DNA of 64,000 nucleotides from Bryum argenteum (Eukaryota; Streptophyta; Bryopsida; Bryales; Bryaceae): positions 496,001-560,000 of the forward strand of contig CM073326.1 in assembly GCA_037043015.1 (NCBI GenBank). The letters run 5' to 3'. Within the stretch, counting starts at the first letter, position 1. Every line of letters begins with the position of its first letter. Under the pieces are notes generated by a model. The model worked only from the letters and a program-made list of their open reading frames with translations. It made no database searches and was not told where the DNA came from. The translations under genes and the position numbers were made by a program. Positions 1-64,000 of this stretch are shown one piece after another.

Positions 1-44
1 TTCAGGATGCAACAACCGGTGTCATTCAGTAAGAAGCTACACCA

Positions 45-1010
45 GTGTCACTCGACGGTTTTTACACCGGTGTCACGTGTGGGGTGTCACGAGACGGGGC
101 CACACCGTTGTTCACCCAAAGATTTTGTTTGCAATCGGTGTCATGCAGGAGGGGGGCTACGCCAGTGTCACAAAAAAGCTGTTTTACACTAGTGTCACTT
201 GATAGGGCTAGACCGGTGAGTCACTTGACGGGGCTACACCGGTGTGTCACTTTACGGGGCTACACCGGTGTGTCACTTGACGGGGCTACACCGGTGTGTC
301 ACTTGGTGGGGCTACACCGGTGTGTCACCTGACGGGGCTACACCGGTGTGTCACCTGACGGGGCTACACCGGTGTGTCACCTGACGGGGCTACACCGGTG
401 TGTCACCTGACGGGGCTACACCGGTGTTTAGGGAGGGAGCTACACCGGTGTTTAGGGAGGGAGCTACACCGGTGTTTGGGGAGGGAGCTACACCGGTGTA
501 TAGGGAGGGAGCTACACCGGTGTTTAGAGAGGGAGCTACACCGGTGTATAGGGAGGGAGCTACACCGGTGTTTGGGAAGGGAGCTACACCGGTGTATAGG
601 GAGGGAGCTACACCGGTGTTTAGGGAGGGAGCTACACCGGTGTATTGGGAGGGAGCTACACCGGTGTTTAGGGAGAGAGCTACACCGGTTTCACGGTTTC
701 GGGTCTGGAACCGGTGTCACAGATGGCAGAGCTGCACCAAATTTAGAGGACGGTTTCTACCAAATTTAGATGCACGAAAACACCTTCTTGAGACGGGGTA
801 ACTCCTCCCTTCGGAATGCACGCATATGGTACCTGTCTACAAGACTCAAGTTTTATACCGGTATCGCATGACGGAGCTACACCGGTATCGCACAACGGAG
901 CTACACTGGTGTCACGTGCTGGGGCTACACCGGTGTCACAAGAGGGGACTACACCGGTGTCACGGTAGAGGTGGCTTTACGAGGGTTTTAGGGAGGGGTT
1001 TTAGACTGGT
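45..1010. repeat. Minisatellite with ACACCGGTGT core
   Basis: A tandem array in two forms. From about 233 to 415 the unit is 26 bp (CTACACCGGTGTGTCAC followed by a TGACGGGG-like tail). From about 415 to 690 it is 24 bp (CTACACCGGTGT followed by TTAGGGAGGGAG), with about 11 units. The flanks, 45-230 and 850-1010, hold degenerate copies. The core ACACCGGTGT is a perfect palindrome that often extends to GTGACACCGGTGTCAC. The same core returns at 55980-58320. ORFs across it only translate the repeat. Confidence 0.9.
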
Positions 1011-1039
1011 GTCACTGGTGTTTTAGGCAGGGTTGTCAA

Positions 1040-1603
1040 ATCGGTCGACATTCGGGGTAAACCTAGTCCGCGGACGTAGTCCGGACTATGTCGACCGGGA
1101 CCATAGTCCGGACCATGGTCCGGGGGGGTAAATGGGAGTTACCCCGGTCCCTGGTAACTTCTGGGGCCGTTGGATCATCCACCTGGCAGCATCTCAGCCG
1201 TCAGATCTTGATCCCCGGTCTGGCCGACCGACCCCGGCCGCTCGCGCTGGACGGACGGCCGCCGACCGCATCAAATCTTGGCCGTCGGATCAAGATTCAT
1301 CGTTGCGGGCCGTTGGATTGGGGCGCCGTCCGCATGCCTGACGGCCGTCGGATCCGGGCGCGGCCGACCGATCGGTCGGCCAGGCGGTCAGGCCGTCCGA
1401 TCGGATGGATCGGTCGGCAAAGCCGGGCGGCCGGTCGGCCAGGCGGTTGGTCGGCCTGGCGGGTGGTCGGTCGGCCTGGAGGGCGGTCGGCCAGGCGGTC
1501 GGGCCGTCCGATCAGTCGGCCGCGTCGGCCATCCGGGCGGGGGCGTCCGACGGTCGGCGGCGCGACCGATCGGCCGTCCGATCCAGGGCGGGCCGTCGGC
1601 CGC
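1040..1603. repeat. CpG-dense GC-rich island upstream of promoter P1
   Basis: Low-complexity sequence made of permutations of CGGTCGGCC, GGCCGTCCGATCGG and CCGACCG. It is very rich in CpG and sharply unlike the surrounding DNA. Similar islands lie at 25265-25580, 27590-27770, 30515-30920, 36077-36620, 43810-43935, 45770-45975 and 48480-48868. Most sit directly upstream of a TATA box. Long ORFs in it are by-products of GC richness. Confidence 0.8.
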
Positions 1604-1640
1604 TATAAAAGGCCGACCGGCCTCCTTATTCCCTCACTTC
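1604..1640 (+). promoter_or_regulatory. TATA-box promoter P1
   Basis: CTATAAAAGG lies at the downstream edge of the GC island, followed about 20 nt later by TTATTCCCTCACTTC. This matches the layout of the five promoters in region 3, although the downstream block is weaker here. Confidence 0.6.
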
Positions 1641-1834
1641 TTTCCTCCATTCTCACGAAGAGAGGATGCGGAGTTTCTCTGGCTGGGAATTCTTTGTAAT
1701 TCCTGTCCACTGGCTCCTTGTCTTTTGGAGGAAGGAAGTCACTTGTTATACGGGGGGAGTTTTTGTTCTTTTTTTTTGAAAAGTTTTTTTAAAAACTTCA
1801 CACTTTCTTTACATATTTCCTTTTTTGGGATCAA

Positions 1835-2036
1835 GATGCCGAAGGAGAAGAAGAAGAAGGGTGGTGCGAACTTCTTTGAGAAGTTTGAGCCTCATGAGGT
1901 CCCGGGTGACGCTTGTAAGGTATTCTTGATAGAATTTACCGTCAAATTCTATGAGGCCAATGATCTTCGAGCATTGGAAAGCAAATATGTGAGATATCAG
2001 GAGGAGGGCATCCAGAAAACCTCGTATTCGTTATAA
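1835..2036 (+). CDS. Short ORF downstream of P1, unknown, probably a truncated gene
   Basis: A 67-residue ORF starting at the first ATG about 200 nt after the P1 TATA box. It begins MPKEKKKKGGANFFEKFEP, a basic start followed by an aromatic and acidic stretch, and I recognise no family. A longer frame through the GC island from 1278 exists, but its upstream part is low-complexity GC translation, so I chose the internal start. The context (GC island, TATA, UTR-like block) is that of the other element genes. The ORF may be the 5' end of a gene whose remainder was cut off by the material starting near 2.1-2.4 kb. Real function is unknown. Confidence 0.35.
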
Positions 2037-2440
2037 TGGGAGAAGAACAATCTCCCAAATTAATACATGAAGTTCAATCGAGCTAAAATTCACTCAGTTA
2101 TTGGCCACACCGTAAGCATATGTATTATGAAAATAAAATTTCCATTAAATTGGGAGGTCCACTTAGATCAAAACATTATGTAGAAAGCATGTCATGAGAT
2201 GAAGAAAATAAAACAAAGTGATTACGACCCTTGTGTTAGCAATATGGGAAGCACTTGTCGTAGATTGGATCAACATCGCAATATGCAGAATTGGATTGCA
2301 TCAACCCATAATTTGAATATATAATAGGAAATGAACAAAATACAGTATAATATGTAATTCACTTACGACTATATATTAGAATACAAACCAAAGGGTCTAA
2401 GAGTCGGCTATCGGATGCGTAGAGCATCATTGATGGAATA
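2037..2440. other. AT-rich spacer, no gene seen
   Basis: No ORF, RNA gene or clear repeat is visible. It separates the short plus-strand ORF from the 3' end of the minus-strand DUF7869-like gene. A terminal repeat of that gene's element could lie here but I could not identify one. Confidence 0.5.
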
Positions 2441-3700
2441 CTACTCTTCTGAAGATGTGGCAAGTTCTCCCAAAGAGGCCTTTATGATATTGATTTGAAT
2501 ATCAGGTATTGAAATAGTCATATCTTGCCCCATTCCGTCGTCCCCCCTAGGTTGCCTTGTTCTAGATTTCCATGCTGTGAAAATGGCATCCGTACTTTGA
2601 GATGAAACGTCGACACCTCTCTCCACCGTCCAACGTAGCTTTTTGTTTACATCCCAACCTGTATAATACTTTTGAACATCCCTATCCCGTGATATGGGAC
2701 GAAAGAACTGGATTTCTACGGTATTAGGTAAGTCTGGGTTTGAATTTGGATCAGACATAGCACGCCCTATCCAAAATGGACGGCCATCTGTGCCACATGG
2801 ACGTAGTGCAACAAAATATCCCTTGTAAAGGTCACGTCCAACTCGGAATGACGGAGCTGGTCGATCACGTCTTTGACCTACAAAGTGGTCGTCCTCGCCG
2901 TACTCTTCACGAAGTGTCCCGTCCAATGTAAACTCATCTTCTACAGCATGCGCGAGACGAGTTGATGGCCAAAACCCATGTTCCAACCCCGGAGCTTCTT
3001 CAAGAGTTGACGGGATACCAGGGTGCTGTGATATTAGTGTATCCATAGGTATACAAAGAGCGTCCTTAACGTTGCTCCAATAGTATGAGAGTGGCTCATA
3101 CAATCGCCTTGATTCGATTGACTCACGTGATAATCGCTCCCAATGGTCAACAAATCCTGAAACTCCTTTCACAATCTCCGGCAAATGACGCATCTGCATT
3201 GGCTGCACAGCTTGTGGTACCCCCCTAGGCCATAGCGATCTACCCTCTGAATCCTCCTTCCATAACTTAATGCCCCCCTCATCACCTCTAGGAAGCCATT
3301 CATCGTCATGGCAAAGAATTTTGTACTTCATAACCGGGCACCCACGTGCATCGAGGAAGAACTTGAATTGATGCGCTTTTGTATGTCCAACCAATGCTTC
3401 ATCACCCTCCAGCAACCACTCTTGAATAAAAGATTTGAAGTTAGGAACCTCTTGAACGAGGTGAGGAATGACAGGAAGTGACTCTAGCTTCATGAAAGAT
3501 TTCATGAGAAGAGGGATAGTAGGATAATCCTCCTTATGCAAAGCCATGCTCCAACGACCAAATAATGCATCTATGTCATCATGAGTGTGACCAACTAGCA
3601 TAAAATTAACATATACTTCTCGAAATACCCGTTTGGCTACTAGAAGGGACCAGAAACTGAAGACAAACCTATTTTTGTTATCACTAACAGCATTGTCCAT
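2441..3700 (-). CDS. DUF7869-like transposase-like protein, C-terminal part
   Basis: The 419-residue frame starts MDNAVSDNKNRF and carries VGHTHDDIDALFGRW near residues 36-50. The DNxxxDNKN and GHTHxDID motifs are the signature I associate with the DUF7869 family, thought to be transposase-derived and often found in repeat-rich plant and protist genomes. It continues the frame at 3728-5341: in-frame sequence just upstream reads NVQMDNAV, so the family's QMDN motif spans the boundary. A roughly 45-nt stretch with a near-duplicated segment separates the two frames and is either a tiny intron or damage. The C-terminal 250 residues (charged, a tryptophan-containing segment near residues 310-350) have no recognised domain. 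Confidence 0.6.
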   Translation of the reverse strand: MDNAVSDNKNRFVFSFWSLLVAKRVFREVYVNFMLVGHTHDDIDALFGRWSMALHKEDYPTIPLLMKSFMKLESLPVIPHLVQEVPNFKSFIQEWLLEGDEALVGHTKAHQFKFFLDARGCPVMKYKILCHDDEWLPRGDEGGIKLWKEDSEGRSLWPRGVPQAVQPMQMRHLPEIVKGVSGFVDHWERLSRESIESRRLYEPLSYYWSNVKDALCIPMDTLISQHPGIPSTLEEAPGLEHGFWPSTRLAHAVEDEFTLDGTLREEYGEDDHFVGQRRDRPAPSFRVGRDLYKGYFVALRPCGTDGRPFWIGRAMSDPNSNPDLPNTVEIQFFRPISRDRDVQKYYTGWDVNKKLRWTVERGVDVSSQSTDAIFTAWKSRTRQPRGDDGMGQDMTISIPDIQINIIKASLGELATSSEE

Positions 3701-3727
3701 TTGGACATTTAATATCGGGGCAATGGC

Positions 3728-5341
3728 CTAGGTGGAACCAAAATGTCCGGAATCGGGCCAAGTGGATCCAAACACATCTCTCGAACCATGAAGAAGAGTC
3801 ACGTAAATAGGATGCGAAGATGCCTCTGTAAAAAGTTGTCTAGAGGAGGATTTCGGCGGTGCCTCCAGATCGCGTAGCAGCTTCGCAAATGACCCCACAG
3901 TGTAATTTGCATCATGTGAGAAAATATCTAATCCAAAATGCGCATAGCGCTGATCTACATGTCCATGAGCTAAAATGCTCATTCTCGCTAGAGGCAATTT
4001 CATGAGACCATCTAAGTTCTTCACCTTGTGGGATAAAGCAGGGGAGGCTGTCTTCGAGTGGTCCATCTTGTCATGCATAATAGTAAGAACCTCATGAGGC
4101 ATCGTCCTCGACCTAAAACGATTGAGGTAATACAAATCCCTATGAGCAAACGCCGAGTCCAAGTGCGCACTTAGTTTCCTCGACCATAAAAGTGCAGATT
4201 GACTTCCTGGTAAGGTGAGCTTCATCAAGGAGTCAAACTCGTCACACTTTGAGCACCGTGCGAAATTGTCTCCTGCCCTCTTCGCGTAGTACTCAGGATA
4301 GCTAAGTCGGCGGATTTTGCTAAGGCTTGAAGCTGACACTGGTGGAAGCCCGCATTCAACAAGATGTTCACATATAGGCGGAATCTGATTCTTCCACTTA
4401 AAACTTGCAGGAAGTATCTTCGTTACAACCTTCTCCCCTGAGGAGAGGCTATGAGACTTGTGAGGCATGTGGTCAGCATGCCTAGCAAGTAATGCGCCCA
4501 AGACAGCAGAAGCTACAACAGTATGACCCCTGGGCTTTCGTTTTCCAGTATTCCCATGATGTTGGGCTTCGAACCCAGCAGCTGCGTTCAAAGCGTTGCG
4601 ATAAAAGACGCTAGAACTAACACCCATAATTTGCATCCACGCTAACGGACATACGTCTATGCCTTCAAGTGTCACGACATTCCGCCCATTAGCGTTTGTA
4701 TGGAATTGTCGATGGACATCTAGTTTGATGTGGTTTCTGAACTGCACTGTTGTGTTTTCATACATGCGAGATCTAAGAACCTTTATCTTGTCTCTAGGGT
4801 AGTGTTGTACACAGTTTCGGCTACAACAGGTATTCGATGCCACTTCGTTAATTGACTGCTGTGTCAACAAGTTTTTTGCTCTGCGAGGAACTTGTGTAGG
4901 AACATTTCTATTGGAATTGTCATACGTACGAGTGCGTCTACCAAGGACCCGGCTCTGTTCTTTAACCCATCGGTTGTACACATCTCGCTGGGTATGGTGC
5001 AAAAGACTAACACCGTCCAGAAGAACTCGATCAATGGGCCACGACTTAAATGCGTAAATCCAGTCGTCAGGGTTGTCCACAGGCACAAACAAAGTTGAAA
5101 CTTGCACCACAATAACAGATTCACCAAGGGGTCCTGAAGAATCAGAAAGGGCACTGGATCGTAAATTCCGAGGTAAACCTTCTGCAATTTTGAGACCATC
5201 GCTGTTGTGCAACGCAACCGTTCTTCCCGACCAGAGCCGAGGTGGAATGACCTCAAAATCTGGAATATCCGGGTTCACTGGTGGAACAACAGTCTCCTCC
5301 TCAGCAGATGAGGTGTCCATGCTGCAGATGCACATGAACAT
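3728..5341 (-). CDS. DUF7869-like transposase-like protein, N-terminal part
   Basis: A 537-residue frame. An acidic, low-complexity N-terminus precedes a CxxC-type cluster (CCSRNC), a helix-rich middle and a second CxxC (FARCSKCDEF). Then comes an HDKMDHSKT segment, the usual acidic motif ahead of the GHTHxDID motif in this family. The first Met is at 5341, but a strong minus-strand splice acceptor (CATCTGCAG) ends just before the Met at 5320 (MDTSSAEEE), which is the more likely start. Upstream lies a probable 5'-UTR intron carrying 15 palindromes. It is divergent from gene A, 8.5 kb away. The substrate would be its own element's ends if it is a transposase. Function is inferred from motifs only. 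Confidence 0.6.
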   Translation of the reverse strand: MFMCICSMDTSSAEEETVVPPVNPDIPDFEVIPPRLWSGRTVALHNSDGLKIAEGLPRNLRSSALSDSSGPLGESVIVVQVSTLFVPVDNPDDWIYAFKSWPIDRVLLDGVSLLHHTQRDVYNRWVKEQSRVLGRRTRTYDNSNRNVPTQVPRRAKNLLTQQSINEVASNTCCSRNCVQHYPRDKIKVLRSRMYENTTVQFRNHIKLDVHRQFHTNANGRNVVTLEGIDVCPLAWMQIMGVSSSVFYRNALNAAAGFEAQHHGNTGKRKPRGHTVVASAVLGALLARHADHMPHKSHSLSSGEKVVTKILPASFKWKNQIPPICEHLVECGLPPVSASSLSKIRRLSYPEYYAKRAGDNFARCSKCDEFDSLMKLTLPGSQSALLWSRKLSAHLDSAFAHRDLYYLNRFRSRTMPHEVLTIMHDKMDHSKTASPALSHKVKNLDGLMKLPLARMSILAHGHVDQRYAHFGLDIFSHDANYTVGSFAKLLRDLEAPPKSSSRQLFTEASSHPIYVTLLHGSRDVFGSTWPDSGHFGST

Positions 5342-5467
5342 AGAAACTAGTTAAAGGAAAGGCCATCAATCACATCGAAGTCTCTGAAATTGATGATATA
5401 AGACTCCTTGTACAGTATAGCTCCTTTGCGAGTTCATGTTACTAAGCTCTACAGGTTGAATCTACAG

Positions 5468-6313
5468 TTTAGCTCGACTCGAGCTAAACTTAATAGCGCA
5501 CCAAAATTCTGTAATTTAATCGTTTAGTTTAGCTCGAATCGAGCTAAACATTACAGTCTAAGGATTTAAATGATTACATCAACTCTCATTCTTTTGGTAA
5601 AGTTTGACTAAATTGATGTCACAGTTTAGCTCGAGTCGAGCTAAACTGAGTTAAATATTGGGCGACTTGGGTACCTTAGTTTAGCTCGAGTCGAGCTAAA
5701 CATAACAGATTTCGATAGTCCATAATTAAATCGTTTATTTAAGCTCGACTCGAGCTAAACATTACAGTCTAAGGATTTGGTTGATTACATCAACTTTTAT
5801 TCTGTAGGTAAATATGGACTAACTTAATGTCACAGTTTAGCTCGACTCGAGCTAAACTGAGTTATATATTGGGCGACTTAGGTGCCTTAATTTAGCTCGA
5901 GTCGAGCTAAACTAATTGGATTTCAGTTCATTCAGAAGTAAACGTCTAGTTTAGCTCGAGTCGAGCTAAACTGAAGCACAGTATGCGCCATTGGGACTCC
6001 GTAGTTTAGCTCGACTCGAGCTAAACTGGTTCAATATTAACAATCTCCATTTAACGTGTAGTTTAGCTCGAATCGAGCTAAACTTTTATGGCTATGGTTA
6101 GTCATACTTTAGCTCGAGTCGAGCTAAAGTGCTCGACTTTGCAAAGTCGAGTAATTTAGCTCGATTCGAGCTAAATTGCAGGGCTTGTACAGTCCAGTAA
6201 TTTAGCTCGAGTCGAGCTAAATTACTTGACTGTACAAGCCCTGCAATTTAGCTCGAATCGAGCTAAACTGCTTCACTGTGATAGTCCTGCTATTTAGCTC
6301 GACTCGACCTAAA
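5468..6313. repeat. Palindrome array A1 (15 copies)
   Basis: Fifteen copies of TTTAGCTCGA, one free base, TCGAGCTAAA. They start near 5468, 5528, 5625, 5680, 5739, 5836, 5891, 5950, 6005, 6062, 6108, 6155, 6201, 6247 and 6293. The central base is A, C, G or T in different copies. Most copies extend to 12-bp arms beginning AG or AA. The array lies in a probable 5'-UTR intron of the minus-strand DUF7869-like gene (acceptor at about 5321). Two longer blocks are near-duplicates: 5625-5700 and 5836-5911. Confidence 0.95.
6131..6260. repeat. Nested larger palindromes inside array A1
   Basis: CTCGACTTTGCAAAGTCGAG (about 6132-6151) is a perfect 20-bp palindrome with a different sequence. Around the copy at 6201, the flanks are themselves complementary: GCAGGGCTTGTACAGTC on the left and GACTGTACAAGCCCTGC on the right. 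This makes an inverted repeat of about 100 bp (about 6157-6259). Confidence 0.85.
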
Positions 6314-6319
6314 CGTCTA

Positions 6320-6720
6320 CACTCTTTCTCTCCCGATATTTACGGCGCTTATTCCGGAGCACCGTTTCTCCTCATTCTCTGAATGCAACTGGTTCGCACT
6401 CGAAGAGAGTGCGGTGAAAATGAAGGCTCGTCTGCACTTACATTGAAAACACACAAATTTAAGCATCACAAGAAAAGCGTCCACGACGGATGTGGAATGC
6501 TACTCTGGGTTTAGGGTTTACGACGCCGAAATTGAATTATAGAATGCAAGAAGCACTTACTTTAACAGAGACACAATCCATTTTACTGCCATATGCGTCG
6601 AGTCTTACCTTGACGCTTGTGTGGAGCTCATCTTGATCCCTACGTGCAGCGCGCTGGAATCTGAAACGCCGACGAAGCCGAAAACCCTGAAGGAGGAGCA
6701 CCACCTTCAGAAAATGAGGA
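6320..6720 (-). other. Possible 5' exon or promoter of the DUF7869-like gene
   Basis: Array A1 ends here and base composition becomes gene-like, with several short open frames on both strands. By analogy with gene A, whose array-bearing intron separates a non-coding first exon from the coding exon, this stretch may hold exon 1 of the minus-strand gene. No coding similarity is visible. Confidence 0.25.
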
Positions 6721-6772
6721 AAAAGGAATCAAGACGGCCAGGTTCTCGGAGGTCATTCAGATTCGTCTGGCC

Positions 6773-6916
6773 TTTCCCGCGCTCCACCTTATCTCGAGAT
6801 GAGGCGGGAAATACAAATGTGATTTGCCAGGAAAATCGATGGTGAGATTCCGGCGGGAAACTTTCTTCTCCCTATATTTCTGCATAGAAGTAGCATCCGC
6901 GAATTCGAGCGGGAAT
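6773..6916. promoter_or_regulatory. Cluster of E2F-type sites
   Basis: TTTCCCGC at 6773-6780 and its reverse complement GCGGGAAA at 6804-6811 and 6853-6860, with a near match GCGGGAAT at 6909-6916. TTTSSCGC is the canonical E2F/DP site of plants and animals. Three perfect 8-mers within 90 bp are unlikely by chance. The cluster lies upstream of the DUF7869-like gene's putative first exon and would suit S-phase expression. Confidence 0.4.
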
Positions 6917-6959
6917 ACAACCGCCATTCCTGCGTACATCGACGATTTCTGTACATCCC

Positions 6960-9620
6960 TGCGACAAGATCAATCGTAATAATTCACTGATTGGCCGAAC
7001 TAAGCTTCGAATGAAGGCATGCATTTCAAAGTTATCATGCCAATATTGACCATGCAATTAAAACTTAGGCATACTCAAATAGTTTAAGTTTGTAAGATAT
7101 ATTCTTCTAAGTTTTGTATACTCATTTTCACCGTAGGTAGGAAATAAATTTACAATGCTCTGTTCATTATATCGAGAAACGGTAATTTAATTGTATCTAT
7201 GGACATTCATGATTATATTTATTGCTTAATGTGGTTGGATTCATTATTAGTCTCACTACATGGGGTTATATTGCATGTGGATATGGTATGTTTCACATGT
7301 CAACCTAAATGGATATATTGTATATAAAAGATGGTAATTATTCATCTTCTCCACTTGGTTGTTTCTCAAGCGTTTTGTGGCATTTCAAAGTCCTTCATAT
7401 CAAATACATTTAATATGAGTATTATTCATAGTGTGCCATGCTTTGTAAGAAATTTGGTTTCATATATGATTCATTGTCAATAAGGAAGAGTTACCTCAAA
7501 TACATAGAAATATTGAATTCTCAAAAATAATGACCTGAAATAACCTGATTACCAATCTCAAGACGGTATTAACTTAAATGCAGACAAAAATGGATTAAAA
7601 TGTAACACTCCAAATAAGTATGCTATTTCTTAAAAAGCTCTCAACATGCTTTGCAACAAATAATATAAATCATATATTATTACATAAAAATCTAGGTATG
7701 AATTTATGGAATATGATGTATGTAACGGGAAATACTTTGAACAGTATAATCAGCATTCTAACAAAATGGTTAACTTCACGTGATAACAGCATGGAAAGAT
7801 AACTAAATTGCCAAATGCCTCCACAAAACACAAACCCTAAACCCTAAACCCTAAACCCTAAACCCTAAACCCTAAACCCTGAACCCTAAACCCTGAACCC
7901 TTAGTTCTAAACCCAGAAACTCTCAATCGTAAACACTATATTGTGAATCTCCAATACGTAACCCCTAAAGATCCAAGAAAGCCGAAATGGCTTTTGGAGA
8001 TTTCCGCAGGAAAAAAATTCAGCCAACTTTGACCATTATAATCTCAAAATTGGAGAAAAATTAACGGTTCAAATTAGTTATTAGAGTCAAGGGTCAAGTT
8101 AGTTTAAAGATCCCACGGTTGCATCTTCTGATTAATGCTTAGATTGAGTTTCTTTGGGCCTGAAGTAGAAGAAGGTATTTCTTGATGATTTAGACAATAT
8201 TGTATCAAGGATTTTTAGGGGTTAGATTGAATTGCTAAACATCACATACAACATCTACAGCATTATGAACACTTTACTTTGTATGTTTATATCAGAATTT
8301 TAGGCTTTTGTTCATCTAATCAACTTGCATGAGCAAGTCTATATTCTTAATTATTTATGTTAGATGTTATGCTCCAAGTTAAGTAACTTTGATAGGAAGC
8401 CTTAAATTATCTATTAATTTCTGTGCAAATAGTGAGAATAGCTTGCTATGTTCCATCAAAGCATATACCAAAGTATTTGCTCAATTGTAGGTGAACTTAT
8501 GTCAAGGATTTCAAATATAGAACTTAAAATGAAATAGTCATCTGTAGCTAAATAGATCCTTTTATTTGTAACGGACACTGATGTATTATGGGCACCCTTT
8601 AATGTGAAATGTGCTATTTATTCCAAATTAATATTTAAAGCACTTTCTCTTCTTCTAAGCTATTTAGTTTAAATTATAGACGATCGTAAATAGTCATTAG
8701 TAATAAATAATAATTACATTCTATTTGTAGTTATTTATAACCATGTTACAAGAATGATAACTTCCAAAATTATGATTAAATTATGCACTATATTCATAAT
8801 TATGTTAAATAATTTACTATCAATTACTATCCATAATGTACTCATATAATAATGTGTTCAATTGGCATAATTACTAATATAGGGAATATTATATATTTTT
8901 AACGAATCATATACTTGTACATGTAATTTCTATGTAAAGGTATATTTGGAATACATGGCATTATTGAGAAATATGTAGTGATTACATATGGACAAAAGTT
9001 AGAAACTAAACCTATTATACTTGAATGCAATTATACTTATGTACTCTTTAGTTTACAAAATTTGGAAAATAAACCAATATGAAGATTTTAAATCAAGAGA
9101 GATACTTATGTACATTAAAATCTTTGGCAATTATTGGAAAGTAAACACTTAAATCTTTAAATAAAAAATAATCAATTTTCATACGTATAGGATATCCGAA
9201 TGAATAAATAATAATGATTTCACATATTAAGTATTGCGCTAGGGTAAACAAGGCACATATCAAGGAATAATGAAATTTAAAATTTAAAACACAACCAGTT
9301 TTTTAAAATTTAAACCTCAACTCAATTCTTATAGCTTAATATACAAAACAAAAAAAACAACTTCGTGTGTCATTTGCCGAATTGTTGAAATGTACAAGCT
9401 CGACGAACTATTATTACCGAATTGTGGTTTCTGAATTGCGCACGGTGCTTGAGCATGCCCGCCATCGACACAGCTCCTCCACGGTGATTCATACAGCAAG
9501 TTCAAGCGCTTGGCAAATAGACGCGTCTAAAATCATCTTGGTTGATAATGAACTTGGTTGAAAATGGTGAGAAGAATAGCAATGTAAAGTTCACATACTG
9601 AAAATAGAGTATACAATATT
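6960..9620. other. AT-rich intergenic stretch, no gene seen
   Basis: About 2.7 kb of AT-rich sequence with only short ORFs that match nothing I know. It contains one telomere-like tract (7832-7902). No tRNA, terminal repeat or palindrome of family A was seen. Confidence 0.6.
7832..7902. repeat. Interstitial telomere-type repeat (CCCTAAA)
   Basis: About ten units of CCCTAAA with two CCCTGAA variants, the plant-type telomere motif on the plus strand as CCCTAAA. It is far too short for a functional telomere. Such tracts occur at old break-repair sites and in plant promoters (telo-box). Confidence 0.95.
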
Positions 9621-9629
9621 AACATCAAC

Positions 9630-10760
9630 GGAGTTTCAAAAAATTGACCAGACAAAATAGAAAACTAAAATAAGAACAATTAGATTTAAACATTAGCGAG
9701 TTTAAATTGGCATTCTAATGTTGATTAAAAAAATATGCGTAACAAAAGTGAATGAAAACTAATATTAGTACAACTACATTTAAACTTAGCGTGTTAAAAT
9801 TAACAGTCTAATGTAGCTCATAAAAAGATGAGTAATCAACGTGAATGGAAACTTATACTATTATACTTAAAATCAAACTTAGCGTGTTTATGAATTAGCA
9901 TTCGAATATTGCGAAAAAAAATATAAGTTCTAAAAGTGGATGAAAACTAATATTCATACAACTAGAATTAAACTTATCGTGTTTGGATTGACATTCTAAT
10001 TTTGCTCCAAAAAATTGGCGTAATAATAGTGAATGAAAACGAATATTCGTACAACTACATTTAAACTTTGCGTGTTAAAATGATCATTCTGATGTAGCTC
10101 AAAAAAGGATGAGTAATAAAAGTGAAAGGAAACTTATATTGTTACACTTAAAATCAAACTTAGCGTGTTTATGAATTAGCATCATAAATTGTCTAAAAAA
10201 ATTTGAGTAATAAAAGTGGAAGAAAACTAATATTCATACAATTTGAATTAAACTTATAGTGTTTGAATTGGCTTTGCAATGTTGGTCAAGAAACTTGGCG
10301 TAATAAAAGTGAATAAACACTAATATTCGTACAACTACATTTAAACTTAGCGTGTTAAAATGATCATTCTGATTTAGCTCAAAAAAGGATGAGTAATAAA
10401 AGTGAAAGGAAACTTATATTGTTACACTTAAAATCAAACATAGCGTGTTTATGAATTAGCATCATAAATTGTCTAAAAAAATTTGAGTAATAAAAGTGGA
10501 AGAAAACTAATATTCATACAATTTGAATTAAACTTATAGTGTTTGAATTGGCTTTGCAATGTTGGTGAAAAAAATTGGCGTAATAAAAGTGAATAAACAC
10601 TAATATTCGTACAACTACATTTAAACTTAGCGTGTTAAAATGATCATTCTAATGTAGCTCAAAAAAAGATGAGTAAAAAATCAAACTTAGCGTGTTTACG
10701 AATGACCATTCTAATGTTGCTCAAAAAAAGATGTGTAAAAAAAGTGAATGAATTAAAATT
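9630..10760. repeat. Tandem repeat with 280-bp higher-order unit
   Basis: The block ACAACTACATTTAAACTT recurs at about 9770, 10051, 10331 and 10611, a spacing of 280-281 bp. Each 280-bp unit consists of three related subunits of about 93 bp that share AAACTTAGCGTGTT, a CATTCTAAT-like step and GTAATAAAAGTG. This is a small satellite-like array with higher-order structure. Several of its near-identical blocks suggest recent unequal exchange. Confidence 0.9.
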
Positions 10761-10849
10761 TAGAAGTTAGAAAATTTAATTATGGTACTAAACTTAGAGA
10801 GAAAAATGGTTTCATACATCAAATTTTTTTGAAAATGCTTGTCCTGAAA

Positions 10850-10917
10850 TAATGATAGCCTCGGCAGTAAAAAATGATGGCCTCGGCAGTAAATATGATG
10901 GCCTCGGCAGTAATTGA
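10850..10917. repeat. Short tandem repeat (GATGGCCTCGGCAGTAA)
   Basis: Three near-identical copies of about 20 bp just upstream of the putative first exon of gene A. They could be a promoter-proximal duplication. Confidence 0.8.
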
Positions 10918-10939
10918 AATGATTGGATATGAATCATTA

Positions 10940-11519
10940 TTCACCAGCGCCGCCTTTCACCTCCCACTCCCTTTCTCTCACTCTGAGTTCAGGTTTTGCT
11001 TTTTCATTCTCTCTTTTGCGCTCCTGCATTTTCGCGTCTTCTTTTCCGCTTCGCAAGTTAGTTTCCTCGTTTCTGCTTTTCGCATTTCTTTTTCTCTTGC
11101 CTCGAGTAGTGCGCCTCGAGAATCGCGCTTGGTGTAGCGCCTGTGAGTCGCAGCGATTTCGTTGTAGTTTGTAGTTTTACGAGGTCGTGGCTGCTGTAGT
11201 GAGGAATACTTTGGGTTTTGTTGTGTTTTTCGCTTTTTTTTGAGTTAGTTTTTGGGGTTTGCACCGCTCGGATAGAATACGCGCTTTTGGAGCGTCGGAG
11301 TTCGAGGAGGTTGGTGTTCGAGGGAGCGCTGTTGGAGGTTGCTGTTCGAGGGAGCGCTGTTGGAGGTGGGGGTTGAAAAGCGCTGTTGGAGGTTGGTGTT
11401 TGAAGGTGCCTCGCAGTGCGAGGAGGGTCACAGTTGAAGGGGAGCGGAGCGGTCTTGGTGGGGCGGGCTGTCGAAGAACCGTTGCCGTGTTGGAGGAGGA
11501 CTTGCGGAGCTGAGATTAG
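10940..11519 (+). other. Putative non-coding first exon of gene A
   Basis: Composition changes abruptly from AT-rich to mixed pyrimidine-rich and then GC-rich. It ends with a strong donor, GAGATTAG followed by GTAAGTTAGG at 11520. It contains three tandem copies of GCGCTGTTGGAGGT in about 28-bp units at 11325-11400. No convincing coding frame fits. It would splice over an intron holding array A2 to the exon that starts just before the ATG at 13865 (acceptor CTACTGCAG at about 13846-13854). Confidence 0.4.
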
Positions 11520-12308
11520 GTAAGTTAGGTTTTCATGTCTATTTCCATTTACTGCAAAATTCAGTTGCTTTTTGTACACTGTTTAGAAACCTCAAGCAAT
11601 ACGTTCATGCTTGGAAGCGACTCCAATCCTCACTCTGAGCGACTGAGAGAGGGCAGCTAGGTCAGGAAGCTGAATTTGTTTCTGTCATGAGCACTTCGGT
11701 AGTACGTACTAAGATCGAACTTAGTGAGGCCGGTGGAGCTTAAATTGATGATTGCTGCGATTTCAGCAACTAGAAAGCAATTCTGCTTTTTTTCTGAACC
11801 ACTAACTCCAAACAAATCTAATGCCTGCATTTTTCTAGCTGCGGTTTCTAGCTGAGATTTCATTTCTGCATTTTTGTTTAACCACAAACTCAAGCTTTGT
11901 AGCTGCGATTTCTAGCTGCGATTTCTTCATTTCTGCGATTTCATTTCTGTTTTTTCTATTGAGTTTGTGGTGCATTGTGTGTTCGTAACATGCGTACAGG
12001 TTTGATTGATTGCGAATTGGGAGAAGTAAAAGCATTGAGATTTGTTGCTGGAAGCGCATCATCATTTCCATTTGTTTTGTGTGGTAAGACAGTTTCGTGA
12101 ATACTGTGAATGATCAGAGATTTGAGAAGCTGTTAAGAAGCTTTGATGTGCTCAATTCAGTGCCAGCAGACTTGGTAGTTTGAGATCTTAGTAATAGTAT
12201 TTAGAAACCAGTTTGTAATGACAACGTAGTTTGCAAACTAAGAATCGCAGCAAAGTTTGTAGATTGTTATTGCTTTGTTTTTAAACCGTAGGCTCGTATG
12301 TTGTGCAG

Positions 12309-12384
12309 ACATACGACAAGGCCGAAGACGATCATCAGGAAATTGGACCTTCCAGCTCACAGAAATGGCTGGAATGGGAGACAG
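12309..12384 (+). other. Candidate small exon
   Basis: Flanked by an acceptor (TTGTGCAG) and a donor (ACAG followed by GTGCTA). One frame reads TYDKAEDDHQEIGPSSS and onwards without a stop, coding-like in composition. It could be an extra 5' exon of gene A. Transcript data would be needed to confirm it. Confidence 0.3.
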
Positions 12385-12456
12385 GTGCTAATTGAAATAA
12401 CTCGCAACGCTGAAATTATTGTAACTCTGTAAAAATGGATACTGGGAGGCTGAAAG

Positions 12457-13798
12457 TTTAGCTCGAATCGAGCTAAACTAAGCTCCTGACAGTATGTAGA
12501 ATTGTCCTGGTTAAGAACGAGATACATAACACAAGATTACCCAATCTTAGAGTATGAAGTTTAGCTCGATTCGAGCTAAACTACAGGTTCGCATAGGCGA
12601 ATATAGGATTCTATTTAGTTTAGCTCGAGTCGAGCTAAACTATAGTATCCAACCCAGGCAAATTCTAACACAGTTTAGCTCGACTCGAGCTAAACTGTGG
12701 CACTAAATACTTTAAAATGAACCTAAATAGGAATACATTAAAAACGTATTGATACCTAAGTTTAGCTCAAATGGTAACTAAGTTTAGCTCGAATCGAGCT
12801 AAACTACACGTTCTCCATGTTAATAAATACAGTTTAGCTTGACTCGAGCTAAACTAAGGCAACCAAATCGCCTCAACTGTATTTCAGTTTAGCTCGACTC
12901 GAGCTAAACTGTGACCCTAAACCCAAACCAAACGAAACATAAGATTAATAATATCTAACCTTTGACTATAAGGTTTAGCTCGATTCGAGCTAAACTAAAC
13001 GTTTATATAAGATAATATTAACATATTTGAAGTTAAGCTCGAGCAGAGCTAAACTACAGCAGCCAGCTCGCAGCAACAGTAATTAAGTTTAGCTCCACTC
13101 GAGCTAAACCGTAACCTACATTAATTTGAATTTACCTGTGTTGAAATTGATAGTAAACTTGATTATAACTAACATTAAGCTATGAAGTTTAGCTCGAATC
13201 GAGCTAAACTAAATGTTCAAATAAAAGCAATAAAAATGAATAAAGTTTAGCTCGATTCGAGCTAAACTAAAGCTTCCAAGTCGATCATACTGGAACCCAG
13301 TTAAGTTTAGCTCGATTCGAGCTAAACTGAGTCCATTATAGATTTAGGATTAAACGTATATCTAAGAAGTTTAAGAAGTTTAGCTCGAATCGAGCTAAAC
13401 CTCATGTTCAGATGAGACACTTGCGAGCTGTTAAGTTTAGCTCGAGTCGAGCTAAACGAAGTTACTAACGCGCACATTCTCTAATCTGGTTTAGCTCGAT
13501 TCGAGCTAAACTGTGACACTTCGTATAGTATGCTAATTCAAATTAATCCATGGTCTAATAAGTTTAGCTCGATTCGAGCTAAACTTCATGTTCACATGAG
13601 AATTGCAAGCTGTTCAGTTGAGCTCGAGTCGAGCTGAACTTAGGTAGTAACTTGTACATACTGTAATATTGTTTAGCTCGACCCAATAACCCTTCTTATA
13701 TAACCTTAGTCAAGTAAGTTTAGCTCGATTCGAGCTAAACTAAATGTACACATAAGAGATTAAACAATTCTATCCAGTTTAGCTCGAGTCGAGCTAAA
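12457..13798. repeat. Palindrome array A2 (20 copies plus two half-sites)
   Basis: Copies of TTTAGCTCGA-N-TCGAGCTAAA start near 12457, 12560, 12619, 12674, 12783, 12833, 12888, 12974, 13032, 13088, 13188, 13246, 13306, 13379, 13436, 13490, 13563, 13618, 13719 and 13778. A few carry one mismatch (13032, 13088, 13618). Half-sites lie at about 12761 and 13672. Spacers of 35-80 bp are unrelated AT-rich sequence, although some spacer pairs are near-duplicates. The array fills the last part of the predicted 5' intron of gene A. Confidence 0.95.
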
Positions 13799-13864
13799 CT
13801 ATGGCAACGAACTCGCTCAGATTACTAATCTCAAAAATCTCATGACTACTGCAGTGAGCTGAGG

Positions 13865-15280
13865 ATGAAGGGCTTGCTTGGCCACTTCTTCAAGCCAAGG
13901 GCACCAGTGGTTGATGACGATGATGGCGATGATACCATGAACCTTGATTGCTACGAATTCAAGGACGCAACAAGGGTCAAAAGCTGGACAGCGCTCTGGG
14001 CTGCGCATACGTCACACCTTACGGTCGCGGTTAGCTACGAAGGGCCTATCGCTGAGCCGATGACAATCGATGTCGACACGAAAATCACAGAGCTTGATTG
14101 CGAGACACCGGAGGTGATCAAGATAATTTGCTCTTCTCCAGGGGTGACGCCTTATAACTTCACCATCGCCGTCAACACAGTAGCGACGCCCTTCGATTCT
14201 GTTGCAATGGTCGAGAGTTTAGAGGCATCACATTTCGACGAAGTCAAATCCACTCTCAGAGCTGAGATTCTTGATGGGAAGTGGAGGTCGAAGAACGATG
14301 GGCCGCTCAAAGCTAAAGCTCTGTCCTTCAAGCTCAGGAACGTCGTCAACTCCATCATTCAGGCATCGGTTGCAGCAAAAGCAAAACAAGTAGCTCAGCG
14401 ACCTCTCTTCGAGCGTTCAGGCCTTACCGGGACAGGGAGTCCCATAGATAGCAGGACCACCACACGAGTCCAGCCATCAACCCCCAGGGTAACATCCACA
14501 GGAGCGAATAGTTCTGGAACCCCTGGATTGTCATCGCCTCAAAAGAGAAAGTCGAGGAGACTAGCTGATGACGCGAGGCGCAACAAGCTCATATCCGAAG
14601 AGGATTTGGCGAACGCTATCAACGACGCCGTCTCAGAGATCCCTATGATTGTCGACAAGGTAGAAGACATTGACTACACCAACTGCAATGTCATCTACCA
14701 GAAATTCTTCTCGGACTGCCAAGACGCATTTGTCTTCGAAAATAATCCCCAGCGGAAACTGGAGATTGACACCATGAAGATGAAGGAAGCACCGGCGTCG
14801 TGGACAATCCGGGCCTTCGAGAAGAGGGGGCAAACCAGCCTCCTGAACTACCTCATCAATTTGCCGGACCGGTCACACAAGCAGACTCTGTGCGTCATGC
14901 CCGACTTGAAGTTCAAGCCCATCGACGAACGGGATATGACGGACTGCGAATTCTACATCATCAACGGCCAGCACAGCGTGGCTGCGTCGAAGGAGATGAT
15001 TCAGAAGGAAACCGTCCCCGAGGCTATCAAGAAGGACTTCCGGACTTGGAATGCGTACATAGTCTGGACTAAAGATGTGGACAAGCTGCGCAAAATTTCG
15101 GCTTTTTATAACAGAGTGAATCACTTCGCTCAGTTTAAGCCAACGTGGGCAACAAATATCCTTGCTGCTCGGAAAGTGTGGGTTGAGTTCGGGTGTCCTC
15201 CACCAAAACGCGATGCAACGGGGGTGGCAGGGCAACGAATAAAGCCAAAGCGCGCTGCAAGCCAAGCAGTCGCTTACGAT
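13865..15280 (+). CDS. Gene A exon: ParB/sulfiredoxin-like domain protein
   Basis: An uninterrupted 472-residue exon ending at a donor (TTACGAT then GTAAGC at 15281) in phase 0. Residues 1-170 are unassigned. Residues 175-240 are Ser/Thr/Pro-rich with a basic patch (QKRKSRR) that may be a nuclear signal. Residues 250-465 hold the recognisable core: a PIDERD segment, then FYIINGQHSVAAS at about 363-375, an IVWTKD strand and an NRVNHF motif. This order resembles the ParB/sulfiredoxin or DUF262 nucleotide-binding fold, where the loop is usually GEHR or GQQR. Here the Arg is replaced (GQHS), so classical activity is doubtful. Gene B has the same core with GQHT. I infer a DNA-associated role. I am fairly sure of the homology with gene B and moderately sure of the fold. 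Confidence 0.6.
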
Positions 15281-15630
15281 GTAAGCATTTCTGATCCACT
15301 GTGTCAAATGTTTAGCTCGAATCGAGCTAAACTGGAGATGCAGTTAAGTTTAGCTCGAATCGAGCTAAACACTACTGCATCTGCAGTTTAGCTCGACTCG
15401 AGCTAAACTGCACATGCAGTACTGTTTAGCTCGATTCGAGCTAAACTGCAGATGCAGTTCAGTTTAGCTCGATTCGAGCTAAAAACTACTGCATCTGCAG
15501 TTTAGCTCGATTCGAGCTAAACTTAATATGCTTTACTGTGACAACGAATCCCTTTGGTTTAGCTCGATTCGAGCTAAATCATATAGCCACCGTCGATACT
15601 TACTCGAATTACCTGTACTCGATTTTGCAG
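15281..15630 (+). repeat. Gene A intron with six palindromes at exact 38-bp period (array A3)
   Basis: Family A palindromes start at 15311, 15349, 15387, 15425, 15463 and 15501, each exactly 38 bp apart, with a seventh at 15558. The 17-bp spacers are variants of CTGCAGATGCAGT or its complement ACTGCATCTGCAG, so neighbouring spacers can also pair. The intron is bounded by GTAAGC at 15281 and an acceptor (CGATTTTGCAG) at 15630, phase 0 on both sides. Gene B has an intron at the same position in the protein. Confidence 0.9.
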
Positions 15631-16996
15631 AAATTTTTCGCGGCTGTAAGCGAGAGGTTCTCAATGATCGACGTTGTCAATCATCAGAGGGAACTAAACA
15701 GGAAGGGCGGCAAGAAATTGCTTACCCTTACTAACGAAATCAAGATCATCACTGCACCAGAGAGCCTGTATAAGCTCTGGGAATCAGTGATTACTTGCGC
15801 AGCCCAAGGAGACCTCGTCGACCCCGAGTCCATGGACGGATCCAAGTTCAAGTACAAGGAGGGCTTTATTCCGGACAAAGATACAACTCTCAATCGAGAG
15901 TTTTTTAAATTCCTTGGCAACCTCTCCGAGAAGGACCACGAGAAGCTCTGCAGGCACATCTTGAACGAGTCAGGGCCATCAAGGAAACTGAAATACCCGA
16001 AGGTTGTGCTCAAGCAGCCTAAGTCTCATCTCGAGGACTGCTACGTATGGAAGGATTACGTAGAACGATTGAAGCGCAAAGCTATCGCCCAGCTCCAGCT
16101 TCACAAGATCGATCCTACGCTCGGTATTTTCAAGGGCGACGAACTTGACGTCCAGGCGTGGAAGAATTTTAAGAAGGACTACCACGTCACGAAAGCGTCG
16201 AAGCGTGTGCTTCTCGAGTGGGGTGTTCCGGATTCATACTACGCCAACCAGAAGGCGACTATGCACCGGAATAGAAGCTGCGAGGATCTCTCGCCATACG
16301 CGAAAGAGTTCTTCCGCGTATTCCTAGAAGTACGAAAGAAATTCGAACCTACTGCTGGAATTGCTCATACTCGGTTCTTCCAAAGGGAGAACCCGATGAA
16401 GCTTAACGACTGGGAAACAGGTTCCTGGAGTAAAGAAGGCAAGGACATCAATTTCGGGATCATCGACTTCAGACTCGTTCCTGGAGCTTACGGAAAGGCG
16501 AAGTCTACTACCGAGAAACCGTTCTTTGAGATTTTCATGAACATTCTCGGAGACAAGATAAGCCTGCTCTCAAGGCCATTCTGTCTGGGGCGTTCATATG
16601 CGGGGATGAGAAGGACCTTGAGCATGTACAAAGACTTCGCCAAGACCAGTCCCTTCTTCAAGATGTGGAATACGAGTTGATCCAGTCCATTTACGAGCCT
16701 GCCGCCAACGAGCGTCTTGGAGGGTTTGCCGCGAAGAGTAGGCGGCACTCGGAGCCCGTGCGACTTCTCTTCCTCAAGCACACATCCGTGTGCATCCGCG
16801 GGAGATAAAATCCATCTACGCAGCCCCAAACACATTCTGATACGAGAAGCCCCGAAAGTACAATGAGGTGGAGTACAGCATGTTCCCCAACGAGCTGAGA
16901 ATGGAATTCTACCTCCAAGTCATCAAGCTTTTCTGCGGCCCCAATGAGTCTATCTGCCTTGTCTATTCCGGATCAAAAGCCGTTACAGCAAGCATG
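15631..16996 (+). pseudogene. Gene A exon: middle region and methyltransferase-like segment, frame interrupted
   Basis: The exon starts KFFAAVSERFS in phase 0 and is open for about 310 codons. The reading frame then changes near 16.56 kb, and a stop lies near 16.8 kb before the exon's end at the donor GTAAGA (16997). The homologous gene B exon aligns throughout, which shows the later frame is genuine. Two segments recall a beta-class N6/N4 DNA methyltransferase in circularly permuted order: GIIDFRLVPGAYG at the place of motif IV (DPPY), and near the end ICLVYSGSKAVTAS at the place of motif I (FxGxG). Both have lost key residues, so catalysis is unlikely. The exon could be damaged or mis-assembled, or translated with unseen splicing. 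Confidence 0.45.
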
Positions 16997-17404
16997 GTAA
17001 GATTCAGCCCAGTTTAGCTCGACTCGAGCTAAACGGGGTCATTACCCTTCCCTTCTCTGACATCATTGAAATCCAGTACGGTCTCCTCTGCTCGTACTAT
17101 AGTTTAGCTCGAGTCGAGCTAAACTATGTCTTTCCATGTCCTTGTAGCCTTATTTATTCCATACCTTGATTGCTTACTTGAGAGTGAAGTTTAGCTCGAA
17201 TCGAGCTAAACTCAATCAGTTGCATGCTTCCTGCACATGGATTCCTGCACATGAAGTTTAGCTCGAGTCGAGCTAAACTAAGTGATACCTCTGATTCTTC
17301 TGATTTCCTTCTATGTTATGAACTCGTTCATTTCCTTCGTAGCATGTAGTTTAGCTCGAATCGAGCTAAATAACTTTGTCTGACTTCTCATCATCGTCCT
17401 GCAG
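16997..17404 (+). repeat. Gene A intron with five palindromes (array A4)
   Basis: Family A palindromes start at 17013, 17103, 17190, 17257 and 17350. The intron is bounded by GTAAGA (16997) and an acceptor (TCCTGCAG, 17404). It sits inside the methyltransferase-like motif I region (AVTASM then MVASESY), at the position where gene B also has an intron carrying its own palindromes. Confidence 0.9.
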
Positions 17405-18283
17405 ATGGTAGCTTCTGAATCGTACGTCATAGCCGACAAGGACGACTCCGTTGACATACACCAGGCATATCAGATCGGTGTTAATCTTGACCCGAATGAC
17501 TTCAACATCAACGGATATCCTGTCGATGCTAATACCTTCCCAATCATCGGCAGAGCCCTCCTGAAGGGGAAAGCTAAGGTGGAAGCTGATGACGATAGTA
17601 TGAAGGGCGATGACGGTGAAGGAGAAGATGATGATGATGTGGAAGAAGTTGCCTCTAGCGCCGGGGAAGACGAAGCAGAAGGCAGTGCGCGCCTAGCAGG
17701 GTCGGCTGAGGTAGACGCCTCTCCTGCGCGGATCCGACAGCCCGATTTCCAGAACCTCCCGCAGGACAGCTCCGACAATCGGCGCAATACCCCGGAATCG
17801 CGTAGCGGTTCAGCGCGTGGCAGGGGTTCCGCAAGTCGAAAGCGGAAAGGCTCTGCAATGGCCAAGGAATCGCCGAAGTCAAGGTTCTCCGAAGCTGCGG
17901 TGATTTCAGAACTGCAGAAGAAACTTGAGGAAGAGCAAGCCGCGATTGTCAGAATGGCTGATGAGTTTCGGGCTCGCGACGCTCAGCGCGATGAGGAGGC
18001 AAGGAGAAGACACCTGGATATGATGGATATGTTTAGTAGAGCACTAAGTGGCTTAAATCCATCTGCACTTCCTCCTCCTCCTCTGCCTTCTGCAATTGCA
18101 GTGCCTAGTACTCAAAGTTTAGATGCAGGTACTTTCCATGGGGGGCAACGCCCTCTTCCTGACACTGCACCTCCAGCCACTGCTATCGTCGAGCCAGCAG
18201 CGCATCCACCTACGTCAATTCCGCGGAATACAGACTCTGAGGCTGAGGTGCAAGAGAATACCACAGGTCCCACTTCTTCTTAG
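17405..18283 (+). CDS. Gene A last exon: acidic and coiled-coil C-terminus
   Basis: A 292-residue frame. Residues 1-40 finish the methyltransferase-like fold (SYVIADKDDSVDIHQAYQIG). Residues 55-105 are strongly acidic. Residues 120-160 are Ser/Arg-rich with KRKGS, a likely nuclear signal. Residues 162-215 form a probable coiled coil (LQKKLEEEQAA, RDEEARRRHLDMMD). The tail is Pro-rich. A stop at 18283 ends the frame. A GT at 18129 offers an alternative donor that is phase-compatible with the exon at 18513, so a longer fusion with the downstream phosphatase-like gene is possible. Gene B ends with a similar acidic and coiled-coil region. Confidence 0.6.
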   Translation: MVASESYVIADKDDSVDIHQAYQIGVNLDPNDFNINGYPVDANTFPIIGRALLKGKAKVEADDDSMKGDDGEGEDDDDVEEVASSAGEDEAEGSARLAGSAEVDASPARIRQPDFQNLPQDSSDNRRNTPESRSGSARGRGSASRKRKGSAMAKESPKSRFSEAAVISELQKKLEEEQAAIVRMADEFRARDAQRDEEARRRHLDMMDMFSRALSGLNPSALPPPPLPSAIAVPSTQSLDAGTFHGGQRPLPDTAPPATAIVEPAAHPPTSIPRNTDSEAEVQENTTGPTSS

Positions 18284-18393
18284 ATAATGGGTATACTGTA
18301 TAGTTATTGAGTTGTAAAAACCGGTAGAACACTTTTTTTGATACAAACTCTCAAACATTTTTTTGTAATTAATACAGGCGTTACCACGTTCAT

Positions 18394-18414
18394 TTTAGCT
18401 CGACTCGAGCTAAA
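18394..18414. repeat. Single family A palindrome
   Basis: TTTAGCTCGA-C-TCGAGCTAAA between gene A's stop and the next exon (acceptor GTTGAACAG at 18512), therefore in an intron or 3' UTR. Confidence 0.9.
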
Positions 18415-18512
18415 TTGCCCATCAGCCACATAGGCATTCTGTTCGGATTCACACTCCTCCTTCCACCACACGTGTTTGCCTGATTTCAATGACCTTGTAT
18501 TGCGTTGAACAG

Positions 18513-19648
18513 ATGTAGAGGATGAGCATGAAGATATCGATACTCCGGTCATGGAAGATGTATTTGTTGATCTTGTTCGCCATGACTCGCATCCTCCCGA
18601 GGACACTCCCAATTACACTGAAGCATCGCTTCGCGGCAATGATCCTATTTTGGGTGATGATGTAGATTGCACCCAGCAGTCGCTAGGATCAATGGGCCTT
18701 CACGATGATGACGAGATGAGCAATGACGATATCCAGGTACTTTTCATCAATCCATTCTTATCTTTCGAGATCATCAAATATTTGTACTACAAGATGTTGT
18801 CTTTGAATTTATTAAACCTCTCGCAGAGAAACCTCAGTAATGTTGTCCTGCTGCGACGTGCTTGCTATCCAGGTTAGGAACGCCACGGTCTCTGAAAATT
18901 CTAGTGAAGAAATAGGTTTTATTCCAAGAGAGTCAGGCAAAGCTTGGTTAAATGTTGTCATCGACCTCAATGGGATCCTCTGTTATTGTTCCCCAACTTG
19001 GGAAGCTAAGGGATCCAGAAACCGTGACATCCAAGTACACTCGGCCGCGGTGCCAACTGAGGTGGGGAAGAAACTTGTGTGGGTAAGGCCCGGTTGTAAA
19101 GACTTCCTCTCCGGGTTGGCAGCGTTCGCCACTATCACGGTTTGGAGTTCTATGATGACAACAACGACTCAAGCAATTTGTGATTATCTCTTTGGTCCGA
19201 TAAAACCTATTAAGCCATTACGAATTCTCGGTCAAGAAGATCGTGATAGAGTGCCCGTGCGGAATGTTGGGGGCGAACTATCTTCATGAAGGAACCAGGA
19301 ACCCAAAAGATATTTTCCTTAAGACCATGTCCGCCCACCTTTTTAATAGCTATGATGGTCTATATACGAGAGGCCAATACTCTCTTTATTGACGATAGTC
19401 CGATTAAGCACATGTTAAATCTTAGTGAGAATGTTCTTTTACTGCCTTCGTGGACTTCCAAGGTCAATAGGGCTGAAGAGGACTCCGTTTTACTAGACGA
19501 GATTTTGCCATATCTCATAGAGCTACACGAGTTCCCAGGATCACTCAAGAAGTACCGCACTTCCCATCTTTTTGGGCGTCCTATGTTTTACGATGATAGA
19601 ACAACTTGTTCTATATATGCTGACATCCTAAGGGCCATGTCAGATTAG
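18513..19648 (+). pseudogene. FCP1/SCP-type HAD phosphatase-like gene, catalytic Asp lost
   Basis: Exons at 18513-18736 (acidic leader) and from 18873 (acceptor CTATCCAG) are both phase 0. The second carries WLNVVIDLNGILCYC, KLVWVRPGCKDFL and ITVWSSM, and later NTLFIDDSPIKHMLN. This is the motif order of NLI-interacting-factor/FCP1-like phosphatases, which dephosphorylate RNA polymerase II C-terminal domain or other nuclear proteins. The usual DLDxTL is DLNGIL here: the nucleophile Asp is kept but the general acid Asp is Asn, so it is probably inactive. The frame changes between about 19.28 and 19.39 kb, where one frame reads NPKDIFLKTMSAHLF, as expected for the family. There is either an unrecognised intron or damage. 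It lies just downstream of gene A on the same strand. Confidence 0.6.
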
Positions 19649-19965
19649 CAACGATTCTATTCTTCTTGCCTACTGAGTGCTGTACATCCAGTTTTGTTTT
19701 AGTTTTGTATTTTTTCACGCTGATTTCGTTTTTCCTACATTGTAATTATCAAGTTTTGTTTCCTGTATAGATCAGAGTGAAGTGTAAATAGGAGTCTAAT
19801 TTTGAATATTTTATGTTCTGAATGAGCTCAACTAACAACTGTTTATCTGTCGATTATCGTGTCAATCATTTATAATAGGTTCCACAGGGGGGTTGTCGTG
19901 CTTCGGTAGATTCGTTTATCAATGGGGAGGGAGTAGGGCCAACACTCCGGAGTAGAGGTCTATTA

Positions 19966-20682
19966 ATGCAGTCAGCTGCAACGGCTCAGTCAACTATGGA
20001 TTTCTCTACCATGGCTGTGGACGATGGAGTGGTAAACAGTCCCGTGGCGACCTGTCAAGTACGTGACTTGGATAAGTCGCCTTCGCCCGTGAGGTCACTT
20101 TCAGTAGGTCATAATGTTAAACAGACCGAGAATAGATGTGGGCGAACCAATCGCGTGTTGTATGACGAGGTCGACGTTACTCAAGATTTGTCACCAAAGG
20201 TTAGTTTTCTTCTCTCTTTCGAAGGATTGTTACCGATTTCGCTGTAATCTGTGCTATGAAAATGGTTTTAGGTTCCTAAAGTATGAAGTACATTGCTTTT
20301 CTTACGAGAGCTTATTTTAGCTCGAGTCGAGCTAACTTCGGTGTCCGCGCAAGATACATGAATAGGTATGTTACACGATTGTAATCTCCTTAATTTGCGG
20401 AATTGATATCTAAGACGAAGTTGAATTCATTATGTGCAGGAAGGACCTTCAGAGCCCCAGTGCCCTCTTGGTTTTTCGACAGATGTAAAAGAAGCGACTA
20501 GGAGCCTTTCCGAAACGCGCCGCCACTCACTTCCTAAATCAAGCATCGAGGATAATCGAAGACGACGGTTGCAACGACTGCTGGATAGCCCTATGATGCA
20601 AGATAATGATTACGGATGGACACGTCAGCGTCAACGTGCGTTCATAAAGTCTCGTATCATCGCATATGGTGGAACGCCTTAG
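19966..20682 (+). CDS. Small two-exon gene, unknown function
   Basis: Exon 1 (19966-20199, 78 codons) ends at GTTAGT. Exon 2 (20440-20682) begins after TATGTGCAG. Both are phase 0, giving about 158 residues. The product is Ser/Arg-rich and hydrophilic with basic stretches (DNRRRRLQRLL, TRQRQRAFIKSR) and no recognised domain. The intron holds one family A palindrome at 20316. It might instead be the 3' exons of the phosphatase-like gene, since an acceptor-like TTCCACAG precedes exon 1. Coding status rests on the matched splice phases. Confidence 0.4.
20316..20336. repeat. Last family A palindrome
   Basis: TTTAGCTCGA-G-TCGAGCTAAC, with one mismatch, within the predicted intron 20200-20439. No further copies were found to the right in the window. 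Confidence 0.85.
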
Positions 20683-21033
20683 GTAGTGATAGCTGAATTA
20701 CTTTTGAATACAATGAATAAACTATGTATTAATTACTCTTTGAGTAATTTATCATATATAAAGTTCGGATATTTCAATAATATTCTCAAACTCCCCTCTT
20801 ATACTATGGCTTTTGTGTCGATTTGCACTTTCCAACAACACCTCGCATTCAATACATGTGCGAAACTCACGTTTATAGCATCTTCCTATCATATTTTGGT
20901 TATCAAGTCATTTAAATTGTACAATTTACACGCCAATTGTACAGCTTTTAGGCCTTATAAGTCCCTTTCAATCTCCCAAAATCCTGCATATTTCCCAATA
21001 TAACGAATACGAGGTTAGAAGTTCAAGCTTGAA

Positions 21034-22323
21034 ATGAGAGATCTCATGATAGAAGTGCTTCAGCATCCGAAGTGGGTAGCAGAGACAGAGAAACGAGGGT
21101 TCATGTGGTTTTTGGAGAATAGGGTGAAGGATGCACTCTGGAATCCCAAGGTTGTAATAGCCAAATATGGAAGGATATTTCGGGAGGGTGATGAGGATTT
21201 CGTTGACGTGGTGAATAGGGCTGATTGTTTTTCAGCCCAAATGAGGGCATTTTCAAAGAATTCACACCGTCGAGGCTCTGGAACATGGTGGCAATCGCTA
21301 GAGGGACGACAAACTCAAACCATGCGATTGACTCATTTGGTTACCATTCCGGATACAGCTCAAATCATACGAGTTGACGACACGAGGTTGAAGGGACGGT
21401 ATGGTACTATTGTCAAAGTTCGCTTCGAAGGTGTTGCAGGCATTGAACCATTTTGGGAATTTGCTGCAAAAACTTCCATTCACCACTTGACACGACTGGA
21501 GTTGGCGAAATTGGAGCATATGAATGAGTCTATGGCGATAAGGATTGGACACCCGGGTGTGATCCGCTTTGTGGCCATTCATCCAGTGAAGAATCAAGGC
21601 TATGCGTTCTGGTGGAATGGCGGGACTATTCGAGAGATGCTGAACCGCGATATGGATTATGGTGACGATGTCTTTGTACATTTGAACTTTGGGAATTCCC
21701 CTGACGACGAAGTTATTCGGGCGCATCAACTGATTCGATTCCGTAAAAAACGGACAGAGCTTGCTTGGGCGTTGTTGCATATCATGAACGAGGTCCACAA
21801 GAGCCACCACCTCCATAATGATATATCTCCAGATAATATCCTTCTCCACTTCCCCGCTGATGAATCACGAGTGTATATCGGAGTATGCGATTGGGGCTTC
21901 TCCACAACGGTTCAGGAACCAATGCAATCCCTTTATACATTTACAAAACGTGAGGAGATGGTGGAGACCCTGCGAAAACGTTATTGGGTAGATCCACGAG
22001 TGGCGTTCTTGTACAAAGCGGGTGAGGATTTACAAGTTATTCCAAAATACTCGATTGCTTCGGAGGAGTTTGCCACGGCCCGCATAGCACAAAGAATTAA
22101 TGGGATGACCATGTCTACGTCGTACGAGAGCTTGCAACGTGGAAACCGAAATACTTCGGTATTCTCCAATGAAGACCTTCCACAAGCTTTCCATCTTTAC
22201 ATGGATAGAGTATGCAACGACAGCCGTGACGGCGCTGGAGGGTTGTCCCATATCATCTCACGGTTTAGCAATATGTTTCATTGGCCTACGCCTCGTGAGC
22301 ATTTTCGGACGAATTACGAATAG
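21034..22323 (+). CDS. Protein kinase-like gene, left element copy, intact
   Basis: A 429-residue frame. Residues 1-100 are unassigned and Trp/Arg-rich. The kinase fold covers about 105-400: glycine-rich loop LKGRYGTIVKV (120-130), VAIK-type Lys in FAAKTS (K146), catalytic loop HNDISPDN (261-268, Asp and Asn kept, Arg replaced by Asn) and DWG in place of DFG (286-288). The metal and phosphate-transfer residues are present, so activity is plausible but the family is atypical. An acceptor-like GTTAG lies 18 nt before the ATG, so an upstream exon may be missing. A second copy, truncated, lies at 50939-51364 in mirror orientation. It is convergent with the repeat-protein gene at 23530-25131. Confidence 0.7.
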   Translation: MRDLMIEVLQHPKWVAETEKRGFMWFLENRVKDALWNPKVVIAKYGRIFREGDEDFVDVVNRADCFSAQMRAFSKNSHRRGSGTWWQSLEGRQTQTMRLTHLVTIPDTAQIIRVDDTRLKGRYGTIVKVRFEGVAGIEPFWEFAAKTSIHHLTRLELAKLEHMNESMAIRIGHPGVIRFVAIHPVKNQGYAFWWNGGTIREMLNRDMDYGDDVFVHLNFGNSPDDEVIRAHQLIRFRKKRTELAWALLHIMNEVHKSHHLHNDISPDNILLHFPADESRVYIGVCDWGFSTTVQEPMQSLYTFTKREEMVETLRKRYWVDPRVAFLYKAGEDLQVIPKYSIASEEFATARIAQRINGMTMSTSYESLQRGNRNTSVFSNEDLPQAFHLYMDRVCNDSRDGAGGLSHIISRFSNMFHWPTPREHFRTNYE

Positions 22324-22329
22324 GAGAAC

Positions 22330-23529
22330 GTAGAATTTGTTTTACGCATATCGGTTTTATATAGTTTATGAATTAGTATGCATGTTCTATTTTCAGTGCA
22401 ATAATACTCTTTGTTTCAAATGCATTGCATGCCTTTCAAATTTTGGCCCACCAAGTACACTTATGTTTATTATAATATTTTGCCCCTTTGCACCATTTGG
22501 ATGAGGCCTTTAGGGTAAAGCCCAAAAAAACCTATTGATTCAATTTTTAAGTGTTGGTTGGGTAATTCAAATTTAGCGATTTATCTTCTATTTTTCTTCT
22601 CATATGTTTATAAGCGAATCACTACTGAAATTCCAAAAATATTTAAGTCATAATATTTACCAATTTTACAGTGGCAGCCTCCAGAAATTACCAACACAAG
22701 CTCAAAATGTATTAGTAAATTATGAATTATATATTTCAGAATTTGTCAAAATTTTAGATTATGGAAAACTGTTAGAACTAAGTTACCTCAAAAATCACAA
22801 ACTCCTACACTCACATACCCCACTCTAAGTTCTTTATAATACTAAATATACGTAACGACGTGCATGTTTTACTATAGTATTGTTCGGACCTGCTTTTAGA
22901 AAATAACTTGTAAGAATGTCAATCAAGAGGAATGAGGCTCCCAAATTTTGCATGAATTTACTACACTTGATTACATATAGGGAAAAAGTATGACCAAAAT
23001 TTTGTTGGTAACAATCGCCAACTCTCCCTTTGCACCGTGGAGACACTGCCTCCAAAGCAAATCCCAAATAAAGTTTTAAACAAAATTTGGATGTTAGGAT
23101 CTCGCAAAGGATAAACATCCTAAGGTCACTTTTTAAAATAGTAACTTAAGATAGGCTTCGGTTCACGATCTTACGGTTGAATGTATTAAATAGATAAAAA
23201 TAATTCATACATACTCCAAGAGTACATACAGGTAGGAAATCGTAGTGATGAACACGAGGTTTCAACTTTCAAGCTTCCAAAACCACTAAAATTCTTACTG
23301 GTTAATAAATGGAATCATAACATATTTACTCAAATAAATGTGTAATATAGGTTATGGTTCTACATTTCGTATATCATTCATATGATGTCCGTTTAGCAAC
23401 AAAACATGGTTAAGAAGGTCTTAAAAAATGACCTCTACCATATGGAGAATAGAGTTCTCATCCAAATACTACATGTACGTACAGTACATTACAACATGCC
23501 TATATGTAAATGTATAACTACTTTGCATC
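22330..23529. other. Intergenic spacer, no gene seen
   Basis: AT-rich sequence between the convergent kinase and repeat-protein genes. It holds only short ORFs. Possible polyadenylation signals exist but none stands out. Confidence 0.5.
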
Positions 23530-25131
23530 CTAGTCCTTATCATCTTGTGTTCGACTTGGCCCTGCTTGGTCTGAGAACCGCCCTCGCGAATAAGCATCAT
23601 ACAAGCGCTGCTCGTCGTAAATACGATCATTTTCAAGCTTGCGGATGTACTCCGCTTGACTTTGAATTGTTGCCTCTCGTAGTTGTCTTTCAAACTCTGC
23701 ATCTTCTTCTTCACGAGTTCGGAATGGTGGCGGGGGAGTGTTGTTACTCCCATATGCATGTTGGCCATACCCTTGATATGGATACTGAGTGATATGCTCT
23801 TCACGATCCTTGTTCCGGTAATTCCAACTGGGCTCGTATTCATCTCTTGCTTGACTTGGAGTACGGTACTCGGGATTGGTAATAGCTCTACCGTACTCGC
23901 CGTGATGATCATGCGTATCTCTTGGATACGTTGGTCTAAAGCTATCTGGAACCTCAGGTCTTCTACCGTATTGGTTGTGAGCATCGTATGATCCAGTAGG
24001 ATACGTTGTGGGGTACCTTTCTCGAATGTTAGGTCCTCTCCCATACTGGCCTCGAGACTCGTATGTGTCCCTTGGATGTGTTGGAATATGGTACTCTGGA
24101 CTACTGGTACCTCTACCATATTGGCCGGGAACATCGTTAAATTCCCGAGGATATGTTGGCGTATAGCTCTCCGGAGCACTCATTCTACCGTATCGGCCTC
24201 CTGACTCGTATGTATCCCGAGGATATGTTGGCATATATCTTCCTCCAGCATTCGGACTTGTATCGTGTTGGCCTCTGGATTGGTACGTATCCCTTGGATG
24301 CTCTGGCCTATATGTCTCAGGAGTAGTGGTTCCTGGACCGTATATATTGCTACCGGGATAATACCCACCACTTCCTATGCCAAAAGATATTGGTGCCACA
24401 CCCCTGTTATTGCTGCGATTATAATTATCTGCGGTGTGACCCCCATATCCCCTCGGAGGTGTATGTTGTTGATGTTCAGATTGACATTCGTATCCCCTCG
24501 GAGGTATGTCTTGTTGATGTTGTGTTTGACCCTCGTATCTCCTCGGAGGTGTATCTTGAGAAATTCGTGTTTGACCTCCATATCTCCTTGGAGGTGTACT
24601 TTCTTCATCTTGAACTTCCGACATCTCCGTATATGTCCGATTTGACCAAAGGGGCATACAGTCACTGGGTCCAAGCCAACTAGTTGGTATGAAATCATGG
24701 CTCCGATCCAATTCGGCAACATTCAAACCTGTTACGGTGCTCCAATTCACGTTCTTATGTAGAACGATTTCTGCCCAAACCATAGCCATGTTGGAATATA
24801 ACATGATTTCCGGCCTAGTATTCCGTACTCCAACGGCAATGGTCACTTCATGATAACGAAGTGTGAAATGTTGACTTGTGCAAATCACTTTGGCTAGTCC
24901 TTCGCGTCGTGGCCCCGATATAATCGCTTGATTTCTTGGCCATAACTTCATGAGGTGTTTCATCTTCACATATCGCTTGCACATGGTGCAATTCCAAATT
25001 CTCGCCGGTTCATCTTCCCATCCATCTTCGGCAACACAATTTGGATCGTCAGTTGCTTCCCAGTCCATCTCCGGGGCCTTGCCCTTGGGTGCACTAGTAC
25101 GTCGTTCCCTCGGCATATTGTTCAGCCACAA
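23530..25131 (-). CDS. Tyr/Gly/Arg-rich repeat protein with CKKYVKM-type domain, left copy
   Basis: A 533-residue frame. The start is at 25131 or at the internal Met 25116 (MPRERRTS). Residues 20-160 form the shared domain: DWEATDDPNC, GWEDEPARIWNCTMC, KRYVKM, KLWPR, HEVTIAVG. Residues 185-245 are a roughly 13-residue repeat (TPPRRYGGQ-like, four to five copies). Residues 260-430 hold a roughly 30-residue repeat centred on PTYPRDTYESRGQYGR (six or more copies). The C-terminus (470-533) is a charged probable coiled coil. The Tyr/Gly/Arg/Gln-rich repeats resemble phase-separating low-complexity proteins. Molecular role is unknown. Promoter P2 lies upstream. The mirror copy at 49018-50268 is damaged. 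Confidence 0.65.
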   Translation of the reverse strand: MWLNNMPRERRTSAPKGKAPEMDWEATDDPNCVAEDGWEDEPARIWNCTMCKRYVKMKHLMKLWPRNQAIISGPRREGLAKVICTSQHFTLRYHEVTIAVGVRNTRPEIMLYSNMAMVWAEIVLHKNVNWSTVTGLNVAELDRSHDFIPTSWLGPSDCMPLWSNRTYTEMSEVQDEESTPPRRYGGQTRISQDTPPRRYEGQTQHQQDIPPRGYECQSEHQQHTPPRGYGGHTADNYNRSNNRGVAPISFGIGSGGYYPGSNIYGPGTTTPETYRPEHPRDTYQSRGQHDTSPNAGGRYMPTYPRDTYESGGRYGRMSAPESYTPTYPREFNDVPGQYGRGTSSPEYHIPTHPRDTYESRGQYGRGPNIRERYPTTYPTGSYDAHNQYGRRPEVPDSFRPTYPRDTHDHHGEYGRAITNPEYRTPSQARDEYEPSWNYRNKDREEHITQYPYQGYGQHAYGSNNTPPPPFRTREEEDAEFERQLREATIQSQAEYIRKLENDRIYDEQRLYDAYSRGRFSDQAGPSRTQDDKD

Positions 25132-25224
25132 GAAAAAAACGCAAAAAAATGGCGTCGATTATCAAGAGGGGACTCAAGGAGCGCAATCGACATGGAAAAC
25201 CACAAAGCGACCAGGGCGCACACC

Positions 25225-25262
25225 GAGTGAGGAGAAAATGAGCCCCGGTCGGCTATTTATAC
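25225..25262 (-). promoter_or_regulatory. TATA-box promoter P2 of the repeat-protein gene
   Basis: On the minus strand TATAAATAG (25254-25262) is followed about 20 nt later by GCTCATTTTCTCCTCAC (25226-25242). It sits at the edge of the GC island and has the same layout as P3-P6. Confidence 0.7.
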
Positions 25263-25264
25263 CG

Positions 25265-25580
25265 ATCGGGGCGGTCGGCATTCGCCTGTTCCCCCGGCCG
25301 TCCGATCTCGGTCGGCGGCGATCGATTCGCCATCGGTCGGCTGGATCGGTCGGCCAATCCGATGGCCGCATTGGCGATCGATCTGAGCCGCCCGATCGGT
25401 CGACAGATCCATCGCGCGTCGCGTCGGATCCGGCCGTCCATCGCGTCGATCGATTCATCACGCAGCCAAGCGACGGATCCGACGGCCGCCGTCCGACGGG
25501 GTCGCGAGGGCGGTCGCTGGCCGTCCGATGCGGTCGCCGGCCGTCCGATGCGGTCGGCCGTCCCCCCGTCCGGTCGGCAG
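25265..25580. repeat. GC-rich CGATCGG-type island upstream of P2
   Basis: CpG-dense low-complexity sequence with CGATCGG, CGGTCGGC and GGCCGTCCGATG permutations. It ends abruptly at a T-rich tract (25586-25650). Confidence 0.8.
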
Positions 25581-25585
25581 GTCAT

Positions 25586-25650
25586 TGTTATTTGTTTTTT
25601 TTTTGTTTTTTTTTCTTTTTTTTCTTTTCTCTTTTTCTTTTTTTTTTAAA
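25586..25650. repeat. T-rich tract
   Basis: About 65 bp of near-pure T with scattered C and G, abutting the GC island. A matching A-rich tract lies at 27548-27578 at the edge of the next island. Together they frame about 1.9 kb that the mirror copy lacks. Confidence 0.8.
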
Positions 25651-25659
25651 ACAACTGTT

Positions 25660-27340
25660 GGGTTTCCGTAGGGAGAAGAAAATGAACGTTTATGGAGAAC
25701 CAAGTCTTGTTTTTTGGATTTTTTCAAACATGAGGCATGCTTTCCCATGGCCCACATAGAAAGGAATTTTTTTTTAGTTACGGTCTTGGAGTCCAAATTT
25801 CCTCCACATGACCTAAATCAAGTCTTCTACAATGTTGTACGGTTGGGATCTAGATTGCTAACCTTTATTTTCATCTCTTGCACTTTGCAAAACGTGTGTT
25901 TCTTGGCTCTAGAGTCTACACCCCCTTGGGCATTTGAGGTTAAGGGTTACAAACTTACAATGAACATGTATTAGCTTAAAAATATATTTTCTCATGAACT
26001 ATAATAGAAGGCTATTGGCATTCATGAAAATATGTGTACGTATAAAACATATAACATATAAATTTCATTATACATACATGCGTCCCAAATTTAGAACCAG
26101 GGATGATAGAATCTACTGTATCCTAATTTGTGTCTTCCATGTCAACAGTAGGTTTTATGTAAATAGACGTGGTTTTATTTATACCGTATATAATAATTAC
26201 TCGTATTTTCTAATATCATTCTTATTCACATTATAATTAGAATACTTCAAAATGACTTAAAGGAACAAAATAAGTTTTTTTTTTTTTGCCAATTGGATCT
26301 AAGATTATATACTCCCCAAACGTAGTGCCTATTTTTAACCAAATGACGCATTATCAAATGAAGGGTCCTATATTGAAATGAAGATGCACAATTTACATTC
26401 TCAAACATGTAATATTGTAATAGACTTATAGAGCATGTGTGACCATTTAGTTTCATAACTTTGGTATTACCGTGTTAGGCCTTACATTGACCACATTTAG
26501 ACATAAGAATAGGCTTAACTTAAAAAACATTCTGCCTAAACAACTCATTCTATTATTGGCTATTTTTGTTTGACACCCTTGAACTAAGGTAGGAGTATAT
26601 TTATAATGTAGTACATATCATTGTACTTAATTTGCACATATTCTTTTTCCATATTTATTAGTACCATTTTTTTATTGTATTTATTTGAATAATTATTTAT
26701 TTACCTCTTACAAAGGTAATAGAAAGAGGACTCTATCGTTTTCTATTTCGCGATCACAAATAAAGAGAAGTAAAAAGGGAGACAAATAAATTTTTGAAAA
26801 TATCCAACTCTAAAAGTTTTTAACATATCGCATCAACTTATAAAGATTGGTGTTGGAAATCTTTGGAAACTCAATTGTGTGTGGAATGAAAATAAGGGAT
26901 TCGTGTATGCATGGTGTAGTATTGAATTATATTTTTAATCGATTAGAATGCCACTTTTCTCCATCCCTTTGCTATTATTATTGACATGGAATAAATCACG
27001 AGTTTGTTGCAAGGAATATATTGATAGTATTTTCAACATTCAACATAGCATCTAAGATTATAGACTCCCCAAACTTAATGTCCATTTTTTACCAAATGTC
27101 GCATTTCCAAAATAAGGGTCCTATATTAAAATGAGGATCCTCAACTTACATTCTCAACCATGCAATATTGAAATAGAGTTATAGTTGTAGGTCATGTGCC
27201 CCAAAGTTGAGTCATATAACCTCATACATTACGAGATCATAATATGTTAGTACACAAGAGAATTTACGAAATTTCATCACTTCTAGATTGAAGTGAAAAT
27301 TCATATAACAAAGCTACTGCAATCATGAAATCTCCAAGTA
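25660..27340. repeat. AT-rich segment with internal duplication
   Basis: No gene is seen. Segments 26290-26470 and 27045-27230 are diverged direct copies of each other (shared ATCTAAGATTATA, CTCCCCAAAC, AAGGGTCCTATATT). The stretch at 26430-26510 also resembles 28455-28550. Confidence 0.7.
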
Positions 27341-27345
27341 AACCA

Positions 27346-27388
27346 TAACCCTAAACCCTAAACCCTAAACCCTAAACCACTAAACCCT
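27346..27388. repeat. Interstitial telomere-type repeat
   Basis: About five CCCTAAA units with an imperfect end, in the same plus-strand orientation as the tracts at 7832 and 46721. Confidence 0.95.
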
Positions 27389-27396
27389 ATCCGTGA

Positions 27397-28150
27397 ATAA
27401 AGAATATATAGCATTTCACAAATCAACATAGGATTCCTTTTTTCATTGTGTAATAATCACTGAGAATCTAATAACAGAAATATGAGAGGGATTAAAATTT
27501 AAAAAGGATCCTATGAAATTTTGAAAGATTCCAGGAACACAATGGAAACTAAGAATAAAAAAAAAAAGAAAAAAAAAATCCCGAAGCGGGCGATGGCGAT
27601 GTACGATCGGTCAATCTGGGCCGCTCGTGCCCGGCCGACCAATCGGACCGACCGCATGACCGGCCTACCGACCGACCCGGCGACCGGGGACCGGCCCGGA
27701 GACCGGCCGGGCGGCCTGCGGTCGGCCTGCCGACCGACCGGTCGGCTATCCGTCGGTCGGCCCGCGTACCTCCCTCCCCCTCCTCTTCTTGCCTCTCCCC
27801 AGAAGGCCAGAACTCCCGTTTCCTCAACTTCTCTCACTTCCCTGCATTGCATATTTGCATTTCTATATTTAGCGTCTCGCATACACGTGGCGTCTAAATC
27901 GGGGTAGGGAATGTTCTGACAAGGGAATGTCGGGAAGATCTCTTTGTCAGAAACAAGAATGTTTTATGACAAAGATACTCTAGGCTCCAAATAATTCTAT
28001 AATAAGGGACTCCTTGCAAGAGGAGTCAAGGCCAACATATCTCCCATGCCGATTCCCCCATTAGTGAAGGTGTTGGGAGTTGGTGCCCATTTCTAGAAGG
28101 AAAACGAAGGTTATGGGGCCAATTCTTATTGTTAGCGAGAGTCCATGTTT
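27397..28150 (-). repeat. Repeat module M, copy M1
   Basis: In minus orientation this holds, in order: an AATAAGAATTGGCCCC block, GACAAAGATACT/AGTATCTTTGTC with the AACATTC and GTCGGGAA blocks, GACGCCACGTGG or a variant, a GGGAAGTG block, a GC-rich CGACCGG tract (27590-27770), an A/T tract and a GGATCC...AGGAATCCTATG block (27400-27530). Homologous copies are M2 (45230-46200) and M3 (47740-48870). No ORF is shared. It is likely a regulatory or subterminal part of the multi-gene element. Confidence 0.7.
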
Positions 28151-28259
28151 TAGATTTGTTCTCATTGATTTTATTTCTTACAAATATTCTTTCTTAATTT
28201 GAATCAAGAGAACGCTTTTAGGCCATGAATTGACATTCATTTCTTGAATGTCCCAACTT

Positions 28260-28800
28260 TTGTCAAAAATTGATCCATTCTCACAAGGAGATGTTCTCAT
28301 CTATTGGCCCCATTAATGGCTTCGCCCCTATTGTGCACTTTGAGGTGGCCCTAAATCCTCTCATATCACTTTCCGGACTTTTTACCTATTCCTTGATGAG
28401 AGTATACTTATGTCTAACATTGGAGAGATCTAAGTATATATTAAATGTAGGTGAGCATGTGTGAGTATTTTGTTTTCATAACTTTGGTATTACCGTATTA
28501 GTCAATATTTAAACTTCCTATTTAGCCCTTAAGTTGTCCACATTTTATGGTCTATATTATTTCATGTGCATTTAGAAATAATTCCATCGTTGTGTATTAA
28601 TTTGAGTAATTATTTATTTACCTCTTGTAAAGGTAATTGATATACAGTTCTATTGTTTTCTATTTTGTGATCATAAATTAAGAGAAGTAAAAAGCGTTAC
28701 AAATAAATTAATAAAAATATCGCACCCTATAAGTTTTTAACATATGGCAATAACGGCATCAACTTATAAAGTTATAATCATATTTGATCTTGTACACGTA
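28260..28800. repeat. Non-coding spacer with an inverted counterpart at about 46900-47640
   Basis: Blocks such as GGAGAGATC, AAATGTAGGTGA, CATAACTTTGGT and TGGTCTATATTA recur in inverted orientation and mirrored order in the right half. The mirror symmetry therefore includes non-coding DNA. Confidence 0.75.
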
Positions 28801-28809
28801 TAGTACTTC

Positions 28810-30500
28810 TATTTTATGTTAAATGAAGTTGATTATTCTTATATTAGAAACTTTGATGGATTGATTAGGGAATAGAATGATTTGAATAGCCATTGCTTTT
28901 TCATTTAGAGTATATTGTGGATGAAATCACTTGAGCATAGGATATAAGGTTCATGGTCTAGGATTTATTAATTTCCCCTGGCTAATATTTTTATTTTTCC
29001 ATATCCAATACATTATTTTACAAACCTTTGTAGGCTAATTTCTTTATTATATATTGGACATGTTATAGTCTCATCCGGGATGTTGGTTCTTAACTCGGGT
29101 CCCCTCTAAAATGAAAATAATTAAATAAATAATATATATACACTATACGGTAAAGATAGAGCGCTTTTTGCTAAAAACATATTTAGAGGTAAAGTCACTC
29201 TACATAAATAGCGATTTAATGCTAAAATTTTATTTACAGGTAAACAAGTTCTATATAAATAGTGGTTCTATTTAAATACATATTTAGAGGTAAAGCAAAT
29301 CAATTCTACTTTGTGTGCGAGAACTATAAATCAAAAAGTACATACATAAATATATATACTATACATGTATTGACATATACAGGAAATATTATATTTATTA
29401 TAAATTCAACAATAATACGATACAATTATAGTATATATTACATATAATATATACCTTCATATACATATTATACTATGAAACATAAAGTACATACATAAAT
29501 ATACATATTCTAATTTATTAATACATAGTATATACGTAAATATACATATCCTACTTTAAATATAAATGGTTTACATACATGAAGAGTTAGATTTCTATAA
29601 TTGATCTATTAATAAGATTTGTTTTTAGAAATAGGAAAGTAAAAGACTATAGAAAGACTTTTAGGTGGATATATAAACTCATGGGTAAGATGGAAGAGAC
29701 TATTTTTTGTCGTGAGTTCTTTGGTTATATTTATATACAATTGTTATATTCGATATGAAAATTGGAGTTTGTATCTATCTATCTTCTTGAAGAACAGTAA
29801 TTACCAGTTTATAATTATCCTATTAGTATAAGAAATTCGTTCCAAGGGAGACGGTTAAGTAGAAACTTTTAAGCAACTAGGTCTAATTTTTAAAAAAAAC
29901 CTAAAACAAATTTAAATAAAACAACTTTAAATTTGTAGGGAAAGTTTACACAATTTGGGAATAAAATTTTATCCACATTTCTTATTTCTTGAGATCTATC
30001 TCACGCTTTTTTACATGCGCTTCTTACGTTGGTAATTGTATTTTCTAATTCAAAATCACTCAAAACATAGAATTTGGTACAAAGGGCGGTTATTTAGTCT
30101 CCATTGAGGATGCCCTAAAAAACATACTCTTGTAAGTCATGTGCATAAAAGTTTGATTCATAGAGCCTCATAGATTGCGAGATGATAATTTATTAGTGCA
30201 CAAGAGAATCTACTAAATTTCATCATTTTCAGATTGAAGTGAAATTCATAACAAGTTGGTTTTGAGGGGTTTTGGCACTTTTTACGGCTACTTTATACTA
30301 GAGGCCATTTGAAGTTGGGCCCATTTGGAGTTGAGCCCACTTGGACTTAAAGTGGGCCTTAACTTTAGCTCTACTTTACAAAGTGGGTCATAGAGTGGAT
30401 CTTGCAATATAAAGTCCTAATGCCCACTTCGAGGGCCCAAATTTAATATTTTAGAGATAGATAGATCTTCATTGGTTGATGCCTAGGGTTTGTAAAGGGG
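28810..30500. other. AT-rich spacer, no gene seen
   Basis: It contains two diverged tandem copies of a roughly 63-bp unit (ATTTAGAGGTAAAG, 29170-29300) and AT-rich microsatellite-like runs of ACATACATAAATATA (29330-29580). No coding signal. Confidence 0.6.
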
Positions 30501-30514
30501 CACAACAAATTTTG

Positions 30515-30920
30515 GGGTTAGGGTTTAGAGCGGCGGCCGGCGGCCGCTCCGCCAGGCCCGGCCTGCGAAGGTTCGGCCGTCAGGGTCGGTCGGCCAGGCC
30601 CGGGCGGTCCGGGCGATCAATCGGACGGTCCCGATGGCCCCACGGCCGTCCGAGCTCGGCTCGGCCTGCGTCCGGGGCGGCGGGCAGGCCGGGGGGCGGC
30701 CGGCAGTCCGGGGGGGCGGCTCGGCAGGCCCGGGGCGGGCGGTCGCAGGTCCGGGGCGGCCGGCAGTCCGGGGGCGGCCGGCAGTCCGGGGCGGCGGGCA
30801 GGTCCGGGGGCGGTCGGCAGTCCGGGGGACCGGACGGCCGGTCCAGCGAGCGGTCGGCCGCTCCGGGGCTTCTGACGGCTAGGCCGGCCGGGCGGTTCGG
30901 TCGGCCGTCCGGCATGAGGG
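30515..30920. repeat. GC-rich island upstream of P3
   Basis: Tandem CAGTCCGGGGGCGGCCGG-like units and CGGTCGGCC variants. Highly CpG-rich and G-rich on the plus strand, with quadruplex potential. ORFs within are by-products. Confidence 0.85.
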
Positions 30921-30923
30921 CAC

Positions 30924-30960
30924 TATAAAGGGCCGTCCGGCTTCATTTTCCACCACTTCC
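30924..30960 (+). promoter_or_regulatory. TATA-box promoter P3 of the left RING-protein copy
   Basis: TATAAAG at 30924-30930, then CTTCATTTTCCACCAC from about 30941. Same layout and spacing as P2, P5 and P6. Confidence 0.7.
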
Positions 30961-31103
30961 TCTCCTCATGGTAACCCAATTCGAATTGCCTCCAGTTGCT
31001 AAGGCGCCTGATGCATTCTAGTTGGAGAGGAGAAGAGGGTCGGTTTTTTTTCACATTTGTTGCGGCTGCTTCGTCCCGTGGATCCTTCGGTGATACTTGC
31101 ACG

Positions 31104-34100
31104 ATGACGTCGACTGAGAACGTGAACACGAGTATGGAGGTGGAGAATTCGATGATATCAGCAGAGGCGCCTAAGAAGAGGAATAAACAAAAAGGTGCAA
31201 CTCATGGGCTGAATTGGGAGATTTTAGAGAATGAAGACATTAAAGCGGAACGCGGTTGGGAACTGGAGGTGACGGAGTATTGGACCGCTCAAATTTGCAA
31301 GAAATATGTGAAGATGTTTCACATTGGCAAGCTTTGGCCTAAAGAATGTCATGCAGTTCATACCAAGAACTTTTGTTGCAACCCGACAACATGCAAGGAT
31401 GATCACTTTATCCACCGTGCAGAGGAAGTATGGCGGGCCTTGTTCGGGATCGTGCCAAAACAAAAGGGTACTTTTGTTACCAATTGTTGGCAATGGTATA
31501 TCTTTGAGTTGATACTACAAATGAAGATAAATTGGAGCACGTACCAAACTAATACTCAATTTCCGCTTCAATTGAGAGGAAGCCAGAAGAATATCCCGGA
31601 TTGCTTTGATCCACAATCTGCCTTGACAAAGCATATTTTGGAGCTTTTGAGGAAAAAAAAAAAAGCTGAAGAGGATACAACGGAAGATGAGAATGTCGTT
31701 ACAAAGGATACAGACATTCCTCTTGCCACGGATGGTCTATCAAACGAACAATCTGCAGTTGATAGGCTTCGGGATGTAAACGCAATTGGAGAGCAGTCAT
31801 TGGAAGAGGCGTATGCAGTGCAAGATCGTGTGGGGACTTAGAGAATGTAGTGGAAGAGGTACTCTCCCCTCTCATTCCAGATAACCCTATTATTCCCAAT
31901 GGCCTAAATTTGACCGTCAATAATCCAAAATCGAATGAGGCAGGGCCAAGTAAACCAATGGAAACAACATCCATGCCAGATTCCATTACTCCGCAGATGG
32001 AGAAGGATTGGTGGTCAAATTTCGAAGAATTATATGAAGGAGTACCAAGCAACAAGAAACTGAGAGTATCTCACTTATATTGACGAAGTAGCGAAGATCA
32101 TATACGACTAAACCACTCCAGATGGTGAGACGAAGATGAAGTGGGAAGAGACCAAAAAAACCAATGTATTGGAAGCTGGGACCGAGATGAAAGTCGGGGC
32201 TGAAGTTCTTGCTGCTATGGTTCCACGGTTTTTAGAATTGGCTCAAACTCTTGCCATAATGACGCCTCGAATGCTAGAAGCAGCTATAGACTACGAGAAG
32301 ATATCAGAGAAATGGCTCCCGTATGTGAAAGCAAGGATAAAGGATACGGAGGATCTTATAAGTCTTCAGGAGAAGTATAACGTAGCAATTACCGTGATTG
32401 AAAAGGTGGTTTATGATTTCAAACTTAATGGATATGAGCGCAAAAAATCCCCGTACTACTGCAATCTCATGGAGCAAGCGATGAACATTTTGAATCCTCC
32501 CGAAGAAGGTGATGTGGAAGATGTCCCCGTAAATCCAAAAGATATTTCTCCAATTTCAGAAATTGGAGAAAGGATCGAAAGGGAAGGTGATCTTATCCCA
32601 TCTAATAATGATGGGAATAATAAGAGTGATGGCCCGGAGATGAAAGGTACTCCATCATGCGAGCCAGGGCCTACTGAGGCAGTAGAGGACATTCAAGAGA
32701 AGGAAGCACGGTTCAGTACGCAGGAGAAAGGAAAACAAATCATCAATTTGGACGATGATACGGAATCGGAGGACAATGGAAGGAGGGGCGTGCGTGTAGA
32801 GGATGATACACATTCGAAGGGAAAAGATTGCCGACATAATCAATGTCCTAAAGAAACATTGGAAATGCAATTAGAAGCAATGATGAAGCAGAGAGATGAG
32901 GCACGAGCTGAACTAGAATCCATACGAATGGCATTGAGAAATGTGGATTATACACCACGCGAAGAGAACATATTGCCTTGGTTGGCTTGGGTTCACCGAC
33001 TTCAAGATAGGGAGGCCATGGTTTCAAAGGCACAACATAATCTGAAGAAGATCGCCGCCAAATCATGTGGTTCGAGTGAACATGTGAATACATCATTGGA
33101 GGAATTTAAAAAATACGAAAGATTACGAGAACACGAACCTACTAAGGTCACTATTTGGGGTGATGTCGAGGAGATGATGGAGCAAACAAATTTCAATCGG
33201 ATGGGAAAAGATGATGATATTGATTGGAGTTTGGAAGTGGCAGAAGGATGGGTGCCATACAACTCATTCTCATCGCATTTTGTGGAATCAAATCGAAATG
33301 TCGTTTACACATGCGACCCCCCACCGACAATACTGAAGGAAAAATGTGGCATGTGCCGATATCATTTCGGTCCAGAAGGAGCGTACACACTAGGCCAATG
33401 TGGCCATAACTTTCATGTTACTTGCATAGCAAGCGCTGCCCGGGGAAAATCATTGTCGTAACGTGCTTTTCCGATTCGTGCCCGGATAACCCTTTTTCGT
33501 GGTAAAAGAGGTTTTCCAAACAAGAACCCGAGTATTCGTTCCACGGAGATCCTGTGAAGTGCAAGGACAACAATTCCCACCAGTTAGCGAACCCGGATTT
33601 GTGCTATCCGGGTACTGTCCTCTCACCCCCGTACCCTATATCCTGTCCTAGAAAAAGCTGCCCGGACAGGAGAAGGGAGTGGGTTTAGTCTTTGTGGTTT
33701 AGTTTAACCTCTGTATTCACCTCAGAGGGGTTTTCCCGGATTTAGATAAGTGGGGGATTAGACCACTGTTCCCGTTGATTAACGTGACCGGAAAGGTCAC
33801 CGAGACTCTCTCTCCTTACCCTGTTAGGAACTTCCCTTATACCTCCCTCTACGCCCGGACTCTAAATCCACACGCATGTCACAAAGGTTGGTATCCGGTT
33901 CTCCTATGGTCCGGTTATCACAACTTACTACCCGGGTTAGGAGATCCCGGGTTACTGGACTGGGGGTGGCGCGACTGACCCGGGGTTCACCGCTATCACC
34001 TAAGCACTAACCAGTCTACCCGGACTTCAGCAATCCAGGGGGACTCAACCGAGCGCGGTCTCGGGAGTCGGTTAAGCGGCAGGAATCCCTTCCTGGCCGC

Positions 34101-35053
34101 CGTAATCCTGAACACTGCACGGATAGGCCGAATCGGTACCCTCAGTGAGAAATGCCGTTCATCGGCCGCACTACGAAGTAATGGGGATGCGCGATGTCAT
34201 GCCACCTGGGCACGAGTTCAACCGATGGAATCTCCCTTTGGATCAACTTCCAAAGAAACTTCACAACTTTCGTGAGTGGGGGAAAGCACTTGAATGGGAT
34301 AGTTCAACATCAAAACACTAGCTCCTCATGCATGATGTAGGCGAGACAGATCCATTGCTTTGGATGACACGTGACTACGAGGTGGAGATTAGGGCGCGAG
34401 ATATTGAAGACAGCGAGCAACGAGAGATGTTTTGCCGCAACTTTGGAGGACATTGGAATACTGAACACAATCGTTTCTTCCGATTCCCTCCAAAGAGAGT
34501 GGAGAAGGGAGAAGATGGTTTGTGGCATGAGGTAACAAGTGACATTGAGTTTGGAGAGGAGTACAAGAAGTACGATGATAGGCCGATTGGAAGGGCTTTA
34601 GTCCTAGCAAAGTTGGAAGAGGCCGCACACTTACGGATTTCAACGAAGGAGGAATCTTTCAAAGACGCAAACTGTACTTTCTGGGAGGCGGTAGAGAAAT
34701 TTGAGTCGCGCATTAAGAACATCATTACTCATTGGACGACAATGATCAAAGACCCGAAGCCGGAGTTATTGGTGTCTATCACAGCAGAGGACTCCTTTGT
34801 GAAGGATGTGGTGGGACGAATCGAGGAGGCCATGAAAATCTTCCGTTCCAAAAATGCTAACCCACCCAAGAAACGGAAAAGGGATGATGGCAATGAGAGC
34901 GACGACAGTTGGATGTCGGGCAACAACAGAGAAATTGCTGCAGTGGATCAAGAATACGACGAGGGCGGTAGAATTGTTAGACCAAGCCAAAGACCCCGGA
35001 CTCGTAGTATAGCAAATACGATTGATACAGAAGAGCATTCAGTTGCGACGTGA
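31104..35053 (+). pseudogene. RING-finger protein, left copy, damaged
   Basis: It starts MTSTENVNTS and has the shared N-terminal domain (NWEILENEDIKAERGW, CKKYVKM, KLWPKECH, KDDHFIHRAEEV). The frame closes at 31841 and continues in pieces at 31850-32083, 32136-33461 and 34328-35053, all matching the right copy at 40203-43364. The zinc finger (CGMCRYHFGPEG, CGHNFHVTC) is split by an inserted sequence (about 33460-34150). C-terminal NPPKKRKRDDG is a likely nuclear signal. Identity with the right copy looks like roughly two thirds in the best parts. It is convergent with the hAT tail at 35329-36085. Confidence 0.65.
33460..34150. mobile_element. Unclassified insertion inside the RING domain
   Basis: About 690 bp with no match in the right copy, interrupting codons for the last zinc ligands. 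Its ends share an imperfect inverted motif (CCGATTCGTGCC at the left, CCGATTCGGCC on the complement of the right). It has internal CCCGGA/TCCGGG motifs and no ORF. It may be a MITE-like or other non-autonomous element. No clear target duplication was seen. Confidence 0.45.
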
Positions 35054-35328
35054 TAGAAATCCAATAGAAGCGTAGACGGTTAAGGAGGGTTACAGTTCCC
35101 GGAATAGGGTCGCTTACCATTTTGGATTTGTAATGCATGGTTTTTGTAATGAAGTTTTTTATTTCTTATGATGTAATAGTCTTTTGTTGACTATTCACCG
35201 ACATTTTCAGACAAAATAAAGTACGAACATATCAACAGTTTGGTAATAAAGTTTTACGAGCTATACTATCCGAAACATACACGAAGTATGCTAGACCTCT
35301 ACTACGTGTCTGAGCATGTAATTAATGT

Positions 35329-36085
35329 CTATTCATCCACATCGGTGGGAATTGCATAATCGCTGTCTCCTTTTACTTCAGCTCCGCTAGATCCCGTAGG
35401 GTCATCTTCGAAATCACTACTAACTTCTTGTTTGATTCTTCGTTTGTGACTTCCCGAATGAATGATCTTGAATTTTCCCGCATTCTCAATGGCATCAAGG
35501 GGATTCTTCGGTTTATCATGAAGAAACGGAAGCATTGGAGCTTTACGTTTCGTCATAACTCTTGGAGGCTCCTTCTTCCGTAGCCCCAACCTCCCGGAAG
35601 GTTCTTGTATCCCAATTGAAGAAGCGGTACATCCGAGTCACTAGAGATTCCGCCGAATTGGAACGTCTTGTCGAGGTCGCACTTGATTTGAAAGTGACAC
35701 CAAACGTTTGGAAGATTTCTCCATCGCTGTAGGGACCTCTAAATCACATTTTTGAAATAGAGACCGAGAGGCAACAGCAGGCAAAGCAGGTTCGTCCGCA
35801 GTGGCGGACGTCATATTTATCGTCATTGGATCAAACGTAACAGTACGGCCATGAGTATCATCCCCCACGATTTTCACATTCGGAACAACGTTCTCGTCCG
35901 TATTTGGAGTTAGTCCGGTACGAGGGGTATTATCACATGTGACTTTGTCGGTATCCTTTTGAAACCGTGATAAATGAGCTAGGGGCAACAATTCATCCGG
36001 ATCATCCGCCTCAGCTTCATCGTCAACAAAGTCATACGTGGTGTTCGGGACGTTCAAAGCATCTTGCACAGGGATGTCACAGCGT
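35329..36085 (-). pseudogene. hAT transposase C-terminal tail, left copy
   Basis: Minus-strand frames at 35641-36177 and 35329-35589 match the C-terminal tail of the hAT protein at 36904-39803: a DDPDELLPLAHL-like segment, then RSLFQ, EKSSKRLVSLS and finally DPTGSSGAEVKGDSDY. The match ends at the edge of the GC island (about 36077), so the rest of this copy is missing. It is tail-to-tail with the left RING copy, as hAT and RING are on the right. Confidence 0.75.
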
Positions 36086-36620
36086 CCGGACGTCCGGACG
36101 TCCGGCGGACGTCCGTCGGACGTCCGGCAGGGGTCCGGGGACCGTCCGTGACTTAGAGAATCTGGTCGTTTTACCAAGGGTAAATGACCAACGGGGTGCG
36201 TTCATTGGTCGAACCACCCCGTCGACCGGTCCCCGACCTCTCCGTCGGCCCGACCAACCGGTCGGCTGGCCAGGGCGACCGGCCGTCGGCCACGGCGACC
36301 GGCCGTCGGCCCGGGCGACCGGCCTTGGGTCCGGCCGTCGGCCTGGGCGACCGGCCGTCGGTCCGGCCGTCAGCGCCGGCGACCGGCCGTCGGTCCGGCC
36401 GTCGGCCGGCGACCGGCCGTCGATGGCCGTCGGCCAGGCGACCGGCGACGCCGGCCGTCTGGCCGTCGGCCGGCGACCGCCCGTCGGTCCGCCGTCTGCC
36501 GGGCGACCGCCGTCGGCCTCGACGACCGGCCGTCGGCCTCGACGACCGGCCGTCGGCCTTGGCGACCGGCCGTCGGCCACTGCGACCGGCCCTCGCATCC
36601 TGCGACCGCCGACGGCCAGA
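36077..36620. repeat. GC-rich island at the centre of the mirror structure
   Basis: It begins with GTCCGGAC-type palindromic units (36085-36130), then tandem CGACCGGCCGTCGGCC units of about 18 bp (36270-36600). It is upstream of P4 and borders the truncated left hAT tail. Confidence 0.85.
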
Positions 36621-36695
36621 TGGCCCTTTTGAGCATCCAACGGTTTAGGAGCATTTCAATTTCAAATTGCAACGGTCATATTCGGAGTTGGATGG

Positions 36696-36733
36696 TATAT
36701 AAGAGAAGACACATTGAGTCTCATTTCACTTCC
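36696..36733 (+). promoter_or_regulatory. TATA-box promoter P4 of the hAT transposase gene
   Basis: TATATAAG at 36696-36703, then GTCTCATTTCACTTCC from about 36718. Same arrangement as the other element promoters. Confidence 0.65.
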
Positions 36734-36903
36734 GAATTTTGAACACCTTCCAAGAGCTATGAGCCACATAATTCATTTTATGTGTACATTGCTTGGTAGG
36801 TATTGAGGTCGGAAGTGAGGATTTCCGTAAGGAACTCTTGCCATTTTTTTCCCCGTCACGGTCCCACCATTGTTTAAGACTTTGAGGCGTCCTATTTATC
36901 AAA

Positions 36904-39803
36904 ATGGGCCCTGCTCCACATGAGCCTTGGTTTAGAGACATCGAGAAGGAAGGCAAAGCGTCTGGGTCCTTCCTACAGTGCTCACTATGTCGTGTAATTG
37001 TTTCGAAGAAGAAGAGTCGGAATTTGAGTCATTATGGGTACGAGAAGATTCCTGGACATAGGGATTCGAGTTCTGCCCTTTGCCCGAAGCTGCCTAGGGA
37101 AATTAGGCAGTTATTTTTAAGATGTGGTGGGGAGTTCCCTCCATATAACGGAGAATTGGAACTATTTCTCGGTGAATGTTCTCTTACTCCATCCACGGAC
37201 GTTCCAGGTGCTTCAAAACATGAAATTCCTGAAACCCCTAGGAGTGACTCTTGTGTAGGGTCCTCGCTAGGCACCCCCATGAATTCAACAAATCTTTTGG
37301 TAGGGTCAACCTCTGCTTCTTCCATGCATATGAGGGGAATAAGGGATACTCGCCCGATGTTTGGATCTATGAAGCAAACAAAGCAATCTTCAATTGAAGC
37401 TACTTTTGCAGAAGCGGATAGGCGGGAGTTGGATAAACTCAGGCGAAATTTTTTACGAAGCAAATATACCATTCTCGTGAGCCCGCAATGATGCGTTCAA
37501 AGCTGCCGTGATGAAGACTGCGGGATTTTGAAAATCCTATGCTCCACCATCCTACCATGACATTCGGACAAGGTTGTTAAGAGAAGTAAAGACGGAGTTA
37601 CAAAAGAAACTAGATAGTAGACTCTCTGAGAGCCTTCGGAAGTTTGGAGGAACTTTGACTATGGATGGATGGTCATCTGTGACTAGTCGCCCTTTGGTGA
37701 ATGCGATGCTCGTGACTCAAGCCGGAGAGCTTTTTCTTGGTCTTGGTCGATACTATGGCCAAGAAAAAACAACGGTGTACATGTCAACTCTCATGTTGAA
37801 GTACATAGAAGAAGTTGGAGCAGAGAACATTGTTCAAGTATGCACAGACAATGCTTCTGTAATGCTCAATGCCTCAAGAATAGTCCTTGAGAAATATCCG
37901 CACATTTTCATGCAAGGGTGTGCGACACATGCAATGGACTTGTTGTTGGAGGATTGGGGAAAGGCTGGATGGATGGCGAATACTTTGGTCATGGCGAAGA
38001 AAATGGTCAAGTTTATCAAGAGGCGACAAATGCCCCTAGCTGTGTTTCGTAAACACGAGGCAAAATTCAGCCTACTGATGCCTGGGAAAACAAGATTTGC
38101 TAGTCAATTCATAATGATAGATCGCTTGTTGGAGGTCAAGGAATCATTGGAGCAAGTTGTTGTCGACCCTATGTTCACAGCTATGCCTCGAAGAAGACGA
38201 TATCTTGCTAGAGATAAGCTTATATTCTCACGTAAGGTCAAGAAGGTGGTGTTGAGCGATGAGTTTTGGAAGCAATGCAAAGACTACGGGATATGGTTGC
38301 CCCGTGGTGTACGCTCCGAGAGAATTCGACGGCAAGGCTCCTAGTACGGGCAAGGCATGGCATATCATGCGTGATCTTGAGAGACATGTCCATACTTTGC
38401 ACGCACCGCCCATCTCATTGGAACCACTTGAGGTGGCCACCGCAAAAGAGGAGTTTTACCATTGGAAACGGCTCATGACAACGGATTTACATGGCGCGGC
38501 TGCACTTTTAAATCCTTATTTACTACACGACCAAGAGTTAGCTGACGATCCCGATCTTACAATCGCTTGCAAGCGTGTTTTACAAAAATTATGTCCCGCG
38601 GAGGATTACGCAGACGTGGTGAGTGAATTTCTTGCGTTTCGAGTAAGGGGTCCACCATTCCATGACATGTTGGAGCCTAATACTCAAAAACTAGCTCCAC
38701 ATGCATGGTGGGAGTTTGAAGGTGCTTGTGCTAAGCTCCTCTCTCCAATTGCAAAGCGAATACTAGCACAGACCGTGTCCTCGTCAGCTTGCGAACGCAA
38801 CTGGAGTAGCTACTCTTATGTTCACGACAAGAAACGGAATCGGTTACTACCGGGCAGAGCTGATGACTTGGTCTACATATATTCTAACTCGAAATTGCTC
38901 GCGAATGATAAGTTGAGTGATGATGGACGGTGGTATAGAGAGAACTTGGATTTAGAGGAAGACCAAGTACATGAGAATGATGAGGAAGCTGTCGAGGACG
39001 AATCAGAGTCTGATGACAATGATGTTTTTGAATTTGGCGATGAAGATGATGATATGACTTTCTTCCCCGCTTCAAATGATGAAGATGCTCCAAATGTTCA
39101 TGATGCTAATGGTGATTTTATCGCTCATGGTCTTTCAGCGGATGATTTAGATGATGAGCAGCCGTTAGCCCGGTTAATGACACAAGGCGGCATGGACAAA
39201 TCAAATAACGTCCTACCTGTTATCGCGACTGGTTTACGTCTGGAAAAGGAGGCGATAGATGCGAAGACCACTGCGTGCAACACAACTGCGGGCACTATGA
39301 GCTCTGATCCGGTCGCGGAGAATATCGCATCCGGTAGTAAGGATCAAGTATTTGATCAATGTGCTACTCCCCGCGCTTTATTTCAACCCTCTAGTACAAG
39401 GGTTACGACAACCTTGGAGAAATCGTCTAAGGGTTTAGTATCCCTTTCAAGAGCCAAATATGGGAGCATCTCTAGTGACTCTGATGTACCGTTGGGCAGG
39501 TATTTAAAGAATGCCAATGTTCCTCGTACTGCCACGGGGTTACAGCACATGCTTGGCACTTCCAAGTCGCATAAACGGAAATCTGCAACAGTTCCAATTG
39601 TTCCGCCTAAGAAACCGAAGATCCCTGTTAATCTCCCCGAATTTGATTCTTGGCATAAGTATGGGAATATACAATGTCCTGAGAATAAACCCAAGATCAA
39701 AGAGGAGGTTCCAAGCGATTATGAATATGATCCTACGGGATCCAGTGGAGCTGAAGTGAAGGGAGATAGCGATTATGAGCAATCCTCTGGTCCTGATGAG
39801 TAG
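36904..39803 (+). pseudogene. hAT-family transposase gene, right copy, nearly complete
   Basis: The start MGPAPHEPWFRD leads a BED-type zinc finger (CSLC, then HYGYEKIPGH). The DUF659-like catalytic region has TMDGWSS and CTDNAS, supplying two acidic residues. The C-terminal dimerisation region has QTVSSSACERNWSSY and KKRNRLLPGRADDLVYIYSN. An acidic tail of about 230 residues is unusual for the family. The frame shifts near 37.48 kb and near 38.3 kb, and a stop lies near 37.53 kb. The intervening sequence still reads as the family (AFKAAVMKTAGF, APPSYHDIRTRLL), so these look like recent lesions. A hAT enzyme cuts and pastes DNA using short terminal repeats. It is the presumed motor of the multi-gene element. 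Confidence 0.8.
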
Positions 39804-40141
39804 TTGGATTTGGCATCTTTATGTAGTATAGGTTTATAGGACTTATACTTATTATAGAAATTGTAGTTATAGTTTACTGTAGTACTTTATTGTTATACTC
39901 CAAATGCATTTGGAGATTATATTGTCTACTTGACTGCATTTAATGTTTTGAAAAATATTACATACATTTTTACATACTTGTCGTACGATAGTCTTCACTC
40001 TCAATTGTCTCAAGCATACAAAAGAAATGCACATTAAATCAAAAAAGATTGTAACCCTTTACTTCAAAAATAAGGCCCCATGGATCAATGGTGGCATTTG
40101 CATCATTTTTAAAACAACAACCATACAATCTAAAACAAGCA

Positions 40142-40162
40142 TATATATATATATATATATAG
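40142..40162. repeat. TA dinucleotide microsatellite
   Basis: About ten TA units between the convergent hAT and RING genes. Confidence 0.9.
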
Positions 40163-40202
40163 TTATATATGTGGAACTTAAGGTCCAACATCCGTTCTAA
40201 CT

Positions 40203-43200
40203 TCAAACTGAAGATCCATCCGATTGGCCAATCTGAGCTACATTGCGAGTACGCGGTCTTTGACTTGGACGGGCAATTCGACCGCCCTCATCATACTCTC
40301 GATCCACCGCTGCGATTTCGCCTCTCATACCTGCCTGCCAACTATCCTCCCCATCGTCGCCCGATTGCCTCTTCCGCTTTTTGCTCGGATCCACTTGTTT
40401 GTTTCGTAAGATTTCCATGGCCTTCTCGATCTTCGCAATGACATCCTGTACAACACCTTCAAACTCATCCAATAATAGAAGTTGTGTGTCTTTTGGGTTT
40501 AAAAGACATTCTCTCCAAAATGTAATGGCGTCATCGATACGCGTATCAAACTTCTTCACCGCATCCCAATAAGAGACCTCCACATCTTCAAAAGAATTTT
40601 CCGGTATCGAAATCCGGAATATTGCGGCCTCCTCCAATTTCGCGAGTACCAGAGCTCTTCCAATTGGAGTATGATCGTACTTCTTGTACTCTTCACCAAA
40701 GCCTGTAGAATCGGTTATTTCGTGCCACGAACCATCTTCTCCCTTTTCCACTTTCTTTGGAGGAAATCGAAAGAAACGGTTGTGTTCAACGCTCCAATGC
40801 CCCCCGAAATTACGACAAAACAACTCTCGTTGCTCATCACCTTCAATATTCCTCGCCCTGATCTCTATTTCGTAATCTCGTGTCATCCAAAATAACTGAT
40901 CATGATCCCCACCAAATTGAATGGCTAGTTGGTGTTTTGATTCGGATGTACTCCAGGTAAGAGCATTTCCCCAATCAGAGTAGTTTAGAAATTTCTTCGG
41001 GTATTGATCCAATGGAAGATTCCATCGGTTGAACTCGTGCCCTGGTGGCATAAGATCTCGAATGCCCATCATCTCGTAGAATCTCGTGCTAAATGGGGAG
41101 CGACATACTGGACATAACGATTTAGTCATCGCATATCGGCATATGCAAGTAAGATGAAAGTTATGGCCACATTGGCCTAACGTGTATGCGCCCTCCGGAC
41201 CAAAATTATGTAGGCACACCGCACATTTGTCTTTAAGTATTGCGGGAGGAGGGTCGCATGTGTTGATTACAATGCGAGCTGACTCTTGTAGGTGCGATGA
41301 GAATCTACTATACGGCGCCCATCCTTCCTCTATCTCCATAGTCCAATCAACATCATTTTTTCGTCCCATCTTAGAGTAGTTTGTACGCTCCATCATCTCT
41401 TCAATATCCCCCCAAAAAGTGACCTCTATGGGGTCATATCGTTTTTTGTGGCCTTTCTTAAAGAACTTCTCCAATGAAGCATCTACAACTTCACGTGATT
41501 CCTTTGATGTAGATGCAATCGATTTCAGATCTTCTTTTGCTCTCGATACCAAGCTCCTCTTATCTTGAAGTCGATGAACCCATCCCAACCATGGTAGTTT
41601 GCGTGGGTGAAGGTGGATTGCTGCCTCTGTAGCATCTACCGTTTTGAAGGTTTTCCGTAATGCCTCCAATTCAGCGACGGCCTCATCTCTCTCTTTACTT
41701 GTAGCCTCCAACTTCATTGAGCATGCTTTTGCTTCCTCCTCCAATTTCGCAACTGTAACATCTCTCTCCTTCTTCAGTGCTGCGAACTCCATTGCCCATG
41801 CTCGTTGTCGCTCAATCTGTGCATCATCTATCTCCTTTTGTGATATTAACTTCGCTTCCCCCAGAATTTCATCATCGTCATCATCGTCTATTTCGATAAT
41901 GGTTTTTCCCTTATCTTCTTTACCATCCTCTTCACTAACCTCTTTGAGAGGAGATAAATCCCTGATATACGTCTTTCTCGTCTCTTCTTCACCATCCTCT
42001 TTACCACCCCCATCAATTTGTGAAAGAAAAAGACTATCAGAAGTCCCGATAATGGTCTTCCCCTTATCTTTATTACCATCCTTTTCACCATCCTCTTTTC
42101 CATCGTCTTTACCACCCGCATCACATTCTGGAACAACATGACTACATGAAGCCCCCTGAGTGTTATTCTGTGATGTAACAGAGGCGAATTGGTCATCCGC
42201 CCATGCTTCTACCGCATCCTTTTGGCGGATTGCTTCTTGGTACTTCGCCTCATACTTGCTAGCAGAACCTTGGCCAAACAAATGCAATTCCCTGTAGAAC
42301 TCGTCTAGGAGACGTTGCGTAATTTTCTGTTGTTTCTCCTGTTTCACAATGATTAGCTCAGTCTTCACTTGGTCCTTCAGTAGAGGTAGAAACCGATCTA
42401 CGAGTACCTCAAAATTGTTGGCAGCTAGTAGAATGTTGGGCATGACACCTGCAAAAGTATGAGCCAGCCCCACAAATCTTGGAGCCATATCCGCAAGTAT
42501 TTTTGACCCCATATTCAAGTAGTGCCCTAGATCAGTTATCTGTTCACCCGTAATCTCAGGCCAATGATTCCCTTCCAAACCGGCCTCTTTATCTACCTTA
42601 TTGCACCAATCTGCCAAAGTTTTTGCTTTTTTCATCCAATCATCCAATGTGTAATCCGGTACTTCATAAGATATATACCTCTCGAACTCTGGCGCCGCAC
42701 CCGAATCGAGATCCATGTCATCCATGGGAGAAGTTGGTGCTCTGGTTTCCCGTGGTTCACTTGGCCCTGCCTCCTCTCGTGTTGGTACCGGGGTTTCCCG
42801 TGGTTCACTTGGCCCTGCCTCCTCTCGTTTTGGTACCGGGGTTTCACGAGGTTCTTCAACTACGTTTGCACCTTCGAGCCTATCAGTTATAGTTGGTTCT
42901 ACGAGTGGGGCATCCGTAGCAACCATATTCCTTCCATCCTCCTGATGTGTCGTGGTTGTTGCAATAGATTCCTTCTCCGCCGTATCATCAGTTTTCCTCC
43001 TCAAGTACTGCAATAAGGCCTTTGTAGAATTTGATTCTGGATCAAACCTATCAGGGATATCCTTTTGATTTCTCCCGATTCGAAGAGGATATGCACTACT
43101 CGCCGTGAATGTGCTCCAGTTCACCTTGCGCTTCAATATGAGCTCAGCATACACCATGCTCAAGAGCGTATAGGAAAAATAACCCTTGCTCTTGGGACGA

Positions 43201-43364
43201 GTTCCAAACAATGCCACCCAAACTTCTTCAGCACGATGAAGGAAGTGATCATCCTTGCATGTTTGAGGGTTGCAAGTAAAATTATTGGTATTAACTTTGT
43301 GACATTCTCGAGGCCAAAGTTTCCCAATGTGATACATCTTCACATATTTCTTGCACGTCGCCAT
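40203..43364 (-). CDS. RING-finger protein with coiled coil, right copy, long open frame
   Basis: A 1053-residue frame. Residues 1-130 are the shared domain (CKKYVKMYHIGKLWPREC, CKDDHFLHRAEEV, KVNWSTF). Two copies of an 18-residue RETPVPTREEAGPSEP-like repeat lie near 180-215. Residues 490-580 are a coiled coil. At about 712-757 is a RING-H2-type finger, CAVC, CGHNFHLTC, CPVC, suggesting ubiquitin ligase activity. Residues 760-950 are conserved with the left copy (FFRFPPKKVEKGEDG). PSKKRKR near 990 is a likely nuclear signal. The frame opens inside the domain. Sequence matching its beginning (LDNEAIKAESGW) lies just upstream in another frame, so the true start is upstream and a single-base change or short intron intervenes. 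Promoter P5 is upstream. Confidence 0.7.
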   Translation of the reverse strand: MATCKKYVKMYHIGKLWPRECHKVNTNNFTCNPQTCKDDHFLHRAEEVWVALFGTRPKSKGYFSYTLLSMVYAELILKRKVNWSTFTASSAYPLRIGRNQKDIPDRFDPESNSTKALLQYLRRKTDDTAEKESIATTTTHQEDGRNMVATDAPLVEPTITDRLEGANVVEEPRETPVPKREEAGPSEPRETPVPTREEAGPSEPRETRAPTSPMDDMDLDSGAAPEFERYISYEVPDYTLDDWMKKAKTLADWCNKVDKEAGLEGNHWPEITGEQITDLGHYLNMGSKILADMAPRFVGLAHTFAGVMPNILLAANNFEVLVDRFLPLLKDQVKTELIIVKQEKQQKITQRLLDEFYRELHLFGQGSASKYEAKYQEAIRQKDAVEAWADDQFASVTSQNNTQGASCSHVVPECDAGGKDDGKEDGEKDGNKDKGKTIIGTSDSLFLSQIDGGGKEDGEEETRKTYIRDLSPLKEVSEEDGKEDKGKTIIEIDDDDDDEILGEAKLISQKEIDDAQIERQRAWAMEFAALKKERDVTVAKLEEEAKACSMKLEATSKERDEAVAELEALRKTFKTVDATEAAIHLHPRKLPWLGWVHRLQDKRSLVSRAKEDLKSIASTSKESREVVDASLEKFFKKGHKKRYDPIEVTFWGDIEEMMERTNYSKMGRKNDVDWTMEIEEGWAPYSRFSSHLQESARIVINTCDPPPAILKDKCAVCLHNFGPEGAYTLGQCGHNFHLTCICRYAMTKSLCPVCRSPFSTRFYEMMGIRDLMPPGHEFNRWNLPLDQYPKKFLNYSDWGNALTWSTSESKHQLAIQFGGDHDQLFWMTRDYEIEIRARNIEGDEQRELFCRNFGGHWSVEHNRFFRFPPKKVEKGEDGSWHEITDSTGFGEEYKKYDHTPIGRALVLAKLEEAAIFRISIPENSFEDVEVSYWDAVKKFDTRIDDAITFWRECLLNPKDTQLLLLDEFEGVVQDVIAKIEKAMEILRNKQVDPSKKRKRQSGDDGEDSWQAGMRGEIAAVDREYDEGGRIARPSQRPRTRNVAQIGQSDGSSV

Positions 43365-43760
43365 TCTCCAAATTCCTCCGGTTCATTGGCCCAACCGCTC
43401 TCGGCTTTGATGGCCTCATTATCCAAGATATCGTAGTGCAACTCATGTCTCGCTCCTTTTGGTTTCACTCTCTTTGACGGTGTCTCGTGTAAAACCAACT
43501 CGGTCCCACCAATCTGCGTTTGTGGTTTTTCATTGCGGTGACCTCAAGGTTTGTTCGATCACCTCCATGTTCGTGTTATCGGTATCCGTCGCCATGAAGA
43601 GTAAGGAGTATTTAAAATACCCCAAAAATATCCCAAGTACGCAAAAATTCGATGCGCGACCCGCAAAGTATCACGCTGACTTCCCCCCGCCACCACAAAT
43701 GCAGCACACGAGAAGCTAATGCCCACGGTTGCAGCTCAGTTGAGATGGTTGAATACAAGG

Positions 43761-43798
43761 AGAAGTGAGGGGAAATGAGGCTCCAAAGGCCTTTTATC
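43761..43798 (-). promoter_or_regulatory. TATA-box promoter P5 of the right RING-protein copy
   Basis: On the minus strand GGATAAAAGG (about 43789-43798) is followed by GCCTCATTTCCCCTCAC (43764-43780). Same layout as P2, P3 and P6. Confidence 0.65.
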
Positions 43799-43809
43799 CC
43801 CCTCCTCCC

Positions 43810-43935
43810 AACCCTAGAGACCGGCCGCCCGGACCGGCCGCTCGCCAATCACGGCCGCGACCGATCTTGGGCCGGCGGTCCGCCGATCGATCGTGGCCGG
43901 TCGATCCGGTCGACCGATCGGGGCGATTTAATGTA
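43810..43935. repeat. Short GC-rich island upstream of P5
   Basis: CGGCCGC, CGACCGATC and GATCGATCGTGG permutations. It is the shortest of the islands and is followed by an AT-rich tract with (TATATATT)n-like runs to about 44062. Confidence 0.8.
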
Positions 43936-43969
43936 TATATAAAATTTCCTTTTTTAAATTTCTTTTATA

Positions 43970-44062
43970 TACCGATTAGGAAATTTTATATATACATAAA
44001 TATATATATATATATATTTTATATATTTATATATTTATATATTTATATATTTATATATTTAA
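43970..44062. repeat. TA-rich microsatellite
   Basis: Runs of TATATATTTATATATT next to the GC island, an extreme composition switch within 50 bp. Confidence 0.85.
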
Positions 44063-45229
44063 AATTCAGAGATCTTACATAGCATAGGATCCTTTTTTAT
44101 TTTGCAAAGTTTTTTGTTATTTGATTCTAAGTGATTATTACACACTGAAATAAGGAATCCTATGTTGATTTCTGAACTACAAAATATTTTTTCTCTCGAA
44201 TACATTTTAACCCTTAAAAATCCACAATGTTTCGGGAGCTTGAAATCCCAACACTGACCACTATGTACTATTTGGGGTACGTCCAATATTTTTGGAAATT
44301 ATTGATAATTTCATCCGTGGGATCTTGAAGTAGACTACCATTGATGGTATCGTGATTATTTTTAACCGTTGGATCATCACTAGATGTGAGATCATAACGT
44401 TCAAAGTAGACTGTAAATTTTTTTTTCCTTCACTGTAAACCCCGAATCGGTGGCCGTGGTCGTTTAGGGGTTAACTCTAAATTTTAAGTTCATAACCATT
44501 TTCAGTGGACTCTTTAATGTGGAAATCTTCACAAATTAATAGATGTTTCAAACAGAAGGCATTCATTTGGTTTCGAATCAATATCTTTCTTCTTTATGTT
44601 CCTTTTGTAATTTAATTGACTATTGGCTTCATAAATCAAACTTTTAACCACATGACCTACAACAGTAACTCTATTCCAATATTGCATGGTTGAGAATGTC
44701 AATTGGAGTATCCTAATCTTAATGTAGGACACTTATCTTGGAACTCATCCTAAAGAGTTATTCATACATCCTAAACCATAAACCACAAATCCTATCCACG
44801 AGTGATTTTATCCACTAGATACTCTAAATGAAGAAGAGATGCCTATTTAAAATTTTATATTCTTAAAACAATCAATCGAAGAAAGAGTTATATGACTTAT
44901 ATCGGAAATTACTAGAAATTGTGAAGATTAGTTTTGTAATCTTTCAAGAGTACCCTTGTGAAATAGAGAAACATTTTGACTTGGGTCACTTTGGAACTGA
45001 AGTAGTAAGTTGTTCATAAACATATTTCCAAAAAAGAATTTCAAACAAAGACTAAATTTAACTGCCCTTAATGGTCTTCAAACGAAAAATTATAGATGTA
45101 CGTTGTAAATTTGGAATTTGGATATGCAAATTTTACCACATGCACTTTGCGGTGTAAGGACCACCTAGTCAAAATTTAATAAAAAATTATTACTTTTGAC
45201 CTCTTCATATAAGCTCCCGAAATAGGAAA
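44063..45229. other. AT-rich spacer, no gene seen
   Basis: The 44085-44180 part repeats the GGATCC...AGGAATCCTATG block of module M. The 44265-44400 part resembles 47760-47870 (CCAATATTTTTGGA, ATCATCACTA). No coding signal. Confidence 0.6.
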
Positions 45230-46004
45230 CCTCCACTTCGGAGTCCATGGATCTTTAGGGGTTAAGAAGGAATATTTTAACAATAATAAATTAAGGTGTA
45301 CAATCAAAAGCATGGTCTTTAATTAATAATAAGAATTGACCCCTTTGCCTTTGCTTTCCTTAAAAACAAGGGCATTAACTCTCAATGCCTTCACAAATGA
45401 GAAAATTGACCACACTATATTGATTGTTAAATGTTTACTTCGATTCTAGCCAATTGAGCACAACAACTCAAAAAGTGAGTGTATTGGCGTGAAGATTTGC
45501 TCGCCTTAACTCCCCTTCAAGAAAGTCCATTACTATGGATATATTTAAAGCCAAAAGTATCTTTGTCATAAAACATTCTCGCGTGGGACAAAAAGATATT
45601 CCCGACATTCTCTTGTCAGAAAATTCCCTGTCCATATTTAGACGCCACGTGGAGCATAAAGACTAAATATAGTAGTTTTGAAAATGCAGGTGTGCAAGGC
45701 GAGGAAGTGATTGAAGCTGTGCAAAGGGGGAGTTTGGGAGAGGCAAGAGGAGGAGGGGGAAGGGGGGACGCGGAAGGACCGACCGACCGACCCGGGGGAC
45801 GTGGTCGGTCCCCACGCCGGTCGGCGGTCATCGGGCCGGTCGCCGGGCCCGACGCCGGACGCCGGTCATCGGGCCGGTCGCCGGTCATCGGGCCGATCGC
45901 CGCTGCCCGACGCCGACGCTGGGGCTGTCGCCGGCCGGGCGATTCTTGGCCGCCGGGCCGGTCGACCGCCCGCCCCATGGCGGCCAACTAAAATGGGGCC
46001 AAAG

Positions 46005-46046
<42 letters not shown>

Positions 46047-46200
46047 CCTTAAAGACATAACTAAAAAAGATAAAATTGCATAGGATCCTCTTTTTATTTC
46101 TCAAAGATTTCTCACATTACTCCATTTTCTCGTAATTACTACACAATGAAAAAGGAATCCTATGTTGATTTCAAATGCTAAGTATTCTTTTTTCACGGAT
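45230..46200 (+). repeat. Repeat module M, copy M2
   Basis: Same ordered blocks as M1, in plus orientation, including AATAATAAGAATTG, AGTATCTTTGTCATAAAACA, GACGCCACGTGG, GGCGAGGAAGTG, a GC island (45770-45975), a T tract (46001-46042) and CATAGGATCC...AGGAATCCTATG. No gene follows it. Confidence 0.7.
46001..46042. repeat. Homopolymer T tract (about 42 bp)
   Basis: An uninterrupted T run at the edge of the M2 GC island. Length may be unreliable in the assembly. Confidence 0.9.
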
Positions 46201-46720
46201 ACATTTGAACTTTAAATTTTAAGTTCATAACCATTTCGAGTGAGCTCCATGAAAGTATAGATCTTCACGAATTCAAAAATGTTTCGTACAAACACTACTT
46301 CAGTACTCATACGTTATGATCTATGAGGCTGTATGAATTAAACTCTAAGCCACATGACCTACAATAGTAACTCTATTCCAATTTTGGTTTAAAATAGGCT
46401 ATGAGATTGAAGACTCTAGAATCATAATTCGTATGTTGATGTTTAATATAGTACCTATATATTCTTTGCAATAAATTTGTGATTTATTCCATGTCAATAA
46501 CATCTTCAATCAAAAATGATAAATACAAAATAGATTATTTTGCACACATTAACTATGCCATGTAGAGAACTGCAACTTGTATCCATGTAAATTATAATTG
46601 AGAACTACACCATACATAGAGTAATCCATTATTTTACATCCACACACAATTGTGTTTGCAAAGATTTGCTACACAAAAACTAGGATTAAAATGAAATGTA
46701 CCCCAAATCCTCAAGACCAG

Positions 46721-46770
46721 AAACCCTAAACCCTAAACCCTAAACCCTATACCCTAAACCCTATACCCTA
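46721..46770. repeat. Interstitial telomere-type repeat
   Basis: CCCTAAA units alternating with CCCTATA variants. Same orientation as the other two tracts, hence not inverted along with the surrounding mirror structure. Confidence 0.95.
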
Positions 46771-46899
46771 GAGGCCTACATAGTAATTCATACATCTTTA
46801 ACCGAGAACTTAAAGTTTATCCTCAAGAGAATGTATCCATTACATACAGTAAATGAAGAAGTGATGGCTCTTCAAAATATTCTATACCTAAATCAATCA

Positions 46900-47640
46900 A
46901 TCATAGTATACGAATAATCAATTTGATATAACATCTAATCCTAGTACTAATGTACTATACTTGTACAATATCAAATATGCTTAAAAATTTCGGAGTTGAT
47001 GCCATTATTGCCATATGTTAAACACTTAGAGGGTGGGATATTTTTTAAATTTTATTTGTCTCCCTATTTATTTCTCTTATTTTATGATTGCAAAAATAGT
47101 AACAATGAAAACTTATTTCAATTACCTTGGTAAGAGGGAAATAAGTAACTATTCAAATCCATACAATAAGAATAATGCTACAATTAATCATATGTACTAG
47201 ATTATATATATTCTCCTAGGTTAGTTGAAGGTTGTCAATAAAAAAATAGCGAATAATAGAATTAATTATTTATGCACCATATTTTTTATAATAAGTATTA
47301 CTAATTAGAATACACAACGACGGAGTAATTTCCAAATACCCATCAATTAATATAGACCATACATTGTGGAAATGTTAAGGCCCAAATAGAAAGTCTAAAT
47401 ATTGACAAACTCAGTAAGACCAAAGTTATGAAAAGTGAATGCTCACACATGATCACCTACATTTCATATATACTTGGATCTCTCCAATGTGAGACATCAA
47501 TATATTCTCACCAAGGACTAGGTAAATTTTTGGGAATGTAATTAGAGGGGATTTAGGGCTACCTCAGGGTACACAGTACGGGGCAAGTCATGAATGGGGG
47601 CCAAGAAATGACAAAATCTCCTAGTGAGAATGGATAAATT
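46900..47640. repeat. Inverted counterpart of the 28260-28800 spacer
   Basis: Non-coding. The reverse complement of 47300-47470 is clearly similar to 28420-28560 over well over 100 bp. Confidence 0.75.
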
Positions 47641-47739
47641 TTTCTACTTCCTATCCGTGAAAAATAGTAACCCACTCCTTTCTCACACCAAGTATATAGA
47701 TTCCCTCAATTTTCCTTAAGTGTACGAGAATAGGTGGTT

Positions 47740-48870
47740 TCACTACAAAGGGGCTATGTCCAATATTTTTGGATATACTTTATAATTTCAACCATAGGAT
47801 CTTGAGTAAACTACCATATGTAGTAGTGTGAAATCTTCAACCGTAGGATCATCACTACATGCGAGATCATTACATTTGAAATTGAATATAAAACATTTTT
47901 TGGCCGTGACGATAAAAGACGAAATGGTGGCCATGATTGTTAAGGTGTTAGGGAAGAATAATTCCAGAAAACAAAAAATAAAAAATAAATGTGTACCAAA
48001 AAAAAACATGGACTTTAGTTAATAATAAGAATTGGCCCCATGGCCTTGGCTACCCTTCTAGACATGAGCTTCAACTCCAAAGGACTTCATGACTCGGGAA
48101 ATTGGCCCCACTAAGTTGGTTGTTCAATTAAAGCTAATTGTTCAATTAAAGCTAATTGGTCAACATAACTCAAAAAGTGCGTGAATTGGCTTGGAGATTT
48201 GTTGGCCTTCCCTCCTCTTGCAAAGAGTCTCTTATTATAGGTTTATTTAAAGCCGATAGTATCTTTGTCATAAAACATTCCCGTTTATGACTAAAAGACA
48301 TTCCCGACATTCCCTTGTCAGAACATTCCCTGTCCTTAATTAGACGCCACGTAGACCAAAGAGGCTAAATATGGAACTTTTGAAAATGCAGGCATGCAAG
48401 GCGAGGAAGTGTTCGAAGTTGTGCAAACACGGAGTTTTGGGTGAGGGAAGAGGAGGAGGGGGAAGGGGAGACGCGGGAGGATGGACCGACCGGTCGCCCG
48501 GGTCGGGGTCGGTCGCCCGGCCCGGCCGCCGGCCCGATCGTCGATCGCCCGCCCCGATCGTCGCCGCCCGGCCGCCGCGCCCGGCCGGTCGTCGGTCGCC
48601 GTCCCGGTCGCCCGTCTCTGGCCCGGTCGCCAGTCGCTGGCCCGGTCGGGTGGCCGGATGCCGGTCGCCAGATCGGTCGACCGACCGGTCGCCGCTCGCC
48701 GGTCGGCCGGATCGGTCGGCCAGGATCGGCGGCCCCGATCGACCGATCGGACGTGCGACCCCGATCGGTCGTACCGGCCGGTCGCGGGCCGCCGGATCGC
48801 CGATTTGACGGCTGCCGGCCGGGATCGGACGGCCAAGGCCAGCTGGCCAATGGCGTCCGATCCCGGTCGG
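47740..48870 (+). repeat. Repeat module M, copy M3, with GC island feeding P6
   Basis: Same blocks as M2 (AATAATAAGAATTGGCCCC at about 48020, GTATCTTTGTCATAAAACATTC, GACGCCACGTAG, GGCGAGGAAGTG). It then holds the GC-rich CCGGTCG island (48480-48868) that leads directly into promoter P6. ORFs in the island on both strands are composition by-products. Confidence 0.75.
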
Positions 48871-48908
48871 CATAAATAGAAGGGGAGGGGCTCATTGTCC
48901 CTCACTCT
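48871..48908 (+). promoter_or_regulatory. TATA-box promoter P6 of the right repeat-protein copy
   Basis: CATAAATAG at 48871-48879, then GGGCTCATTGTCCCTCACTC from about 48888. It is the closest match to P2, which drives the other copy of the same gene. Confidence 0.7.
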
Positions 48909-49017
48909 GGTGAACGAGCTGTGCGTTGCGGCTTTTTTTAAAGCTGCATCGACTGCGTTACTCAGAGTCCGCGTGGGTCACCCACGCCCTCACTGTGCAT
49001 ACTTGTCGCTGCTGGAA

Positions 49018-50268
49018 ATGGCGCCGAAGTTTTCACGTTCGAGGGGCGAGGCCAAGTCTCCACGACCAAAGGGCGACCCTCCAAAAATGGATTGGGAAGC
49101 ATGGAGTGACCCAAATTGTGTTGCAGAGCCGGGTTGGCGTGAGGAGAGGGCGGACATTTGGAATTGCACCATGTGCAAGAAGTACGTGAAGATGTACCAC
49201 ATCATGAAGTTATGGCCGCGGCACGAAGCAGAGAAATATGGTCCTCGTCGTGAAGGCCCAACGAAGAGTTGCAAGAGCGACCATTTTGCGCACAGATATC
49301 ACGAAGTCACAATTGCAGTTGGAATCAAGAACACAAGGCCAGAATTGATGTTGTATTCTACCATGGCCATGGTGTGGTTTAAATAGTCCCGCACAAGGAC
49401 ATTGACTGGACCACTCGTGATAGGTTTGAACGTGCATTTATTGGATCGCAAAGAACCGATTCATTACCACAAATTGGATGGGACCAAGCGATTGTTATAC
49501 TACGTATTCGCGTTCACCGATATGGATGCCCAACTTCAACAACATGGAACTCCAAGGGCATATGGGGGCACTCAGCAAGACTCAAACCATGACGATCGTC
49601 AAGCACCAGTATCCTTTGGCACAGGAAGTGAGGGGTATTACCATGGAAACCACCAATTCGGTACTCCGGTGAGTTATATGCCACCTCATCAGCAAAACAC
49701 GTACGGAGCCGAACGCGAGTACGGTAGAGGTGGATCTAGTTCAAACTACCCATCTCCAATGTATACAGGAGGTACACATGGTTTAGGAGGTGAGCAGGGT
49801 AGCGGATCCAATGCTCAATGCAACTCAAGCCCAATTCATCCTATAAACCCATACAATCGTGGGAACCAATACGGTACAACATTCGGAAGTCCCGAGTACC
49901 GTAGGCCATCACACCCGAAGGAAACATACGAGTATGGAGGTCAATATGATAGAAGATCATACATTGTTGGCTACACAAATTATGGATATGGTCAGAATGC
50001 ATACGGAAGTAACGACATGCCTTCAGCACCTTATCTATCTCCGGAGGACGAAGAGGCGAGGTACCAACAAGATCTGCAACAAGCCACACTTCTAAGTCAA
50101 ATAGAATACATTGAATGTACGAGGCCGAAAGAAACTTTAGGCAAACGTACTTGTTTGGAGAATCTTCTCGAGGACCACCTTCTTACGGCACACAAGCGCC
50201 AAGTCGTAAAGACGATCATGAAGAATCGGATTAAGAATGACAAATCATTATACATAGTGTCATTGTAG
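49018..50268 (+). pseudogene. Tyr/Gly-rich repeat protein, right copy, damaged
   Basis: The start MAPKFSRSRGE at 49018 was chosen because it matches the left copy's MPRERRTS start in position. The shared domain is clear: PKMDWEAWSDPNCVAEPGW, WNCTMCKKYVKM, KLWPR, SDHFAHRYHEVTIAVG. The frame closes at 49386. The remainder lies in other frames, chiefly 49402-50268, with PRAYGGTQ, PHQQNTYGAEREYGRG, SPEYRRPSHPKETYEYGGQYDR and a YGYGQNAYGSND segment matching the left copy. It has fewer repeat units than the left copy and at least two frame changes. It is convergent with the kinase remnant. Confidence 0.7.
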
Positions 50269-50269
50269 T

Positions 50270-50938
50270 GAAGGTTATGTAGTTTTTGGCAGCGGATAAT
50301 GTCTACACCATTCTCGCCTTGCTAGGGGCCAATTTTGAGGATATAGAAATCCATATTTTGTTTATGAATGGATTATCCAATATCCGACTATATCGTTCTA
50401 TATTAATATACTATGTAATTTGTTATTTCAAGGATTTTCCGCAATTTCTTTGTATTTTATACTATAAGTTCACTTGGTGGTAATAATTTCTTCCGCTTGG
50501 CTTTAAGCCTTTTTCACAGATCTCACACTCTCACCTAACATATAATATGTTCATCAATTCATTAAAAAAAAAGCATATGTAAGAAAAGTCATATTATGCT
50601 TGAGCTGACTTCGGACAAACCATGAATATCGCAACTACGCAAGGTTGATGTAATGAAGAAGTTCCACAATTCATTATACATTTTGAAATATTGTTCATAA
50701 AGATTTGGAGATATTTCTATTGAAGGTAAGAAGTAATAAAATAAAATAACAAACAATGGAGATGAAGTCATTGGTGCAAGGTATATATAAACAAGAATGT
50801 ACTTGAAGCCGATACATATAGAAGGCATGTAATACACTTTACTACAAAAATGTGCCTACATCTACATCGAACTTCAATGAAGAATCTAAAAATCTAATAA
50901 AGCCGGAAGAACTAAAAGAAATGCGCATAATTAATTTG
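50270..50938. other. Intergenic spacer, no gene seen
   Basis: AT-rich, between the convergent repeat-protein and kinase remnants, corresponding in position to 22330-23529 on the left. No support for a gene. Confidence 0.5.
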
Positions 50939-51364
50939 CTAATCATACTTGGTGCGATAATGATCATTTGGCACGGGCCAATGGAATGATTCCATGAAGC
51001 GGTTGACAACGTGGGTCAACGTATACTTAGCATCAGCCACCATCTCCAAGTATTGGTCAAAAGCATTTGCCAAGTCTTGATTGGACCACCGGTCAGACCC
51101 CGTTGTACTTTGGCAATTCTCGTAGGCCTTCGACATGCTCTTCTTGAGGATGCGTTGTGCTATTCGTGCCGTAGCAAACTCCTCCGAAGCGCAATCAAGA
51201 AGCGGAATAATGTGAATGTCATCACTCCGTTTGTACAAGTACGCCACCCGAGGATCTACCCAATATCGTGCTTGTAGAGTATCAATTCGCTCTTGGGGTT
51301 TTGTAAACGTATACAAGGACCTCATTTTATCATCCATGCTCGTACTTAGCCCCCAATCACATAC
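50939..51364 (-). pseudogene. Protein kinase-like gene, right copy, 3' remnant
   Basis: The frame from VCDWGLSTSMDD (the DWG motif) to FHWPVPNDHYRTKYD matches residues 285-429 of the left kinase (CDWGFSTTVQE, RYWVDPRVAFLYK, CASEEFATARIAQRI). It stops exactly where the foldback element begins at 51365. No earlier part of the kinase is seen beyond the foldback at 53395, so the 5' two thirds is missing. Confidence 0.8.
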
Positions 51365-52531
51365 AACCTCAATTCCGTTAAAATGGCAATATTCCGGTAA
51401 AATGGCACACTTTTGGGGTGAAAAAATGAGGAAATCATGAAGAGATATACGTAAAATGGGGACGTTGTGGGGATAATATGGAAAAAAGGGAGTCATTTTA
51501 GCAGAATTGTCAAGCCAACACCAGAAAACATAGAAGGAATTTGGCCAAAAATACCAAGATTCAACTGAGATTCGATGCAAAGCATCGAAAGTTTGTGCAG
51601 TATGCACGAATTATCAACACATTATTGAGAATCATCACCAGAGTATTGAACTCGCAAATGAATCAACACACACTACCGGAACTTTCAAGTTCTCGCTTTC
51701 CTTATATAAATGGTATTGCACCTCCCCTCCTCTATCCTATAATAACACCCTCCATCGAATAAGTCACCACACAATGTATCGTAGAAGAATTTCGCAAGAA
51801 CAAGGTGAATTCCAACACATTCTTGAGGATCATTTCATCATCAGCGTTTCCGAACTGCAGTCCTGAAACATTATTACACGGTACTAGAACTTTCAATCTT
51901 TATTTCCTAATATAAGTGCTACTACATCTTCCTCGCTTCCTCCTCGAAGTACATCTTGTACTCCTACTTACAAGGACGTTCTCTCATAAAACAACTATGA
52001 ATGATCACGGATGTCGAAGTGCATTGGTTGCAAAAGATCGTCCGCCCTTGCGAAGAGTGCACTTCAACAATTGGATACAGCACAGGTGTCGAATGTAGGA
52101 ACCTCCTTATGACTAATCTACCCTACACCATTCTTACCTACCGAGTGATAGATGGAGAGGATCTAAAGAAGGACGCTTCTCGCTGAGCGACGGCAAAGTC
52201 GAGGGATCTCAAGACAAATACTATGCAACCTCCTAGGCTCGCAATGAATCTTTATTATCCGGAACTCGTACTTGAGGCTTTTGCTTCCACAACCCATGTT
52301 TCACCGACAAACAAACGCAAGAGTGATACGACAGATGAATCTCCTTTTTCCCCTTAGTTTCTTTGGTGGATTCCCCCACATCCGTGTATCGCTTCATCGT
52401 TCCCGGCCCGTTAGTCCATGCTCCTCGACGAACTTCGCCCCCTTGCGATTCTTCCCTAAGTGTTGGGGCTAAAATTGATGGGTAGAATGCAAAAATAATG
52501 CATTTGACAAAGCCCCTTTCAACTTTCTATT

Positions 52532-52620
52532 TTTATTTCCCCTTCAATTCATACAATCTACCCCGCACATGACATGCGGAGAGGAATGAAACGAAGGGGA
52601 AATAAAAGTAGAGAGTCAAG
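52532..52620. repeat. Small inverted repeat in the foldback centre
   Basis: TATTTTTATTTCCCCTTC pairs imperfectly with GAAGGGGAAATAAAAGTA about 40 bp later. A hairpin of about 20 bp arms. Confidence 0.7.
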
Positions 52621-52698
52621 GCCATGGTACGCATTTAAATATGTTCGAGTTATCTCTTGTGATGTATAAAATTCATTGATTCATGCACCGAAAGAGAT

Positions 52699-52798
52699 NN
52701 NNNNNNNNNNNNNNNNNNNNNNNNNNNNNNNNNNNNNNNNNNNNNNNNNNNNNNNNNNNNNNNNNNNNNNNNNNNNNNNNNNNNNNNNNNNNNNNNNN
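52699..52798. other. Assembly gap (100 N)
   Basis: Exactly 100 unknown bases, a typical placeholder, located between the arms of the foldback element. Confidence 0.99.
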
Positions 52799-53639
52799 GG
52801 AGTACAAGATGTACTTCGAGGAGGAAGCGAGGAAGATGTAGTAGCACTTATATTAGGAAATAAAGATTGAAAGTTCTAGTACCGTGTAATAATGTTTCAG
52901 ATGCGAGTTGGAAACGCCGATGATGAAATGATCCTCAAGAATGTGTTGAATTCACCTTGTTCTTGCGAAATTCTTCTACGATACATTGTGTGGTGACTTA
53001 TTCTGATGGAGGGTGTTATTATAGGATAGAGGAGGGGAGGTGCAATACCATTTATATAAGGAAACAGAACTTGAAAGTTCCAGTAGTGTGTGTTGATTCA
53101 GGACTGCAGTTCAATACTCTGGTGATGATTCTCAATAATGTGTTGATAATTCGTGCATACTGCACAAACTTTCGATGCTTTGCATCGAATCTCAGTTGAA
53201 TCTTGGTATTTTTGGCCAAATTCCTTCTATGTTTTCTGGTGTTGGCTTGACAATTCTGCTAAAATGACTCCCTTTTTTCCATATTATCCCCACAACGTCC
53301 CCATTTTACGTATATCTCTTCATGATTTCCTCATTTTTTCACCCCAAAAGTGTGCCATTTTACCGGAATATTGCCATTTTAACGGAATTGAGGTTAGAGT
53401 CTTTGTGCATCCCCTCTTGCAAAGGGATACCCTTGCCCTGCAAGGCTAAAACATAAGTTGGGACTAGAAACGTTTGTGGGTTTGGTTGTTTTAGCACTAA
53501 TTGTCTTGGTCACTTCACAGAATCCCTGGAACGATACACGAGTCACCTGAACACAGGTTTTACACCAATAAACGTGTAAGGGAAGATAAAGTGAATACAT
53601 GGCATCCGACACCTCTTATGTCCCACCTTCCAAAACAGA

Positions 53640-55901
53640 ATTCCATCAACACATTTAGACATCTTCATAGACATGCTCTAACACATCTTGCAGACATCAT
53701 CATAGACATCTTCTACAACAAATCAAATACTACAAGTACTAGGGTTTCCTTCATAACAAATCAAATACTTCAAGTCTTAGGGTTTCTTGTACAAGATGCT
53801 TTTGAAATCCAGTACCTCTTAAGTAGGAAATCTTAGCCACATGAAGAAGGAAACCTACTCTTGAGAGCTACTGGATTTCTACAAATATTATTCTCTTATT
53901 GTAGTTAACAATCATTCTGAAACTGAATGGAAACAATTTCGAAATCCTCTACACTTTAAACTCAAACTCTTTGAAAAAACTAAGGCAAAAATGAGCTTTG
54001 TAATTTCATTTCAAGATCTCATGACCTAACTATGGCGGCGGCAACAAACCCTAGCTACATGATGAAGCAAACCTTAGCCTCTACACTCCAAACACTAACT
54101 CTTTGAAAAAATGAAGGCAAAAATGAGCTTTGTGCGGCCTCTAATTCTACTTATAGGTCTCATGACCTAACTATGGCGGCGGCAGCAAACCCTAGCCGCC
54201 TCTATTCATCCATTGAAGTCAATGAAAATCATCCCTGTAGATGGTTCTGGATGTTGTCATAGATGTCATCTTCGACATCTTCATAGACATCATGTTAGAC
54301 ATTTTCATGAACGTCATCTTAGACATCACTGCAGACATTATCATAAACATCTGATGACATCTTCAGGGTTTCAATCACAACAAATTAACTATGAAAGGTT
54401 TTTTGTTTTCCCTCACAACAAATCAAATACCAGATGCTTTAAAGTTCTTTCCACAACAAAGCACATATTGTAAGTCTTAGATTTTCTTCCACAGCAAATC
54501 AAATAATCTTTATTTATAGAAAAAGTGTGGAATTACAATCATGAGACTATTTATAGTCTTCCATGGTGATAGGCTCTCTTTTAAACTCTTAACTACCTTT
54601 TATTTCTACCCTAACTAACTTTCCAACTAACTTTCTTAATACTAATTCTATTCTTGAATTGTCTCCTAAACTGTATTAAACAGCTACTTTCATAAATTCA
54701 TATATCTTGTAAATTTTCTTTAATTTGTATAATATTGGTTGTTGATGATAGAGTAATGTATAGTCTTGCCATTAGACTATAATAATCTAATCTATAAGTA
54801 ATAAATAATATTTAATTCCTTCTTGAAGTAAGCCGAAAAACATTTTTTATTGTTTTTATTTTCTTTTTATATTTTCTTTAAGTATTTGAGGATTACCCTC
54901 AATGAGAGACCTGCGCCAATGGAGGGCAAGCAGTAAGAGAAGAAATTGATATTATTCTAAAAAGACCCTTAAGTACTGCCGCTTTTTAGTAAATGACATC
55001 TAGGAGGATGTCGTGCAAAACATCTTCATAGACATCCGAGTAGATGTCTACACGGACATTCATGCCTGACTGTAGTTATGGTAAGTTGGACATCGTGTTA
55101 GACATCCGACTAGATGTTGAATGACTTGTCATCTGGTCCGACGTGGAGTTTTTTTTGCCATGTAGATAAAGCGCTGTAAATAACTTTTTTGATCTATGTC
55201 CACGTGTTTTTTGAGGATTAAATATCCACGAAATTACTTTTACTTTTTTTTTCGGCACCATTGTTATCTTATAGATATTATATTTTATATATAATATTTT
55301 TTAAATATTTAAATATTTTTAAATCATAAAAAATTACAGAAATATAATATTCTCATTTTTTGAATATAATAAAAATTTACAAAATATATTTTTTATTGAA
55401 ATATAATTATATATTTTAATATATTTTTAAAAAATAGACCAATGAAAAAATAGTGAGAATAGCCTGAAATTAGTATTTTCAGTATTGCCACGTCACATAA
55501 TGATTTAGCATTTAAAAAAAAGAAAGAAAAAAAAAAAAAAACCTAAAGTGTGATGTTTTTTTTCTTCTTTTGAAAACCGCTGCCCATTCACCTACTCTTT
55601 TAACATTAGAAATGCTTTTTACCCTGTCCACCAGTAAATTTTGGTCGTTTTTACCATGCTGGTCCAAAATCCCTTGCCAACGTGGCAGTTTGATGTCTAT
55701 CAAGATGTCTTCAAAGACATCCATGTCTTCACCAACATCTTTTTGTTTGGTGATGTCTTCATGCCCCTCCAACCCAAAATCTGCCCATTAGACGTAAAGA
55801 CATCCTCCCGTCTTCGAAGACATCTTTTAAGACAGTAAGACATCACAAAATACATTAGACATTACACAAGACATCACAAAAAACAGGGTTTTCTTATAGT
55901 G
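53640..55901. mobile_element. CACTA-like non-autonomous element, right end at about 55901
   Basis: The right terminus reads TTTTCTTATAGTG (55889-55901), the complement of a CACTATAAGAAAA-type CACTA terminus. Dense short repeats AGACATC and GATGTCT in both orientations occur at 53660-53730, 54250-54370, 54985-55110 and 55690-55870, such as GATGTCTTCAAAGACATC. Subterminal repeats of this kind bind the element's own protein in En/Spm. I did not find the left terminus, so the start is approximate. The interior has near-duplicate stretches (53930-54060 and 54085-54200) and no coding frame. Confidence 0.5.
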
Positions 55902-55979
55902 CAGTTCCGTGCTGTGAAATGTTTTCAGGTTTTAGGGTGTTTTGGAATCAACAAAATGTTCTAGTAGACGATGTGAAAG

Positions 55980-58320
55980 AAGGTGATAGGCACACCATTC
56001 CACCTGAAGTGGTTTTAGGGGATACACCGGTGTTGAGGGCTTAGGGGGTTTACACCTGCATAACTAAACTGGGCTACCCCCGTGTAAGACACCTTTAGTG
56101 TACACACTGTTGTAAATAGGACGGGTCAGCCCAACACAATAGTAGTGGTGTTTAGGGGCTACACTGGTTTTACACGGCTAAAGATCACACCATCACACCT
56201 ACACTGCACGGTGCTACACCAGTGTAACACATATTTTGATACTCCTCCATTTGAGGGTCTAGGGTTCGCTTTTCTTTTTATAATTTGGGTTTAGCGTTTA
56301 CTTATATATACAATAAGCGATCGATAATTTTGTGGCCTGCGCACATGAGCATGTTTAGGGCTGGCGAGAGCCTGGCTAGGGCCCGCTATTATTTGACATA
56401 GGCCTGGCGCTGCCCTGTCTGATCCGTGTACTGCGGTTTTAGGGGCCAGCTTTAGGTGACCCCCCCCCTCCGTCGCCCTCAGCTCCCACCCCCGTTTTTA
56501 CTCCCCGTCCAATCCTATTACTCCCCATCCAATCCTATAATCCCCCTCAGCACCCCCCTATTACCCCCGAGCCCCCCGTTTCATCCCTCCCAGACCTTTG
56601 AATTACCCACCAGCCCCCCGTTTTACTTCCTAGCACCCCCCCTGTTTTACCCCCGAGCCCCCCCCCCGTATTTCCGCAACCCCCCTCCCGTATTACGCTC
56701 AGCCCCCTCCGTAGTACCCCCCGCCCCGCCCCCCCCCTTTACTATCCCCAGCCCACACCCCCGTTCAATCCCCACCCTCTCCCGTTCTTTCCCCAACGCC
56801 TCGATTTATCCAGCAGCCCCTCCCACCCCTCTTTATTATCCCCAGCCCACACCCCCGTTCAATCCCCACCCTCTCCCGTGCATTCCCCAGCGCCCCGTTT
56901 TATCCAGCACCCTCCCCCCTTCGTCCCCGTTTAACCCCCTAGCCTCGCCATTTTATCCTTAGCCCCCAATCTTATGCTAATAGAATAATTAATTAATATA
57001 AATTAGATAGGTACCATATTTATTGAGTAAGTGTGTCGGTAAGAAAATGATGGGAAGAAGTTGAATTTTTTATATCTGGAATTACTAAATATTATCAAGT
57101 GAATGTGAGAGGGAGAGCGATGTTTTAATTTTATTGGGTAATTGATGCCATACACATGGCCGAGGTCACACTGGTGTATCTAGGTTTACGAGGGTTTAGG
57201 GTTTTTCGGGGTTTAGAAATTTATGCAACTACACCATTACATCCCCTCTCCGAGGGTGTCACACCGGCCTAATTCGTTCGAGGGTTCCGCACGTGTCGAA
57301 GGCCTTAATACACAGTAATGTTTTTCGCACTCGCTCGTGAATGGGTACACCGTCGCACTTCCGGCAGAAGAGTTCACACCGGTGTTACTCCTCCAATACA
57401 AATGCACGCCTACGCTATCCCCACGAAAGTAGTCTACTTTGCTCGAAAGCGGATGAGCACACCATCACACCTCCCTCAGAAGGGGTGACACCGGTGTAAC
57501 TACTCCTACAGGAATGCAGCGTTCTCCACGGTCTTTACATAGTCATAGTTTCCCCACGCAGGTTCTTCACGGGGGTGTAACACACCCCCAAACGAATGCA
57601 CTCATATAGGTAGTCCGCACGGAAGTAGTCAACTTTGCTCAAGAGTATCGGTTTAGTACACCATCACACCCCCCTTCAGAGAAGGTGTGACACCGGTGTT
57701 TAGCCACCTGAAGTAGAGCACGTTCTCCACGGTCATTACGCAGTCATAGGCGTTGGAGGTGGGTTTTAATGTCGTACTTCTGCGGCTACACCATGACACC
57801 CTCCCCTGGGAAGGTGTGTCGCCGGTGTCCCTCCACCTGCAGCAGCAGAGCACGTTCCCTCCAAGCTGATTACACAGTCACAGGCGGTTTTTTAGGGTGG
57901 GTTTTGGATTGTACTTGTACGGGCTACACCGTGACACCCTCCTACGCGAAGTTGTGACACCTGTGAAATTTGTACTACAAGGGTGCATGTCTCCGATGCT
58001 TTATATAGTGTGACTGATTCCTGCACTCACTCTTGGGTTTTTGGGTATACACCATCACACCTCCGTCGAAAGGGTTTACACCGGTGTAACATGTCCCTCC
58101 CCCCCATTACGAATGCAGACGTGTAGGGTAGTCCTCATGGTATTACAGGGTTTTTTTGTGTGTTGAGGGTTTAGGGTACACCATCACACCTCCTCGACAA
58201 TGGGGTGACACCGGTGTCACTCCACCTGTAGCAGAGAGGTTCTCTCTCCACGGTGATTACACAATCATAGGCGGTTTTTAGGTGGGCGGTTTGTAGGATT
58301 GTACTCCTACGCTTACACCA
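55980..58320. repeat. Second ACACCGGTGT repeat domain
   Basis: Diverged modules of about 130-200 bp hold ACACCATCACACC, then GGTGTGACACCGGTGT, then CCACGGT and TAGTCATAGGCGG blocks. The clearest run is 57340-58320. The core GTGACACCGGTGTCAC appears in full at about 58207-58222. It has the same core as the array at 45-1010. Part of the domain (56456-56960) is the C-rich tract. Confidence 0.8.
56456..56960. repeat. C-rich low-complexity tract
   Basis: Imperfect repeats of CAGCCCCCCGTTTTACCCC-like units about 20-30 bp long. The G-rich complement has quadruplex potential. A 168-residue proline-rich ORF over it is an artefact of composition. Confidence 0.85.
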
Positions 58321-58332
58321 TGGCTTACACAT

Positions 58333-58445
58333 ATAACCTCAATTCCGTTAAAATGGCACCATTCCATGTGCCATTTTAGCGGAGCTAAAGTTCCACATTG
58401 TGCGGAATGGCCATTTTAGCGGCATATGTTGTTATATTTTTAGAA
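58333..58445. mobile_element. Short terminal-like segment shared with the foldback element
   Basis: AACCTCAATTCCG plus TTAAAATGGCA is identical to the foldback's outer end. It is then followed by its own inverted subterminal motifs (GCCATTTTAGCGG, GGCCATTTTAGCGG, GTTCCACATTGTGCGGAA). It is either a tiny MITE or one end of a larger element that could enclose gene B. Confidence 0.55.
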
Positions 58446-58489
58446 CTGTGGTGCGGTTGGTAATTGGGAGGACTAGTTGTTGCTCTTTA

Positions 58490-58712
58490 ATGTCACATGA
58501 ACTCCGAAATGTCACACTATCTTTGTACTATCACATGCACTCTGTAAATCTGTAATATCACACGAATTCTATAATATCACACTATTTCTATAATATCACA
58601 TTCATTCTGTAATATCACACTATCTCTGTAATAACACACTATCTCTGTAATAACACACTATCTCTGTAATATCACACTATCTCTGTAATATCACGCTATC
58701 TCTGTAATATCA
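58490..58712. repeat. Minisatellite (TCTGTAATATCACACTA)
   Basis: About ten copies of a 19-20 bp unit, TATCACACTATCTCTGTAA, ending 50 bp before the gene B start. The first copies are diverged. Confidence 0.9.
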
Positions 58713-58762
58713 CCCAAATCCCACTGCGTCTTGTATCCAAGAACAGTACCTGGTCCGTCGAA

Positions 58763-60588
58763 GTGCATGATGGAGATGGATCTCCCTACTTCACTCTTTG
58801 CCTTGGCTTTAAAAACGCTGAGGGATCTCATAAGTGGCGACAACTCAGACTGATCACAGTGATTGGAATGCATCTCCGCGAAGGTCACATCTTCCTCGAC
58901 GTTGTTAACATGGATGTAGGAGTCACTGGTTGCATCATTCTCTATCCCGAAGACTGTGCAGAGTTTGACGTGTACTATCTACAGATATCCTCGGGGCTAC
59001 TGACGGATTTAAACTACAGAACATCCTGCGAAGCATTCCTTCAAAACAAACTTGAGCTAATCAACCCAGGCGATTGGTTGCAGAAGTACAAGGAATTACG
59101 TGTCTTCATCAACAGCGACTTCAAGACCGCCAAGGGGGTAATCAGGAAAGCAACAGAGCTGCAGGCGAAGCGCTTGCAGAGGAACTCTTGTATGTCTCCT
59201 CATCCGACCAGTGATTCTACTCCCTCCTCGACATCCAAGGGCAAGGAGGTTGTGCCTCTGTCACCACAATCCACATCCAGTAGGGCAGCGGATCATCGAA
59301 GAACTCCTCCTCCGACAATGGACACTCCGTCCACGCCCGTCGAAGAAGGTTTGGGGACTCGCTACAGAGGTGAATCTCGCAATGCCCAAACCGATGCAAG
59401 GCAGTCGATTGGATCTGCAAGGGATCCGCCCACGACGCCAGCCAGTGCGCCTGCCGCAGGAAATCGTAGCCGCCCTCCTGCTCGATCTGGTTTACCCGGA
59501 GCAGGTACAATGCCCCCACCGCGTACCGTGTTTCAGAGAAACGACTGTGTGGCCGACATTGTCCTAAACGAGTGCGACAGTGGAGAGGACGTCGGAACTC
59601 AGGGCACGGAGGCGACCGCTGCCGCTCCCACCCGTAAAAGGGCCCGTGACAAGGTAAAGGTGTCAAAGAAGAATAATTCTAAGAGGAAGAAGGCGACTAA
59701 AGCGGAGAGAGGGCACTCCAGCGAGGCAACGGAAGAGCCAATGCGGGAAGCTAGCGAGGAACCTGCAGCTGAAATCCCCGAAGAACTCGTGACGGTCGTC
59801 GACGAGGCAACCGCTTCGATTACCGCGGTGAAGAAGACCTCGATGGGGACGTATCTAAAAGGTGGCAGATGGAGCGAGTACCAAACACGCTTCCGTTCAA
59901 CCCGGACATGGTTCCGGATAAGTTGTCTGTGAAGATGAAGACGAAGAAAAAGGCTGCGGACAAGGCATAAGAGCTTCAACTGTACGAGGAGCTCCAAGGA
60001 CATGTAACGGCAAACTTAATGTTCAAGAAAAACGCCGAGTACATGTACATCTTCGGTCAAGGGCGGTACTTCTAGCTGGAGGTCGGGGACATGGAAAAAT
60101 GTGATCCAAAGTCCGGGAGGATCTACAGGCCTTTGGAGCAAGCAGACGTTGCTGCAGTCCTAAAGAACATGGTCACTCTGCAATTCAACAAGCAAATTCT
60201 GACTGTGATGCCAAACACATCGACGAGGCCCAAGAGCTGGTTGGACTCCGTAAGAGCAGGTCCTTTTTGGATCATCAACGGCCAACACACTTGGGCAGCG
60301 GCTAAACGTATACTTGACGGACATATCAAAGTCAGTGATAAGAGCATCAAGGACCGGCTCAAGATATGGACGTGCGAGATAGTGTGGTCGGATAACACAT
60401 CACACTTGCACACGCTGTCGTACAAATGCAACGATGGCAACGACGAGCAACCATACCTGACGTCCGCTCCTGCGACTGTAATGCACCTCCGCGAAATCTG
60501 GTGCAACCATCTCCGACCCAAGATGTGCAGAAAGAACATGAAGTACGCCAAGGGATCGGAAGAAGAAGCGCAACATCTGGCATATGAG
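58763..60588 (+). pseudogene. Gene B N-terminal exon(s): ParB/sulfiredoxin-like paralogue of gene A, frame interrupted
   Basis: Open from MHDGDGSPYF for 389 codons (58763-59932), then in pieces to 60588. The first 130 residues are unassigned. A Ser/Thr/Pro-rich linker and a basic patch (KKNNSKRKKATKAERG) follow. The core is in the frame from 60091: MPNTSTRPK, then GPFWIINGQHTWAAAKRI (about 60253-60310) and EIVWSDNTSHLHTLSYKCN. It aligns with gene A's FYIINGQHSVAAS and IVWTKDVDKLRKISAFYNR. The Arg expected after GQH or GQQ is Thr here. At least two interruptions lie between 59.87 and 60.08 kb. The exon ends at a donor (CATATGAG then GTACGA, 60589). Confidence 0.5.
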
Positions 60589-61118
60589 GTACGAATGCTA
60601 TCATCATCTTACTTTGGCCCTAACATGAAATGTTTCTGGGTGGCCGCCCAGAACTAATTCCTCTTCATGTATAGCTTCAAGCTCTAAGATGAAATGTTTC
60701 TGGGCGGTAGTCCAGAACTAGTTATTCTATATCTGTAGCCTCAAGCTCTAACAAGAAATATTTCTCGGCGGCCGCCCATAACTATTTCTTCTTTTACAGC
60801 AGCTTCAACTCTATCAAAAAATGTTTTTGGGCGGCCGTCCAGAACTAGTTCCTCTTTCTCTGTAGCCTCAAGCACTAACAAGAAATATATTTTGAGGCGC
60901 CCGCCCAAAACTATTTCTTTTTGAACAGCAGCTTCAGATTTATCGAGAAATGTTTCTGGGTGGCCGCCCAGAACTATCTCGTATTCTGAAGCCTATAACT
61001 ATATCTTCGTTTATTGCTTATTACGAAAGTTCCTAGCTGAAACAATCAAAGCTTCTGGGTTAGACTGCAGTAGCGTGTGTTTACAATCCAGTGCCTTCTG
61101 ACATGTGAATCTGTGCAG
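60589..61118 (+). repeat. Gene B intron with six palindromes at about 64-bp period (array B1)
   Basis: Copies of TGTTTCTGGGCGG joined to CCGCCCAGAA(A)C start near 60631, 60695, 60759, 60822, 60888 and 60951. Each has a roughly 40-bp related spacer (TAGCCTCAAGCTCTAACAAG-like). Some carry one to three mismatches. The intron is bounded by GTACGA (60589) and an acceptor (TCTGTGCAG, 61118). The position in the protein (HLAYE then RFKEQ) equals that of gene A's 38-bp array intron (AVAYD then KFFAA). Confidence 0.9.
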
Positions 61119-62507
61119 CGCTTCAAAGAGCAAGCCATCGAGACTTTGGAGTCCGCTGGAAATGCGAAGAACAAGAAGGGGGAGACGCAGAGCATCGTCT
61201 TGAATAGCCTTGGAGAGATTCGGCTCGTGATGTCATCAGATGCAGCGTATGCCAAGTGGGTTCAGGTCTTCTTGAAGTACCAGACACTTGAGCTCCACGA
61301 TTCCGACACAAAGCAGCCGTTGAAGGATCTGCGGGACGACAGGGGAATCAAGATCAAGTACCCTCACTTCGAGATCTCGTCGACGTTCTTGAGACCTCTC
61401 GTAGGTCTTGATGATTCTCAACTCGAACTGCTGGCAGACCACATTCTGGCGGATGATCCCAAGGTCTACCTTGGGATAATGAGGCAGCAATTTCCAAAGA
61501 TTTGGACCCGGGCCCAACGGATGCAATCGTGGATCCAGAGGAAGAAGTTCAAAATTGTGATCATCAAGATCGTGATGGGAATGGTCATGAAGAACAAGAA
61601 CTCGAAGGTGACACAAGTCATCCCCTCCGACGCGTTCGTCCCACAATTTTGGTGGGTAGCGAAGAAGTACCCCAGCGTCAGCACATTCCACGTCGACCAT
61701 GCCATGCGCGTGGTTGGGAAGGACTGGCTGAAGATTCAGATCACGCAAGGGAAGAACAGGACCCCCTTGCCTCCGGCAGGCGACAGCGTGGTAAGGATGA
61801 TGCTGAACAACCGGGTGCGTCACATGATCACTTTACAGGCAGCGGACCATTCCTTCAGGATATGAAAGAGCGATCAACGGATGTTCTCCAACAATCACTT
61901 CTGCTGGCGTGGGGGCAAGGTATTTCTGTACGACCAAGGCCCCGCCATTGTCAACATGTGCGAGGTTGGCATCCTCGACTTCAGGATGCTGCCGGGTCTC
62001 GGAGAAGAGGTATCCTTGCACCAAGGATACGACGTGTACATGAGCAGCTTGGTCGATCTTCTCTCAGAACACTTCGATGAAGTCGCCACTTGGATGTTGA
62101 TCTATTCGCGACTAACAGAGGACTCTGTAAAGAGGATCGTATCCAAGTACTTCCCCAACCGCACAAATCACGCAACGGTACAGTACAAGGCCGGCAAGGG
62201 CGAGCCTCCTCAGAACACAAAAGAGGAGATCCGGATCTTGTACGTCCAGACCGTGGATAGGAGAGTTAAGACGTGTGACCAGATGGTGGAGGAGGAAAAT
62301 ATTACCGAAACCCCTCGATTGAATGAGCCGGACTCAGAATTGGAACCACTGGACGAAACCGCCGACAGCATCGAGACCTATCGCAGCGATCATAGGCATT
62401 TCGTTGCGAGGTGCGAGGTTTACATGAACTTCTTTGACAAATACTGCAGACCCAGTGGATCGGTGTTGCTGTACTTCTACGGGCTCAAAGCATTGACGGC
62501 ATGCGCG
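61119..62507 (+). pseudogene. Gene B exon: middle region and methyltransferase-like segment
   Basis: It begins RFKEQAIETLES and aligns with gene A's KFFAAVSERFSM exon throughout. One in-frame stop near 61.86 kb separates two open parts (61119-61865 and 61881-62507). GILDFRMLPGLGEE stands where DNA methyltransferases have motif IV (DPPY). The exon ends in VLLYFYGLKALTACA, where motif I would be, just before a donor (GCG then GTAAGT, 62508). Key catalytic residues are absent, as in gene A. Confidence 0.5.
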
Positions 62508-62767
62508 GTAAGTGCCTCCTTACCATTGATGTGAATTTCCTTCACTACCCCGCTTATTTCTGGGCGGCCGCCCAGAAACATTTGTCTCTCGCTTTGTTCT
62601 GCCTGCTCTGCATAGCGGTTCGATAGAGCAGTATGCACACATCCCCTTGCATTCTCTATCGCGCAATGTTTCTGGACGGTCGCCCAGAAACATTCGACCA
62701 TCGCATTCAATCAAATGTCTGCGCTGAGGACTATACGTTCTGACTTGTTTGTGCGGCCCTTTTACAG
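62508..62767 (+). repeat. Gene B intron with two perfect family B palindromes
   Basis: Copies at about 62555-62580 and 62667-62692. TGTTTCTGG...CCAGAAACA is preserved over 26 bp, and mismatches (ACGGTCG versus GCGGCCG) sit near the centre. The intron position matches gene A's 16997-17404 intron. Confidence 0.9.
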
Positions 62768-64000
62768 ATGCTTTGCAAGTCAACTGTATCGTTTCTGGTA
62801 GGCAGTAGGCGGTACCTGTCCGAACACAAGGCTGTGGCCTACAAGGCATGTAGTTACTGGGCGGAAGCTGTGATACCGGAGTTCCTCACGTTTAGTTGGG
62901 ATGATATCCCAAACTCTAAAGCTGCCAACAGGGAGATATTGCCGCTACAGCGTTATGCAAAGAGCAATCTTATTCCCTCGGAGTTCATGGAAGGAGAGGA
63001 AGAGTACTTTAGCGACGACAACGAGGCAGACCCTGTGCAGGGCCAGTCGAACGACTTGATGGTGCCGGCGGAACACGAGTCGGATGACAAGTTCGGCGGT
63101 GGTGATCCTCAGATGGAGGACTCGGAAGCTACCGTGTCCAGGGGCGACTCCTCATCGCAACAATCGAGGCGGCTGAGATCCCAGATCCGCATGCCGACTA
63201 GAACGGACGATGAGGGGTACAAAATTCGCAGCATTGACGACAGATGGACTGACAACGAGAGCCCTGCACATTACCAGCACGCTTGTACGGTTGTCGAGTT
63301 GGGGGATTCACAGCGAAGGGAGGAGGAGCATGGAGAATACTCAGAGGATGTCATGGCTGACCCCTCGCTTTCTCTTCGGGACGACTACGGAATTGAGTCC
63401 CAAGAGCCAACTCCTCGGGAGCCACGCGTGGAGCAAGAAATAACATCCAATGTCCCAGTGCTGGACGCAACCACGGATGATCTGGAGGTGCTCGTGGAAC
63501 AACGGGATCCTGCTCGTACCGTCGATTCAATTGCAGAAGTCCTTCCTCCAGCAGTTCTTAAGTACATCAATACGTTGAAAGAGCGGCTCAAGGTGGCGGA
63601 GGAGAAGGCCGAGAAGCTCGCCTCACAAAGTGTGGACAGCCGCGGAACCGCGTCCGAGAGTGTCATTGATCTGGATGCCGTGGAGGAACCCTCGCTTGAG
63701 AGCAGGATTCAGCTGCGACATGAATTCCACGCTCACGGCAGGGAAGTTATCCTGGAGGAGATAAGTCGGGCTAAGATTTCCGAGAGCTCGTCTTCGGCAT
63801 CCAAGCCCGACGTCAAGCCGCAGGCCGATGTGATTGCGGCCACTCTAAAGAAACTAAGGGCACAGGAGGCCTCGAAGTACATCGAGGTCTACAGCACTCT
63901 CGACGGGGTGATAAAGAAACACGAAGATGAGAAGATTGACTTGAATAAGAGAATGGAGAACATGATGGAGAATATGAAGAAGCAAATGCAAGCGATGGTG
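62768..64000 (+). CDS. Gene B C-terminal exon, open at the window edge
   Basis: It starts MLCKSTVSFLVGSRRY right after the acceptor (TTTTACAG) and is open for 411 codons to the last base, so its end lies outside the window. Residues 1-60 complete the methyltransferase-like fold. Residues 75-130 are acidic. The last 60 residues (LKKLRAQEASKYIEVYS, RMENMMENMKKQMQ) form a coiled coil like that of gene A's last exon. No interruption is seen in this part. Confidence 0.6.
   Translation, partial: MLCKSTVSFLVGSRRYLSEHKAVAYKACSYWAEAVIPEFLTFSWDDIPNSKAANREILPLQRYAKSNLIPSEFMEGEEEYFSDDNEADPVQGQSNDLMVPAEHESDDKFGGGDPQMEDSEATVSRGDSSSQQSRRLRSQIRMPTRTDDEGYKIRSIDDRWTDNESPAHYQHACTVVELGDSQRREEEHGEYSEDVMADPSLSLRDDYGIESQEPTPREPRVEQEITSNVPVLDATTDDLEVLVEQRDPARTVDSIAEVLPPAVLKYINTLKERLKVAEEKAEKLASQSVDSRGTASESVIDLDAVEEPSLESRIQLRHEFHAHGREVILEEISRAKISESSSSASKPDVKPQADVIAATLKKLRAQEASKYIEVYSTLDGVIKKHEDEKIDLNKRMENMMENMKKQMQAMV

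Follow-up and report, generated by a model that had tools for sequence, protein, structure and literature searches.

A large inverted-repeat DNA transposon with a private family of palindromes, possibly read by a protein of its own

Two genes in the analysed stretch of DNA (64,000 nucleotides, hereafter the window) carry differing palindrome motifs at the same two intron positions, which raises the question of what unit these palindromes belong to and what keeps them uniform. The genes and their shared introns are located as follows.

13865-18283, forward strand: gene A, with exons 13865-15280, 15631-16996 and 17405-18283
15281-15630, forward strand: first shared intron of gene A, seven family-A palindromes, six of them at an exact 38-bp period
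16997-17404, forward strand: second shared intron of gene A, five family-A palindromes
58670-64000, forward strand: gene B, with an uncertain start and cut off by the window end
60589-61118, forward strand: first shared intron of gene B, six imperfect family-B units at 63-66 bp spacing (period about 64)
62508-62767, forward strand: second shared intron of gene B, two near-perfect 26-bp family-B palindromes

An earlier note had described the two genes as aligning across several exons. Similarity was indeed found for the core exon (E=9e-14, 25% over 177 aa) and for the end of the exon preceding the second shared intron (E=6e-6, 12/31 identical), but not for the N-terminal parts and last exons in a whole-piece comparison, nor for the middle piece of the second exon of gene A against gene B (E=33). 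The stretch between the core and the second matched exon end gave one marginal result (E=0.067) besides this negative one. Homology of genes A and B is thereby confirmed at the level of sequence comparison. Both intron positions described as common to the two genes were recovered, each directly after a matched exon end, with GT..AG borders and in phase 0, and the regular six-copy arrays of the first introns were found as well. As assembled, the middle exon of gene A contains two frameshifts and one TGA, and gene B contains one frameshift together with a TAA, a TAG and a TGA.

The encoded proteins had been labelled ParB/methyltransferase-like, a label that received no profile support. Pfam searches of the scanned exon pieces of both genes gave nothing above threshold, no recognisable DNA-binding domain in gene A and no DUF1985 or DUF287, while NCBIfam and PADLOC gave no match with the pieces submitted, and searches of PDB sequences with the pieces given returned no match in favour of ParB or a methyltransferase. 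A methyltransferase identity was rejected for both genes for want of a Pfam match in these pieces, and a ParB identity of gene A received no support from the same four resources. Below threshold, the last exon of gene B matched the Pfam family 'Frey' (E=0.11), and the gene B core matched two PHROGs: phrog_34821 (E=0.056), a family of unknown function, and phrog_1033 (E=0.26), which is ParB-like and whose match spans the INGQH motif of gene B; no PHROGs match was obtained for gene A. This motif, the only pointer to ParB in the gene A/B family, hints at such a relationship. AlphaFold prediction on a two-sequence alignment of the gene A/B protein gave no usable model (pLDDT 35).

The gene-level framing of the earlier note had also left out the inverted-repeat ends that enclose genes A and B. 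For gene A, these ends and the surrounding features are the following.

1836-2017, forward strand: 5' part of the target gene, residues 1-61 of a kinase-like ORF
2014-2017, forward strand: left copy of the target-site duplication AGAA
2018-21016, unstranded: element A, a terminal-inverted-repeat (TIR) transposon of 18,999 bp
2018-2041, forward strand: left TIR of element A, AACCTCGTATTCGTTATAATGGGA
2441-5320, reverse strand: DUF7869 gene, candidate transposase (Pfam PF25273, E=2e-33, and ORFs)
18512-20683, forward strand: NIF (CTD-phosphatase-like) gene, exons set by eye (PF03031, E=8e-9 on 18891-19286)
20993-21016, reverse strand: right TIR of element A, 24 bp, 23/24 identical to the left TIR
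21017-21020, forward strand: right copy of AGAA
21021-22323, forward strand: 3' part of the kinase-like ORF (Pkinase E=3e-5, under the Pfam cut-off)

When element A and one AGAA are removed, the flanks join to an open kinase-like ORF of 494 aa. With its inverted ends, target duplication and clean empty site, element A is a TIR DNA transposon, with AACCTC termini and a 4-bp target duplication. The DUF7869 gene is the sole transposase candidate by Pfam; its pieces matched DUF7869 and, below threshold, DUF6492 only, with no MULE transposase, and showed no match to PDB sequences up to E=1. A single-sequence fold model was unusable (pLDDT 35), and the gene as assembled has one in-frame TAG (3728-3730). 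The NIF-like gene reads DLNG at the position where DxDx is the usual motif. Inverted repeats examined in the AT-rich part of element A (6300-12460) revealed no convincing nested element, and tRNA and Rfam family searches of the whole window found none.

The family-A palindrome, TTTAGCTCGA-N-TCGAGCTAAA, has 49 accepted copies in the window. Since 33 of these match all 22 specified bases, chance can be excluded. Besides the 12 copies in the shared introns of gene A (seven in the first, five in the second), they are placed as follows, without strand.

5467-6314: 15 palindromes 5' of the DUF7869 gene
12456-13799: 20 palindromes immediately upstream of gene A, forming a higher-order array with three phases
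18393-18415: a lone palindrome downstream of gene A, before the NIF-like gene
20315-20337: one palindrome with three mismatches, in an intron of the NIF gene (about 20200-20439)

All 49/49 copies lie inside element A, and 0/49 overlap an assigned exon. A similar match outside the element, at 45433, had 6/22 mismatches and was dropped as chance. The notion of one palindrome family per gene is not supported by this distribution, as copies also lie outside the two shared introns of gene A; within the 64-kb window the palindromes are private to element A, not to gene A. What stands of the proposed selfish or regulatory unit is its selfish character and its possession of a private family of dyad-symmetric sites, but this unit is the whole transposon and not the gene. 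The 15-copy array is possibly the first intron of the DUF7869 gene (candidate donor ~6441 and acceptor ~5322, judged by eye), and the 20-copy array is possibly a 5' intron of gene A, because a candidate branch point and acceptor, also judged by eye, lie at its end just before the ATG. No full palindrome was found in 6315-12455, the 6-kb AT-rich part of the element. The terminal regions are mostly free of full palindromes: at the left end the first one lies 3,449 bp inside, with an exact half site at 60 bp, and at the right end one imperfect copy (three mismatches) lies 679 bp inside.

Gene B has a comparable setting at the other side of the window.

51365-53395, unstranded: small foldback element with the end sequence of element B, with a 100-N gap inside
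58335-58358, forward strand: left TIR of element B, AACCTCAATTCCGTTAAAATGGCA; the element continues beyond the window end

The first 23 bases of the element B TIR are the same as both ends of the small foldback element and match the TIR of element A at 17/23. Gene B starts about 0.4 kb inside the left end of element B (58335), and its 5' region holds a different array, with a 19-bp repeat. As part of the best explanation, it is tentatively proposed here that two related TIR DNA transposons carry genes A and B as cargo, in a nuclear genome of plant-like type. For the small foldback element, no target duplication was found (flanks ATAC and AGAG), and the sequence on either side of the 100-N gap has no clear family-B palindrome; a 26-mer match at 51845 with eight mismatches was dropped as chance.

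The earlier statement that each gene has its own palindrome in the shared introns holds insofar as the motifs there differ, but family B is weaker than family A, and its intron-1 units are partly not palindromic beyond background. In these six units 7-9 of 12 arm pairs are complementary, a level that is not rare in 58335-64000, where 88 windows reach 7 or 8 of 12 pairs. The two intron-2 copies have 12/13 and 11/13 complementary arm pairs. Among the intron-1 units the mean pairwise difference is 20.7% in arms vs 32.4% in spacers, so that the arms are slightly more conserved.

In family A, the arms are under constraint, while the centre is free and unusually changeable. Over the 49 copies, arm positions 1-10 are conserved at 96-100% and positions 11-12 at 82-83%; at positions 13-25 conservation falls to 28-58%, and the central base is A, C, G or T in 11, 12, 14 and 12 copies, respectively. 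Five comparisons of duplicated units gave 8/289 differences in arms vs 103/456 in spacers (p=9e-16). The homologous flanks and phases in the arrays indicate that these grew by tandem duplication.

The reading that we favour, at a probability of about 0.45, is that the palindrome is a self-recognition site for an element-encoded protein, serving anti-silencing or self-regulation in a way analogous to the VANC proteins of VANDAL transposons. A dimeric protein encoded by the element, most likely the gene A/B product, would recognise the palindrome as its DNA site and would cover the genes of the element in their non-coding stretches, namely 5' regions and introns. Elements of the same kind would thereby stay expressed, through anti-silencing or self-regulation, in the way that VANC acts on VANDAL transposons. 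Tandem duplication would enlarge the arrays while the arms stay constant, and the central base, not being read, would vary freely, often through a strand flip. Each lineage might drift toward its own pair of site and protein; the comparison behind this covers two elements, of which B is incomplete and has the weaker family. Weighing against this reading are, for gene A, the scans without a recognisable DNA-binding domain, the stops and frameshifts of genes A, B and DUF7869 as assembled, the weakness of family B, the 19-bp array 5' of gene B, and an AT-rich part and terminal regions of element A that are wholly or mostly free of full palindromes.

The uniformity of the palindromes could also come from gene conversion instead of selection on the arms. 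In this unlikely alternative a copying process, and not a reading protein, keeps the palindromes uniform and the arrays are functionless: repair at cruciforms or by strand switching, or gene conversion over very short tracts between palindromes, would correct the arms mutually and flip the centre. Several observations are in line with it. The centres changed in 9/13 cases in the duplicated-unit comparisons, more often than spacers (103/456, p=6e-4), and from one copy to the next within a phase, 10/15 changes of the centre replace a base by its complement (binomial p=0.0085). The two arms covary at position 11 (40/49 pairs vs 34.2 expected, permutation p=0.003), with several of the copies concerned coming from one array. 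However, correction within palindromes alone is insufficient to keep one sequence across separate regions, because for example the five copies in 16997-17404 have flanks without detected similarity to one another. Complementary changes in both arms were sought at positions 1-10 and none was found, the one copy altered on both sides (13617) being non-complementary, and the lack of copies in 6315-12455 and in assigned exons also speaks against such a process.

A role of the palindromes as cis-acting sites for transposition, comparable to the TnpA-bound subterminal repeats of CACTA elements, is considered improbable. PMC2613891 describes for CACTA elements family-specific, palindrome-capable repeats near the ends that are bound by an element protein, and the three-mismatch copy and the half site near the ends of element A would suit such a role. 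Against it stand the distance of the first full palindrome from the left end, the AACCTC termini, which are not CACTA, and the small foldback element with element-B ends: given its lack of a clear family-B palindrome (with the 100-N gap inside), this derivative apparently managed without palindromes. The CACTA elements En/Spm and Tgm resemble element A as large plant DNA transposons with repeated family-specific sites, palindrome-capable in Tgmt*, but element A has no CACTA termini, no Tnp2 domain was found, its target duplication is 4 bp and not 3 bp, and its sites are mostly internal, intronic or 5' of genes and not subterminal.

Still less probable is a role at the RNA level, with the palindromes folding into hairpins within introns and so helping splicing or supplying small-RNA silencing. 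Gene A introns contain twelve copies and the NIF intron one, both 5' arrays may be introns too, and any transcript crossing the palindromes could fold into a hairpin; compensatory drift would be expected of such hairpins, yet positions 1-10 are nearly invariant and have no compensatory pair. Tiny mobile units spreading in non-coding DNA, like the short palindromic hairpin elements that the accessible literature describes as mobile in organelle genomes, are a highly improbable source, given arrays that arose by tandem duplication and the absence of accepted copies outside element A within the window.

Self-recognition of the kind favoured here had been thought to be without a described counterpart. 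This is too strong, because the VANDAL/VANC system of Arabidopsis follows this logic (PMC5735166). According to that source, VANC targets are arrayed in tandem within the introns of VANC21 and VANB21 as well as 5' of VANA21, VANC21 additionally binds non-coding DNA of the terminal regions, and VANC6 targets carry different motifs. The likeness would consist in element-encoded factor genes with related paralogues, in a private short motif that recurs in tandem inside and upstream of the genes of the element, inside them within introns (49 copies in element A), and in variation of the motif between related elements (here A and B, n=2). There are differences as well: among the scanned pieces Pfam detected neither DUF1985 or DUF287 nor a MULE transposase, the site here is palindromic, 21 bp long and free at its centre, and not YAGTATTAY as for VANC, the element has 24-bp TIRs and a 4-bp target duplication, binding and anti-silencing are here predicted activities, and the ends of element A are mostly without a full palindrome, whereas VANC21 binds terminal regions too.

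Two bacterial comparisons are more distant. ParB-parS partition systems use arrayed parS or sopC sites, and here too arrayed short dyad-symmetric sites adjoin a gene whose product has an INGQH motif resembling that of ParB; however, there is no above-threshold ParB profile or structure support, no ParA match in the scanned element pieces, and the element is nuclear. REP palindromes are a bacterial family tied to one gene lineage, the RAYT transposases, which resembles the present case, but no Y1 transposase was found in the scanned pieces, the element is eukaryotic and the sites of element A are confined to it within the window. In phages, the gene A core had no match up to E=1, and a terminase match to the gene B core (E=9) was judged chance; plasmids gave no match to the gene B core up to E=1. 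In viral contigs, relatives of gene A or its core and of the DUF7869 pieces were not confirmed, and the exact family-A palindrome had 0 matches. The core alignment gave 43 pattern matches in genome contigs, none confirmed as relatives. No report of such an element was found in the open-access literature.

A more far-reaching form of the favoured reading, which we regard as doubtful, is that sequence-specific self-recognition by transposons was invented a second time, independently of the VANDAL/MULE lineage and outside it. Large transposons with AACCTC ends and a DUF7869 gene would encode rapidly diverging, possibly ParB-fold proteins, each specific for a private palindrome of 21 to 26 bp in introns and 5' regions, and the palindromes would be physically worked on, leading to the centre flips. 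If true, family-specific self-recognition of transposons arose more than once, and it would become testable across natural element families whether a DNA-binding protein and its site diverge together. The strand-flipping free centre in nearly invariant palindromes would then record, in a nuclear genome, either palindrome metabolism or the action of an enzyme.

Gene A, one of the two paralogues named in the earlier note, is part of a transposon, here called element A. Its left end, AACCTCGTATTCGTTATAATGGGA, lies at 2018 and the inverted repeat ends at 21016 (23 of 24 bases identical), which gives a length of 18,999 bp. AGAA is duplicated at the flanks, and joining the flanks yields an open kinase-like ORF of 494 aa. 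The reading frame of this interrupted gene is open on either side of the element, which suggests a recent insertion. Eukaryotic signs in the window include GT-AG introns in genes, AAACCCT arrays and one 100-N assembly gap. Three cargo genes were found in element A:

DUF7869 gene, minus strand (Pfam E=2e-33)
NIF-phosphatase-like gene (Pfam E=8e-9)
Gene A, 13865-18283

As assembled, gene A carries two frameshifts and a TGA, and the DUF7869 gene a TAG. Candidate short coding exons with splice-like edges upstream of gene A (12001-12394) may belong to gene A, as its 5' exons, or form a small gene of their own.

The core exons of gene A and gene B (58670-64000, start uncertain and incomplete at the window end) are homologous (blastp E=9e-14, 25% over 177 aa), as is the end of the following exon (E=6e-6, 12/31 identical). 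The remainder of that exon gave marginal (E=0.067) or negative (E=33) results and no similarity was found by pairwise comparison in the N-terminal parts or last exons. The two common intron positions were confirmed: both introns directly follow the matched exon ends and are in phase 0 in either gene. Gene B as assembled contains a frameshift, a TAA, a TAG and a TGA. No Pfam family was found at threshold in the exon pieces of the two genes that were scanned, and NCBIfam and PADLOC gave no match for the pieces given. Below threshold, Pfam 'Frey' matched the last exon of gene B (E=0.11) and a ParB family of PHROGs the INGQH motif of gene B (E=0.26). Of the proposed ParB/methyltransferase-like character, the ParB part retains this PHROGs match, against the absence of a Pfam or NCBIfam family at threshold, and no methyltransferase was seen in the pieces scanned. 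By eye, we take the motif order to be like that of the ParB/sulfiredoxin fold; structure prediction gave no usable model.

A scan of the window for the element A palindrome (family A), tolerating at most 6 mismatches over 22 bases, returned 50 places. The one outside the element, at 45433, has exactly 6 mismatches and was dropped as chance. The 49 copies kept all lie in element A, 33 of them matching all 22 bases:

15 copies, 5467..6314, 5' of the DUF7869 gene
20 copies, 12456..13799, 5' of gene A
7 copies, 15281-15630, first shared intron of gene A
5 copies, 16997-17404, second shared intron of gene A
1 copy before and 1 copy inside the NIF-like gene

None overlaps an assigned exon, and with candidate splice acceptors (judged by eye) at their ends, both 5' arrays may themselves be introns. 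An exact lone half site was also observed at 2078-2087, 60 bp inside the left end.

Conservation is 96-100% at arm positions 1 to 10, 82-83% at 11 and 12, and 28-58% at 13 to 25, while the centre base is free (A 11, C 12, G 14, T 12). With this sharp edge and free centre, the palindromes look like putative two-fold symmetric protein sites. A role as transposition sites would fit one imperfect copy 679 bp from the right end, but is argued against by the distance of the first full palindrome from the left end (3.4 kb) and by a small derivative with element B ends, which has no clear copy. RNA hairpins are argued against by the nearly fixed palindrome sequence itself, in which positions 1 to 10 show no compensatory pair. 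At position 11 the two arms covary (40/49 paired, 34.2 expected, p=0.003).

Duplicated array units were compared in five pairs, picked for recognisable spacers, after exclusion of gapped positions (5 arm, 67 spacer and 1 centre position). The arms differed at 8/289 aligned positions versus 103/456 in spacers (Fisher p=9e-16) and the centres at 9/13, above the spacers (p=6e-4); these p values, like that for centre changes below, are guides only, since the compared pairs have common ancestry. The constraint on the arms is real, with gene conversion as a caveat. Among 24 successive same-phase pairs the centre base was unchanged in 9, swapped for its complement in 10 and for another base in 5; complements thus make up 10/15 changes, where one third would be expected (p=0.0085). 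The phases of the gene A 5' array were set by eye and then tested (0/2000 shuffles reached the separation); the 8 pairs outside this array comprise 4 complement, 2 other and 2 same.

The palindromes of gene B (family B) number eight, all within its two introns: two near-perfect ones of 26 bp in the second (62508-62767) and, in the first (60589-61118), six imperfect ones repeated in tandem with a 64-bp period. In this array, mean pairwise difference is 20.7% for arms versus 32.4% for spacers, a mildly higher conservation, and 7-9 of 12 arm pairs are complementary, partly within background. The motif scan bore out the palindrome locations in both genes; the proposed symmetry is therefore real in position but unequal in strength, family B being weaker. 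One more family B match, at 51845 in a small foldback element, has 8 mismatches and was discounted as a chance hit.

Gene B lies just inside an end of a related element (element B), AACCTCAATTCCGTTAAAATGGC at 58335; only this end is seen, as the element continues past the window. These 23 bases match the element A end at 17 and are identical to both ends of the 2-kb foldback element (51365-53395). The latter has arms of about 600 bp (97% identical) and an internal 100-N gap, adjoins a kinase-gene fragment, and its flanks carry no matching target duplication. Directly 5' of gene B, a 19-bp tandem array of other sequence (TCTGTAATATCACACTATC, 58549-58713) occupies the place of the 20-palindrome array of gene A.

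Other repeats were also observed in the window. A third palindrome, ACACCGGTGT, has 27 exact copies, closely packed in a 24-26 bp array close to the start of the window (1-960) and more loosely spaced immediately left of element B (56024-58217). Pieces of a hAT-type transposase (DUF659, Dimer_Tnp_hAT; 37532-39803) lie between two diverged copies, in inverted orientation, of a RING-finger-like gene (31185-35013 and 40237-43465, about 70% identical). GC-rich GGTCGGCC-type repeats occur at 1373-1562, 25510-25556, 36274-36617, 45806-45923 and 48525-48734, the first, second and last upstream of ORFs with a related copy in the window.

VANC proteins of Arabidopsis VANDAL transposons are described as binding short motifs, which accumulate as tandem repeats in the VANC21 and VANB21 introns and 5' of VANA21, the transposase gene; the related VANC6 has other target motifs (PMC5735166). 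The proteins are reported to cause loss of DNA methylation in their own family (PMC5735166, PMC10398659). The motif layout of element A is similar (introns and 5' regions), with two elements known here, one of them incomplete. By the protein test, its candidate factor falls outside the VANC family. From this likeness in layout, we propose that an element-encoded factor reads the palindrome, the gene A product being the likeliest candidate. Such a factor, by reading the palindromes, would cause element A's own kind to be marked and expressed.
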